Shown here one piece after another: positions 1-64,000 of a DNA stretch of 64,000 nucleotides. The position numbers and the translations under genes are program-made. The stretch comes from Dicyema japonicum (Eukaryota; Dicyemida; Rhombozoa; Dicyemidae): assembly GCA_011109175.1 (NCBI GenBank), contig RDEW01000004.1:768030-832029 (forward strand), in the 5' to 3' direction. Every line of letters starts with the position of its first letter. The first letter of the stretch is position 1. The notes under the pieces are model-generated. The model was not told the DNA's origin and did no database searches. It saw nothing but the letters and a program-made list of their open reading frames with translations.

Positions 1-8
1 GCAGGCGT

Positions 9-419
9 GTGACCTGCATAAATGATTGTTATATAGTCGACCACATTGCACGCATTCTACACAGCAGTCCGTTGGTTGTCGTTCATAAGCGCTCAAACGA
101 TTTAAAATTTTGGAAATGTATGACGACATCAATCGTTTCATTACAACCCTTGATTTTCCTAACTGCAAAGAACTCAAGTGTACTTACATTTGCAAAATAT
201 GAAATGAATGATTACAATTGTTATATTTGGCGTCGTGGAGTGTCATCGAATATAGCCTTTGTAGTAGGTTTGAAAATTACTACCAAATGTGTCAATAAAA
301 TTGGGAACATAATCGCGATGCGAATCGGCGACTCCTGTCAACAGAAATGGTTCTCTCGTCGGTTCGGAGTTGTCATTGTCCGCGGAAACACTCACTGTCT
401 TGTTTCTATTTTTTGTTAA
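9..419 (+). CDS. unassigned open reading frame
   Basis: An uninterrupted frame of about 136 codons runs from the window edge to a stop at 417-419. I recognise no domain. The composition is ordinary for a protein (mixed hydrophobic and basic residues, no low-complexity runs), and it may be the last exon of a gene that starts outside the window. It could equally be a chance frame or a decayed transposon piece. No partner gene or promoter was seen. Confidence 0.2.
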   Translation: MTCINDCYIVDHIARILHSSPLVVVHKRSNDLKFWKCMTTSIVSLQPLIFLTAKNSSVLTFAKYEMNDYNCYIWRRGVSSNIAFVVGLKITTKCVNKIGNIIAMRIGDSCQQKWFSRRFGVVIVRGNTHCLVSIFC

Positions 420-1245
420 CTAATTGTGAAATTTAGTTCCTATATATCATCAGCCACCCCTTTTCTCGTCTGTTCTTCCTTAACGATCCGATGGCTAGTA
501 AGAAGGACAGCGATCTGACTCCCCGAGCTCTCGTCCATCTAACTATCGCAGTCATCTATTTTACAAGACCGATTATTATTATTAGAAACTGAACTAAGAG
601 TTTGCTAGAGGGTTCATAGTTTTGCCTTTATGGCCTGGCCACACGCACGTCCCCCATCTCCTAAATTACTAGTGTTCTCTCATGAGGAGTCTCAAGACAG
701 AGCCCTACGGGACTCCTCTCACAAATGAAATATCTTCTAATACGCACTTGAGATATCCTCCCGGTTAACAGGACAGCATTTATACAAGGAAAGAACCTTT
801 TAATAAAGTCTTGCGGATATTCAGTCTCAGAGAATATCATTCGATCGAATTTCTATTTTTTACAGCACAACCTCAGTAACTGATAAGATTAAATGTAAAT
901 GAGTGAAAATAATCAACCAATAAAATGCCAGAACGAAATATAACCTTTTTGGGTTGCACCATAGGTCAGACGTCTTCAATGTCCCTTCTCGACTCAGGCC
1001 TTTCGCCCAACTTCTCAAGCGGAGTGCGCACTCGTCTCGACAGTCCACTTTATATGGGAGTCTTCTGGCATTCTTTGGGTGGAAATCATCTCACATTTGT
1101 ATTCTATACACATGGTCTCCACTGATTATATGCGTACAGGACCCCCATATTACGGAATCCCCGTAGAATCGCTGTTGAATAACATCATTACTCAACAAGG
1201 CATATATATTAGTCACTATCGCACAAAACTATGTTTTAGAAGGAC
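420..1245. other. intergenic stretch, no gene recognised
   Basis: No coding frame I can support. A short TTATTATTATTAG run near 573-587 resembles the 3' tails of the LINE copies elsewhere in the window, so part may be a decayed LINE end. A TATATATT box lies at 1202-1209, about 38 bases before the nuclear-receptor ATG. Confidence 0.3.
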
Positions 1246-2137
1246 ATGGTGGAATGTTTGGCTTGCGGGATTGAGACCTCCCAGAAGCATTATAAATTAC
1301 CCATATGTTCCACGTGTAATTCGTTTTTTAGGTTCTAATTCTTATCATCCCCCAGATATAATGCCAAGCACCGTCGATATTCATTTTGCTACAGAAATGG
1401 GCACTGTGATGTTAACTTTTTAATAAAAGACAAATGTAAAGCTTGTCGACTCCAGAAATTCTTCAACGTGGGTCTCAGCTATGAGGGTTTCAATATTTTA
1501 AAACTCAGTGATTTACGACAATTATATCACGAAAACACCGCCACATGAGAAACTCGTGTACATCGATTCCATCATGGACGACGTATTCGAGCCTATAATT
1601 CGTAGATTATTACTTTTAGGACATTTTATCATTTTTTGAGGTCTGCCAAGTCCTTCGCTATGTCTCAGGAAATGAAAAGTTACACGTGGTTGAACTCAAA
1701 GTGGATTGAAACATTGATTCAGCAGGAAAAAATATTATGCTCGGCATCGGTAAGACTGCCGGTTTAGAATGTAGGATTTGCTGTATTACCGCTATTTCTC
1801 TCTGAGCATGAATTTGGTGATTAGTTGTCTCATCATATGTGAGTCCTCCCAAAATGAAGTATCATTCCACCAATCTTTGCAGATTTTTAACAATTTGAAA
1901 CATAGTTTGGATTTTTTGAATTTATCGTACTTGGATTTCAACTATTTTCGGATTATTTGCTTTTTTAGGTGCTACTTTCAAGATCATTCTGTGGGGGTTT
2001 ACATATATCACCATTATTTACAATTATTAGTTGTGAATTGTTCGCACAACAAAGAACGTGTCCGACAAATATTGCAATTAATTCCGGAAATTAAAATATT
2101 ATCAGAATTATTATATGAATATTTTAACGAGATATAA
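1246..2137 (+). CDS. divergent nuclear receptor (DNA-binding and ligand-binding domains)
   Basis: A ligand-regulated transcription factor of the nuclear-receptor family, expected to bind DNA in the nucleus. Splicing four micro-introns (24, 22, 23 and 25 nt; the first at 1332-1355) gives about 265 residues, and the spliced length is a multiple of three. Residues 4-69 form the two zinc fingers: Cys 4, 7, 21 and 24, then Cys 40, 46, 56 and 59. The frame ECLACG...HYKLPICSTCNSFFR is followed by CKACRLQKFFNVGL, which is the family pattern. The rest reads as a ligand-binding domain, with a helix-3-like stretch around FYHFLRSAKSFA and a helix-10/11-like stretch around RVRQILQLIPEIK. The ATG leaves three residues before the first zinc cysteine, so there is no A/B domain unless an upstream exon is missed. 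The P-box (CSTCNSFF) is not the usual CEGCKGFF. Family membership is fairly sure; subfamily is not. Confidence 0.8.
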
Positions 2138-2199
2138 TTCTTAATTTTTGATAATTATTATTTTAATATAAATTATTTTATTAAATCGGCATATCCTAT

Positions 2200-2750
2200 C
2201 CACTCACTTTCCTTGTGGGTCTCAACAAAGACCTTAGGATGATTGGAAAAAAACTCGAATGTATAGACAACCTGGAAGACTCAAGGTCGCATGCAGTGGA
2301 CCGAGACGTCTGGTGGAGAGGATTTTAAATCTTGTGGCACAAATGGCACCTTATTTAATACAACATTCTTTGGTTCTGTGAACGTTTGTTTAATAAGAAT
2401 ACCCTACCTTTTGGAACCACTCCAGATTGCCGCCCGACATTCTCTATGAGAACGAGAAGCACAGCGATTTTATATGAGATGTAGGAGGCTGTTTTGACAT
2501 ATACTTTGTCTGGAGCTGGGTACGACAGTGAACGTGGCCATGGAGGACTACATTATTCCAGGTTTCCTTGATCGACCGAGGATAACCCTACCTACCGTCC
2601 TTGATGAAGACATTAAGGAAATCGGGAGACGACTCATGGAAGGGGAAGAACTTGAAAGGCTACGAGACATGACAAAAAGTCGTCAAAAATGCAAAAAGTT
2701 AACTAGTAGTTTGATTTTCCATGTTGCACGTGCTTTAGTTTGATTTTTTT
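2200..2750 (+). mobile_element. L2 LINE fragments (two 3' ends)
   Basis: Two short pieces of the L2 reverse-transcriptase C-terminus lie in tandem. The first (about 2205-2345) reads GLNKDLRMIGKKLE. The second (about 2525-2743) reads AMEDYI then RPRITLPTVLDEDIKEIG, matching the better copy at 22.1 kb (AMEDYF, GRPRSTLPTTLNKDL). Both are 5'-truncated and broken. Confidence 0.6.
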
Positions 2751-4055
2751 CTACTAAAATCACGAAAACCTAAAAGAAACAAAAAGTGGCTTAAAAAAGA
2801 CACAAAAACTGGTTGTAACCTGCTTACATTTGTAGACTGCCTAGATTGGGAATCTTGTGTTCTTCCAAAGGAGATCACTTATGTATTCAAAACCCACAAT
2901 TTAATGACGTTTCTACTCAATTGTAATTGAAATCAACTGGGGAACCGGTGGGTTTCGTGGATTCTACGTGTTCCAGACGTCATAGCTGAAGCGCTTTACA
3001 TATTTTCTCTCCCAGTTGGATAGAAATCCCGATGCGGATTGTATTATTGTTGAGGTGGGTACCAATAGTTCTAATTGGGGGAACATAGATCTATGCGCAA
3101 CTCCCTTTATACCTCTTAGCAACCGGTGTTGATTAGAGTTTTTTAGTTGCTTCTCAAATTTATCTTCGAACAGGATTTTGTGAAGATCTTTTTGTTTCGG
3201 TGGTCAAACTTTCGAGTACTCTGGTCTCTGATGATTCTGTAGGGAGATGAAGAATCATCTCGATCAACGCCTAACTAGAGTTCAGGGATAGAAGAATGCT
3301 TTCGTATACTAAATCCGTGGGAGAGAAAATTCCCAGGCTACCGGAGCGGACGGCTAGGGTTGCTTTACATTCTTGTTGTCAAATAGGAATGGTTCAGTTT
3401 TGTCCCCCAGGAAAAGGGAATGCAGGGGCATTCATCATCTCAGACGTCCGAATGTGATTTTAGATGTTGTTTAATTTTGAGAGGGTCACTATAGGGGTAC
3501 TTCTAGCTGGTGTGCTGAGGTCTCTGAAGATGGAGAAAGGATCAGTTTTTATCAGGCAGCAGGAATCCAAAATTGATCACCTCACATTTGAAATGTTCAG
3601 ACTTAATTCGATGCTCTCAGTTGAAATATTAGTCTTCTTATTCCCCAGCATATTGTTTGGCTGGCATAGTGTAATCGTCCATCACACATTCAAAGACTTA
3701 TAACAATATCCTGTGACACGGACGACTCCGAGATTAATCGGAGATGGGCCCAGTTTACATACTTTTTTGACAACGGAACCCACTGCAACAAGACATATTC
3801 CTTTTTCCAGTAATTGGCGAGAGCGTGAATTGTTTCTGGTAGGTTCTAGGAAAGCATTCTGTTTATTAATTTTCCGATATTCGATAGGACACATCCGAAT
3901 ACCAGAGATGCCGTTTTCTGAGAAATCAAGTTTTTTTAATTTCCTGGAAAAGGTCATCATGTCTTTTACTGCTACTCGGAGATCCATCTGCCTACTACAT
4001 CAGTCATTAACCACAGATGACTCAAGTTTTAGCTTGAAATTGATATATTTTTACT
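2751..4055. other. no gene recognised
   Basis: Frames at 3464-3703 (+) and 3682-3987 (-) are open, but neither matches a family I know and neither resolves into a micro-intron gene. A short frame near 3015-3110 looks protein-like without being identifiable. Probably transposon debris. Confidence 0.25.
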
Positions 4056-4340
4056 TGAAAAAGCCCGAACCAAAATCATGAGGTCCCCGGTTTGAATCTC
4101 ACTGCTGTTTATTCGGTCGAAGGTTCCGCGATATTTTAGGATTAATGAGTGACTCCGTCATCAATATTTCATCACTGCGGAACAGGATTGTCTTCTGGAA
4201 CTCACACACACAAAAAGAAAATAACGAAAAGTCAAAAACACATGTATTGGACATGCCTTGGATTAATTAACATGACTGTTTACTTCTTAAAATAAAGTAT
4301 GAGTTCTGCCTAAGGTGAGTTTAAGTAATGGAAACCTACA
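4056..4340 (+). repeat. SINE-A copy (tRNA-derived)
   Basis: The head carries a polymerase III B-box-like GGTTTGAATCTCA at about 4089. The body has the family's GAGTGACTCCGTCATCA block and ends in AGTTCTGCCTAAGGTGAG, without a clean tail. It matches copies at 16.5, 19.4, 27.2, 55.9 and 59.3 kb. Confidence 0.75.
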
Positions 4341-4454
4341 ACATGTCAGAAGGGTCGTTTTTTAACTTTGGTAGACAAGATATGCGGGTGTAAGCGATTG
4401 AGCCTGGAGATATTGGATTTTCGCTGGTATCCACTAAATCATTCCCCCGATTCT

Positions 4455-4770
4455 CAGAATGGAAAAGGCATCCCCGTCAAACAGAGCTATGGAAGACTAC
4501 TATGAGACTACTACTATGTTTTTAAAGAGGGCCGTTTCCGTAGGTAGGCCTAGGGTAACATTGTTAGTCGCCCTTCACAAGGACCTGAAAAACGTAAAAC
4601 AACAACTGAAATCCGCTGACGACCTGGACGCATTAAGTCTACAGTGTAGACCAAGGTTTCCCAGAGTGACAGATATCTCCACAAGTGGACGAACCATGGT
4701 TTGGATATCTTCCATTAACTCTAGCGTCTTCACAGTCAAGTCAGGAGTCGGCCATAAGCTTACCAAATAG
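4455..4770 (+). mobile_element. L2 LINE 3' fragment
   Basis: The frame reads NRAMEDYYETT, then GRPRVTLLVALHKDLKNVKQQLKSADDLDAL (quoted in parts), aligning with the L2 C-terminus at 22.1 kb. It is truncated at the 5' end and loses the frame after about 4650. Confidence 0.6.
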
Positions 4771-5139
4771 TGCTGCGCAAAGAGTGATCTTAGTAGAACT
4801 ACTCTTTTCAGCTGGGTTCGACGGATAAGGCTAGTGTCTCAGAATATTTCTCACAGGAAACTTCTTGTCAACCACGGCAGCTCAAATATGGCTCCGTTTT
4901 GGGACGAAGAGCTTCAGGGCTGTCCATTGTTTTTGATACGCCAGGACGAATCGATCGAAAGTACCTTCTTTAGTTGTCTTCTAAGGATTAGGGAGACTCC
5001 CTCTTCCGTTGAGGGGGATCCATCAGGCTTGACAATTATGTTTAATGTAGCTCGGGACAGAAGAGGTATTCATTCTTGAATGCACTGCAAATCTCTTCAA
5101 GTATTCCGTTACAGTAACCCTCTCGAATCCGTCACCTCT

Positions 5140-6295
5140 TGAATCAGCCATCTTCAGAAAAAAGAGGACCTAGACCTTTGCTAACTTCAAAAAACAAGAC
5201 TGTCTCCATCCTCACCCACTTCAGTCTTCCGGAATATAACATTATCTGATGTGACCGTCCTTCTGGCCGAGCTAATGGAGTCACTACAATCATCAAGAAG
5301 GAAACTTCCTTCACGGAAAAAATACATGTCCACTCTCCCCCTCCCTTTGAATGCAGCACAATTTCAACAAACATTGGATACTTCACCGTATTGAAAATGT
5401 ATTTACCCCTCCCAGTTCCTGCCCCAAAGGGTTCAGTTTCTCACTGCCAGATATCGAGGATACCAATAACCTGTCCAAAATTCCGAAAAGTGTCTCATAT
5501 AGGAAATATGTCGGTTCTCAAAAAGAACACCGCGAAAGGATGAGACGGCTGCCTAAGGAGGCCGGGATCACCTGACGGTCACCTATACTGAAAACAAGCA
5601 ATACTGACCGACATTATTCGTAACAAAACATTGGTAGTACTTCAAAATCAGCATGAGGAAAATCCAGAAGATATGTGATATCAATTCGAAGAATACGTGA
5701 CTTTCCGAGGTGATTAACATCCAAGTCACTTAATACATTAAAAAATATTTAAACAATTTTTTAATTATCATTTATTAAAAATATTTAAACAATTTTTAAT
5801 CATCATTTACATAGTCATAATAATTATCGAAAATGTGTCGGTTCCCGAGAGCAACACCGGGAAAAGATGAGAATATTGCTGAGAGATGCCGGGATCACCT
5901 GATGGCTTTTTCTTTTAATTAGTTTAGCTGGTGATTTTGTGGCTTATTAATAATAACAATAACACCAGAGACCACGGTTACACAAACTAACTAATCACGT
6001 GATCCCATCACGCTCTAGCAGGTACCTCATCTTGGCCCGATGCTCTTCCCTCGACCCCACACAAGCACGAATCGGTTAAGTGACTGGACCTTTGCAGTCA
6101 TTACGGCGTGTCCGTAGTTCAATCGCATTGGCAGCAGGAACTCTACAGAAATCTAGCGTTTCGTGATTTTGGAGGCTCTTTTTCGGCTAGCCTCGATCTT
6201 TAAGACATTTGTCCAAAAGATGAATGGGCTCCATATACCACATGCGTAGGAAATGCATGGTTCAATAACATAGTTGTAGAGATTAATCTGGATTT
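5140..6295. mobile_element. L4 LINE 3' ends in both orientations
   Basis: A plus-strand piece ends at about 5575 with EHRERMRRLPKEAGIT-stop. A second tail follows at about 5820-5900 (GAGATGCCGGGATCACCTGATGG, in parts), and an inverted copy starts at about 5985 (AACTAACTAATCACGTGATCCC, in parts). The shared end GGGATCAC(C/T)T.ATTAGTT is the L4 signature, also at 9.67, 52.23 and 60.77 kb. An AT-rich direct duplication (AAAAATATTTAAACAATTTTT) lies at about 5739-5800. Confidence 0.6.
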
Positions 6296-6297
6296 AT

Positions 6298-6620
6298 TTA
6301 TTTATTAACCCCGGATACATCGAGAAAGAAGTTAAAGTAACCAACTAATTAAGTGTATCCAGTTTCCACTTCTACAGAAACAGAGTCCATCCGGAATCAG
6401 CATGAAGGGTAAAACGTCCATTACATGCAGTTGTGAAAACCCCTCCAGTGGAGTGGGGAAGAGCAAATGATCCTTTTTCATGCCTGCCTGGCACTGGGCG
6501 TCACCTAGACAGGTGGATCACATGACGCCACTCTATTAGGAAGAGAGAGGAGGAACAGACAAGCAAGCAGAAAATTTAAACCAATTAACCACGCAGCACC
6601 ACATGGCGCCACGCGGCAAA
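6298..6620 (-). repeat. family B interspersed repeat
   Basis: The same landmarks occur in the same order here and at 36.2 kb: CCGGATACATCGAGAAAGAAG, then GAGTCC, then AAAACCCCTCC.GT.GAGTGG, then GAGGAGGAACAG. The block ends in a GGCGCC / CACG-rich end. Shorter copies are at 18.4 and 21.4 kb. It looks non-coding. The orientation is my guess from a possible A-box in the GGCGCC end. Confidence 0.65.
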
Positions 6621-7588
6621 AAAAATCTGGATTTATTAAACAAGATAAATCATTAGTTTTTTATTTATTGATAAATAAATCTGTGATTTTCTATAATTTT
6701 ATTCTTTTTTTAGTGAATGCAAAATATCTGCTTTTAATCCTTCTTAAGAACTCTTTCAGCAGTTACTTGTTTGACTACATAAAGGTGCACTGTGAAAGCA
6801 TATCTCGCTGTAATCTTCTTCAAATCATAATAAAAAGTCTCTAAATTTTCATTTTCCAATTATATCCTGAAATCTCTCCAAAATTGAGACTTTCCCCGCA
6901 GTTTCGGTTTTCCCAAAACGAGGTCGGACTGTATTCCAAAAAAGTGGAATTAGACTAAGATTTACTGTACTTGCGCGATCAGTGGACATGTTGCAAGCAT
7001 AGACTATGCAGTGAACGTTCTATAGTGGACTCAGTCACACATTCAGTGGCATAGCCTACAAACTTTCCAGGGGCGTGTTTCGATGTTAAACTGATTGTCA
7101 GTATTTTTGAGTATGATGACTTACAATATCTTGGAGAATCGACGATGAAGATCTAAAAATTGTCCCAACCATGGTTAAGTAATGGGATCGTTGTTAATGT
7201 CAGAACCTCGAAACAGATATGCGTACAATCGCCTACCATCCTGATTTGTGGTTTTACGTCTAAAACACGTGCTTTTGAGTTTAAGATAGTAAACAATGCA
7301 ATTTCACATATTCTCTCAGAGGCTTTGAGAAGAGACTGCCAATAGATTTTAAACCTGACATTTTTCTTTAGTGCGTCTTTCGAAGTGGTCCCGGTTAATA
7401 ACTACTACCACCAAATAAATTTTTATTACTCAATCAAACCACCACAATTATGAATAAACACCCTCCACGCTAAAAAAACCACTTTGTTGTTTCCCATATT
7501 TACAAATTTTTATTTGTGCAGCCAGCAATCGATTTGTTTTGACATCGCTTAATGGACTCATAACCGTATTTAAAAGCAGACATCGTGA
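6621..7588. other. AT-rich stretch, nothing recognised
   Basis: No supported gene, RNA or repeat. The ORF at 7160-7345 shows no family features. Confidence 0.3.
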
Positions 7589-8106
7589 TTGATAGGACAC
7601 CCCTATAACGATATGTATGGAAATGGGCTCAATTCTTCGCAGTCGTCTCATCCTTTTGCTATAAACGACCGGGAGCTTCCACTTGCGATGAACAGTGCTC
7701 TCAATGACGAACAGCGCTTACTAATTTATAGTATTAAAGGTAGAGAATATTTCAGTTTTTTCATCCAAAAATTAAAACAGCCTAAGCTATCTCCATTCTT
7801 ACATACTTCCACATTACATAACCACCATCAACTAGTTAATACACACTTCCACAATCATCACCACAATAAGACACAAACCAAAGAGATTCAAATATCTTAG
7901 GTGCCACATTCTCCCACACATGCCAACCAAAGCACTACGCACTACACGTGAAATTCAAAAATGAAAGGACACTGTGGAGACTTCTAAAAACCCAGAAGAG
8001 CCCACAAGAATACTATGAGACTATCCCCTATATTAAGAGCCTACTAACCGTAAAAACTATCCCCATAAGAGATAAAGATAAAAAAGAAGTGAATCTAAAT
8101 GATTAA
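7589..8106 (+). CDS. possible multi-exon gene, product unknown
   Basis: Two protein-like stretches on the plus strand suggest a gene I cannot assemble. The first (7589-7737) includes HPYNDMYGNG and ALNDEQRLLIYSIKG. The second (about 7911-8106) includes KNERTLWRLLKTQKSPQEYY and stops at TAA 8104-8106. A TCTTAG acceptor-like site lies at about 7896-7901, just before the second stretch. The middle, with its His-rich frame, may be intron or untranslated. The stop is 29 bases from the UBE2W stop on the other strand, so the genes would converge. I found no family match and the splicing is not proven. Confidence 0.3.
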
Positions 8107-8135
8107 TAAATATATTCCTCTTCAGCTTGAGTCAT

Positions 8136-8665
8136 CTAAACATATCGGACAGGTAAACAACCATGAAACCACCAGGAAGTCATTCGGGGATCCTTTTTGC
8201 ATGATCTGACGTAGGACATGTTGTCGAATGGCTGTGTCTAGAAATCAACTCCCAGGTAACCTTTTTTTTGCAGGAACTCAGCATTGAGAGTATGCTTAGG
8301 CAGATTGCCGACACCGATAACGCCGGGACCATCTTGTGCCAAAATTGAAACACAAATATGTCCATTACTGTACACGTGTGGGTTAACCGGGATATCGGGA
8401 GGGCAAAACGTCACCTGAGGAGGACGGAAGGGGTAAGTATCGTTGAAAATAAGCTTTAGGCGAAATTTTTCGTTGCTATAAAGTGTGTTTTCGGCCCCTG
8501 TTATGTCCACGTGCCAGACATCAATGTTGTCCCAGACCTCGTTGAAATTGATATCAAACCCCTCAATTGGAGAGGCTACTAGCATCCGTAATTCTTTATA
8601 CAGTCGTTTCTATAAATTATGAAAAGACTTACGGCAGCTGGGGAATTAACATCCAATTTAGACAT
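8136..8665 (-). CDS. UBE2W: ubiquitin-conjugating enzyme E2 W
   Basis: An E2 enzyme that carries ubiquitin on a cysteine; the vertebrate orthologue ubiquitinates protein N-termini. The ATG at 8665 begins MSKLDVNSPAA. A 23-nt intron (8610-8632) joins it to KRLYKELRML. The core has YPFRPPQVTF and HPHVYSNGHICVSIL, with the catalytic Cys in GHIC. After a 23-nt intron at 8238-8260 the C-terminus reads QPFDNMSYVRSCKKDP..TSWWFHG, the E2W-specific tail. The length is about 161 residues against 151 in human. One anomaly: at 8321-8333 the frame shifts where relatives have DWSPALS; two bases missing (one in a C run) or one extra would explain it. The identification is strong. Confidence 0.85.
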
Positions 8666-9355
8666 AATAAAACAACACAACAAGAATCGAAATACTTGAT
8701 TTTATATTAATTTTAATAATTTAATTATTATCTTAAATTTGTATATTTTATTATAAAAATCCGATTCATTAGATTTTAAAACATATTTTGATTTCCTTAA
8801 AATATATAACACAATAATATTTATTTCTTAAAACAAATAGCTTTTTGCTTTAAAAAAACCCAAAAGTCAATTTAAGTAAGATTTCGTTAATTCGATAATA
8901 GTCGCTTAAATCGATCAACAAAATATCAATAAAGATAAAAATATGTATTGTCTCATTCTTGAGCCTAGTGATGTAAATTTGCAGCACTTACGACTTTCGT
9001 TTTAAAAACCGCACAAAAGTTTCTGTGACTTATCTTCAAAGATCACTTTGTGGTTGATCAATTTCTTGTCGATCCCTACCGTTTGGCGTCATTTCCTCTT
9101 AATTTAATAATGACTCGTAATCCACGTCTCTTTAGTTTTAATTAATACAGCGTCGGATACGCCTCTGAGACATTCTCCAATGACCTATCGTGAATGTTGT
9201 TATCAGGAGCAAGCCTTGAAGATTTCCTAAAACTACATTCCACGATATCTTAAATGATCAACTAACCAATTCAGATCATAAGTATGGGAGAAGAGGTCGA
9301 AAGACTGGCTCTGGTAAATTTTAGGTGAATATGTCTGACTTAAATTTTATCGCAC
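8666..9355. other. AT-rich intergenic stretch
   Basis: Upstream region of UBE2W. No gene, tRNA or recognisable repeat. No TATA-like box close to the ATG stood out. Confidence 0.3.
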
Positions 9356-9359
9356 TCAA

Positions 9360-9600
9360 TTCTTAGGCTGAAGAGTTTTCATAATGGTAATCTTCACCAG
9401 TGGATTTGGTCAGGGAGAAGATTGGAAGATCTCTTTCAACAACTCTGTCGTGCCAGAAGGACTGGTCACCTTCACGACCCCGAGATCTGTTTAACGAGAT
9501 TTGACCTTCGCTTAAAAATCCATCTTTTGGATTCGAACCCATGACCTTCAGATCCGATGTCTCAGACGTTACGACCAGCCAAGCGTCGCATAAAATAATC
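9360..9600 (-). repeat. tRNA-like SINE head, third family
   Basis: Read on the minus strand from about 9592, the sequence has an A-box-like TTGGCTGGTCGTAACG and a perfect B-box GGTTCGAATCC at about 9525-9535. No 3' acceptor strand pairs with GCGACGC, so it is not a working tRNA gene. It is most likely the head of a tRNA-derived SINE, and is the only such copy in the window. Confidence 0.4.
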
Positions 9601-9664
9601 GAACAAATAAAGCTAATTTTTATTTTATTTATTTAACTCCAAGACCAACAAGAAAGATAGGTCA

Positions 9665-10070
9665 GAACTAACTAATTAGGTGATCCCAGCCTCCAACAAC
9701 ATCCGAACTCTCTTCGTCTGGTCTTCTGAGTCTTCTGACTCTCTTCGTCTGAGGACCCAGCCGCATTCCGGAAGCGCCTTCTCTTCCTTCTGCATAGGAA
9801 TTCAATCGGCGTGTACTTTTTTATAATCGACCGAAATTCCTCTGCATGGGCCACCTTTTCCTTGAGTGGGTTTCCCAGTTCCTTGCAAAAACGTGGGAAA
9901 CCCTGGCCATTCTTCAACGTCGCCTCATCAGAAACGAGGCCGCCAATGGTGATGTCAGTGTGGTGCATAATTTTCTTCCTGAGAAAGTTCAAACGATCAA
10001 TTCTCGAAGAGGGAATGGCAAATCTCCAGGCGGAGAGGCATATTCAATAGTTTCTTACTTAATGATTTGA
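9665..10070 (-). mobile_element. L4 LINE 3' fragment
   Basis: The minus strand reads KELGNPLKEKVAHAEEF then SIIKKYTPIEFL, and in the adjacent frame ends MLLEAGIT-stop, followed by the L4 tail GGGATCACCTAATTAGTT at about 9672. The same protein block occurs on the plus strand at 35.6 kb. Confidence 0.55.
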
Positions 10071-10079
10071 CTATCCTCA

Positions 10080-11810
10080 ATGACCCGGACGCTCACACAA
10101 GGACCCCTACCCGCAGAAGGGACAGTCCAACATCTCTGGACCTGTATCTCTGCTCTCCTTCTATGGATGGATGTATTTCATAGAATGTTCGTTATTGTTT
10201 CTCAAGCGACCATAACACATTGTGTTTAGATTTAGAAGGCCTATTTGTTCACTGTGTTGTTCTACAAAATTCAAAAATTATTTGAAAGCTGAGTGGCAAG
10301 GTTTCAGGGCGAATGTGGACAATAGTCTGCTTGATCTTACTATAGACAATTGTACAGTAGAGAAGGCGGACAAGATTCTGTCAGCTATTATTTTGAAAGC
10401 TGATAAATTATTTATACCTGTCGCCTCTTACAAGAAGTTCAATCCAAGATTATCATCGCAAATTGTGTCACTCATCAAGAAACAAGATGTGCTGAAGAGA
10501 AAAAGAACGCAGTCTAATAACTCCTTTTATTCTGAATACCTAATAACTCCTAAACTTGTCCGAATTATTAACAGACTCAAATGGAGCCGTCTAGTTGGAC
10601 GACTATGTCACAAAAACTCGTGCCACATTTTGGAAAACGCTAAGAAGGATCAATAGTCTTATCAATGAGGAGGATTGCGGAACTGAGGTCGTTACCCGCA
10701 ATGCTTCGGAACCCGCTCGAAAACTTGCAAACAAGATTATGAAGTACAACGTATCGATCAGCCATAAAGATTTTTCTCGCTCTCCACATGTTGAACGAGG
10801 GTATTCCACCTTTTTCACCCCCATGATGTTGACAAGGCTATCAAATACCATACGCTATCTCATATATGGAAGAATTCCCTGATTACGCCAATTCTAAAGC
10901 CTGGAAAACCAAAAGACGTTCCTTCTTACCGCCCCGTCTCAATAACTTGTGTTTTATCAAAAATGCTGGAAAAGCATGTGTTAATGCGTATCTCTCCTGT
11001 TCTACAACTACCAGAATTTCAACATGGTTTCAGGGCAGGCCGTTCTACAACGACTTTTTGGGTTCTATCTCCCAGTTTATTACTGACGGCTTCAACGTGA
11101 AAACACACTCACGGACGGCCTTAGTATCCATCGATATACAGAAGGCCTTTGATTCTGTTCCTAGGAAACTCCTAACGCAAAAGATTTTTAATTCGAACTT
11201 ACATCCGAACATCAAGCTATGGATGGAAAATTTCTTAACTGGGCGACGCCGAAGGGTCCGGATTGACAAAACCACTTCAAAATCAAGACTACTCCCCAAT
11301 GGGGTCCCGCAAAGCTCCCTTTATCTCCTCTTTTTTTCAATCTATTTCTAAATGACCTACCTACTACCAATGACCAGGACACTATGTTTTATATGCGGAC
11401 GACCTAATTATCGCTGCAAGAGATAAATCGCCTTCCGTGGCTTGAGCAATTGTTCAGTCACACCTAAACCGGGTATGTGACTGGCTATCTGCAAATATGT
11501 TATGTGTGTCAGCATCTAAATCCAGTTCACCATTTTCACTACTGATAGAAGATTTAAGGATGGACTCGAACTATTTTTTTGAGATACTTCTATCCCTTCT
11601 ACGCGGATCCAGAAGATCCTTGGGTAGTTTTCGACTCTCGGATGACGTTCTCGAGTCAAGTGGAGGAGATGCTTGACAAGGGTCTTTGAAAATGGAACAT
11701 TTTAAAAGCGATCATAAAGTAGAGCCCTTTCCCACCTGCTGCTTGCGTCAACAAGGTCTACCAACAAGTCATGAAGCTAATAACATTGACTACTTTACTC
11801 AAATAAATAA
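10080..11810 (+). mobile_element. degenerate LINE with endonuclease and reverse transcriptase remnants
   Basis: Pieces of an APE-type LINE in broken frames. Endonuclease motifs SPTSLDLYLCSP and SDHNTLCLDL occur at 10.13-10.24 kb. Reverse-transcriptase motifs follow in order: PSYRPVSITC, EFQHGFRAGRSTTT, SIDIQKAFDSVPR, LPNGVPQ, then a thumb-like KILG..FDSRMTFSSQVEE. The catalytic YADD region (about 11,390) is disrupted. There are several frameshifts and no full ORF, so it is inactive. Confidence 0.7.
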
Positions 11811-11892
11811 AATTTAAATCAAAAATACTCCGATTAATTGTAAAATTAAATATATTTATAATTTAATTAAAAGTTGTCGCTTAGAAACAGAA

Positions 11893-12761
11893 ATGATTCC
11901 TCCCAACTCGTCCCTTTTAAAATACGACAGTCCCTATGTCGTTGTAAAGTCGACCGAGAAAATAAACAGCAACGTAAGCAGATTACTAAGAGTAGTCCAA
12001 GCCGTATAAGAAAGTCAAGGATGAACCAATGCTACCAGTTATCGGAAACAAAATGACAGCCCAGGATCGCCAGGTATTTCAAACTGAGGAAATTTTGAAT
12101 TCGATTTTACCCCCAGCGTTGAATTTTCCCATAAAAATTAGCGAATGGAAAGAAGACAACAAACTTTGGATACAGCAGGTCTCCAGTGCTCTAGCAACCA
12201 GACTCGACCTCATCAACTTGCAAGAAGAGCTTGACTCTCGGCTTAAACAACGACAAGCTCGCAAAACTGGTATTTGCACGATTCGTCGGGAATTGTTCTC
12301 CCAAACTTTTGGTTAAATTTTCCCGCTAAAATAGATGAATTGATTCGACAGGGGACCATAATCTGTCCAGAGAGAGGACTGCTTCTCCTCAGAGTCAGAG
12401 ATGAAATAAAAATGACTCTGGCGGCTTATCAGACTCTTTACGAAAGCAGTACCTCTTTTGGAGTGAGGAAGGCGCTGGAAGCTGACAGTGGGAAGGTTGA
12501 AAACGATCAAAAGGCTGATTGGGGAATTTACTTTAAGATCCTCGAATTGGAAACTCAGAAACTTCAGCTAGAACGAATGGTAAACGACTTAAAGGCACGT
12601 GGGGAGCTGATCGAGAAACGGGCTGCTGAACAGAGGCAAGTGGAAGATAAGAAACACCAGGAAGAGATACAATTTTTGAAGCGGACAAATGTGCAGCTAA
12701 AAGTCTCCCATATTTTACATTAAAGGCTCAACTAGAAGGGATCATTAGTCCCAAGAAGTGA
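11893..12761 (+). CDS. DNALI1: axonemal dynein light intermediate chain p28
   Basis: A subunit of inner-arm axonemal dyneins in motile cilia. Splicing introns of 22, 24, 23, 24 and 23 nt (one at 12312-12334) gives about 250 residues, close to the roughly 258 of the human protein, with a length divisible by three. It starts MIPPNSSLLKYDSP at ATG 11893, like the vertebrate N-terminus. The conserved core includes ILPP, LWIQQVSS, LKQRQARKTGIC, RRELFSQ..DELIRQ and RGLLLLRVRDEIKMTLAAYQ (in parts). A coiled coil follows, ending NVQLKAQLEGIISPKK. Two introns are in frame and visible only by alignment: one after ILPP, and one of 24 nt before ILELET that would be GC-AG. A ciliated organism follows from this gene. 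Confidence 0.92.
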
Positions 12762-12789
12762 TCAACTAACCTTAAAACTATTAATTTTT

Positions 12790-13575
12790 AAATTTCAATA
12801 AAGCAAATAGCACTAAGCACTAAACTCGTAATTCTGCACGTGCCATAAACCTACGATATTCAAAAATATACTGTGAATTTTAAGAGTAAGACTCGTAAAA
12901 TACGTGGATGGCTCAATCTCGGTAATCTATGAATCACAGTTTCGGGGGGCAGAGTTCTAGTTAAAGTAGCTTTGGGAATCTTTGAGATTTGGTCTTTTCG
13001 TGGTAAAGTTAGCTTGCATCAATTAGGTTCATCTCATCCAGCGACAAAGGGAAGTGATCCATCACTAATATATTTTTCAATCCGTCACGAGGTAGTATAG
13101 GCATATTAGATTTACGGTTACCTGGTATCATCGTTAACCAAGTTACTCGTGATTCTTCTTTTTCCGCCTTATTGTTGACTTTCTCGAAGTCTGGTGGTGG
13201 AGTCAGGCCAATTGTCTTTGGAAGGATAATCCGGCAATTATTGTGAAGGTATATTTTCCATTGTCTTTAATTCGGTGAAAGGGACCATTTGCTTGAAACC
13301 ATTTTGACGAAAACCCGCTGAATCGCCTATACACACGTCCTCTTCGTCCGGTAAGAAAATTGGCTCTACATCGTTTAAAAGTCTAACGAATGGAGGTGTT
13401 GGAGACCTTTTTCGTTAGGACTGAATCAAACTCCTTTTGGAAGTCTAACGGGAGTAATACTGTCCGTAGATCTCGCCTGGCATCGTTGAAACATTCCGAG
13501 ATAAATTACTTCAAAGAAGTCAAGTGCGTTGTTGAGAACGTTCCGATCTGAATCCGTGTTGGTAGTGGCAAAAGG
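12790..13575 (-). mobile_element. degenerate LINE reverse-transcriptase relic
   Basis: Minus-strand fragments read YQHGFRSERS, then LDFQKEFDSV, then NFLTGRRGRVYRR. These match the order and spacing of QHGFR, IQKAFDSV and FLTGRRRRV in the LINE at 10-11.8 kb. The frames are scrambled. An integrase was considered first and dropped because of this match. Confidence 0.5.
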
Positions 13576-13693
13576 GAAATGAGGTTTAATAAAATAATAA
13601 AATAATTATAAGTAAATTTAATTTCAGAATTTACTTAAATTTTTATGAAAATAAATAAATACAAAGAATTTAAAAATTAAATTCAATTTTTTA

Positions 13694-15561
13694 ATGTTAC
13701 GTGATAAACTCGGCCAAAATGAAAGTCCAGTACATTTCTCAACCCAGAGACACTCAAGAGATCTGATTTCCCTCCTTACTTACATAAGAAAAAGTTCAAA
13801 GCTGTTTGACATCCGGCTGAACGTGGGGGGAAGCATTATTGAGGCCCACAGAATTGTACTTTGTGCATCATCCATGTTTTTCCGTAAAATGTTTCTCTGT
13901 GGAATGCGGGAATGCCGTGAAAATGAGATTGTAATTCAAAATGTGGACTTCCCTATCCTCCAAATCATCGTGGATTACGCCTATACAGGGGAGATATCCA
14001 TAACCAACGACAACGTGGAAGCCCTCATGGGCGCTGCCGTGCTCCTCCAAGTGCAGTCGGTGATTATCAGCTGCAATACCTTCCTTTCCAACAGAATGAC
14101 GTCATCAAACTGCATGGCCATTGCTCGTTTTGCTGCCAAACAGGAATGCCACGAATGCTCAACCCTATGGAAGAAGGCGGTAGAATTTTCGTTCTCCAAT
14201 TTCTCCGAGACTTCAAAATCTGAGGACTTCCTCGAACTAACAGAGCCTGAGTTGTACAGAATGCTGACGAATGACCGCTCATTTACTAGGGTAATTAGCT
14301 GAGTAATCGTGATAGTGTGAGGCTGAAATATTCGAGGCTGTAATTGGCTGGATTGGGCATACATTCACCACAAGGTTCGATAAACTGGAGAAGCTCATGT
14401 CCTGCCTTAACTTTAAGGACATTCCGGTGACATTTCTGAGACGACAGCTCACAAATCCCAAGAAAATCAATCAAGTGGAGTTTATGGAGATTTTAGACCA
14501 TCAAATTTCAAAATTATCTACATTCGTTGATTTGGAAGTTGGAAAACCCCAACTTTGAGCTGAATTGTTGCCACCAGAATGATCATGCGAAGGTGATCTA
14601 CGTAACTGGGGGATATATAACGTGAAATCAATGTCTCTTTTCGAGTGCTTCTGTCTTAAGAACAAGAGCTGGTACAGACTCCCTGATATCCCCGACGTCC
14701 GTAGCGGTCTCTGCACCTCTGTTACTCATCATTATTTGTACGCCATCGGGGGGAAAAACTCAAATTTTTTCCAGGGGAACGTGTATAGCTCAGTGTTTCG
14801 TTATGATCCCCTCACAAACTGTTGGAGTGAGTGCTGCAACATGCAGAGAGCTCGGTACAGGGCAGCATCGGTGGTAATTGACCACCAAATATATGTAGTT
14901 GGGGGGATGGCTGAGTCAGAACAGCTCAAATGTGTTGAGAAGTGAGTCTATATGTAATCCTTAGATATTCTCCCTCTGAGAATAGTGGACATATGTGTCC
15001 CCCATGGAGATTCCCAGAATTGGGCACTGCTGTGCTGTTCTGCAGAGACATCTTTACGTTATTGGCGGATCTTATCGGACCAGTACCTCGGAAAATGCCA
15101 GATTGAACACTGTCTCCCATTATTTTCCAGATAAAGACGTTTGGGTGGACGTTGCTCCTCTAAATTACCACAGAAGCGGGGCTGGTTCTATGTTTGGTTG
15201 TTATTGATAGGTTGTGTTGCAACAAACAGTCATATTTACGTGATTGGGGGACACGATGGACAGAACGTCATCGGATCTGTTGAGCGGTACGACCAAGTAA
15301 GTAACGAATGGACCTGTCTGCCCTCAATGCCTATTCCTGTGAGCGGTTTTGCCTGCACCCTCGTCTGTCCGGACATTATCTTCGTTTTCGGTGTCTTGGA
15401 GTCTCTGTAACCTAGGCGGCTACAATGGACATGAATTTATCAGCAAAATACAGATTTACAACATTGAGACGAGTGAGTGGACGTACCAACCCACTGACAA
15501 CTTTGGTAGGACGGGACACGGAATCACCATTGGGAACAAACCCCATATTATAAGCCAGTGA
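13694..15561 (+). CDS. BTB-BACK-Kelch protein (KLHL family)
   Basis: Family members are usually substrate adaptors of Cullin-3 ubiquitin ligases. The BTB domain is near residues 20-130 (FDIRLNVGG, AHRIVLCASSMFF, YAYTGEI). A BACK domain follows a 25-nt intron at 14291-14315. Then come Kelch blades with repeated IYVTGG / YAIGGK / YVVGG / YVIGG and W at the family spacing. Other introns are 22, 23, 26 and 25 nt. The spliced length lacks two bases to be in frame. Two sites fit single missing bases: a G run at 14608-14612 and AGTGGAC at 14983-14989, where consensus Kelch sequence would continue. With those bases it is about 582 residues, normal for the family. The last exon ends HIISQ-stop. Assignment to one KLHL member is not possible. 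Confidence 0.85.
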
Positions 15562-16500
15562 GTAATTTAGATTATTTTAGAATGAAGGATCAGAATATTT
15601 ATTACATGTGTGATACCACGTGATCCAATATTTTTAGATTTTTAATAAAATTATTTCTTTTTTTGGCTCAGGGCTGCTCATATGCTGATTTTATTCAAAA
15701 TGGCCTGAATTATGGGAATGGTTGTGGCTAAGTTTGATGCGTTATCATGACTATTCATTATTGCGTAGAAAATTAAAATGGCCTGTCAAAACGCCTTTTT
15801 GGAGGAATGAATCGGAAGACTGTTGGTTGGGGGTTGAACTGTTACGTCGCATTATCTGAGTTTCTGAATTTTGCTTTGTTAGACTTGCAAAAAAAAAGAA
15901 AATTGTAGACCAACTGACCTGGTGCAAGTGGTATCTACGTCACATTTATGAATAGTCCACTTAATTATTGATTTTGTCTGTTCCATGCCATCTGCGCTTT
16001 TATTATGAGACTCACTCCACGCATCCCCTGTCATGTTCTCACAAGTATCTACCAAAACATAAATCGATAAAATTTAATACTCTTTAAAATCAATGATTTA
16101 ACCACTTGAGTTGATTTAAAAGTTAAGCTAGTCACGTGTTAAGTCTGGGAAGTAAACAAGATGGAATTTGCTAGAATTTAATTGTTAAGGTTTTATGACG
16201 ATATAATTGTGGTAAATCACATATACTTACTCATAATAACCGAAACCACACAATTCAGTCAAGAAAATGTAGCAAAGTAATGTAAAGGTGGATGTGGTTG
16301 CAAACGGCAATGTTTTCCATCTTCCCGTTAACATGGGTGAGGTAAGGGAGTATTTATCCAAAACTCTAAGTTCTGAACAAAAGAAGCTATAAGTAAGGCG
16401 ATTTTTATTTTGACTATAAATCGGAAATTTTGACCTAAAAATGACTTTATTGACATAAAAATTCAAAATTTTGACCTAAAAATGACTTTATGATAAATAA
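15562..16500. other. intergenic stretch, weak minus-strand frames
   Basis: Minus-strand frames at 16227-16466 (hydrophobic) and around 15690-15980 look mildly protein-like but match no family. No repeat recognised. Confidence 0.2.
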
Positions 16501-16502
16501 TA

Positions 16503-16785
16503 AAGCCTTTTCAGAGAGCCATAGTATTTATAGTTCCGCATAGGCAGGACACACACTTTATTTAAGTAAAGAACAGTTAATTTTAACTAATCGTAGAACC
16601 AAGTAATGATCTTCACTTCTATTTTCTTTTTCTTGTGTGGGTCCTTTTTTGACAATCCAGTTCCGCAGTGAGAGTCCACTGATGACGGCGTCACTCGTCA
16701 AGCCTTTTAGCATCGTAGATGCGTGGAACCTTCTACCAGGTGAACAGCAGCAAGCTTCGAACCCGTAGCCTAGAAAAAAAAATTT
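16503..16785 (-). repeat. SINE-A copy
   Basis: On the minus strand the head carries GGGTTCGAAGC at about 16759. The body has ACGCCGTCATCAGTGG and GCGGAACTGGATTGTC. The 3' tail is TATGCGGAACTATAAATACT then ATGGCTCTCTGAAAAGGC. That tail nearly equals the L2 LINE tail at 28.91 kb. Confidence 0.8.
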
Positions 16786-16869
16786 TTAATATAAAAAACT
16801 AATCAAAATTTTTATTAAAATACAGAATAATCTAATTCAAAACGTTTTCGGGTTTAAAATTTCGATCTT

Positions 16870-18170
16870 TAGATAGTAATTTTTTCAATAAAAACTTCTC
16901 TCAACAGATATGTGGAAGGAAACTTTTTAGGATAGTTGTATACATATGGAGAAATTTGTTGTTTTCCATTTTTGAAATAGAAAGAACTTGATTTACAGAT
17001 AACTTGATTCCAGTACTTCCTGATTCCACATAATAATCCCCGAAATGCAATTTCTTAATGTCTTCAACAGCGTCTTCTATAGTGAAATAGGTTTCTTCTG
17101 CCTTCTTTATCATTTCACATATATCGTCATATTGGCATAAAATTGATGATAAATTTGTACGTATTCGTTTTGATAAACCGCTTGCAAACATTTTTTGACT
17201 AAAATCCCTTCTCCATCGAAACTTTCAATTATTTTTTTTATTTCTGTGTAATTTTTGCAATAATAGCAGGCTGTTTCCATCCAACTCCCCCATCTTGTTA
17301 GAATAACTTTGGGTGGATACCCGATTTCAGCAAATTTTTCTCTTCGTATCTCGTTTTTGACAGTTGCGGCCTTTATCGATGAAATCAAAAAATCCACATC
17401 CTTAAAATATCCTCTTATAGGCAACAGTTATGAAGAAGATGAAGAACACATGTTACATGAAGCAAATTCGTGTATAAACCTTCAATACCTGTGCGGCAGC
17501 TACCATGTATCTGGCTGCATCAGATACCAGTACATATGGAGAAATATGTTGTTTTTCCACTTTTGTGATTGAAAGCACTTGATTAACAAATAATCTTGAT
17601 TCCAGTACTTCACGAGTCCACATAAATCGTCACCGAAATGCGATTTCTGAATGTGTTCTACAGCGCCTCGCATCTATATCAAAATCCCTTAGAACATTTC
17701 AATTAGCTTAAATCTGTCAAGCTGCTTCTGGCATCAATTTTCTACACTTTTTCGGCAAGCGTAAGTAGAAGGAAGATTATTCCAATTCCCTCAAACAAGT
17801 CTCGTAAGCTTGTACTGTTCAACTTATGCAAGAGAATATCGGATTCGACAAAAGCTTTAGTGACTTTATCGACCCACGTGTCGGCTTAGGGGACGAGAAA
17901 ATCAATGGGTTATATAATATTGACACCTGTAAAATAGTAATAAAAATAATAAACCTGCTAATTTGATATGCTTCTTAGACGATTATGCGATTTAATAAAA
18001 AATGCTTTTTTGCAGTTATAAATGTCCCACACAAATTCCAAAAAAGATTTCCTTGTGAGTTGATAGAAAATTCATCAGAATATTTTCTAGCAACGGACTT
18101 AATCTTTTCAGTGTCATTCTTGATTGAACGCAGTGAATGATGATAATTGATTCCACGCTAGTATTTTATT
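16870..18170 (-). mobile_element. decayed hAT transposase, two overlapping copies
   Basis: The minus strand carries PPKVILTRWGSWMETACYY then IKKIIESFDGEG, a pattern typical of hAT/DUF659-type transposases. A second, diverged copy of the piece around 16941-17070 lies at 17520-17660 (shared TACATATGGAGAAAT and GATTCCAGTACTTC). Further N-terminal debris, with KAFVESDILLHKLN, reaches about 18.1 kb. Stops and frameshifts throughout. Confidence 0.6.
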
Positions 18171-18359
18171 TAAAAACTCGAAAATTAAAAAAATCAAAAT
18201 AAATAAAAAATTTTTCTTTTTTTTGACTTTATAAGTTTTGATTTATATAATGTTTTTGATTAAAAACTACATTTCTATGAGTTTTAAACAAATTTAAAGA
18301 ACATGTCAATTTTTGACTTTATTGACGAAAATCGCCCTATATGCTACATGTAAGATCGG

Positions 18360-18690
18360 GTTCAGATCCCGTTAACTTAGTAAAAGACATACGGGGATCT
18401 TCCGTCTTATAAAAAATGTTCCACTTTAAGAGGAACCTTTTTATGAAGACTGATCAAATCAAATTCTTCCAGAGACCAAGAGTGAAACCAAACAAACAAA
18501 CTCCTTGATCCAAAGGTGTTCCTGCGATTCCAGAACTTGTCTCCCGGTGGAAAAAATAGTTGGATCCTTCTGATGCCTTCCAAGCATTGGGCGTCTTTTT
18601 AGTAAAGTGGATCCAATTACGCCAACAGAGGGAAGGAACATGAATTTTTAACCAACTCGCCACACGGCGCCACGTGGCTATAATTGATGA
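18360..18690. repeat. family B repeat, shorter copy
   Basis: It shares the GCATTGGGCGTC, AACCAACTCGCCACACGGC and GCGCCACGTGGC blocks with the copy at 6.3 kb. A B-box-like GGTTCAGATCC lies at about 18359. Confidence 0.5.
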
Positions 18691-18819
18691 AGACTGGTAG
18701 ATTTTAATATTATGCTGATGTATTCATTCATTTTTATTTGAAATTGATCGATTCAAACCGAAAAAATCTAAGGCATATTATTGCAGTCATGGACAGCAGG
18801 CAGATGCTAAAGAAGATTC

Positions 18820-19070
18820 CTCCACCTTTTCAAAAGTCCTCCATGATGAAGACAACTTATGACTTTGTATCTCAGGACATTTCCACCTCTGGGATGGATC
18901 AGAGTTTTGTCTCCCTTCACCTGACCAGATTATTAATATTAATCAAATTCTTTCCAGCCCAGGACCACCGAAGACACTAAGGGACTTGTGAGTACGCCCG
19001 ACACTCGCAGCTAGACGCTCGATGGCAGCCGGCTTCCTACTTGTTAATGAGGTCATTGTATGATTCCAAG
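18820..19070 (+). mobile_element. 3' end of the L1 LINE family
   Basis: The frame FPAQDHRRH..GTCEYA and the neighbouring frame (MAAGFLLV) align with the end of the full-length L1 ORF (FPCPGPPDAK, LMVAGFPLAGEAG). It is a 5'-truncated, frameshifted copy. Confidence 0.5.
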
Positions 19071-19371
19071 TGGATAGTATAGGGTTCCCCACTGGCTACT
19101 AAGTCAAAGGTTTTCCTCCTATTGATCGTCCACCTTTTTTCCCTGAACAAAATAACGGTGTCAGAAAACATCGGAAATCCAGTTTTGAAATAAGAAACGT
19201 CGGATACTCTGAGTTAGAATTTTATCTCCGAAAAAAATTGTAGAACTTCAGAAGACGACTGATTTAATATTCTTAGGGATTATTTGTCGGAAGCTTCACA
19301 TAAAGAATTTAGGTCGCAGATCTTTAGAGTCCTTCTCTAATATTTCCACCCGACAATTAAAGCCATGTGAT

Positions 19372-19690
19372 GGGGCAGTGTTATATGTCCCAAGCAAACG
19401 GGCTGATAGCCCATGGTTCGAATCTCACTGCTGTACATTCCGGCTGAAGGTTCCATGCATCTAGGATGCTTTGGCCTGACGAGTGACTCCGTCATCAGTA
19501 AACATCTCAACGCGGAACTGGATTGACTATAAAGGACTCACCCAACAAAAAGAAAAAAAAGTGAAGAGCATTCTTTGGCTCTCCCTTTCTAAAGTTAGTT
19601 CTTTACTCAAATAAAGTGAGTGCACTGCCTGGGTGGAGGCAGAATAATATGGCCCTCGCGTAAAGTGTGGTTTTTTTAAAGCCATGTCGT
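19372..19690 (+). repeat. SINE-A copy
   Basis: The tRNA-like head runs GGGGCAGTGTTATATGTCCC to GGTTCGAATCTC (19413-19424). The body has GAGTGACTCCGTCATCAG, and the tail is AATATGGCCCTCGCGTAAAG. This is the best-preserved head in the window. Confidence 0.8.
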
Positions 19691-19979
19691 CGATTTTATT
19701 TTCAAATGTCTTATAGCATTTTTAATGTTACGATCAGTTAATATGTGTGTTTCAATGTTTTAAGTAAAAACAATTAATGTCGCATTGATGACTCACACAT
19801 TTTATAATAATGTGCTTATTGCAATGCCCACAAGAAATAGCACGTGAAGATATAAATAGAAATTTGATTCTTTATTTTAAATTAAAAAAATTAAAAAATT
19901 AATAATTGCGTAATTTATTAACTTAATATTTTAACTGCGACCGTGGAAACTGAGTACACCTAATTAGTTGTTAACTGTT

Positions 19980-20235
19980 GGACTCTCTCCATAAGAGTCA
20001 TCTGAGGAAACTCACTGTGGTTTGACCACAAGAATCTTGAGCTGTGCAATCTACAAAATGTTCAGATGTAATTTGGAGACTGTTCTAACATATCTGGGGA
20101 ATGGACGAGACCTCGTCAGCAAATTTAGAAGATATTACGTTTACCAGGAGAGCAGCTTTCGTGGAAGGCCAAGATTAACTCTGTTAGCCCGGACGACCTA
20201 CTCTCTGAGATCACTGGCTAACAATCGATGATAAT
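19980..20235 (+). mobile_element. L2 LINE 3' fragment
   Basis: SSFRGRPRLTLLARTTYSLR matches the GRPRSTLPTTLNKDL block of L2. It ends at a stop at 20229-20231. Confidence 0.45.
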
Positions 20236-20599
20236 GACATAGAATGACATTTAAGATAGTGTTTTTGGCTGGACATGCGGGCCTTCATGATATCCTGGGT
20301 TAATAAAAACATTTTGAGTATATCATCCTGTCTTAGAAGTTATCTAAAAAAAGCGTCCTCGATCTCCGCTCTCGCTCCAAATCCGTTCAAATGTGAAGTC
20401 ATCAATACGACTTCAGTCAAGCACTGGCGATAATTTTCTTTCTCAAGAAAAAGGCGATTCTGTCCAACTTTTTTTGATTGCGGTGCTGGGCTTAGAGTTC
20501 TTCCTTGAACCTTCCTCGAAACATCATCGGGCGACAACTCCATCAGAATAGGAGTTTGCGTCCTCTTTGGATGGACATATTCCACCGTTGTAGATGCGG

Positions 20600-20935
20600 A
20601 AGGATGGTCAATGCGGAAACTTTCTCATTCCCTTTCTTGCCAGAAGAACGCTGGAAGGAGTTTGGTGCATAAAGCCATCAATGGAGTTATCGTGCGAGGA
20701 CTGGAGGTCGTTGGCTTTCTGGTATAGCGGGAGGATTTTGGAATAGACTTAGCAAAAAAAGACTATGGGACAACTTTTTTATGTGGGACGCCACGTGTGT
20801 AAATAGTTTTTCCCCAACCTTGCACTACCTGCGACTGACCTAGGATCAACCTCGGAAAAGGTCGAGACCTTTAAAATACTAAATCGTCGATGGATTTTTG
20901 AACCGATCCTGCAAGTAAGTCAGGGGATCAGTAAT
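20600..20935 (+). mobile_element. L3 LINE 3' fragment
   Basis: Broken frames carry the L3 C-terminal block: LARRTLEGVWCIKPSMELSC aligns to CRRSAGRSPRHATINGII, and LGSTSEKVETFK aligns to SASEKAETLK. Confidence 0.5.
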
Positions 20936-21294
20936 TAAAAAGCAGTCGCTCTCAGAGATGAGTCGGGTATATTTGGTGTGCATAGATCGAAGAGGGACCA
21001 AGATAATGAGAGAAGGCCCTTATTGCTGTCGTCTTGAAAGCAAAAAGGGCACAGTGACCTAGCCGACCATCCGAGTCTGTTCATATAGTCACATAAAGTC
21101 TCATGGGGACCGGAAGCTCTCCAAGTGAAGAAAAACTTTCAGGGGTAGGTAAGCTTTGTTTGCATCAACGTTAAACGGCAGAAGGCTCGTTGATACCAAC
21201 AGAGTGGGTTCGAGGTTGAGTGAGTCGCCCCAAATTTGAAAAAAAAATTGAAACTCTTAAGTCAAATTTATTGAACCAAAACACCATCATATCC

Positions 21295-21570
21295 AGAATG
21301 AAAAACTCAGGTGATCCCGGGCTCCCTCAGCAGTCTTCGCATGCTCTGACTTGAGGAAGTGCCGTCAGGGGAACTCCTCTGGATGGTTGTTGACTAGTGG
21401 TTCTTTATGGAGATAATTTAGGATTATATCTGGCGCCACCAGAGATGGTGAGCCACATGACGCACGCTAACAATTGAAGCTCCCTGGATCCAAAAGGGAA
21501 GAGGAGGAACATAAGAATCAAACAAATAGTCTTCAATTCATGTAGCCACGTAGTACCAACTAATTTTGGC
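21295..21570 (-). repeat. L4 tail plus family B repeat
   Basis: At 21308-21350 lies an inverted L4 end (CTCAGGTGATCCCGGGCTCC). From about 21430 to 21570 the family B blocks GAGGAGGAACA, TCTTCAATTCATGTAGCCAC and TGGCGCCAAAAC follow. Confidence 0.45.
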
Positions 21571-21587
21571 GCCAAAACTCTTAAGTG

Positions 21588-22467
21588 GAAACTTAATATT
21601 TTAATAATTAAAATCGAATTAATAAAAAATTCAAAAATCTGAGACTTGGGAATAAATTTTAGATTATATAATTTTTATGCAATGGACAAAGTTAGGAACA
21701 AAAAAAATTACGGAAATCAATAGAGAAGACGATTTTACTCATGAAAGATGGATAAGCTCGGCTCTCTACTAGGAGACGCTGAAGATGTACTAAGGAGGAA
21801 AACACTGGCAATTGCGGCAATGGCTAAACTGAAGAAAGGATGGCTAAGGGCCAAAGGACTTGGAATTGACATCAGATGCAGGCTTTACAACGCGTTTGTG
21901 AAACCGATCCTACTGTATAACGATGGACATGGAGAAGTTCCTTCAAAGAACTATTGAAACTGGATTCGTTCCATAGAAGGCAACTAAGAAGCTTACTCGG
22001 AATGTAGTGGCCAAGTAGAATATCAACCACTGGTATCTACAACAAGTGTATGTGTTCTTATATCAGCAAGGATGTGATAGACGCCCGGTGGAGGCTATTT
22101 GGGCATGTACTAAGAATGAACCCGGACGCACCCGCTAACAAAGCGATGGAAGATTACTTTGACAGTTGCGAAAAACCCTTCCGCGGACGACCTAGATCGA
22201 CACTTCCGACAACCTTAAACAAAGACTTAAATCGTGTGAAAAAAAATCTAAAGACGGGAGACGACCTGGACGAATTGAGATCACTCGCATTCGACAGAGG
22301 AAGATGGAAAAGACTAACTATAATATTGTTTCTTTGAGTGTTGCACATGCGGGGCTATAATCATTATGGCTTTCGTGAAAGTGCCTTAATAATAATAAAG
22401 TTAGGAACAATTAAGTAAATTCTAAGCTACACGATATAATTGAATGGCCTGATGGAAACATGGAAGT
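21588..22467 (+). pseudogene. truncated duplicate of the GCM gene, split by an L2 insertion
   Basis: The stretch 21600-21701 repeats the upstream region and start codon of the GCM gene at 23.4 kb (TTATGCAATGGACAAAGTTAG). It resumes at 22397-22467 (ATTGAATGGCCTGATGGAAA). Between them sits an L2 LINE flanked by a 14-bp target-site duplication. The copy stops abruptly where an L3 LINE begins, so only the first 16 or so codons survive. Compared with the intact gene, the first micro-intron here holds a TAA, which supports it being intronic. Confidence 0.75.
21702..22396 (+). mobile_element. L2 LINE, 5'-truncated, with 14-bp target-site duplication
   Basis: AAAGTTAGGAACAA occurs at 21688-21701 and 22397-22410, bounding the insert. 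Inside are reverse-transcriptase C-terminal blocks: LGSLLGDAEDVLRRKT, DIRCRLYNAFVKPILLYN, RWRLFGHVLRMNPDAPAN and GRPRSTLPTTLNKDL. The end is the L2 tail (ATGCGGGGCTATAATCATTA then TGGCTTTCGTGAAAGTGCC) and a TAATAATAATAAA terminus. The insertion point lies in the first micro-intron of the duplicated GCM gene. Confidence 0.85.
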
Positions 22468-23390
22468 AACAATATTAAATTTGACGACTGAGAGTGGGAC
22501 CTAGTGACCCTACCCATTAGCCTGGGTGGACTGGGAATCCCTTCACCTAAAGATCTTGGTTTGCCCGTATCTGTCCTCTTTGGCTCCAGACGACTGCTGA
22601 TCAGGATGATTCTCCAACTCCGAACAGAATCGTCTGAAATCTCAGATATGGAGCATTTGAAAGGGATGATGCCTGAGCAGAAAGACTGTCACAAGACCAT
22701 CTGCGAAGATAAATATGAGAGGCTTCTGAACCAATCAAACCAACACCGACGTGCCTGTCTAGTTACTGAAAGATGCGAATAGAGTAGCTCTTTGATCAAT
22801 GCACTCCCCGTTTGTAGTGTGGGGACCCACCTTAACGACAACACTGTCCGCATCGGCATCTCCACCAGACTTGGACTGAAGCCGGTATGCCGGCACCGTC
22901 GACTGTTATGGACAGCATACCCTCTCTTGTCGAAAAAGTGAAGGACGAATCCCAAGGCATAAGGCGATCAACGGAATTGTAAAACGTCAATGGAGTCTGT
23001 GGGATACCTTGCCATACTTGAACCTGTTGGCTTCGACAGAGGATGCCGAAAACAGCCTGATGGAATCACAATTTTCCTATTTGAGGAGGGGAAACCTTTG
23101 GTTTGGGATGCTACTTGTGTCGACATTGTCGGAAGCGCGGTAGATACAGTGTATGCCGCGGAAAAAACAATGAAAGCAAAGGAGAAAAAATATGTAGCAT
23201 TGCACGATCGGTTCACTTTCTATCCCATTTTGATCGAGACAATTGGAGGAATAAGTGGAAAATCGTTTCGCTTCCTAAAGAAACTTGGACGCCTAGCTAC
23301 ACTAAAAGGTCACGACGCACGTGAGACCCGGTGGCTTTTGCAATCGTGAAGAGGCAACTCAACGTCTGCAACGACAACTTTGAATGGATT
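22468..23390 (+). mobile_element. L3 LINE, 5'-truncated
   Basis: It begins inside the reverse-transcriptase end (LPISLGGLGIPSPKDL), then the L3 C-terminal block (QPDGITIFLFEEGKPLVWD, WDATCVD, YAAEKTMKAKEKKY) and RETRWLLQS. Stops and frameshifts show it is dead. It cuts off the duplicated GCM copy. Confidence 0.7.
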
Positions 23391-23490
23391 GATGTGTTAA
23401 TTAAAACAGTTTCAATAATTAAAATCGATTTAATTAAAAATTCAAAAATCTGAGAATGGAATAAATTGTAGATTACATAACTTTTATGCA

Positions 23491-24205
23491 ATGAACAAAG
23501 TAAGGAGTAATTCAGTAAACTCTAAGCTATACGATATAATTGAATGGCCGGATGGGAACATGGAAGTGTACTACGATCGGAATCTGAGTGACGCAAGGAA
23601 TCATTTTTCTGGGTGGGCTATGAAAAATATCCATACAACCAAAGAGACGTTAAGGAAAATTTGCCGCGGTAAGATTACAGATTCACTCAATTAGGAGTCA
23701 TTCTTTGTTTCAACGGCTGCTGGATTGATGGGAAGCCTATGGTTATTCGACCTGCTTCGACAGATATCGGGGTTTCAAAACAACTCCGCAATATTTGCCC
23801 AGTCTGTTAGTTTTTAAGTACTATTTAGGCAAAAATACCTATCTCTACATAAAAAAATGTAACGGAAATAGATACCACAAAGTAGCTCATACATGGAATG
23901 AGGACGGTTGTATATAATTGGCATATTAGAATTCGGAATTAAGTTTAGATCTTTTGGTACCCACGATCACCCAAGACCACCAAATACCAAACCCCCAGAA
24001 TATGCCACGAGAGATCTGATCGAATACTTTGCAGATCACACAGATATTTCCAACTCTGAAATTGCGAAAAATATTGTACTAGTTATTGGCGATTTAGGGA
24101 CCAATTATTCACGAAGCATTCAGCAACCCGAGATTGGTTGGTAGAAAAATTAGAGAAAGCAACATACAAGAAGTACTTCGATTTAAACAAATGCCAAGAT
24201 TTTAA
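23491..24205 (+). CDS. GCM-domain transcription factor
   Basis: Glial-cells-missing family: a zinc-containing DNA-binding domain that drives cell-fate genes. Removing five micro-introns (27, 26, 23, 23 and 22 nt; the second at 23669-23694) gives about 197 residues, with a length divisible by three. The order of motifs is that of the GCM domain: EWPDGN, SDARNHFSGWAMKNIHTTKE, LRKICRGVILC, GKPMVIRPAS, QLRNICPVC, then FRSFGTHDHPRPPNTK. The zinc-binding cysteines of CRG..LC..GC and ICPVC are present. The protein ends soon after the domain (LRFKQMPRF-stop), so the long C-terminal region of fly and vertebrate GCM is missing. The start is set by the ATG at 23491, shared with the broken upstream copy. 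The family assignment rests on several collinear motifs. Confidence 0.85.
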
Positions 24206-24324
24206 ATGAAAAATTAATTTTAATAAATTATTATTTTTTTAAATTTTTGATATTCTTAATTTTAAACTTTAAAAATTAAATTTTTTTCAATTATTGGTAT
24301 CGCAGTTGTTCGCGAAAAAAAATT

Positions 24325-24640
24325 GATTAGTTTTATAGAAAGACCAAGAAGTATAGAAAGACCAAGAAGTTAGACACCCTCCTGGGAGACCAGGAGGACA
24401 TAGCGAGAAGAAATACGATTGAAAATGCAGCTTGTAGAACGACCGAGGATTACTTTCCTCGACGGCGACTTCCAAAAAATTGTGATATGCTCAACAGATG
24501 GAAAGGATATGTAAGTACTACGAGAGCTTGCATTTGACATGGAAGTGGAATAAGATGACTTTGTTACTTATTTTCGACTTGCACACGCATGTTCATTACC
24601 ATGACAAGATGAGAGTGCTTAATAATAAAAATGATCTTAG
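24325..24640 (+). mobile_element. L2 LINE 3' end
   Basis: Broken frames around AFDMEVE.NKMTL and RPRITFLDGDF match the L2 end. The terminus is ATGAGAGTGCTTAATAATAA. A 22-bp tandem duplication (period 22, GTATAGAAAGACCAAGAA) lies at 24338-24380. Confidence 0.45.
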
Positions 24641-25380
24641 CAATTGATTAATTAGTCGGATACCCTTGTTCATTCCTCCTCGAAAATTGAACATTCCAAC
24701 TAACTCTAACGGAAAACCTTGCGGCTTCTTCCTTCAAACAAGAGAGCATCATTGCTATTCTCTTTTTAGTGAAGTAAAAAATGACAAAGATTGTCTACGT
24801 TACTGCAAAAACCAGCGAACCTATTTAAGGAAATAATTATTATGTGAAGGAATCCCGGATTATTTTCTTAACAATGTGACTTCTCAAATTTCCAAGTCCT
24901 CGATCAGTTTAGAAGAAATTAAAATTTAATTTTTTAGGTCAATAAAGTCAAAATATTTATTGATTTTTTGTTTATTAATTTTTAGAGTTTTTGAATAAAA
25001 TACTATCGTGTCATTAAATCTTATACCGCATTCAAATCACGAAGGACGTTAAAAAGATTAAGACTGTTATTAGAAAATATCCTGGTGAATTTTCTCTAAA
25101 CTCACGAATTTTCTAACAACAGCTTTTTATTGAGTCTTTTGTCTAAGAAACATTTCAAAATAACAAGTTTAACATTTTTATTAGTATTTCACTGATGCTA
25201 CTTTAAAAATATTTGATTTTTTCATTCCATTCACTGACTCTACGATCAATGAGGTCACTAATGCTTAGTCGAATATGATTTTCCTTGCATAAGTTGAGCA
25301 GTAAATTGTACAAAACTTGTTTGAGGGTATAGGATATCGTTTTTCTTCTATGTAAAAGTGTAGAAAATGTATGCAAAGGT
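24641..25380. other. AT-rich stretch, no gene recognised
   Basis: A piece at about 24780-24930 (GATTGTCT..TTATTATG.GAAGGAATCC..AGTTTAGAAGA) recurs at 29930-30015, so an unnamed repeat is present. Nothing else recognised. Confidence 0.3.
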
Positions 25381-25383
25381 AAC

Positions 25384-25570
25384 TTGACCGAAGCTATTTT
25401 AGAGTTTTTTAAATGTATTTATTATAGAGTTGGAAAAGTTATCGAACGCTTCAATCAGACAATCACAAGATCACTATCTAAGATGATGTCCGTGTTAACT
25501 GCGGGTCAACAAAACACGGTGCAAGATACGAAGGATGCCCTGTATTCATGGAGGCAAGACGAAAGCTAAA
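25384..25570 (+). mobile_element. Ty3-like integrase remnant
   Basis: VGKVIERFNQTITRSLSKM resembles the conserved G.VERFN.T end of LTR-retrotransposon integrase cores. It is short, isolated and without LTRs. Confidence 0.35.
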
Positions 25571-26345
25571 TTCCCGAATTGACAACAGGGAACCAAAACA
25601 GACGGATATTATAACCAAGAAATTGGAACCGCCAGCTCAAAAAAGAGTAATTGGCCCAAGGACTAACAAGTACGAAGCTGCTCCTCTTCCAAGAGAGTCG
25701 GCCTGGCTACCGAGAGAAAAGTTATCAGGGAGAATTGCAAAAGAGCTAGAGGAAATAATATCAAGACTGAAAGAGCTAAGCGGCATACTCAGGGTGGATT
25801 TACGAAGTATGGTGGACCTGGCCATGGAGAGCACAGGCCACCAACAAGAAAATTGAAAAGAAATCTGAAAATAGTGCTGGTGAACGCCCGATCCCTAAAG
25901 AAAAGGCGTCATGACCTGGCACTACTGCTATCGTCCACCAAGATTGACACCTGATGGTCAACGAGACCAAGGTGAAAAAGACCAACACCACAATGCTACA
26001 GGGATACAATTCTATAGAAATTCCATGGGTCGAAGGTGCAGAAGCTGGTACTGTAGTGAAGTTCTACAGATACGTGAGCCAAAAGTTATTATGAATACAC
26101 ATTGTGAATTTGTTTCCGTCGAGGTGAGATGCTGTGGCCGTTGGATTACACGTTGGTGGAATGTATTCAAAGGACCTCAAAAAGTGCTCCACAGAAATTG
26201 AAGAATTTTTCACAAGAAACGATATGTCTATCCTAGTGGGTGATCTAAATGCAAAGAACATTAAATATGGGTGCCTCGGAACTAACGAGAATGGAATCAG
26301 ACTAAGAAAATTGAGTTTAAGATTTATTTTGCTAAACAATTAATT
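25548..26345 (+). mobile_element. LINE 5' part with endonuclease remnant, probably L2
   Basis: A basic, gag-like stretch (KELEEIISRLKELSG) comes first. Then a broken endonuclease follows, with ILVGDLNAKNIKYG and GTNENGIRLRK, the GDLNAK motif of APE-type endonucleases. Assignment to L2 is inference; no overlap with its 3' part is present. Confidence 0.45.
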
Positions 26346-26832
26346 TAATTTGGAGATTCCAATCGAGTTTAAGCAAGTGCAAGGACTTAATAAGGCTGAT
26401 CGGATTGTAACTAGTTGGATCCTTATTAATGAGCAGATGTTAAGATTTAGTCGGAGAATATTTTAGTCATACTACGAGGCTTGGACACTTTTCCAATTTC
26501 CCTCTTCTCCTTAGTTAGGTTTCACCGATATGTACGAGTTCGGAACTTTGGTTCTTATCCTAAAACTACTTATCCCTGACCACACACTTTATTGACCTAG
26601 AAGTTTATCACATTCGTCTCGTAGTCTATGCAATAATGCAAATTTAATGGCCGCTTTCTTTGTTTTTCTAGTAGAATTAGAATTCTTTTCTTCTGCGCAG
26701 AGAAAGACGAACCCTCATATCCATAAAGCATATTTAATAGAATTATCCCACGAAAGATCAATAGGAACGTTAAATTATTGACCCATAGCTTTCGAATAAA
26801 TAGAATGGCTTCCATTTTGTTCCCTACCATGT
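26346..26832. other. no gene recognised
   Basis: A minus-strand frame at 26597-26857 (hydrophobic, then basic) matches no family I know. Probably transposon remains. Confidence 0.2.
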
Positions 26833-27165
26833 CAAAGTGTTTTTTAGATAAAATCAAAAATTTATTTTATCACCGAACAGTGAGGACCGTCGTTAAGGTC
26901 TCTTATTTTTGTCCCTTACCACTTTATGAATGTTTTAGGCGAAATTAAAAATTTCGTTTTTTGCTGAAAAGAGGGACCGTTGTGGGGACTTTTTAAAGAT
27001 TTCCAAATTTTTACCTTGCAACCTATGTTTTTAGAAATAATTAAAAATGTTGTTTTTTTTCCGAAAAGTGAGGACTGATGTTGTGATGACCGTCGTTAAG
27101 GTCCATATCTCTGCAATGTCAAACACGTTTTTGGACAGAAATAAAAATTTCGTTATACGGCGATT
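26833..27165 (+). repeat. diverged tandem repeat, four units of about 90 bp
   Basis: The block TTTTT.GA.A.AAAT.AAAAATTT.GTT, followed by a CCGA..AGTGAGGACCG-like run, recurs at about 26843, 26930, 27025 and 27122. The units differ by point changes and small gaps. No tRNA-like head or coding frame. Confidence 0.6.
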
Positions 27166-27224
27166 TGATGCAATAAGACAATATTTAACTTCTTTCTCGG
27201 CGAATCAGGGATTATTGAATTAAA

Positions 27225-27460
27225 AACACAGCCCTTGCGGCAAGGAGGTTTAAGTAATATTTCCATTACTTAAACCTCCTTAGGCAGAACTCACACTATT
27301 TTAAGACGTAGGAACAGCCATGTTAATTAATTCAAGACACACGAGTTCCGCAGTGTTGAAACACTGATGACGGCGTCACTCCTCAACCCAAAAGAATCCT
27401 AGATGCATGGAACCTTCCACCGAATAGACAAGCGAGATTCGAACCGGGGACCTCATGTTA
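27225..27460 (-). repeat. SINE-A copy with terminal perfect inverted repeat
   Basis: Minus-strand head GGTTCGAATCTCG at about 27430-27442; body ACGCCGTCATCAGTG. At its tail, 17-bp arms at 27242-27258 and 27265-27281 are perfectly complementary around a 6-base loop. Confidence 0.75.
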
Positions 27461-27814
27461 AATAAATTAAAAATTAAGCCTGAAAAACAGATTAAGTATT
27501 TAAAGACTGATTAAGCAGTTCCCACACTCAGTCAAGGAAAAAAAGTACCTACAAGCTATTGAACTTATTGAAGTGGGGGAAGTTATGTTTTTTGATGCTG
27601 TCATGTCAAATAACGTTATTCTAACATTTAGTTCCGAGAATATACGTCACAACCTCAATCAAATTATCTGAGCATCTTTGAATATCTAACAAAGTTTAGA
27701 AGACATTTAATCAAAAAAGTTAAAAACTAAATTTGTGATTGGTGCATCGGCCAGTAATACTCAATTAGTGAAATTTTTCGGAATTCTGATTTTCTTGAGC
27801 TTTAAAACTCTCGA

Positions 27815-28021
27815 GTTCTGCTTTCATTTCATCCTTTTTAGTTTTATCAATATATTTGATACTGATTTCTGTGAGCACCCAACTTTTTTGGCTATTTCAA
27901 GCTGAGTTAATCCCTTATGGAAGTATCTTATGATTAAATTTCGCGTTTCTTCAGAAATGCTTTTCTTACGCATTAACGATTTTTTGTAAAATCTGATATT
28001 TATAATAATCCATATTCGCAC
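27815..28021 (-). mobile_element. Tc1/mariner-like transposase N-terminus (relic)
   Basis: RKKSISEETRNLIIRYFHKG then TQLEIAKKVGCSQKSVSNIL is a helix-turn-helix like that of Tc1 transposases. The frame stops after about 65 codons, and no DDE region or terminal repeats were found nearby. Confidence 0.5.
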
Positions 28022-28870
28022 TGATATTTTATTTTCTTATAAAATTAAAGAGATTATACTTTATGACATCATATTTATTTAAATTATTTTACTCCCACGT
28101 GGTCTATTTTTGAACAACAACGAAAATTCATAGTGACTTTGCAAACTGCCTCTATACAAAATCCTTCTCAGGACTTTAAAAAGCTAAATCTTTTATTCAC
28201 AAAAAACTAGAATAGACACTTAGTGCAGTACCTCACAATCTTAACCTTTTAAAAATATAATATTGAAGTAACGAAAATAAGCATAGAAGCTGTTAATGCT
28301 GTGAAATCTCTCAAATATGGCATTTTTAATTGCAGATTTTCTCTGCCGAATTGAGAAATGGCAGATTTTAAGCCAAAGAATAGATTAAGACAAATTATTA
28401 TCCTCCTTTTTATTATTGTCAGCAACATACATAGGATTGCGAAGGAAGACGAGAAAATACGTCTCTCACGAAGCTAAGCAGATATTTCAAGGGATAAAAC
28501 TATAATCTACCACTTGACTAATGACCTCTGTTTTGACATCCATGCTCTTCATCTGCAAAAGGCAAATTCCTTTCCCATGGAAAATGGATATTCTAAAGTA
28601 TTTAAGCCATAATTGAGCATTCCGTTCTATTATCATTAAATATATCCTTTTTACTTCCCTCGATATTTCAGGTTTGTCACGAGGCTTTTCATAAGAACTG
28701 CTATCTTGCCTTGATCTTATATCTTCGTTTATTTATATCTTCTTACCTCATTGATGTATTCAAAATATCAGATTGCATCCAATTTAGTGCATTGATGGTT
28801 GTGGGGATCTCTTAACGCCATCCAAGCTATTTGTAGAACCATAAAGGATTAATGGATATTCTTGGTGGTA
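28022..28870. other. no gene recognised
   Basis: AT-rich; no supported frame, RNA or repeat. Confidence 0.3.
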
Positions 28871-28871
28871 A

Positions 28872-29630
28872 GTTTTGCCCGGATACACCGAGCAAGAAGT
28901 TAATAAAGTGTGTCTATGCGGGACTATAAATATTATGGCTCTCGTGAAAAGGCCGTTATTATTATTAGTGCGGGAAAATAGTCAATGCGAAGGGATTGCA
29001 CCGCTGTCCTGCAGAAGAAGCGCCGGAAGAGGACCACGTCACGCTGCTATGAACGAACTGATCGTCAGAGCTCTGAAGGCTACAGACTTCCCATCTCAGC
29101 TTGAACCAATGGGTCTCGATCGAGGAGATGAAAAGGGACCTGACGGAATGACCCTTTTCCTCTTGAAGATCTTCGGTCTGGGACGCAACTTGTGTTGACA
29201 CATTTTCAAGCACGAACCTTTTCAAATCGGTTCAGACACCTGGAGTAGCTGCTTCGACCGCGGAAAACTTAAAAATCAAGAAATATTCTTCCCTCGGGGA
29301 CCGCTACCGATTTACTCCTGTTGCCGTTGGTCCAATGACGGCTGAGTTCTTGCGCGAACTCGAAGGAATGCTTGTCAGAAAGAAAAGGGATCGACGAGAA
29401 GCGTTATGGCTGAGACAAAAGATAGGAATGGCCATACTCCGAGGGAACTCGTTCGCTATCCATGCAGCCAGCTTCCTCAACTAACATTTGTTTCTTTCGT
29501 TAATAAATTTTTTCAATAAAAAAATAAAAATTAATAATTAAAGTTTGGATTTTCCAGAACATTGGACTCGCGATTATGCGAGGTAACTCCCATTGCGTCC
29601 TCAATGCCTGCAGGACTTAATGGACCTATC
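28872..29630 (+). mobile_element. family B start, L2 tail and L3 LINE ends joined
   Basis: About 28872-28900 holds the CCGGATACACCGAGCAAGAAG block of family B. About 28905-28968 holds the L2 tail (TATGCGGGACTATAAATATT then ATGGCTCTCGTGAAAAGGCC) with a TTATTATTATTAG end. From 28975 the L3 C-terminus follows: [37 protein letters not shown] further L3 end (NSHCVLNACRT) is at 29.58-29.62 kb. Confidence 0.65.
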
Positions 29631-29799
29631 ATAACAACTTTATTTTATTTAACAATTTTTTTAAGTTCTGATATCTACAATTAAAAATTAAAGTTATTTG
29701 CGGGCCGATAATTTTTTTACAGGGGCGATACAAAAGGTTGAGAAACACTGCTGTAGTGCACCAAGGGTAAGTCCTCAACCCAACTTCCAAACGATTAAC

Positions 29800-30110
29800 A
29801 AACAAATCGAGTGGTCAAAGTTCATTAAATATTTTTAAAGTAACATTCTTTTATATTAAAACCCCCACATGTTAAATTACATAAAAAAGCATCTGCTAGT
29901 CTTTTTTTAATGAATTCGACTACAATAGCCAAGATTGTCTTTTTTGACAAATAACAGCACAAAAATTTAAGAAATGGTTATTATGGGAAGGAATCCAGAT
30001 AAGTTTAGAAGAGTTCCCCGATAACCAGCAAATCCAAATCGACTGGTCAAAGTTTTTAAGATATTTTTAAAGTAACATTATTTTAATTAAAACCCCCGAA
30101 CGTCAGAAAT
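29800..30110. repeat. imperfect direct repeat of about 70 bp
   Basis: AAATCGAGTGGTCAAAGTT..AATATTTTTAAAGTAACATT..AAACCCCC at about 29804-29870 recurs at about 30034-30102. Its neighbour at 29930-30015 also recurs at 24.8 kb. Confidence 0.5.
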
Positions 30111-30135
30111 TAACTAAGAATTAGTGAGATTAAAA

Positions 30136-31910
30136 TTAGACATTGCAATCAACCAAATATGGATAATTACAAGTCTTCAAATTTTCATCAAAAAGTAAAG
30201 TTGCCGGACATTTAAAAACGTGGGCAATCTGACCAACAAATCCGCAGTTAATAAATGTTTTACATCCGTGGAGAGCAAAAACTCCGGCTTTGGTGCAACC
30301 CTTGCCTAAAAATTATTATAATAAAAACTTAAATCAATATTATTGACGTCAGTATTTTCAGTTGGTGGTTCTTGAGTAATCGGGGAGTTATTGAGTGTCA
30401 TCTGACTTTCACTAGTCGGGTATTTCTTTTGAGTAATATAATTAGTCGAAGATTGCCCACGTGGTGTCTCATCTTCAGTCGTCCTTTTCGCACTTGGATT
30501 GGAGTCTCGATTGATCGTTGTTGAAATACTGGAAATATATTTTGTCTCGAATCGTGATTCCCAGTCCTTGATTTAGAGAAATTAATCACAATTCCTGGAT
30601 AAATGTTGAGTTCCTTGTGGATCTCCCCAATCAAAGGACTCTTTCCGTTGTTGCATTCTTTTCCTAAAAGTCGTCCAAATCTAGATCCACACAAACATTC
30701 CAGCCAATCCTTTCTCTTTGACATAATTTGCCTAAGATATTTGAATTTGTAACTTTCTCGAATGCTTTCTATGGTCTCATATCCGAGCCAATAGTGATCT
30801 TTTTCTCCGTGAGCCACTTTTTGGGTGTCGTCCCAACATTTCTATATCCTTCATTACAGTACTAAATTTATCAAAACAGGGACTTCAAGATAAGCCAGGA
30901 TCCCGCTATTGTACAATATACTTCCTTTTGGAGTTCCACCAATTTTTTCATCTCCAGGACGTGGTTTTTTTGTATTAGTCTTAAATCCCTGAGCATATGT
31001 AGGGACGCCAATCGAAATCTTTGATAGTGGAGCTCCGTGTTTGTTCCAATATTTCACGGCAAAATCCTAAACTGAATATTCTAAATACTGTGCAGAATTG
31101 GTCGTTAGTATTCGAGCAATACAACCCGCTGTGATGTCCAACCACGCTTGAAAATTGGCCATAGAAGTCATAAGTCATGACGTAGATGTAATCAAGATAT
31201 CTAGTTGAATCCGAGAACACCTTTACTTGGAAATCGATGGAATGTCATAGGAAACTGAAGCGTCCATTCTCCTGCGGAAACTGCGGCCGTCAGCAAATAT
31301 GACTCCGAAGTGTCCATTTTCAATTCCTCATGAAGTGCCTTAGATTACTTTTATTTTAGGACTTTAAGCAAAAGAGAGAATTTGTTCTTGTCACTAGGAT
31401 ACTCCCAATCAACGTCTAATCCATCAAAGTTGAATTTTTTAAGAAATTTTTTTGCATTTCGTGCAAATAAATTTTCTGTTTTTTGTACTCCCTGAGGCAT
31501 GGTTGAATTCCTTTATCTGTCTCGCCCATCCTCCAATAGACACAAGGACTTTTAAGTCAGGATTGATTTTCTTTAGCGATGTGACTTTTCCAATGTTATC
31601 AAGTCCATCTAAATTGAGTCATAGACTAACACCTGGCATGTCAGACCAGGGATCACTCGGTACTATAGTCAGAGTTTGGTAGTCGATATTCGCAAACGCG
31701 TACATTATATGTGTGCAAAGGTAAGGGTACATGTACTTGGCGTCGTACTTGGCATTCCCATTTCTGTAAACTGCCCAGTTTGTGTAATAGCAAGTTAAGA
31801 TTTTATCTAAATTTCTATCAAAGGAATTCACCATTTTGGGCTGAGTCGATGAGCGAAATCTAAAAATAGTGTTAATTTTGAATTACAGATAAAATGAAAA
31901 GAAGCGACAT
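30136..31910 (-). CDS. secreted GH18 chitinase with C-terminal CBM14 domain
   Basis: An enzyme hydrolysing chitin, with a chitin-binding tail. The ATG at 31910 starts a signal peptide (MSLLFILS, 27-nt intron, ISLIDSAQ). GH18 motifs in order: ILTCYYTNWAVY, THIMYAFANID, KVLVSIGGW, DGLDVDWEYP with all three acidic catalytic residues, LLTAAVSAG, YIYVMTYDFYG, ISIGVPTYAQGF, WDDTQKV..DHYWLGYE. A Ser/Thr-rich linker leads to a CBM14 (peritrophin-A) domain with six cysteines (KGCTKAGVFALHGCKTF, INCGF, FKCPA, KTCNYP, VDCNV-stop). Ten micro-introns of 21-27 nt were identified. The frame slips by one base at about 31455-31475, 31262-31280 and twice at 30664-30692. The spliced length is short by the matching amount modulo three, so missing bases in runs are likely, but a recent pseudogene is possible. 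At the first site a 13-nt GT-AG intron would also restore frame. Confidence 0.85.
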
Positions 31911-32690
31911 TTTGCTAATTGTGAGTAAAATCTATTTAAGTGTAATTTTGAAACATCAAGTGTTAATTAAGAATATACATATGTTGTTAAAGCAGAAACA
32001 CTTAATTAGCAGAAAAATTGTCAATTAACAAATTTACTGACTTGTTTTATATTTCTGAATAAATTAGCATTATTTAGCAAAAGCTTAGTCATTTTGTCTT
32101 CCTAATCCTTCAGAGTAGTCTTTGGAGGGTACCGACATAAGTACTATATTGAATGAATTTGGTCATGTCGACGGTGATTACTGGATTTACTTAATTGCCT
32201 TACTACTTTATTTGGTCTCGGAGTAATTTTCTGTGCCTCGGAGAACTCCACATCCTGAGATCCTCGATCTTTTCTTAAAAGATTTTATTTCCGACTAGTT
32301 CTCATCATCGTCTTCAATTGGATATGTTCGCAGTAAAATGGATGAGGTGGCGAACTCGAGGACATAGTAAACCCTAAGTTTTGATAACTGTCGTGTCCAT
32401 TAAAATCAAGGTTCGATTTTCATCCAATCAGAAATTGAAAAAAGTCGAGGGATCATTTGTCAGAAGCAACACGTGTGGGCTGATTAATATCATTCTATGT
32501 TGCTACTAAGCTTAAATAGACAACGTTTTTGGATTAAAAACAAGGATTCGAATGATCACTACAGATCTTGTTCTTCAACGTTAGAGAGAACATATTATGA
32601 GAGATAATTCTATCATTCAGACAATTTACATATGAGTTACTTTATCAGTTATTGTTTGCGTGATCCATCGTTTTAGATGTGGGGAATGGT
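31911..32690. other. AT-rich intergenic stretch
   Basis: Upstream of the chitinase. A TTAAATAG box lies about 30 bases before its ATG on the minus strand. Nothing else recognised. Confidence 0.3.
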
Positions 32691-32762
32691 CGACGCGAAA
32701 GGTCTTCAAGCTCTTTCCTGCCGGAGGAGTGCTGGAAGGAGTCTAAGACACACTAAATTGTT
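32685..32762 (+). mobile_element. L3 LINE scrap
   Basis: [20 protein letters not shown] aligns with [19 protein letters not shown] of the copy at 44.35 kb. Confidence 0.55.
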
Positions 32763-32818
32763 ATTGTTGAAAAAATAAATATTATTTTTATTCAAAATAA
32801 AGAATCACTGTCATTATA

Positions 32819-33445
32819 TTAAACCAAGAGCCGTCGAGCACTCTGTATGCGTCGCTGGTGGATACACGTGGGATTGTATGCTTTAAATAAAATCTCTCGA
32901 ATCAGCCATAATCTCCAAACCCCTCCACAATGATTACCTGACTGATTTAACAAATTGTCTTTTAACTTGAAACCAACGTCGAGAATCCTAGGGAGTGTTA
33001 CTCGTGTACTTCCACAGAAACGTCGCCCAGTTTCAACGAAGTATTCCTCCGTCGCAATGTTAGCGGGGGCATCCATATCCAATCTCAACATATGTCTAAG
33101 AACCTCCATCTCAAATCAGCGATCTCGAGAATCAAAAAAACCCAAACTTTATATGAAGCTTTCTTGTCTATTTTCTTTGGCCAATTCAGTTCGAGCAATG
33201 TCCTGATCTACTTTCGATGAAACGAGTCCACCCCGAGACCTCAGCCTTTGAAATCGCCCACGTTGACGAATTGTACGATAAACCTGATCGTCTTTTTTCA
33301 ATCCAATTTTTTTTAATTTGTTTTATCGCAGCTGTAATGATGGTTTGTCTTAAAATAATATCCTCACATTCCCCTATAATAGAAAGAACGATAGTGAAGA
33401 ATCCCACCACAGAGAGTGAGGGATTCCAGGGTGTCTGCATCAAGT
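32819..33445 (-). mobile_element. L2 LINE 3' fragment
   Basis: The minus strand reads GECEDIILRQTIITAAIKQI then HMLRLDMDAPANIATEEYF and TRVTLPRILDVG, collinear with L2 at 21.75-22.3 kb. Frameshifted and 5'-truncated. From here to 33740 nothing else was recognised. Confidence 0.65.
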
Positions 33446-33740
33446 TACATTGTTTGATCGCGGTTCTATCCGAGGATTTTTTGTTTGTTCCACTCGCTGT
33501 TGAAACGTCTGGTTCCCCTCGCCTGTGACGCAGGGATTCTTGAATCGTCTAGGGAATCGGATTTCTTAACAAACAGGAGATCCCCGTGAGCGCTGCTGGC
33601 TATTTGAACGAATCTCGCTCGACATCCTAGTCAAGCAGTCAGGGAGACCGCTGTATTACCTATTGTTTATTTTAGTTTGATCAATTATGTCACAAATTAT
33701 TAAATTTATAATATTTAAAAATTAAATGTAAAAATATTAA

Positions 33741-34400
33741 ATGATAAAAGCAGTGTTGATTTTCAATCTAGCAGGAAAGCCAAGATTGGTTAAATTCTAC
33801 ATAAATTACGTATTAAAGCTGTAATTTTAATTAAAGACAGAAAAGGAGCAATCCGACATCATCCAGGAGATTTTTCTGTCTGTTTCATCGAGAACCAACA
33901 AAGATTCTTCATTTTTTGAAGGGACAAGGTAGACACGTAGCTTATTACAGAATTTTTGGGAAACAGGGGCAACATACTGGTCTACAGAACCTATGCGACA
34001 CTGCATTTTATATTCTGCGTTGATTCCGTGGAGAATTACCTAGGAATTCTGGATTTGATTCACGTTTGTGTTTAAATGTAGGATTAGGTGTTTGTGGAAG
34101 TTCTGGATTACATTTTTACGAATGTTTGCGAGCTTGATTTGATTTTTCACCCCGAAAAAGTAACCGTGGCTCTCATTTTAGGTTCACATGATCCTCAACG
34201 AGATCATCGAAGGGGGACTCGTCCTGGAGGTTTCTAAGAAGGAACTTATCTCGAGGATCATGCAGATTGAAAAGATTGAACGACTCCATGTCCCCATTTG
34301 TGGGTTAATGTAGAGTGGACCTGTGGTGGACGCCAAAAGTGTATCGAACTCCAAATGGAAGAATATTTCCAATTTTGTTGAGTATTTTTCTAAAAAGTAA
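33741..34400 (+). CDS. AP3S1: AP-3 complex sigma subunit
   Basis: The small chain of the AP-3 adaptor, which sorts cargo from endosomes to lysosome-related organelles. Five introns of 27, 22, 24, 22 and 24 nt (one at 34160-34181) give about 180 residues; human sigma-3 has 193. Motifs: MIKAVLIFNLAGKPRLVKFY, EKEQSDIIQEIFLSVSSR, ILVYRTYATLHFIFCVD, LGILDLIHVFVEVLDYIF, NVCELDLIFHPEKVHMILNE and GGLVLEVS. The IFHPEK-VHMIL junction and GG(M/L)VLE are sigma-3 features, unlike sigma-1 or sigma-2. The spliced frame slips at 33951-33960, in a run of five T after a splice acceptor; relatives suggest two missing bases. It cannot be assigned to AP3S1 or AP3S2. Confidence 0.85.
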
Positions 34401-34700
34401 CTTTCTTGCATTTATGTCGATATTTGACTTTTATGTGAAAATAGTCGGGGGTTCGGTTTCCCTCTGTTCATTGGACTTTTGGAAAAGTCTCCCCTCCAAT
34501 GCCCCTGGAATCTGTAAGAATTTAACTTCAATAACAACGATACTGGTTGTTCCAAAAAGTGGTATTTGCCAAAAATGTCACTAGCATAGACCAATCAGCA
34601 CGTGGGTAATTGGCTGGAAAGTTGAGGTGGTGACATAGCTTTATTGTACTAAATATTACTTTTCTTCATAAAGGATGATACCTCGTCTTCTTTTTTTGTG
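34401..34700. other. short intergenic stretch
   Basis: Between the AP-3 sigma stop and the next gene's stop. No feature seen beyond chance frames. Confidence 0.3.
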
Positions 34701-34701
34701 A

Positions 34702-34982
34702 TTAAACAAGAAGTGATGGATTCGGGGACATCAGAAACTCTAAGTCATAAACAAAGAAAGTTTCGGATGCACTACGGATCCGAGTTGAGAGGAACTCAAA
34801 TATGATTCTATTTATGTTCGCAGAGAGATTGGAAGCGCAATCTCCTAAAGGCTGTGAGATCCTCAGGAGCGGCGTTGGTTCAGCAAAAGTCTTGGAATTG
34901 TAATCTTTCGCAAACATTCTTACTGTCTCTTACAGTTGCAGCCTGACTTTTTTCTGATAAATTTGTTCCACCAGGAAGACAT
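34702..34982 (-). CDS. small hypothetical protein
   Basis: Product unknown. The ATG at 34982 gives MSSWWNKFIRKKSGCN. A 29-nt intron then joins YYNSKTFAEPTPLLRIS, and the frame runs on to SPNPSLLV-stop. The spliced length is 252 nt (83 residues), divisible by three. The basic start followed by a Ser/Pro/Leu-rich body fits no family I recognise. It lies 80 bases downstream of MGMT on the same strand, so shared transcription is possible but unproven. Confidence 0.4.
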
Positions 34983-35062
34983 TTGAAAGACCTATTGGAC
35001 CCTTTTAGATACCCCCTCCCATCAAATTTCAACAAACTCAGTATACTATTATTTATCAAAAA

Positions 35063-35401
35063 TCAATTAAGAAAATCAAAAACGCAGGAAGAGTCGATTT
35101 TTCCGTTGGAGAACGTGACCCCCTCAGATTTGAGGAGGTCAATCTTCTTTTCAATATAAATTCCACTTAAGTGCCCATTAAATCCCCCAAAAGATAAATC
35201 AGACTTTACAACACGGTGGCATGGCACGATTGGGGCACGTGGATTATTCTTCAAAGCCTGTCCCACAGCTCTGAATGCTTTAGGTCTTCCCAAAGCAACT
35301 GCCACGTCCTTGTAGGTCGACACCTTCCCTTTGGGGATTTGCTGTATCTTTTTATAGACCTGCTCTGCGAATGTATCATCATTAACAAGATCAACGACCA
35401 T
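35063..35401 (-). CDS. MGMT: methylated-DNA-protein cysteine methyltransferase
   Basis: A DNA-repair protein that moves the alkyl group from O6-alkylguanine to its own cysteine, once per molecule. The frame is unbroken for 112 residues from ATG 35401. It holds PKGKVSTYKDVA, the arginine-finger helix RAVGQALKNNP (Arg 44), and the active site VPCHRVV with Cys 61. The retained cysteine separates it from alkyltransferase-like proteins, which have lost it. Only the C-terminal DNA-binding and active-site domain is present; the N-terminal domain of the roughly 207-residue vertebrate protein is absent, unless upstream exons were missed. Confidence 0.85.
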   Translation of the reverse strand: MVVDLVNDDTFAEQVYKKIQQIPKGKVSTYKDVAVALGRPKAFRAVGQALKNNPRAPIVPCHRVVKSDLSFGGFNGHLSGIYIEKKIDLLKSEGVTFSNGKIDSSCVFDFLN

Positions 35402-35472
35402 CAAACACGACAACCGGGAAAATAAATATTTTATAAAATATAAAATTTAAAATAAAAATTTAATTCCTTTCG

Positions 35473-35800
35473 TTGATTATATTGCCGGCTAGTTTTCTCT
35501 TCAAGGGTCGAGAGTGTAAACTGTCTCTGGCGGAAGATCATGCGGCAGATCCAATCAGACACCACATCCATTCCCATTCTATAATCAGGAGTGGCAATGT
35601 TGAGAAATCTACGTATCTGCAAGAGCAAGGAAACCCATTCAGAGAAGTGGCGGCTCATGCAAAGGAATTCAGATCGTCCATAAAGAAGTGCACTCCGATA
35701 GAATTCCTCTGAGACAAAAAAAAGCACTTCCAGAGGGCAGTTGGGTTGCTGACGAAACATTCAATGAGAATTCGCGAGATGTTGAAGACTGGGATAATTT
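35473..35800 (+). mobile_element. L4 LINE fragment
   Basis: QEQGNPFREVAAHAKEF then SSIKKCTPIEFL-stop repeats the block of the inverted copy at 9.8 kb. The overlapping minus-strand frame is a shadow. Confidence 0.5.
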
Positions 35801-36204
35801 AATTAGTGAGCTAATCTTTTTTTCTTGGTGGTCTTGATTTTTAAAATAAATAATTAGCAAGGAGTCTCTCGAATTGAGCGATCGAAGGGTAGATATTAAG
35901 TCTTAGTACTACATCCGGGTTTTTTAAGGAATTTCTTTTCTTGTCGAGAGCACTATCTGTTACGACCCCTGGGGTTAAATATATACGTTATAAAGTTTAA
36001 AATGGTTCTACGATTTTAGGGGTGGTCTGATAGAAGTATGTTCAAGGGTATTATCCATCTACCGAGAGAAGATCAAATTTGGGAGACCTTTGTTAATTAT
36101 TATTCTCCAAGACAACTGGTTAGTAAACTGGCGAATTTTTGTTGTCGTTAAAGTTGGAATGCCTAAAGCCATAGACTTGGAATTAGACACATTCATGAAT
36201 TATT
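35801..36204. other. no gene recognised
   Basis: AT-rich; no supported feature. Confidence 0.3.
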
Positions 36205-36490
36205 AATCCCGAATATACCGAGAAAGAAGTTAACACTAATTAAGTGTATACAGTTACCACTGTCACAGAATCAGAGTCCTTCCAATGTCAAACGAGTACA
36301 TCCAGAACCAGCATAAAAAGTAGAAGACGTCCATTCCTTGCAAGTGTGAGAACCCCTCCTGTAGAGTGGAGAGCAAATGATCCTTGATCTCACTCTATCA
36401 AAAAAGGGAGGAGGAGGAACAGAAGAAACAAACAGAAGTCTTCAAGTAGCCACACGGGACCACACGACCACTAATAAAATTTAATAAATA
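36205..36490 (-). repeat. family B repeat, well preserved
   Basis: It shares with the 6.3-kb copy the CCGA.TATACCGAGAAAGAAG start, CAGAGTCCTTCC, GAACCAGCATAAAAAGTA, GAACCCCTCCTGTAGAGTGG and GAGGAGGAACAGAAGAAAC blocks. It ends about 90 bases before the MED11 start. Confidence 0.65.
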
Positions 36491-36582
36491 AAATTCAACT
36501 CCCTTTACTATTTTTGTAGATAAATTAAATTAATCATTTTATGAAATTAATAATTTAAATTATTAAACCTGTGTTTTGTGTC

Positions 36583-36976
36583 ATGTCGAGCACTGTTGAG
36601 AGATTAAAGACGATCGAGTTAATTGAAGCTAATTTAAAAGAATCACTGAAATGCTCAGGTAATGAGAAATGATGATGCCATAGCTAATATTATCAATGAA
36701 ATGGCTGGACAGATTAACAGAGAACGGTGTAAGAAATTATCAACTGAATTTTATAATTTGATAAGTTCGTCTCAAATAAAAATGAATGAGCAAATAAATT
36801 ATATTAATAATCACTGTATTGGTTATTTTTGTTATTTTACTGCAGAATGTCCTGCCACTTCTAATTTCAACGATAGGACTATGAAGAGGAGGTTGACCAT
36901 TGATTGGCTAAGACAGTTTGATGAGCGACTTAAAGATATTGAAAACAAATTAAATAGTCATAATTTTTCTAATTAA
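36583..36976 (+). CDS. MED11: Mediator subunit 11 (probable)
   Basis: A head-module Mediator subunit linking activators to RNA polymerase II. Two introns, 25 nt at 36659-36683 and an in-frame 24-nt one at about 36824-36847, leave 114 residues; human MED11 has 117. The N-terminal helix VERLKTIELIEANLKESLKC and the following INEMAGQINRER and QIKMNEQINYINNH match the helical spacing of MED11 (ERL..LE.IE..I, LE..KE..NE, QI.YL). The tail (WLRQFDERLKDIENKL) is also helical. Identity is low, so another small coiled-coil protein is possible. It begins just after a family B repeat. Confidence 0.6.
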
Positions 36977-36999
36977 TTCATTTTTCTATTTTTTGCCTA

Positions 37000-37455
37000 T
37001 AAACCTACGTATCCCCCTTACTGTGCAACTACCAAATAGTTTGCTTGGTGGAGACGATTCCCAAGCTACTGTTCCCAGGTTTGCACCACGCCTGGTATAC
37101 CCAAGATATGGAAAGACTCCGATCCTGTTATGGAGAATAGTTTAAAATAGTTCTCCCCGCCGATTTTGACCCTCTGTCGTTCAGGGATCACTCGGGAAAT
37201 TTTTTTTTTCTTTTAGCCCAGCAATAATAATAAACGATGAAAACAAATCAGGCCTCAGCTGCCAAGAAACAGTGAGCATAGGCACGGGCGATTTCAATTC
37301 GCTAAAAGGACCATTCTCCATTTACGGGGGATCACTGAGTCGCGACTGCATTGTCAATTTTGTTGATGACTCCTTACAAAAGTCGACACTCTGGCAATCT
37401 GAATAGCCAGGAAATACAAAATTTGAAGCAGTGAATGTTTCCTGGACATAATAAA
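37000..37455. other. no gene recognised
   Basis: Contains a T-run near 37200 and an ORF fragment without family features; likely LINE debris. Confidence 0.25.
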
Positions 37456-37880
37456 TCGTTCGGACACTATAACTTACGACAATATCCTAGATTAAGCTCG
37501 ACTGTCACGGAGGCTATCGAAGACGTCCGGGTTATTTGCCTTCTGGAACGACCATTCCATGAAAGCCGAGAGAGGTGTCCTGCCTGGGACTCAACGTGCA
37601 TGGACACTTTCTTAAACGCGAATCTACTAAGAAAATTCTAAAAGGCGGAAATATCATCATAGCATTGGGGATCGTTCGCATTCCAGCCAATCTCCGTTTA
37701 GACTTCCGGCGTGCTGGCCCTTGTTTAGCAGGTTGATCGGCGATTGCGAGGCTGCGAAAGGGAGAGTCCTATAATGACATGATGGCATTTCCAGAATATT
37801 GGGCTCGTGATTATGAGGGGTAACTCCCATTCGTGCTCAATGCCTGCAGACTATAATGGAGAACTTGCTTGTTGTAGTGC
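37456..37880 (+). mobile_element. L3 LINE fragment
   Basis: RCPAWDSTCMDTFLNANL aligns with [10 protein letters not shown] of L3. At 37.78-37.85 kb the end matches the NSHCVLNAC terminus seen at 29.6 kb. Confidence 0.5.
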
Positions 37881-38289
37881 TTACCGTGTCTTGTGATGGA
37901 CCAGCTGCGAAGTCAAAGATGGGGATGCTATACAGAGGTTGGAGGATGATAGCTTGTCATTATTTCGAGCGGGGGTTCTCTTTGTGAAGGGTCTGATTGT
38001 TTACAACAAAAAAATTGTGCAGGACTCAATACATATTTTCCTCTCTTATCAGAGTTCCCCATGGAACAAAGGATCTTCTCATTAAAGTCTCCGCAAATGA
38101 TTGGGTGCTTAAGTGTGACCGAGAGATGAGATTCTGGAAAATGCGGATGAACAGGAGCTTTTTATCTACCTCCAGTCATTCAAGTGAAAGAAACCGGTGA
38201 TTAACAAAAAGTAACAACCAGAAACTGATGATCCAGAGATCAGTCATATATTTGTTTGGAGATTGCAGGCGGGAGATATAAGTCGATTA

Positions 38290-38520
38290 GTGTGAAGGAG
38301 TTCGGACACCAAACTAACTACTCATGTGTTCCCAAACACGTTCCAACAGATACATAATCTTGGCCCGATTCGCCTCCCTTAAGCTCACACAAGCACGTAT
38401 CGAGTGGCGTATAACCGGATGCTCATGGTCGAACTGGCAGGCCTCTCGGTTCTTACGGATTAAGGATTCCAGAGGCATGGAAAAGAGTCCTTTCCAGATG
38501 AATTTCAGTGATTCCAGTGT
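38290..38520 (-). mobile_element. L4 LINE 3' fragment
   Basis: The minus strand reads LESLIRKNREACQFDHEHP then HSIRACVSLREANRAKIMYL, ending in a variant of the L4 tail near 38.32 kb. The same EHR.KMR.LLERAGIT context ends other L4 copies. Confidence 0.5.
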
Positions 38521-38619
38521 AAATACTCATTATGATAATTATTAAACATGAATATTTAAAAAAATTAATTTAAATTATAAAATATTATTTTGTTTACTTT
38601 TAGTTAGCTTAGATTACAA

Positions 38620-38896
38620 ATGGCACAAAATTCTAAGAATAAAGCCAACGACGGTAAGCAGGTATTTACTCTAATTTATGCTAATAGGACTTACAAGATA
38701 CTCTGAAACCAAGGAAGATTGTTGGGGCGACATGTCAACTGGTGAATTGTTGTTTCTAGTCGAATGGATGTATGATCATGTGCTCAATTGTAGAAATGAG
38801 GGACAAGACGCTTCGTTGGTTCCTGCACGTGATTTAAAAGAATCCCATCCTCAACTTGTTATTAATTTTTATCAATCACATTTGAAATTTAAATAA
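38620..38896 (+). CDS. chromoshadow-domain protein, HP1-like
   Basis: Chromoshadow domains dimerise and bind PxVxL peptides in heterochromatin proteins. A 34-nt intron (38654-38687) and an in-frame 24-nt intron (38770-38793) leave 72 residues. The read GELLFLVEW..EGQDASLVPARDLKE then PQLVINFYQSHLKF follows the HP1 chromoshadow pattern ([34 protein letters not shown]). No chromodomain is present, and upstream sequence holds no exon for one. The C-terminal aromatic that binds PxVxL in HP1 is not seen. The gene's 3' flank is where the L1 LINE inserted. Confidence 0.6.
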
Positions 38897-38935
38897 ATAC
38901 TATAATTTTTTATTAATTTTTTATACAAAATTTAA

Positions 38936-41900
38936 AACAAAACACACATTATTTGTGGTTGCTAATATAATATTGATGACGTTGTGGTTCACCAAGAGGT
39001 GTCATTTGGTTGTGCCTGTGCCCTACACAGCACACATGAAAAAGAACCACATCATTTCCCTATCGTCTCTCTTCAAGGAGATCTCGATGGCGACCATTGA
39101 GCGGGCACGAAGCTTTCGCTCCCAAGAATCCCTCCTGACATCCGGTGACATTGAACTAAACCCAGGGCTGCAGAATAGACCCATCAGAATCTTACAACTT
39201 AACATCAATGGAATCACCTCGAAACATACCGAATTGGCTGAGTACTTGGTTAAACACCGTATTGACATTGCCCTTCTACAGGTGTCACGTTTGTCTGGCT
39301 TCTCCCAAACACCAAAATTCAAAAACTACTCTTTGCTCCGTTCTGAGCGATCAAATGGATCTCACGGCGGTGGCCTGGTCACCCTCATTCACAACTCCAT
39401 CCCATTCACGGATACCACTGACCACACATTGACAGCGGCTTCTGATAAACATATGGAATTGCTATCCATCACCATCAATATTATGTCAACTCCTTACACA
39501 ATTCTGAATATCTACATTCCCCCTTCGTTTTGCTGCCAGAAGAGTTACCGACCAAACCTAGAATTCCTTCAACTATACGAAAACATAGTTATTTGCGGCG
39601 ATCTAAACGCTAAAGATCCACTATGGTTCCGAAACCAGAATTCGGACCACAGAGGGAAACAAGTGATCTCTGAACTGGAACACCTAGTGATATTGAATAA
39701 CCCCCGCCAACACACGAGATGTGGAACACGCCCTGGGGATCCTAACACGTCTCCCGACCTCTCCATATGCTCAGCTCCCCTTGCAAAATCGATCTACTGG
39801 GATGTCAGATATGACTTACCCTCAGATCATAACCCTATTCTGATCGACATCTTCTTGCATTTCGGACGAACTATGTCGAGGCGAACCTATGTGAACTACA
39901 AAAGGGCGAGATGGATCGACTTCACGGTTGACGTCGAAACGTCGCTGGAAAACTTCTCTGTGAATAATTTTACCTCTCCAGACAAAGCCATTGCACATTT
40001 CAACTCAGCCATCCTTTCGGCGGATAGAAAGCACGTCCCTAAAGGATTCATCCATGATTACAAACTATTTTTCAACAAAGAAATATTGGATCTCATCTGT
40101 GAGAGAAGACGCCTAAAACGTTCCCGAACAACCAACCAGCAACTCCAAGATGAAATTTCTTCCCTAAACAAGAAGATAACCCACCTCATTACGGAGCTCA
40201 AAAAGGAGAAGTGGTCCACTTTCGTCTCTCGATTGAATCCAAAATCAAAACCCCAAAGTTTCTGGAGATTTATCAGAGAAATACAATCAAATCAAACCGA
40301 ATCGAGCACAACCCATGGAGGTAGACTTGGAAAGGACAACCAAACGAAAGATTTCCACTGCCAGGCAAATGACTTGATGACTCACTATTGCAAAATGAGT
40401 CATATTCCAATGAATAAAGAAAATCGACCTCATATTACTAAACCCCCAAGGGTAACAAAGGCACGATTCGAAGTATCAGTAAGTCATGTTCAAAACCTCA
40501 TTACAAACTCAAGAAACTCACCAGCCACGGGACCCGATCGGATCAGCATATTCCACCTAAAGCACCTCGGTCCAAACGGGCTCTTGGCACTTAAAGATAT
40601 CTACGAATTCTCCATCAACAGGTGTTTCATCCCGATGTTATGGAAGAAGTCGAACATTATCCCAATACTCAAGAACAACAAAGCCTCCTCCTTGCCCTCT
40701 TCGTTCAGGCCAATTTCCTTAACATCTGTTGTCTCAAAAATCCTCGAAAGGATCATTCTTAACGAAATCACCCCCTACCTCGACCTCTCCGACTCACAAC
40801 ATGGTTTCCGTCCTTTACACTCGACCACCACGCACTTACTGACACTAACCCAATACATCTCCAACGGTTTCAACAACTGCAAACCCCCGGAACGAACTGT
40901 CTTGGCCTCTATTGACCTAACTAAAGCTTTCGACAGAATCTCCCGTGTGGTCCTCTGCAACAAGATCTATTCTTCAAATATTCCCTCTGTATGGAAGTCA
41001 TGGCTCACAAATTTCCTCTCGGGAAGACTGGGTCATACGTGTCTATATTCAAATCTATCAAGATATCGACTCCTACCAAACGGTGTTCCCCAGGGATCAG
41101 TCCTTTCACCCTCACTTTTCAACCTTTACGTCAAAGACATCCCAACAACCCAAAATACGTTACTATTGACATATGCCGATGATCTAGTAATCGCATCCAG
41201 GAGTGGCGATGTTCGACTGGCCACCGAAAAAGTGCAGTACCACCTGAACTTGCTATCCGACTGGATGAACTTAAACTGGATGAGTGTTTCCACCTCGAAG
41301 TCATCAGCTACCCTGTTCACAACCGATCGAAGACAATTCAACCTAAACCCCACACTCTCGTTGGGTGACGAACCACTCCCCTTAAATAAATACCCGAAGA
41401 TCCTTGGAGTTGTCTTCGATCCTTCACTCTGTTTCAACAGACAAGTGGAGGAAGTAATGACAAAAGCCAAGCGGAAACTTAACATATTACGGGCAGTAGC
41501 TGGCCACTCAAACGGTCAGCAAAAAGAAAACTTAACTCTTCTCTACAAACAGTTCATCAGGACTACACTCAACTACGCCTCACCAAGTTGGGCCCCCTCA
41601 ATCTCCTTGTCCCTTTCTCAAGAACTGCAGAAAGTGCAAAACTCGGCGCTGAGAATAATAACTGGCTGTTTAAAGTCAACCCCCACCGACCATTTACATT
41701 GGGAGTCGAAAATCCTCCCGCTCTATGACCACCTGGAAATGCGTAATTTACAATTCCTACGGCAGTCGTTCGACCCGAATCACCCAGTTCACGCTTTGCT
41801 AAGTAACAATAACCGCAGATACATACGCAGGACCCTCTTTGACCTACAAAGAGCCTTGTCGAAGATCACCCCCCCTCAAGAAGACTCAACTTGGACCCGC

Positions 41901-42223
41901 CGAATCCATGATTTTATCTCAACACGGGCCATTAGGACACTTCAATATAACAAAGTCTTGGAGCGCTTCCCCCCTGATATCAGTCCAACGGAACAATCGC
42001 TCCCGAGGAAGATCAGAATCGGACTGGCTCGCCTACGATGTGGACACCACCCTTTTCTGGCTGGCAGAGTAGTTCGAGACCTTTTTCCCTGCCCTGGACC
42101 ACCGGATGCAAAAGTCGAGGATCTCTGGGAGCGGCCTGTCCGGACTGCACGCTCTTTGATGGTCGCCGGCTTCCCACTTGCTGGCGAAGCCGGGGTTTTT
42201 AATTTAATTTAACAAAACACACA
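38936..42223 (+). mobile_element. L1 LINE, full-length ORF, with 13-bp target-site duplication
   Basis: A non-LTR retrotransposon bounded by AACAAAACACACA at 38936-38948 and 42211-42223. One ORF fills it, and the insert ends in a short TTTAA-type tail with the stop codon overlapping the duplication. The sequence is more GC-rich than its flanks. Confidence 0.88.
38976..42212 (+). CDS. L1 LINE polyprotein: APE endonuclease and reverse transcriptase
   Basis: About 1,078 residues from the ATG at 38976, without stop. A 2A-like motif (SGDIELNPGL) precedes the endonuclease. Endonuclease motifs: LQLNINGITSK, SHGGGLV, GDLNAKDPLW, SPDLSIC and SDHNPIL. Reverse-transcriptase motifs: FRPISLTSVVSK, QHGFRPLHSTTT, ASIDLTKAFDR, NGVPQGSVLSPSLFNLY, TYADDLVIAS (catalytic YADD) and ILGVVFDPS. 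The C-terminal part reads ALRIITGC..TDHLHWESKILPL, typical of Jockey-like elements. Two changes stand out: the 2A motif ends in Leu, not Pro, and the usual LQE of the endonuclease is LQV. The intact frame suggests recent insertion. Which host factors it uses is unknown. Confidence 0.88.
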   Translation: MTLWFTKRCHLVVPVPYTAHMKKNHIISLSSLFKEISMATIERARSFRSQESLLTSGDIELNPGLQNRPIRILQLNINGITSKHTELAEYLVKHRIDIALLQVSRLSGFSQTPKFKNYSLLRSERSNGSHGGGLVTLIHNSIPFTDTTDHTLTAASDKHMELLSITINIMSTPYTILNIYIPPSFCCQKSYRPNLEFLQLYENIVICGDLNAKDPLWFRNQNSDHRGKQVISELEHLVILNNPRQHTRCGTRPGDPNTSPDLSICSAPLAKSIYWDVRYDLPSDHNPILIDIFLHFGRTMSRRTYVNYKRARWIDFTVDVETSLENFSVNNFTSPDKAIAHFNSAILSADRKHVPKGFIHDYKLFFNKEILDLICERRRLKRSRTTNQQLQDEISSLNKKITHLITELKKEKWSTFVSRLNPKSKPQSFWRFIREIQSNQTESSTTHGGRLGKDNQTKDFHCQANDLMTHYCKMSHIPMNKENRPHITKPPRVTKARFEVSVSHVQNLITNSRNSPATGPDRISIFHLKHLGPNGLLALKDIYEFSINRCFIPMLWKKSNIIPILKNNKASSLPSSFRPISLTSVVSKILERIILNEITPYLDLSDSQHGFRPLHSTTTHLLTLTQYISNGFNNCKPPERTVLASIDLTKAFDRISRVVLCNKIYSSNIPSVWKSWLTNFLSGRLGHTCLYSNLSRYRLLPNGVPQGSVLSPSLFNLYVKDIPTTQNTLLLTYADDLVIASRSGDVRLATEKVQYHLNLLSDWMNLNWMSVSTSKSSATLFTTDRRQFNLNPTLSLGDEPLPLNKYPKILGVVFDPSLCFNRQVEEVMTKAKRKLNILRAVAGHSNGQQKENLTLLYKQFIRTTLNYASPSWAPSISLSLSQELQKVQNSALRIITGCLKSTPTDHLHWESKILPLYDHLEMRNLQFLRQSFDPNHPVHALLSNNNRRYIRRTLFDLQRALSKITPPQEDSTWTRRIHDFISTRAIRTLQYNKVLERFPPDISPTEQSLPRKIRIGLARLRCGHHPFLAGRVVRDLFPCPGPPDAKVEDLWERPVRTARSLMVAGFPLAGEAGVFNLI

Positions 42224-43075
42224 AATGGGCTGTTGCTGTGGTTCGTGAAATTATCTGTAAAATCCGAGAAGTAAGGTTTAACATGTGTCACCTTCCTTAC
42301 GTTCAATGTCAGAGGGTTATCTAAAGTCTTGAAAAACTCTGTCGAAGACTTAGTGGAATAAAGTTTGATCAGATGCCTTAAGGAGACTGAACTGAGTGAT
42401 GGATTTGAAGAAGATTGTGTAGACTCTTCCTCCCTAGTGAGTCGCAGCACTATGACTAGGGGTTTGCCATAAGGAATGATATTCTCTCAATATATTTTTA
42501 TACTGCACCATTAATGACAAAGTTGGGGCGATATAACTAAAAATGGGTGGTTCTACAACTAAAATGATGGGAAGAACGAACGGGAATATAAAATACGCAG
42601 AACCAGGTTCGAGACATTATAATCTTGACACCTACTAAGGCCATTAGTACAGGAAACATACGGAACTCGCCCTACCTATAGAATCAACTTGAGAAATCAT
42701 GGGATCTTATACGGAAAATGATCCTCATAGCGGTGGAAGGCTATTTAATAGACAATCAATAAAAATAATTCACGCTCGGGAGAAACGAGCATAATATTTA
42801 AACACTGACGACCGGCGCTCCCAGACTCTGTGGACGGTCACGGAGCGCCACACCGATAATCCTGGACGTGACCTCCAAAAATTGGAAGGCGTGTCAGACA
42901 GGTAGAGTATATTTTGACAGGAACAAGTGTATTGGGTTGTCATTGTTAGTTTATCGGGTTGCTCATATATTTTTTACAGTGGCATCTGTGAAGTAGTAAT
43001 AAAAATTACACACCTGTTAGTTTGAAATGTTTCTTTGACGAAAGATTCAATAAAAACTGTTTTTGTATAATTTGC
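42224..43075. other. no gene recognised
   Basis: A minus-strand frame at 42199-42450 is Ser/Thr-rich and unassigned. The rest is AT-rich without supported features. Confidence 0.25.
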
Positions 43076-43149
43076 GCATTATATAAAATATTTTTGATTA
43101 AAAACTAATTTAAAAAAAAACAATTTATTACGCAACATGACAATCAAAC

Positions 43150-43670
43150 TAATCCAGTTGATAGGATGAAATAGCTGTTTCCCCGGAACTGCCAGAGAAA
43201 TCTTTTGGAACAGCCACTCGTTTTCCCGACGTTCATTACTTACTTTCGATATCGTTGACCCAAACAATCGTAGAAAAGAGACCGTTTCGGCCCCGAAGAT
43301 TCCGCTCGTCTCTACGACAATGGGCTGTACACAGATTCTTGTGAAGAGGTTGTCGTATTTTTTTATCTTGAATTTCTCAAAGTCCGAGCAGCCTCCCCAG
43401 CGGAACCAGCAAGTCTCGACTGGGAAAAGTTGTCGGTGCAGGCCACATCCCAAATCAAGCATTTCCACGAGAGAAGGGGAACACACGTCCGGGCGGTTTC
43501 CATCTCCACGACCCAGGCCCACCACTTCCAGAGATGACAGGAATCCAGCCGCCTCAAGAGAGAGCTTCACAACCCCGTTGATGGCGGCACGTCTCGGAAA
43601 CCTGCCACTCCTGAGACACCAAGATAGCGAGTAAAGTCTTTTGCAGTTTTTACAAATTTTAAAGAACATT
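43150..43670 (-). mobile_element. L3 LINE 3' end
   Basis: The minus-strand frame is nearly open: RSGRFPRRAAINGVVKLSLE, AAGFLSSLEVVGLGRGDGNR, VVETSGIFGAETVSFLRLFG and KVSNERRENEWLFQKISLAV. This is the longest L3 C-terminus in the window. Confidence 0.7.
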
Positions 43671-43850
43671 TAAATTTGTGATTTTATTGAAAAAAAGTCT
43701 CCCTACTCATAACTAGTCAGAAGATGAGGACATGAATAACCCAGTTTGTTTTTTTTTCTTAATAAAGTCTCCACAATTATTTTGTTTAAAAAATTGTTCT
43801 AGTGGGCCTCTTTGACACTCTATTGAAATGGTGAACTTACTGCAAGAACA

Positions 43851-44800
43851 ATGGACAATGAACTGAAAGTGGACGTAATAAACCGTGTTTCCAGCACGTC
43901 TCTTCCCTGTCTAATCTGTGACAAAGTAAACAAGAGGAAATTCGGTATTAAATGTTCCCGTTGCCCCAATTTTGGACACCTTGTGTGCTATAAGCTATCT
44001 TCGACTTCCAGTAATCTCACACGCCAGATCCTACACTGCACTAACGGATCGGACACTGAACCACTGGTATGCATGGCTCGGGAAGTCTGGACGCAACTGG
44101 GTGTTGGATTTCCGAAGAACGCTAATAAACAACGAGAATGGGACAAGCTTATATGCTCAAAGATCATAGAAGAGATAAAGCCTGTGCTTGATCAGCATCG
44201 TCTGGCTTGTCTGGCTTCTGCATCGACGAACGAGAGTGGAGTCTGGCTCAGAGCTTTACCATGTACCTAACTTGAGACACTAGTGGATGACGACGTGACG
44301 AGGATTGGGGTTTCCGTCCGCTTTGCACAATCCATCGGTGAGATGTGGAGGAATGGTCGACGCGAAAGGTTTTCACGCTCTTTCCTGCCGCAGAAGTGCT
44401 GGAAAGAGTCCAAGACACGCCACAATCAACGGAATTATTGCTTGGGGCCTTGAGGCTGCTGGATTCCCTGTCCAATTGGAGCCGCTTGGACTTACTCGAA
44501 CTAACCGAAGACCGGACGGAGCCACTCTCTTCCCATGGGAGAGTGGTAAATACCTTGCCTGGGACGGTACCTGTGTCGATAGACTCTCTCCCTCCAACCT
44601 TGCAACGGCAGCAACTAACCCAAGCTCTGCTTCGGAGAAGGCTGAGACCCTAAAGAAATACGCATGTCTTGGTGGATAGTTCATTTTTGAACCAGTCGCC
44701 GTGAAAATGTCGGGAATCATGGGAAACGTCACTGGTTCTGCTAAACAGAATCGTTCATGCAAATCGTCAAAGGAAATGGGTTCTCAATTATGAGAACAGC
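43851..44800 (+). mobile_element. L3 LINE with N-terminal zinc finger joined to C-terminus
   Basis: ATG 43851 starts a PHD-like finger (CLICDKVNKRKFG, KCSRCPNFGHLVCYKLSS, ILHC). About 25 residues later the frame enters the L3 C-terminal part (LDQHRLACLASASTNESG, WLRALPC). Across a stop it continues in another frame: [58 protein letters not shown]. The reverse transcriptase that should lie between is missing, so the copy looks internally deleted. Confidence 0.6.
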
Positions 44801-44906
44801 CAGCAGTTGTTGACTGTTAGATTTTGCGTTAAATAAAATTGGTTTATTTAAAACCTTAAGTGGGCAACAATTTCATATATGTTTACAGTATAAATTAGTG
44901 TTACAA

Positions 44907-45047
44907 ATGTCCAGGATATTGGTTCTGACAGTAACGGAAAAGCTTCCTCTCCCAATAAACAGATGCCCACTTAATTTTGTAGAGGAAAATGTTCGACTTG
45001 TACGATCACTGGGACGATCTGACGAGACTTTCTGCAGAGTTTATTAG
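44907..45047 (+). CDS. possible small ORF of 46 residues
   Basis: ATG 44907 to TAG 45045-45047, reading MSRILVLTVTEKLPLPIN then CPLNFVEENVRLVR. It is well balanced in composition in an otherwise AT-rich gap and lies tail to tail with SPT6. No family recognised; it may be a fragment. Confidence 0.25.
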   Translation: MSRILVLTVTEKLPLPINRCPLNFVEENVRLVRSLGRSDETFCRVY

Positions 45048-45146
45048 TTGTGGATAATAAATTAATGCCTATATTACTATTGGTAACTAATAATCAAATA
45101 TACTAAATTAATCACACAAAAATAAAAAATTATTACAGAATAGTTA

Positions 45147-48100
45147 CTAAATTCGACCACTCAGAACAGTTTTAAAATGGTCGATAGTATGCTTTACGGA
45201 GTTGAATATTCGATTCCTGTACTTAATTCCTTTCCAAGTAACTGATATGTACTCTTTCCTTACGGAATTGTTAACGAAATAGCAAATGACAGCCTTACAT
45301 GGATACTCCTTAAGAAGACTCAGTCCATAAGGAATTCTGGATACATAAACAGCCAAACCTATTCGCCTGTCGTTTCTTCTCAGCCAACAAATACCGTTCC
45401 ATCTGTCGACTATCATCACTGTCTATGAAATACTGAAAGTTCATTATATCACGAATATAAATCACAATCGACTGCAAATATCTCGATATAATCTCGTCTA
45501 AGTCCTCAAATACCTAAATCATAGAAAATAGCTACTTCTCCTTCAATCTTCAGGACCGACCCTAGTCGTAAGTCAACATTTTCCTTCCCGGACTCCACAA
45601 TGTCCACGTGAGAGTAGATCCCGTCCGAAACCTTCCAGGACATTGTGAGGTTACAGATTCCCTTGCTGCTGGGTCTGAAGACGCAGTCGCCTACTTCCAT
45701 CCCTTCCAACATCTCACAACACTTCTTATAGGATACTTCCTTGTAGTTGTGGTGGATTATCAGCCTCCTCACATATCCCTCTGCCAATAAGCAAATCCTC
45801 ACTTTTTAAGCGCTTCTTTTTACGAGCCACGTGGTCTCTCTTTTCCTTTTCTTCCGCATCGTAGTCATAATATTTATCCTTCCTGACTCCATAGGTCCCT
45901 CCTTTGTCGTTTAGAACAGATCCTTTCGATATAAGACCACATTGGATCTTTTTGAAATCAAACGAGGTAACACGTGCGCAGACAACTGCCCCAATCTACG
46001 GTTACAAACCCAAGTACCTTGATTCTTTCTAAATTGTCGACTCGCCTATCGCTGACGTTCCGGGAGTGAATGAACCCGACCAATCCGTTATCAAAGGCTA
46101 CTCTTAGTCCAATGGCACTCCCAGGGCAATCCTTCAGATGAAATTTGACCTACAATAAGTCATCCTCTACCTCGTTAATCTCACCAAATGAACTTCTACG
46201 GCAGAAAGGACACTCAAATGACCCAGAATTTGGATCCTTCCGGGCTCTCATGCTTCTAATCTGCTCATAACTGGGCCTCTTCCGGGCGTACCCAATCACC
46301 CGACACGTGACAAGTTTTCCGATGTACAGACTCTCTGGGGTCTCGTTTAGAAGCTTGAAGAAAAGGTCCTGGCTTGATATTCTCTTGAATTCTGCGTCCT
46401 CAGTGATCTCTTCGATCAACTGTTCACGAATATCAAGCAAGGTGTCGATTTTCTTGCCAAAATTCTACATAATGAAGAGGGGTACCTGCTTCTCCAGCTC
46501 AGCACTGAAGGCTTCGAGGTCAAGATCCCTGAGTTTGTCCTTTGAACCCATCAATTCATCAATAATGAGTGAATTATCAGCGTCCCTGTCATCTTCGTAG
46601 TCCAAGGCGTCGATCACCATCTTCCTGACCCAGTGGTACCCCTCCGGATGGATTCCTGTAGTAGTCCAGAGGCTCAAACTGGTCAGAGTATAGTCTACAA
46701 TCATAAATTTACCACACCCGTTGTTTACACAGTAGTACTGATTTATCAAAAGGAACCCAGAACAGTTGACAAACACTGTGGGGCCGATCTTGTAGTTTGT
46801 GACCAGTTCTGTACGACAGATCACATCCCTGTACTCATCCTTCATAAAGATCTCTGCCTTCTTAGGTCCTAGTCCACCCACAAATTGCAGAAGGTTAAAC
46901 ACGTGGGGAAAATGGCGGGCCCTGTTTATGTCAACCCCGGTCCTGTTCACAAAGCTTATCACTTGTCGCTTCAATTCTCTCCCCAAAATATCCCGGTTAA
47001 CATGGTTCTAACGTAAACACGTGGATTACCTGCATGTTATGGTACTGAAATGACAAATAGTCCTCCTGTTTGTTCACCAACTGGCTATACTCTGCCACTG
47101 GGTCCACCAACAGTCTGGCCAGGGAGATGGCTTCTCTGCAGATCACTGGATAGTCCCCCAGTTCAGTCTACCATTAGAAATGTCTCTACCTCGCTCTTTC
47201 TGGAAAAGGAATATATTTTTGATAATTCATTGTCAAACAGCTCCGCGTCGACATCATAATCAACGGATTTTGCCGCCAGCCTGACATCATCCACCACAAA
47301 AGTTGCCAGTCTATCCTCGGTAGAAACAACAATCATTGATGGCTTGTGAGTGTCGATAAACTCTGCCAGCTTATTAAGGGTAGATTTCTAGGTAAGAACA
47401 GTCCCAACCTTGTGATCCTGGAAAGGACTGAATCGTCCTTCAACCAAGAAAGGCAGTTTGAGCACTTCTACGACTTCCCCGTCAATGTCTACCACGGCTG
47501 CAAAGGAGGCATTGTCACTTGCATTAGGTAAGCAACTAACCGAGATGATGTATAAGCAATAGCCATGACGTTATTATCAGACTTGTTCTCTTTCGTTCTA
47601 ACACAGCCAAAGTATGGACCTCCACTTATCATCCCATTGAGTCTGTCGCAACATTTCTACAATGACCAAACTAAACGACCTTAATCACTGAGTTAGAAGC
47701 CTCGGAAACTAGCTCTTGTTTTATCTCTAGTAATATCTTAGGGAATATGATTTTGGAAAGGGCGTTAGCAAGAGCAGACCGTCTCAGACTACTCCATTCG
47801 TTGTCTTCTCCGCAAAACATGGAGGTTACGAGCTGTTCACTTGTCCCGTTTGTCTCATCGAATGAAATGATAAGCTTTATCAAACCGTCCGTTTCCGCGG
47901 ATGTTAAACAGAGAAAACACTCATCCTCGAGCTCTGTAAGTGGTTTGTCCTTCAAATATCTCATTGAATAGCAGGGATGACCCTCATCCATCTCCCTCAG
48001 CCCAGAGGGGGTTAACCTCACCGAGACAACCCCACGTGGATACATGACAGTCCGCAAATAACGGATCAAACTGGGTTCTGATGCAATTTCCATCGAAAGC

Positions 48101-49604
48101 ATGTATTTTACAGCCTTCAAGACCTCTTTCACAGTCCCATGACGTCTCCCGGTGTATTTAACCGCTATTTCTGATGGCGATTGTGTTTCATCGAGCTTTA
48201 TTTTTGCAAATTCTAGCTCTCCCTTAACAACAGCGTCAATGTTGTCAGAACTGAGTCCGCACATCTTCACAATGTCCCCCAATCCGTCATCAACGCACAT
48301 TCTGTGAGTATTTCTTACGATTGCCGATTTAATTTTTGGTCCATCAGAGAAGTAATCGTTCATTGATTGGATCTCATGTCCATAGTGTAACATAAAGTAA
48401 GCATGCCAGTCCTTGAGTTCTAGCTCGTTCTCAGCCCACTCAATTCTTCCACTTAAACTACCAAAATACCGCTTAATGAGGTTATCAGTGATATCTCTGC
48501 AATTTAAGGATCCATTCTCGAATTTGAGGCCCAAGAACTGCTTCATCCTGCAAAACAGGGTCACAATCGAGCTCCGAAAAGCCACAAAATGCCTCCACTT
48601 GTCGTCCCAATCACACACGGTCCAAAGCGAGTCCTCATCGAGCACAGGACTGAACAGCTCCTTTCTGTACACGGCTATGAAGGGCACCTAAATTATTTCA
48701 GTGAGAGTACCTCGACTTTACTGTTGTGAATCAGATCCAACACATTCTTAATTCGTATAGTGAACTCCTCAGCTGAATATTTATTCATTCTCTCCGAGAA
48801 AGCAACTGAGCATGTCTAAAATTAGCATTTAGAGGACCATTCTGCTGAGAGGGGCTTTGGAGAATGCGTGTCTGTAAATCCACGCGGTCTCCTTTTCCAG
48901 ATCCTCAGGGGACATGGAGACCATGGACTTCCCGATAAAACGTTCTGGGAGGTCGATGCTCTTCGTTAACTCCTGTTTTTCTGCACTATGGTCCGCAGGG
49001 GTATCCTCAACATCCGAATCATAATCCACACCGAATATTTGCTGGGCCTCCACCAGTTGTCTTAGTAAAGGACAATTCTTACTCGTCGTTTATCAGGTTG
49101 TCGTTCCCATGGACACAGGGTTTCCCGTATTCGTCTACCACAAAGTCGTCCATGTCGTCACCGTCGTCAAATTCTGTGATCTTGCGTTTTTTGTTTTCAT
49201 TTCCACTGTTTTGGGTTAACTTCCCTCGACTTCGTCATCAGAGCCGATTTTGACTCGTTTAAGCAGTTTCTGGATGAACAAGGAAGATACCTTTCTATCG
49301 AACTTCCGGCCTGTGTTCTCTTCCAAAAGAAGAATATCGTCCTCCATAATCTCGTCGTCGAGACCATCACTTGACAGCTGTTCTGGTTCTGACTCATATT
49401 CGTCTTCTTCGGAGTCGTTGATCAAATCTTTCATTTCCTCACGGATTTTGTCTTCATCCTCAGATTCTTCCTCACTGGAAGATAGTCTTCGTCTTTTAGA
49501 TGTTCGGAGATCATTATCTGATAAATCATCTTCCGACTCGATGGCTTCGATATCAAAAAAATCCTCGACTCTGTTAGATTTATAAAATGCAACAACAACC
49601 TCAT
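45147..49604 (-). CDS. SUPT6H: transcription elongation factor SPT6
   Basis: A histone chaperone and elongation factor that travels with RNA polymerase II. At least 15 introns of 21-29 nt are resolved (for example 46465-46485, 46150-46170, 47008-47029). Domains in order: acidic N-terminus (SSSEEESEDEDK, LINDSEEDEYESEP), the linker QQIFGVDYDSD..DLPERF, the helix-turn-helix and YqgF-like core (VPFIAVYRKELFSP, WDDKWRHF, NVMAIAYTSS, FAAVVDIDGEV), the HhH region (NRTGVDINRARHFPHVFNLL, FVGGLGPKKAEIF), DLDLEAFSAEL, an S1 domain (GLRVAFDNGLVGFIHSRNVS), then tandem SH2 domains (GDCVFRPSSKG, LTMSWKVSDGIYSHVDI; KEYISVTWKGIKYRN). It ends with HFKTVLSGRI-stop. The C-terminal tail after SH2 is absent. One junction near 49195-49220 is not explained by a normal intron; a base error is likely. 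The assigned start is MRVEDFFDIE across a 29-nt intron. Confidence 0.92.
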
Positions 49605-49732
49605 AACACAAACTTATTGATACTTGATACTTATATTTAAATTTAAAAAAATGTGAATATTTATATATTTTATTTTTTTTAAATTAAAAAAATTATGAAT
49701 CGAATTAATCTCTTTATTAATTTAAATTAAAT

Positions 49733-51782
49733 TTATTTAGCCAGTCCTTTCAGACAGGGGGCAAAAGAGCAGGCTTTGATCAACAAATGCCTTTCTGTGT
49801 CTCACGGAAACTCACTTTTGTCTATGTGGGTGGATGTGAAGAAGGCTTACGATTCAGTTGATCATTCTTACCTTGTCGAGTGCCTACACAGTCTGTGTAT
49901 GCCTGTGTGGTTCATCAGCTTTGTAGTGGCTGTGATGAATAGGTGGAGTATTCATCTGAACTATAATAGGCACCGGATAGGCGAGGTAAAACTCAAGAGG
50001 GGGATCCTTCAGGGGGATAGCATGTCTCCGCTACTCTTTGTTCTCTGTTTGGAGCCATTGAGTCGCCGCCTCAATGACCGGTTTGAGCAAATACCAGTTC
50101 ATTGTGAAGGGGTCTGTTTCAGTACAAATCACCTTCTTTTTATCGATGACTGAAGATGTATGCTCGAACAGCCGAGGAGCTCTACTCCATGGGGGTCTGT
50201 GCCAGGGAATTCTTTGAGAGTATAGGCTAGATTTGAATTATTCAAAGTCTGCGACTAACACGCAAGTATGTAGCGAGTTAGTAAGAGTCCTAGAGGAACA
50301 CGAAGGATATAAGTATCTGGGTGTTACCGAATCTCCAAAGTCCCTTATAATGCCTGAGACAAAGCGACAAATTACTGAAGGCATCCGTAAAAGAGCAGCG
50401 TTATTGTGTAAGACGTCTCTAAATGCAAGGAATTTGTTCCTAGCATTAAATGAGTATGCTGTCTCGCTGCTAAACTACTACATAGGTGTTGTGGAGTTTG
50501 AGCCCAAAGAGTATGATGAGATGGATGTTATGATCCGTGGAGTACTCAGAGAGAACCATGTCCATGTGTTGGCAGCCAATAAGGAGAGACTATATTTACC
50601 CCGTGATAAATTCGGCCGTGGACTGTGTGGAGTAGTCCAACTAAGTGAGCGTATCCTAATGCGAATGCACGACACCCTGATAGCTGGGTCAAGTGTGTCT
50701 GCTAGGAAGCACGCCATAATAACGACCGAGAAAACACGGGCAACCCACCTAGGCACTATCAGACCTTTTTTGTCTGCTAAGTATGGTGTTGATGATGGTG
50801 GGCTAGTAAATGTGAAGGCGTTGATCGAATTACAATATAATAATTTGATGGAAAAGATCAACTTAAAAAGCCTTCATAAGGTCCTCTTCAGAGCATTGGA
50901 CAACCCACATGTCGACCTTAAGTCGTCGACAATATGGCTAAAATACGGTGACAACTCACCTCGATCGGAGGCGTTGTACACGTATATGCAAGACCGCAAT
51001 ATTTTTTGGGGTCGATCAACAAATACATGTCCCCACTGTAAGTCAAGGAGCATGTCGGTTGATCATTTAGCCACTCGATGTGGATCCATGCTCTGCCACG
51101 ACTATGTGTGGAGGCACAACGAGGTAGTAAGGAGTCTTCATCTTCTACTATGCAATAAGTATGGTATTCGCCACACCAGAAAGTTGCGGACTCATAAGGT
51201 GCAATCTGTAGTAGAGAACACCAGGGTCCAAATTAAGGTAGACAGTGTTATCCGTACCTCGGTGCTAGTCAAGCACAATAAACCGGACATTGTGGTACAC
51301 GATAAGGAGTCTGGCCAAGTCCTTATCATAGAGGTTGGCATCACGTCTCAAGACCGTTTGCAGACTGTGGAGGTGGAGAAAAAAAGGAAGTATGACTTTC
51401 TTGCAAACGAGATGGGGCAGATGCTTGGTTGCAAGGTCCTCGTTATTCCTATAGTAATGACGTGGGAAGGAATTGCAACAAAGTACCACAAGGGTTATCT
51501 GAAGCAGTTGGGGGTAGATAGGAAGCTCCAGGCCTATCTACAGTCCACTGTGTTAAAGCGGACCCTAGAGAGCCTGACACTGGAGTATAGGAGGCAGAGC
51601 CCTGAGATGCCATATGGGCAGAGGGTTCAATTAGACAAGCGCTCTCGGAGTTGTTTCAGCAACCAGAATCGAACCTGCCTGAGGAGGCTGGCGAACAGGC
51701 AGGCGAGGAAGGTTGTTGATTATAAATATATTAACTTTTTTATTGTTTGTTAAATTAAAGTTATTTAGCCAGTCCTTTCAGA
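49733..51782 (+). mobile_element. restriction-endonuclease-type LINE, 5'-truncated, 22-bp target-site duplication
   Basis: A 22-base direct repeat at 49733-49754 and 51761-51782 bounds the element. It opens inside the reverse transcriptase (WVDVKKAYDSVDHSYL, LQGDSMSPLLFVLCLEPLSR, LLFIDD) and continues into a long frame (50233-51753). That frame has a C-terminal zinc knuckle (CPHCKSRSMSVDHLATRC) and PDIVVHDKESGQVLIIEVGI, the PD..E type nuclease of R2/R4/NeSL-like elements. Two one-base losses break the frame, just after IDD at 50151 and at 50229. Confidence 0.8.
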
Positions 51783-52295
51783 AATTCTCAAAGGATCCTC
51801 GGGCGACTTTTGACATGCATATGTCATTCTCTTCCCATGTTGAAAACGTAATTACAAAATGCGAAAAGAAAACTAATGTTCTGAAATGCCTCACAGGTTT
51901 ATAAAAAGATCGAAAAACATTCTGCTTTGAGCACTGTACATAAACACTTCATTGGACCATGCATCTCTTATGCATGTGGTATATGGGGCCCATTCATCTC
52001 TTGGACGAATTTCTTGATGATCGAGGCAAGCCGAAAAGAGCCTCCAAAACACGGTACGTTGGATTTCTGGAGAGTTCCAGCCACCAATGCCTCTCGAAGA
52101 CTTGGTGCGAGTGAACCATAGAACTCGCCGTCGTGACTGCGAAGGTTCCAGTCACTCGACCGATACGTAGTTGTGTGGAATCGAAGGAGGAGCATCGGTC
52201 CAAAATGAGGTCCCTGCTAGAGCGTGCTGGGATCACGTGATTAGTTAGTTTGTGTGACCGTGGTCTCTGGTGTTATTATTATTAGAACTGATGAG
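51783..52295 (+). mobile_element. L4 LINE 3' end
   Basis: KDPRATFDMHMSFSSHVENV then TKCEKKTNVLKCLTGL is a reverse-transcriptase thumb. In later frames the copy ends EHRSKMRSLLERAGIT-stop, then GGGATCACGTGATTAGTTAG and TTATTATTATTAG. It abuts the 22-bp duplication, so the restriction-type LINE landed at its edge. Confidence 0.65.
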
Positions 52296-53465
52296 TTCAT
52301 TTCGCGGATATAGAAAACCACCCTGATCTACACTCCCCATTGGAATTCAAGAGATCTAAGGACTGCCAAAACAGAGTTAAAGAGATATTGGAAATTATCC
52401 TCAATTTTGTATCCAATGTCTCCTGAATCTACTCACAAAAATAGGTTGAACTTAATTTAAGAAAATGAAGACATCAAGAACAACTGAGTCACCAGCTAAA
52501 CATTCCGATCAAGAACCTTAATCCCTGTCCAGCCTCTTCTAATGGAGACTATCCATGCTTTTTGGTTTTTTTACCTAATCCATTTATAAGTCTCTGAAGG
52601 AAAGAGACTTTTCCAGGAGTTGTTACCAGCAGTTTCATCCCCAACCAGCTTAACTCGTGTTAGATTCATTTGAGGATTAATTGATATTATTGGGAAATTA
52701 TCATAATCAATGGTTTTTCTTAATTAAATAAAATTGATCATTTTAATCATTTTTTTAACATTCTTTACTGAGACCTTTAAAATCCATTCAGTGTCTCTGA
52801 CGTCTTAATCAGCTTATATGGTCGACCACAACAAAGTCATATAGACAAGACCCAAGGGAAATTCCTATGGAATTATTTCCTGGCTGACTTTCCAATGTGT
52901 TTGATAAAAAATAAAATCAAATTTAAATTTCAAACTATGCTGGTGAATATAATTGCTATTAAAATTTCTGAGGAGCAGTCGATAAGTTTCCTTAGAATAT
53001 GTGCACTAATCAAGTCAATTAGACAAGTTTGAGGTTTGTCTCGGTTGATCGAAATTAATTAAAAATTTAATGTAACTATACTATTCAAGTGGATTAAAAC
53101 TTTAGAGTGTATCTGAAGCGTTTCATAATTTTATAATCACACCTTAGCCAGATATACTTATCTAGCTGAAGAGCTCAGTCTCCATGTTCCCCATAATCAC
53201 ACGTGTGTTGCTATTCTAGGAGTACCTTCGTATGGAGAAACCAAATTATGACGCCTAAAAGATAAGGGTATCAAGGAAAGAATAAAATTACCACAAGATG
53301 GAGGTAACCAGATGGATAAAGTGGGTCACGTGGCTTGTGAACCGCGTGATGAGTGGCTAACGGTCTCATTGGATATAGAACTACTAAAATGAGACGATTA
53401 CTCAAGCTAAAATAAAAGATAGAATGAAAAACAAGAAAAATAAAGTCCATAACCAAATGTTAATT
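52296..53465. other. no gene recognised
   Basis: AT-rich with only short frames. The frame at 53271-53456 (-) is hydrophobic without a clear signal. Confidence 0.3.
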
Positions 53466-53469
53466 TTAT

Positions 53470-53706
53470 TTAATCGTCGTCTTCTTCATTTAGGATTGAG
53501 ACAAGAACTTCGTCGTCGAGTTCTGTCTCAAACTCATATTCACTGCACTGAGATAGTCCTGCATCAGATAGTCTTCTTGACAACTCTCCCATTCCTTCTT
53601 CGGGACAGTCAAAGACTTCGTTATAAATGACGCTGTCATCTTCCAAGGGGGTATCAACTACATAGACAGAGGAGCCTCTTCTGCACACAGACACATAGAC
53701 TGACAT
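53470..53706 (-). CDS. small acidic protein, unknown
   Basis: An unbroken 78-codon frame from ATG 53706: MSVYVSVCRRGSSVYVVD then an acidic body ending LVSILNEEDDD-stop. No family recognised. Support for a real gene is its even codon usage, the ATG, and a TATATAA box at 53732-53738, 25 bases upstream. It has no introns, unlike its neighbours. It could also be the last exon of something longer. Confidence 0.45.
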   Translation of the reverse strand: MSVYVSVCRRGSSVYVVDTPLEDDSVIYNEVFDCPEEGMGELSRRLSDAGLSQCSEYEFETELDDEVLVSILNEEDDD

Positions 53707-53731
53707 CTTCGCTCCGCAAAATTCTGATGCC

Positions 53732-53738
53732 TTATATA
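53732..53738 (-). promoter_or_regulatory. TATA box of the small acidic ORF
   Basis: TATATAAGG on the minus strand, 25 bases before the ATG. Transcription would start close to the ATG, giving almost no 5' leader. Confidence 0.45.
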
Positions 53739-53759
53739 GTACGAATTTACGCTGGAATT

Positions 53760-55920
53760 TTCCAGTGGTTTATTTCATTGTTATTGGCTTTATCGGCAGA
53801 ATTAAATATTGATTATATCTTTAAATTGATATCTCTTACTAATTGAATGTTTATTCCTTCTATTTTTACTTTGATTGTTAATATGGTGCTCTATTAGGAA
53901 TTTTAATCAATCTTAAAGCGGGAAATTAATTAAATCCCACATGTCCTCTTGTAGTGGAAGTTTCTTTTGGTTGAGCAGAAAGTCGATATAATCTTCATTT
54001 AAAATTATTTTCATGTAATTATAAAAAAAATTTATTCATGTTAGATTAGTATATCGACTAGAATTCACAAAACGTTAACTCCAAGTGCGTGGACACCTTT
54101 TCAGACGCAAATATTCGATTCTGTCAGTTATGTTTGCAGAAGGATGGATGAGAAGGTTGATCGCTGAAGGAACAAAAAGGAGGAAATTCTATGCTCCAAG
54201 CGACATATTATTTATTTAGTCGATCTCTGTAGAGGCGTTTGGAACGTTCCGCCCAGCACGATAAAATTTGAAGTGATCAACCAACTTGCTGAATCATGGA
54301 AGGGAGATCCTAAAACGACATTATGGTACTTCCAGAAAATTGGCTTCAAAAGAAGGCCATCTCTAGGAGTATCAAGTTTCGAGAGTTTTCTGTGGCGTTG
54401 CCTCCACATAAGTATTAAGAACATTCTGGAAGTAATAACTAATGATCCCTTCTTCCTCCCCAAGACACGTCCTTTATCCGAAAGTTCGCAAATCTGATGT
54501 CTCCAGAGTCCAAATACGGAGAGAGGTTATATATCCACATTGGAGAAGTGAAGACACAAAGTGTACCATAGCTACGTCTCCAACTCAACCATCAAACCAC
54601 TATGCTAACTGGTAGTATACAAGTGGGGATTTCCAACTGTCTCAATTCTATTCAAGTAAATATTGATTTAATTTGAAAACATTGACTACAATTGTCTCAT
54701 AAAATAAATCCCATGAAATATTCTTTACAAATCATCGTCTATTGATGCGCTTGAGTGAATTGAATAATTGAAGTTGATTTGAGTGCTTTTTATGAGTAAA
54801 CTATTTCACTGTGTTTTGAGGGAAATGATTCAAAGATTGGAGATACTAGATTAACCAAGGTTGCTGGATTGTAAAGTTGCTAGATTCTAGTAAGTTTACT
54901 TTCAGCATATCACATCGTTTATGAGAAATTCACGGATTTTATAAAGCACGTGTTTGCTGACTTTAGACAAAATCTTACCAGTAACCCTCTTGTGCTGCTT
55001 AAAGTAGACAATTCATCTCCACGTTTCGAACCAGAAACATCTGTCGAAACGCCTTCAGTTCGAAAATTCATGTCTCCCAAGTCATAATACATCCAAATCA
55101 GAACGTGACTCAAATGCACGAGGTACTTTACTTAAAGATCAAGAATCACCTCCATTAGGTGATTGCTCCTATTTGTCTACCATCCTCATTTTGGGTTTCC
55201 CAAAATCCCAGGAAGATCAACGCTTGTGTGGTTGACGGACGCACTAAGTCTCTGTTAATATTTGAAAACCCCAATACAACTGATAGCTGATAACCAGCTA
55301 GCCAAATGGTCATAAGATTGAGCACTATGGCATAGCTCTAGAACACTAAATCTCTTCATCTTCAGATATATTCTCACTCCCTTTTCTTAATGGACCTAGG
55401 CATTGAAAAACAAATATTATTTTGAGATCTCCCATATGATTATTACCGTTAACGTAAATTTAAAAAGCTATGCTCGAGGATCCTGAAGACAATCTCAAAA
55501 CCCCTTGGTGAGGGATGCTACTCTACCTGACAGCCCCCTCTACGAAGCCATGGCCAAATACCTTAAAACCCATCCTAAATATGATATCTACACGTCTTTT
55601 TGGAGAACCATCAATGATTCTCTACCACGTAGGATAGAACTCCCCCATATCGGTCTGTGGTCAGTCATTTAGTTTGGAATTCTTCTTTCCTTTCAACTAC
55701 GTGATCCTGGTAATAATAATTAAAAGCTCACTCGTCCCCCTTTACGAAATCAAACTCAGGAGATCGCGGATACGCTTATTTAAGGGACTAAAAATATCGG
55801 ATATATAATGTTCCGGGATGGTATTCCATATTCCAGAAATTGGGGAACATTGACTATGACCTCCCTTCCTAAATTAGAACAAGAGGACTAAATAAATACT
55901 GCTCTTTACTAGGAGCCATA
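53760..55920. other. mostly unassigned, with one L3 scrap
   Basis: 54080-54180 (+) carries SKCVDTFSDANIRF, part of the L3 end. Frames at 54273-54497 (+) and about 55520-55670 (+; PLYEAMAKYLKTHPKYDIYT) look protein-like but match nothing I know. The rest is AT-rich. Confidence 0.3.
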
Positions 55921-55924
55921 TTAG

Positions 55925-56185
55925 CAATAGCTCCTCCCAGACAGGGCACTTTATTTAGGCAAAGAACAGTTACCATAACTTGAGGGAGAACCAAGAATGC
56001 TCTTCACTTTTTTCTTTTTGTTGGATGTGAGTCCTTAACAGACGATCCGATTCCACAGTGAAATGTTCACTGATGACGTCACTTGTTAAGCCAAAATCAT
56101 TGATTCGTGCAACCTGAGATTCGAACTAGGGGCCTTTAGACCTTTTGCCCGTACTCATTACATAGCCACCCTGCCACAAGAGGAC
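55925..56185 (-). repeat. SINE-A copy
   Basis: Minus-strand head GGCAGGGTGGCTATGTAATG to AGTTCGAATCTC; body AGTGACGTCATCAGTG; tail in GTGCCCTGTCTGGGAGGAGC near 55930. Confidence 0.7.
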
Positions 56186-56258
56186 TAATAAGATTATCGT
56201 TAATTTCAAAGTTACGACAGCAAAATCTGTTGTTATTTTATGTCACAGCAAATAATCG

Positions 56259-58673
56259 TTAAGAAATGTCAGAAACGACCTTAAATTGATAAAAGAAGGC
56301 AGAGTCTTCATCGAAACAAACAAGTTTCGTGTCATTTCCGCATAATATTATCTTTTTAATTTGCTTCACAGTGGAGAGAGCTGTGCCAGGTTGAATCTCG
56401 TCATCCTAAAATTAAATTCTCCCTCAAAATACGGAATTTACAGCAATTAATCGTCCCGTTGTCGGAGGTAACGATAAAATCGGAATTCCGTGAAATGGCG
56501 AAAACCCCGTTATAACAGTTTCGATTTCCTCCAAAAATATCTAAACTCAATCAACTCCGAACAGTAAATTAAGTCTAATCTGGAGCAATGGTTATCCATC
56601 CACGGAATAACGGAGAAATCATCGAACGTGACTTCTTTCTGCGTTACTGCGTTCCTGAAACGTCAGTTTGCCGCAAACCAAGCGAATACTTTATTCTGGA
56701 AGACATGAGAGCTCGCCGCAATGTTCACCCAATCCCAAGACCATTCAATGTGGTCAACCTGGCAGTCCTCCAGCTAAAAGATTAAGAAATTCAAAGCACG
56801 TGGAAATCTGACATTTTTTCGTATTTCTTTCCGTAATTTTTGTAGTGGAAAATGCTGACAGTCCCGCAATCGTAAAACACGGCCAACTTTCCGTTATTCG
56901 GACTAAACGAGGCCTTCACTGCTGAAGCCTGTCCTTCAACCAAAGAACACTTTTCCGACAAATTGAGGGACTCCAATATAACGAATCTTCCGTAGTTCGA
57001 CCCAACAAACACCATCTTCCCGTCAAAACTGACTGAAATGGACATAACCGGGATCTGACTACTTTTTCGGAATGATACCTGCATGTCGACAGATTTGATG
57101 CTCCTGTTTGTGATTAGGTCCCATTTTACTATTTTCCCCAGGTTATCCCCGCTAATTACAAAGTGCTGCTTCCGGGAAACGGACAAATCCGTTATTTTGC
57201 CGCTGTGACCCTGAAATTCTAAATCAGTCAACTTGGAAAATTTCGGAAATCTGAGAATTCTTGAGCTCAAAAATCGCATTGTTCGAAGCCATGAAATAAA
57301 GTTTGTAAAATTTGTAGCAAAAACAGGTCACAACTCCATCGTCAACCTCAATTTGGTAAAAACCCTAAATTACCGTAAAAGTCGCGATGCATTGCTTATT
57401 GGCAAGTCTCCACTGTTTGATGAGCCTCTCCCTGCATGCTGTGACAACGCAGTCAGAAACTAAGGCCATGGCGGTTATCGCTGAGTTGTGGGCTTTTTCT
57501 ATCTGAAACAACATTTTTTTAGTTTCTAAATTTGCTCAGTAGCTACCAATTTTCCAGCATTCCAAAGAACCCTCGGAGTCCCCCAGAATCAAATCTCCCT
57601 TCAAGTCAAAAATCGCAGTTTTATGGTAACTTTGAGTATTTTTCTACCACGTGTTTTTTAATTTACTTTATCTGCCTTAACTTTGCGCAATTCGTTCCTT
57701 TCGATCTCAAAAAACCACAATTTTCGATTTCCTATCACAGCAAACACATTTTCCTTGCTGGGTGAGTAAACCAAACTGAAGTCCCGTAAACTCAAATCCT
57801 TTAAATTGATCCCTCATCTCTACAAGTTTGATTTCCGCGACCCTCCGTTCGATTTTCCAGTTTATGACCCTCACAAAAGTTCCGATGTCCTGAAGAACAG
57901 CAACCAGGAACCTTCCGTTCGTCTCAAAGTCAAGAATATTTAAACAGCGATCGAAGAAAAGCTCATAGAGCTCAACCTTTTAATGGATTTGTCGAATTTG
58001 ATGACTTTCAAGGTCTTCAAAGTTTCCAAGTCCCATATTCTTACTAAAACCTAATAAATATCATTTTCGACTGACCCGGTCCGTTACTTCCGACGAGGCA
58101 CAAATCGTATTATTCGGATGGAAGCAAATTCTGTGGAATCAGTAAAATTATACTTTTCTACTTTGGAGAGATGCTGGGAGTATATTCTCTGCTGGTATTC
58201 CACGGGATCGAACAAAACCACAAATCGGCCCACGTGATAAACTAATTCCTGAGACAGGTTCATAAACAGTGATGACCCCCTTCCGTCGAAAGAGTAACTA
58301 AAATTATTGAATTATGTAACATCCATTCGATTTGTGTCTCCCTGTCGGGTTTTCTGGTTGAGGCAAAGCAGGTTTTTTGCGAAAATTTCGAAAAGTTTTT
58401 TCTGGTTAATCCGCATTTATCAGACACGCGCCTATTAGAGCTTAAATAATACAATTTTGTTTATTCTTCATTTTCTCAGAGTACAATTCGCAGTAAGTTT
58501 TTTCCCGAGCTGGAATTTTGTGACCTTGAGATTTTTTTAGTTTGACAGTTGTTTTTCCATTCGTTGAAGTTGTGGTTTAAGCAATTTAGCTTGTTCTCAC
58601 TGTGGGCGATCCGTCGTTCAATGTTGATGATCTTGTCGGCCAATATATCCTCAATGCTAAAATCCTTGTTCAT
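56259..58673 (-). CDS. EML/EMAP-like WD40 protein
   Basis: Microtubule-associated proteins of this family bind tubulin through a HELP motif and WD40 propellers. The ATG at 58673 starts a coiled coil (DFSIEDILADKIINIERRIA). After introns comes the HELP-like entry RETQIEW..GYSFDGRG, LVYHVGRFVVLFDP, SKVEKICFHPNNTI and RVLVRIWDLETLKTLKVI, the EMAP pattern. Later blades include SLVYSPSKENVFAVIG, LILGDSEGSLECWKI, HNSAITAMALVSDCVVTACR, GHSGKITDLSVSRKQHF, VDHIEWSWDWVNIAASS and NGVFAISRNSDFIVTSDNG. More than ten introns of 21-27 nt are seen, one at 57644-57666. The joins before the HELP region and near 56420 are unsettled. The end is FYQFKVVSDIS-stop. The plus-strand frame at 56588-56785 is a shadow of this gene. 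Confidence 0.75.
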
Positions 58674-58706
58674 TTTTTGCGTGTAATGAAAATTTGAGTA
58701 ACAGCA

Positions 58707-58712
58707 TATATA
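58707..58712 (-). promoter_or_regulatory. TATA box of the EML gene
   Basis: TATATATGC on the minus strand about 34 bases before ATG 58673, the same tight spacing as for the ORF at 53.7 kb. Confidence 0.35.
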
Positions 58713-58849
58713 ATTGAGGACGTCATAACCTTGGGGCATATATTAAGTACGAAACATTGTGGATCAATATTTATTGATACACACATCTAAATTACTAGAA
58801 TAGTCAATTAGAAAATTCCCTTTTGCTAATGGGCGGAACCTCTGAGACT

Positions 58850-59215
58850 AAAATTTGGCCGTTTCAGTCTCAGAGTCAGGTCATGCTTTAAGCAAGACGA
58901 GGATCAGAAGAGAAAAATGACCAAAGCATTTGGAAGATCACTTGAATGTCTCATTTGTTGTTGAGATATCAGGAATCCTCGGCCACAAGCGGACGATCTA
59001 GTCCATCGAATCGGCTCATGACCCAAAGGGTCACCTAGGATACACGTGAGACTAGATGGCTCCAGAGCGTATCTCAATAGCTTTAGTCAGAGGAAACAGC
59101 CTGGCGATTCAAGCTTCCTAGATTGATGATAACTCGGAATATCTAGGAAGACAAGTCATTCTAGATGGTTACTGAGAGAGGAAGGGATCACTTAATGGCC
59201 ATGTTTTTTTTATTT
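58850..59215 (+). mobile_element. L3 and L4 LINE ends
   Basis: 58880-59120 reads VVEISGILGHK and ISIALVRGNSLAIQAS, the L3 C-terminus. It is nearly repeated at 62.64 kb. At 59130-59210 an L4-like end (GAAGGGATCACTTAATGG) follows. Confidence 0.55.
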
Positions 59216-59324
59216 AATTGTGATTCTTGAAAAAGATTACGCGTTAATTCAAGCTGGAAAATCACCTCAGTAGACTAGGATGTTTGCAGGAAACTGTTAA
59301 AGGAAAAAGTGGAGGTAACTTTTT

Positions 59325-59625
59325 TTAAAGCCTTTTCACGAGAGCCATAGTATCTATAGCTCCGCATAGGCAGGACACACACTTTATTTAAGTAAAGAAC
59401 AGTTAATTTTAACTAATCGTAGAACCAAGGAATGATCTTCACTTCTTTTTTTCATTTTCTTGTGTGAGTGTCCTTTCTAGACAATCCAGTTCCGCAGTGA
59501 GTATCCACTGATGACGGCGTCACTCGTCAAACCCTTTCTGCATCGTAGATGCGTGGAACCTTCCACGAGATTCTAACCCGTAGCCTAAGCCACTTAGCCC
59601 GACACCTAACCACTATGCCACCCGA
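59325..59625 (-). repeat. SINE-A copy, most complete
   Basis: The minus-strand head is GGGTGGCATAGTGGTTAGG (A-box) to GGGTTAGAATCTCG (B-box). The body has GACGCCGTCATCAGTGG. The tail is TATGCGGAGCTATAGATACT then ATGGCTCTCGTGAAAAGGC. About 300 bp. Confidence 0.82.
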
Positions 59626-59979
59626 TTTAACTACTAGAACCAATTAGTGGTGACACATTTTGCGGTATTCGTTCGTTTGGCCATTCGATTAGTTGGTGTT
59701 GAGTGATTCTCATCGATTTATAGTGAATTACTAAGCAAATTAAATAAGCCATAATAATTAAATTATTGGAAATTATAGATAATCCGGCTAAATTAATTTC
59801 TAAGTCCACCTGTACCACGTGGACTTTTGGAGACAACAAAATACCGGGGAGAGACTTTTTGAGATTAACGATCGTTGTTCAGAGGAGTATTGTAGTGTGA
59901 CAGCCGAAATACGGTCAAACATCATTCACTATGGGTGGAAGAGAAGTTCGAGATTCTCTGTCTACCTTGTATTCAAAAT

Positions 59980-60835
59980 TCAGCTTTAACGTGGAGTTAT
60001 GTGGTTCGCCAATTCTGTAAGCTTAGAGATTGACGACAGTCAGAAAAGGGCATTCAAAGTTACGAAGCGATTGACTCTGGAAAGGACTCCTCTCCAATTC
60101 ATCTTGAATCCCTATCCGTAAGAACCGATAGGCACTCTCGTTCAACTGTGAGCATCGGGTTATGCGCTAGCCGATACGTGCTTGTGTCGACTTGAGGAAG
60201 GGGCATTGAGCGAGATGAGGTCTCCGCTGTGGTGGAACACCCTCAGATTTTTGAACACTTGGTGGGATCTCGTAGAAAGGGAAAAGACCAAAAAACCTCG
60301 ACGTGAAACAAAATTAATTAATTATGACTTATTTAATGGTTTATTTGATTTTAATTTAAAATAAAATTTCACGTTGACTTAATGCGCCCTCGTCGTGTTC
60401 AATCAACTCCTAAAACCGACGATTGAGTACGCTTGTGCCTCATGGGCCTATGGAGCTTCGACATCAAATTCACTCGAGATCAATACCCTAATTGGCAAAC
60501 TAGCACGTCAAACGAATCTACCCCCCGATCTTTTCCTCCAATGCTTGACCACGCCGCAATCAAAAATAATGGCTCCGGCTTCATCTGTCTGTGTGGCTAA
60601 AAAACAAGTCGTTTCTTCTATTCAAGGCTAAAGGCCTCAAATACACGAAATTTGGGGAAAAAACCCACTCCTCTTCAAACTCTAATGAAAGATGATTGTC
60701 GTCTATTCAGGAAAGCCGTGGGTACTCTGGAGGAACACAGGAAAAACCTCTCGATCCTGTTGAGGCGTAGCGGGATCACTTAATTAGTTGGTTTACTCCT
60801 TCTTTCTTGGTGTTCCCTTTTCGGGGTTATTAAAT
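59980..60835 (+). mobile_element. L4 LINE 3' half
   Basis: Broken frames carry QKRAFKVTKRLTLERTPLQF, LLKPTIEYACASWAYGAS and a C-terminus before GCGGGATCACTTAATTAGTT at 60,772. The stretch 59626-59980 holds nothing I recognise. Confidence 0.55.
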
Positions 60836-61154
60836 AAATAATAACCTTGTGGCATTCTTAAAATGAATCTTAAATACCAAGAAAAACTTGAAACAGCTCT
60901 TCTCGAATTTTTCTCATAGATTCTTAGCAAAAAGGTTCGGAACGAGCGTTGAAACTATAGCTCGAATAAAAAAGGATATAATGCCACTTGAGATTGGTGG
61001 GAACTTCAAATAATTCATAACAAAGACACAATCTGAATGATCAAAGCGACGAAAAGGTAGCAGAAAGTAAACGATTAGCAAATAAAACCATTATAAATTA
61101 TAATATGAATTTTTAAGTAACCCCCGTTAATTTATAAATTATAAAACAAGATTA
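60836..61154. other. AT-rich intergenic stretch
   Basis: Downstream of the WD40 gene. No supported feature. Confidence 0.3.
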
Positions 61155-62489
61155 TTACCTCGACTTCCAAACCTAAAGATTAGACGATTGCAACCTTAAT
61201 CATTCCATCAGTCCCTCCGGAATAGAAACAATCGCATTTGCTGGACAAAATCAATTTGCTAACGGTTCCCCCATGACCGTACACCCAGGACAAGTGTCTG
61301 CCAGTCAAAGAATCCCACAAATTTATTGATCCGTCCATGTGACCAGAAATATAAAAAGCCCCTTGAATAAACCCCCACCGAACAACCGCTGAATGAGAAA
61401 CATGTCGCAGAAACAGGGGACAAAACGGATTTGCTGGAAAAATTAGTCACTTTGGCACACGAACGGTTGTCTATCAACCAACTCTAACGTTTATTCAATG
61501 CCACATGCCTCTCCCAGTATGGACCCCATTAGGAAGTAGTTATCGTCGGGATGCCATATTATATCCGAGAGATGTTTTACATTCTGAAAAGTCCGAACAA
61601 ACTTCTTGGTTCGGAGGTCCCACAACATCGTGTCATGCCTGTCCTACAAATAACCTGAATTAAAACCGACGTTAAAAATAAGGATCCCGGATTTTTCGGA
61701 AGTGTTATGAAATCTATTTTAGCCACGTGTCCGTTATTGGCATACAATTCAGTTTGACCCTCGGTGTCCATAAGGGTACACTATCCCCCATAGTACCCGA
61801 TAAGAACCTAAGATTATACCTAAGCAACTAGATTATCTGAATAATAATAAGCCGACGTTGATAAATTTTCAGAAAAATGGAAATTCACATAATCATCCTG
61901 CAAGTATTGCCAAGTCATCAACGTTCTGTCTTTACCACTGGAAATTATATCTAATGTAACGAAATTAGCAGAGATTTCCCTAATGGAGAGAGAATGCAAG
62001 AATTGAGACCCTTTATCTCCGATTCTTTCTTGGTCAGAGTTTCAGAAGTCGGGTCAAAAACACCGTATTTTGAGTTCTTTGATATTAAAAATTTCTCACA
62101 TCAAAAATGCACCCAATTTTATCTTCCCAGGACAGAGACATCTCCAAAATGCTCTCATCGAGTTTGTATGTTTTCTGGGAGCTGATTTCAGCCAATTTTA
62201 GCTCACTCGAGTTGATTTTATCTGAATAGAGCAACGGATTACTTTCCACGTCAATGTCAGGCAACAGATTCCTTAATTCATTTTGATATTGGTCTATTGA
62301 TTCCTCCTTATCAATGCAAGAAGCGATGGTAACTGAGCCTGACATTCTCTTTGAAGAAAAATTTTCGGGTTTTTGTGGGTTTTTTAATGTTTTTGCGTTT
62401 TTCAGTCGAACTTCGTTGGCAGAATCTATTGAGTTCTCATGCTTGGGATTTGAGTCAATAACTCCAGACTTCGCTCTCTTCCAGAACAT
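61155..62489 (-). CDS. WD40-repeat protein, possibly THOC3-like
   Basis: WD40 propellers are scaffolds, so the exact role is uncertain. ATG 62489 opens a polar N-terminus (MFWKRAKSGVIDSNPKHENS). Introns of 23, 30, 23 and 22 nt (the last at 61173-61194) lead through blades with VTLDIISSGKDRTLMTWQYL, GHVAKIDFITLPKNPGSLFL, TSDRHDTMLWDLRTKKFVRT, LSDIIWHPDDNYFLMG, FYISGHMDGSINLWDSLTGR and YSGGTDGMIKVWKSR-stop. The middle blades resemble THO complex subunit 3, which works in mRNA export, but the long N-terminus does not. Two stretches (about 61480 and 61800) are not cleanly spliced by eye. Confidence 0.6.
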
Positions 62490-62639
62490 TATGAATTTAA
62501 TTACTCTAATTACAATGATTAATAAAATTAAAATTTATTTCCCGATTTATTTATAAATTTAATTATTATTAATTTTTTAAAAATAAATTATTCAAAATAA
62601 TTAATTAAAATAAAAAGTACGGAATAAAAAAATTAAGAA

Positions 62640-62840
62640 GAGGTCATGCTTCTAAGCAATCCGGAGATCAGAAGAGAAGGAAGTATTGAAACATTTCGGA
62701 GGATCACTTTTGTCCCATTTGCGTTTGAGAAGTCAGGAATCATTAGCCCACGAGCTGACGGTCAAGTCTGTCGGATCGACTCAATGCTCCAAAGGGTCAC
62801 CATGGATTTACGTGAGACTTATATTCACAACATAGATTGA
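62640..62840 (+). mobile_element. L3 LINE 3' scrap
   Basis: AGGTCATGCTT.TAAGCAA, GATCAGAAGAGAA and ACCCAAAGGGTCACC-type blocks repeat those at 58.88-59.07 kb. Confidence 0.5.
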
Positions 62841-63052
62841 TATTTAAATTTTGTTTTAACATTTTTTTAAATAAGGTTTTAATTTAGTTGTGCGTCGCCC
62901 AGTCCCCAAAGTCTTCTTGCAAACATGCGAAAAACTGAAGCATTTTTTAATCTGCATAATGTGGTCAAGACCTTAATGCATTACGTTCTACCTGCTTTTG
63001 TTTGTGCTGTGTTTTCCGTAGTTCTTTGTAAAACGGAAAATATTCATTAGAT

Positions 63053-64000
63053 TTATTCGGAAGAACATATCATTGCAACACAAGAAACAATGTTATTAGT
63101 TAGCCTCTTCCATCCTCCACGGTTACACGCAATCGACCTCAGCTCGTCTTCCGTCTTTAGGCATTTCTTCACTCTTTGGAGGTCTTTGTGCAGTATGATA
63201 GAAGTGTTATCCTTGGTCGGCCACGAAGCACTTCTTCGAACATGAAGTGATCCTCCATCGCTATATTCGCTGGGGAACGAGATCCATACGCAGGATATGT
63301 CCAAACAGTCTCCACCGAGCGTCAGTGATGTCCAAGCTTAGAGGCCTACTCTTGCTTTTTTTTTGATGATGTCTTCTGTGTCTCCCAGTAGGAATCCAAG
63401 CTTATTAACATGTCGCCGAAGTTCATCAAGGATGTTGTCTATTCTTTTAGTTCGGTTTTGTCCCGGTTTACGATTAGGAACCATTCACCCAATTTGTCCG
63501 ATGTATTTCTCAGTAGATGTGAGAGAGCTTCTGTATCCTCGGATATGAAATCCACATCATCCCCGTTTATGGCTTCCTCTATTTTCCTTCATAACACGTT
63601 CTTAGGTATTTTAGTGCGGCTTCGAGATATATCACAAATAGTAAGGGAGACAATCTCCCTGAGGAGTACCGATTGTAGTTTTGAAAGACCTGGATATAGT
63701 TCTTCCAATCCTGACTGACAGTTCAGTACTAGAGTAGTACTCGGATAATCCTTTGCAACGATCGGTCCACAAATTGTTGTAGGACATCCATCAGCTTGTG
63801 TCTGTTAAGTGTCGAAATATCTAGACATATCGATCCCCAGGATTGTCGTGGCATTGTTATATCTTTGAACTGTTGCACACCGTCACCCATGTATGGCTCC
63901 ATAGAATGTCCGCTGTCGACCTTCCTTCACGAATTCCGCTATGGCTTGTAAGTATCAATATCCCTTTTCCCAGTGGTAGTACCGAGTTTGATGTAAGAAG
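63053..64000 (-). mobile_element. L2 LINE, runs off the window edge
   Basis: The minus strand carries, from the edge inwards, SICLDISTLNRHKLMDVLQQ, GRLSPLLFVIYLE, LGFLLGDTEDIIKKKA, then WPTKDNTSIILHKDLQRVKK and RGGWKRLTNNIVS-like frames. Frameshifted. This is the longest L2 copy here and includes reverse-transcriptase core motifs missing elsewhere. Confidence 0.65.

Follow-up and report, generated by a model that had tools for sequence, protein, structure and literature searches.

Do the genes of Dicyema japonicum carry GT-AG introns of little more than 20 nt and, if so, how might a spliceosome read them? We addressed both questions in the window, by which we mean the whole 64,000-nt stretch of DNA analysed, and in the 64.7-Mb genome to which it belongs. 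Genes were modelled with a finder that scores codon use and allows skips over GT..AG segments; it took its codon scores from the very genes that it models. This approach rebuilt SPT6 (16 introns), EML (13), AP-3 sigma (6), DNALI1 (3), BTB-Kelch (4, in two models) and a nuclear-receptor domain (1). An initial annotation had placed at least 60 introns in the window; the models of these six genes account for 43, and additional micro-introns were seen by eye in stretches of GCM and chitinase, so that its figure is reproduced in part. The last part of UBE2W, the only part modelled, is intronless.

The SPT6 gene (45147..49604, minus strand) yields a spliced product that matches human SPT6 with 693 bits (E 5.9e-207), and a protein search with it returned 8 matches at 21-24% identity. 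Inside the homology lie introns of 21 nt (47388..47408, 46465..46485 and 46150..46170), 22 nt (48816..48837, 47168..47189, 47008..47029, 45996..46017, 45802..45823, 45514..45535 and 45337..45358) and 23 nt (48688..48710, 47657..47679 and 47518..47540), all on the minus strand. Several hold a branch-like motif: CTAAT at 48816..48837, with its A 6 nt before the intron end, and again at 47518..47540 and 47168..47189, TTTAC at 47008..47029 and GTAAC at 45996..46017. When skips were restricted to 20-24 nt, GT-AG ranked first among the 256 possible dinucleotide pairs with a score of 106.1, while the other 255 pairs averaged 33.5 (s.d. 2.9) and reached at most 54.9. With skips of 20-27 nt, GT-AG again scored 106.1 versus a maximum of 76.2 for any other pair. 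Length was similarly constrained: when GT-AG was kept and lengths were limited to a 5-nt band, placed in turn at 17 positions between 10 and 62 nt, the 19-23-nt band restored the gene (13 introns, score 106.1) and the runner-up, 22-26 nt, scored 49.2. A looser range of 18-36 nt discriminated weakly (GT-AG 126.0, followed by AA-AG at 114.9), whereas the tighter 20-24-nt band was decisive for SPT6.

Homology also crosses the junctions of the other rebuilt genes. The EML-like WD40 gene (56663..58673, minus strand) matches Pfam Beta-prop_EML in one stretch over residues 130-382, and eight of its introns lie inside homology (58131-58153, 58044-58071, 57923-57945, 57799-57823, 57644-57666, 57526-57546, 57347-57373 and 56774-56799, the last supported by a match that falls short of the family cut-off). 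AP-3 sigma (33741..34400, plus strand) matches Clat_adaptor_s over positions 1-140 of 142 in one stretch that spans five introns (33810-33836, 33882-33903, 33929-33950, 34064-34087 and 34160-34181). The axonemal dynein light chain gene DNALI1 (11893..12761, plus strand) matches Ax_dynein_light over positions 1-186 of 187 (E 7.7e-73) with two introns inside (12312-12334 and 12703-12725); its complete frame has a spliced length divisible by three, as originally claimed. The BTB-Kelch gene (13694..14945, plus strand; Pfam BTB, BACK and Kelch) has three introns in the part modelled here, one of them inside homology (14291-14315). In the nuclear-receptor model the first intron only was joined (24 nt, 1332..1355, plus strand), giving one stretch of zf-C4 over positions 2-69 of 70 across the exons. 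An O6-methylguanine methyltransferase-like gene (35063..35401, minus strand; Pfam DNA_binding_1), in which no intron was called, is an intronless exception among the window genes. As an internal contrast, the 1079-codon ORF of a reverse-transcriptase element (38976..42212, plus strand; Pfam RVT_1) was intron-free under three of four finder settings, the fourth calling a single intron of 25 nt.

Across the genome, 60 introns from 18 genes, 30 in the window and 30 elsewhere, lie inside an unbroken Pfam or PDB match and constitute our homology set, in which GT-AG ends hold by construction. Fifty-nine are 21-28 nt long and the remaining one is 68 nt (median 23); the fraction below 30 nt, 59/60, comes from models that favour short lengths. 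Because these models favour 21-27 nt, and those of EML and AP-3 sigma additionally reward A at +3 and T at -3, both the distribution of lengths and the preference at -3 carry some bias. A flat model that allowed 15-45 nt with no length preference called 64 introns, 51 of them at 20-28 nt and 52 below 30 nt, with peaks at 22 nt (15 introns) and 23 nt (13 introns). All 12 homology-set introns whose length is a multiple of three carry an in-frame stop, from which we draw no inference because the finder seldom splices introns of this kind unless forced to. A count of 137 introns excludes the genes of retrotransposons, duplicated loci, L045 and models of low support.

Kinase exons provided a view independent of the finder. 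Genome-wide there were 142 kinase matches and 26 neighbouring pairs, 12 of which joined within 5 profile positions; the DNA surplus in these 12 was 22 nt (5 pairs), 23 nt (3), 26 nt (2), 13 nt and 38 nt. The other 14 pairs had different profile spacings, and their surpluses ranged between -26 and 225 nt, including one of 22 and one of 23. Consensus patterns searched genome-wide outside gene context were swamped by background and were set aside as evidence: GTAAGT..TTTAG was not enriched (59 matches versus 87 in the control), and AGGTA..CTAAYNNTAG, which the SPT6 intron at 47168..47189 also matches, totalled 52 versus 145 in the backward control, some matches being repeat copies. Within those 52, 17 fell at 21-23 nt versus 7.4 expected (p 6e-4). 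Judged from the sequence, the micro-introns of the window genes are real and well above chance. The SPT6 controls and the homology across junctions uphold the view that most of the cellular genes modelled are broken up by short GT-AG introns, far more than chance allows.

The initial annotation had further held that most of these introns lack room for a usual branch point, a view that the data do not support. TNAY with its A 6 nt before the intron end occurs in 18 of the 59 short introns, versus a mean of 3.4 (maximum 11 in 2000) in per-intron shuffles and 2.3 in decoys, which were same-length GT..AG segments from the window and L009-L028. Branch positions were never scored by the finder. An A at -7 is present in 35/59 introns versus 18.3 in decoys, and TNAY with its A 5-8 nt before the end in 34/59 versus 13.2 in shuffles and 9.6 in decoys. 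The signal at 6 nt is found both in the window (10/30) and outside it (8/29). It is also retained (16/52 versus a shuffle mean of 3.1, maximum 11 in 1000) without seven introns of weaker match. Of these, four belong to a WD40 propeller for which other propeller families give the best match, one to the second propeller of EML, one to the first RRM of U2AF (as matched before the protein was joined) and one to SQLE, matched by a general FAD family. The motif is weak, since 25 of the 59 introns have no TNAY at 5-8 nt. The acceptor, described earlier as TTTAG-like, fits that description loosely: TAG ends 35/59 introns and TTTAG 13/59.

Could the A at -7 simply reflect base composition, in introns that have no fixed branch point? 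The motif is degenerate, and a 2008 survey describes a branch-point signature as absent from 41 dicyemid introns (PMC2483917). However, 18 observed occurrences stand against the shuffle and decoy values, and in that survey hexamers were counted anywhere in the intron, ignoring position. We therefore regard a composition effect as unlikely, and the A at -7 would be the branch nucleotide. In the open-access literature we found no earlier report of a dicyemid branch-point signal.

The genome encodes parts of the machinery expected to read such signals. U2 RNA has 25 matches, 22 above cut-off, and all 10 loci read carry the canonical branch-recognition sequence GTAGTA (GTGTAGTATC). U6 has 10 matches, 9 above cut-off, with ACAGAGA in the one copy read. 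For U1, none of 11 matches exceeded the cut-off (best 69.0 bits versus 69.5), and the one copy read has the canonical recognition sequence ACTTACCTG. A U2AF large-subunit gene is present. Its first gene model was rejected, having false introns within coding sequence and missing one long intron; remodelling with longer introns allowed gave a 68-nt intron, and the spliced gene matches as a single stretch at 331.7 bits, where its best single exon reaches 82.6, so that the joined protein passes the U2AF family cut-off of 310.3. One U12 RNA gene was also found; U12-type introns (TATCCTT 5' end, TCCTTAAY branch) gave 27 pattern matches versus 25 in the backward control, with no enrichment.

Might the segments be removed from DNA rather than RNA, as internal eliminated sequences are in body nuclei? 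Their 22-28 nt resemble the sizes of Paramecium eliminated sequences. In addition, one dicyemid assembly is reported to contain 24,065 circular contigs (PMC6543705). However, the ends are GT-AG and not TA-TA: in SPT6, the gene covered, TA-TA fell outside the best six pairs under 20-24-nt skips, no pair other than GT-AG exceeding 54.9, and ciliate-type TA boundaries were not found. The near-fixed TNAY and the AG|GT exon context also fit splicing, making DNA elimination very unlikely and excision at the RNA level the probable route. Least probable of all is translational bypassing, in which ribosomes would hop over segments that the mRNA retains: bypass elements are likewise short non-coding breaks in otherwise open frames, but bypassing leaves the GT..AG ends, the AG|GT context and the branch-like A at -7 unexplained in a genome with U1, U2 and U6 genes.

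Collectively, the intron ends and lengths, the protein matches that cross junctions, the branch-like signal and the U1, U2 and U6 genes of the same genome back the original proposal of spliceosomal micro-introns. They are very probably U2-type, each reduced to a near-minimal cassette of about 22-23 nt in which some 15 nt separate the 5' splice site from the branch A. Such a cassette would comprise GT, about 11 nt with little base preference, a TNAY branch site with its A mostly at position 15-18, and a final 6 (5-8) nt after that A, which include the AG. The AG|GT junction, where exon bases carry much of the preference, would be recognised by U1; U2, through its canonical branch-recognition sequence, would putatively pair with TNAY; and the AG about 6 nt past the branch A would serve as acceptor. 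A full polypyrimidine tract would not fit between the two, and the spliceosome would have to tolerate 15-nt spacing. Tentatively, we propose that it reads these introns as rigid cassettes, in which geometry (about 15 nt from the 5' splice site to the branch A, then 6 nt to the end) counts for more than strong sequence. The genome concerned retains canonical U1, U2 and U6, a U12 RNA and a U2AF large subunit that would find hardly any polypyrimidine tract to bind.

The phenomenon itself is already known, since publications on dicyemid micro-introns date back to 2007. They are reportedly also treated by Ogino (2010), cited in PMC6543705. The additions made here are a slightly shorter mode, the position-locked branch signal and the U12 RNA gene. 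The genome is of animal type in its domains (ligand-gated channel, Ezh2, nuclear receptor and axonemal dynein light chain), and its 18S genes were located on contigs C53 and C117. GC content is 37.2% in 200 kb and 39.6% in the window; PMC6736024 gives D. japonicum 67.5 Mb (estimate ~65 Mb) and 36.7% GC. Genome size, GC content and intron length are all close to dicyemid values, and another animal with very short introns is an unlikely source. Our data agree with published dicyemid micro-introns in very short length, about 5-6 introns per gene and an animal genome of ~65 Mb. They differ in length, with a median of 23 and a mode of 22-23 nt here versus 25-27 nt (mean 26.2, medians 25 and 27) and a D. 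japonicum mean of 38 bp in PMC2222250, PMC6543705 and PMC6736024. They also differ in having a branch signature, reported absent in PMC2483917; the fixed signal qualifies that statement and is a usable feature for gene annotation in such genomes.

Other systems share individual elements of this arrangement. The orthonectid Intoshia has a median intron of 57 bp (PMC6543705). Trichomonas vaginalis type B introns, at 23-25 nt, are of similar size with a branch site near the 3' splice site, but this protist is intron-poor and its CTAA near-constant (PMC12316389), whereas here there are many introns per gene and a loose motif. Stentor coeruleus likewise fixes its branch A without a strong motif, has canonical U2 and U6, and lists U2AF2 (PMC9505925). 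However, it is a ciliate with introns of 15-16 nt and the A at position 10 of 15, 5 nt before the end, whereas here an animal has introns of 21-28 nt whose A lies mostly at 15-18, with 6 nt left to the end. Human short introns, which require Smu1/RED (PMC6692369) or RBM17 (PMC12862383), pose the same problem, in that either the 5' splice site lies close to the branch or the pyrimidine tract is short. In humans the spliceosome requires a 5' splice site-branch spacing of about 50 nt (PMC6692369), in contrast to about 15 nt here, which may be the shortest such spacing in any animal. An animal with ordinary-looking U1, U2 and U6 that copes with about 15 nt would thus offer a natural test of the factors that lift the ~50-nt limit.

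We analyzed the window (positions 768030–832029 of contig C126, in an assembly of 191 contigs and 64.67 Mb) with a gene finder that combines a codon-use score with GT..AG skips permitted at a cost. Across 15 such skips it rebuilt an SPT6 of 1,306 residues that matched human SPT6 with an E of 8.9e-191 and 640 bits (693 bits for a refined model). With skips of 20–24 nt in this gene, GT-AG gave 106.1, compared to a mean of 33.5 for the other 255 dinucleotide pairs (s.d. 2.9, maximum 54.9). A looser version of this control had a less clear-cut outcome. When GT-AG was fixed and a 5-nt length band was placed at 17 positions, 19–23 nt gave 106.1 and the runner-up, 22–26 nt, 49.2. The dinucleotide and length-band controls in SPT6 are decisive: short GT-AG introns are present. 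A length-neutral run over 264 kb, in which 15–45 nt were permitted without preference, returned 64 introns, 51 of them 20–28 nt long, with peaks at 22 and 23 nt. By comparison, a reverse-transcriptase ORF of 1079 codons in the window received no introns in three finder settings and one (25 nt) in a fourth; the finder also placed false introns in other element ORFs.

Reverse-transcriptase elements and fragments lie at window positions 38976–42212, where Pfam confirmed RVT_1, and at 49731–51753, 43850–44679, 28934–29484 and 22990–23349; translations of the fragments resemble an element in L017, a stretch of the same genome outside the window. Two stretches resembling tRNAs, at about 9530–9600 and 59560–59640, carry a GGTTCGAATC-like box and are perhaps tRNA-derived SINEs; ARAGORN called no tRNA genes in the window.

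Introns were counted as homology-supported when they fell at least 4 residues inside one single Pfam or PDB match; for SPT6 the span used was residues 155–1312, covered by two PDB stretches. Sixty of 85 introns in 18 genes passed, 30 of them in the window: 13 in SPT6, 8 in EML, 5 in AP-3 sigma, 2 in DNALI1 and 1 each in BTB-Kelch and the nuclear receptor. The initial annotation had claimed at least 60 GT-AG introns of 21–27 nt in host genes here and had tentatively assigned the host to the dicyemids; the SPT6 controls and homology uphold the introns themselves, and the homology-supported count in the window is 30. All but one of the 60 were 21–28 nt long (22 nt in 20, 23 nt in 16). Length was not a multiple of three in 47 of these 59 short introns, so that retention would shift the frame. 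The genome contains a U2AF large-subunit gene whose protein, with exons joined, scored 331.7 bits against its family over a single continuous match (cut-off 310.3), compared to 82.6 for the best single exon. The sole long intron of the set, 68 nt (L039, 1064–1131), lies among micro-introns in this gene. Independently of the finder, 12 of 26 neighbouring pairs of kinase exon matches joined within 5 profile positions, with a DNA surplus over the profile of 22 nt (5 pairs), 23 (3), 26 (2), 13 (1) or 38 (1); the other 14 were spaced differently (surplus −26 to 225). Judged from genomic sequence, the micro-introns of the window genes are real.

Aligned at their 3' ends, the 59 short introns had A at −7 in 59%, T at −9 in 51% and T at −3 in 59%. 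The branch-site-like motif TNAY, with its A placed precisely 6 nt ahead of the intron end, occurred in 18 of 59, compared to 3.4 in per-intron shuffles (maximum 11 in 2000 rounds) and 2.3 in decoys, GT..AG segments of equal length from the window and outside stretches L009–L028. At 5–8 nt the motif was found in 34 of 59 (shuffles 13.2, decoys 9.6). Removing seven introns with weaker matches left 16 of 52 at 6 nt (versus 3.1) and 31 of 52 at 5–8 nt (versus 11.6). The 6-nt signal appeared in both halves of the data (window 10/30, outside 8/29) and in a wider, less strictly vetted set of 137 introns (36 versus 8.2). In the 34 motif-bearing introns the candidate branch A occupied positions 15–21 (31 at 15–18, 16 at position 16). 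With only six bases between this A and the intron end, a normal polypyrimidine tract cannot fit. The bases that follow it are pyrimidine-rich (0.78 versus 0.54 upstream; 0.72 without the motif's own Y). The 5' side showed little preference past GT, and AG was favoured as the last two bases of the upstream exon (58% A at −2, 62% G at −1).

The branch-recognition sequence of U2 was canonical in 10 of 10 loci read; the single copies read of U6 and U1 carried ACAGAGA and, near the 5' end, ACTTACCTG, respectively, the U1 match scoring 69.0 bits (cut-off 69.5). We take all three stretches to be the canonical motifs. U2 RNA genes are numerous (25 matches, 22 above cut-off), and 6 of the 25 lie on contig C115. 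A single U12 RNA gene scored above cut-off (85.4 versus 53 bits; L058, C68:163471–163599, minus strand), with a 5' part that looks canonical. This gene suggests that the minor spliceosome may persist here, where most introns lack the length for U12-type signals. A U12-type intron pattern was not enriched (27 matches versus 25 in the control).

Collectively, these sequence features indicate that the micro-introns are most likely U2-type introns of the kind already in print for dicyemids. Reported values are a mean of 26.2 nt (n=16; PMC2222250), a median of 27 bp with two thirds below 30 (PMC6543705) and, for D. japonicum, a mean of 38 bp in a 67.5-Mb genome (PMC6736024). To this picture our data add a shorter length mode, a nearly fixed branch-like signal and a U12 RNA gene. 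A 2008 survey of 41 dicyemid introns (median 25 nt) reported their 5' boundary as the weakest known and a branch-point signature as absent; it scored hexamers irrespective of position (PMC2483917). Human splicing is reported to require about 50 nt from 5' splice site to branch, with Smu1 and RED assisting at short spacing (PMC6692369). In the 15-nt introns of Stentor the branch A is described as lying at position 10 in the absence of a strong motif, a parallel for a locked branch position with relaxed sequence (PMC9505925).
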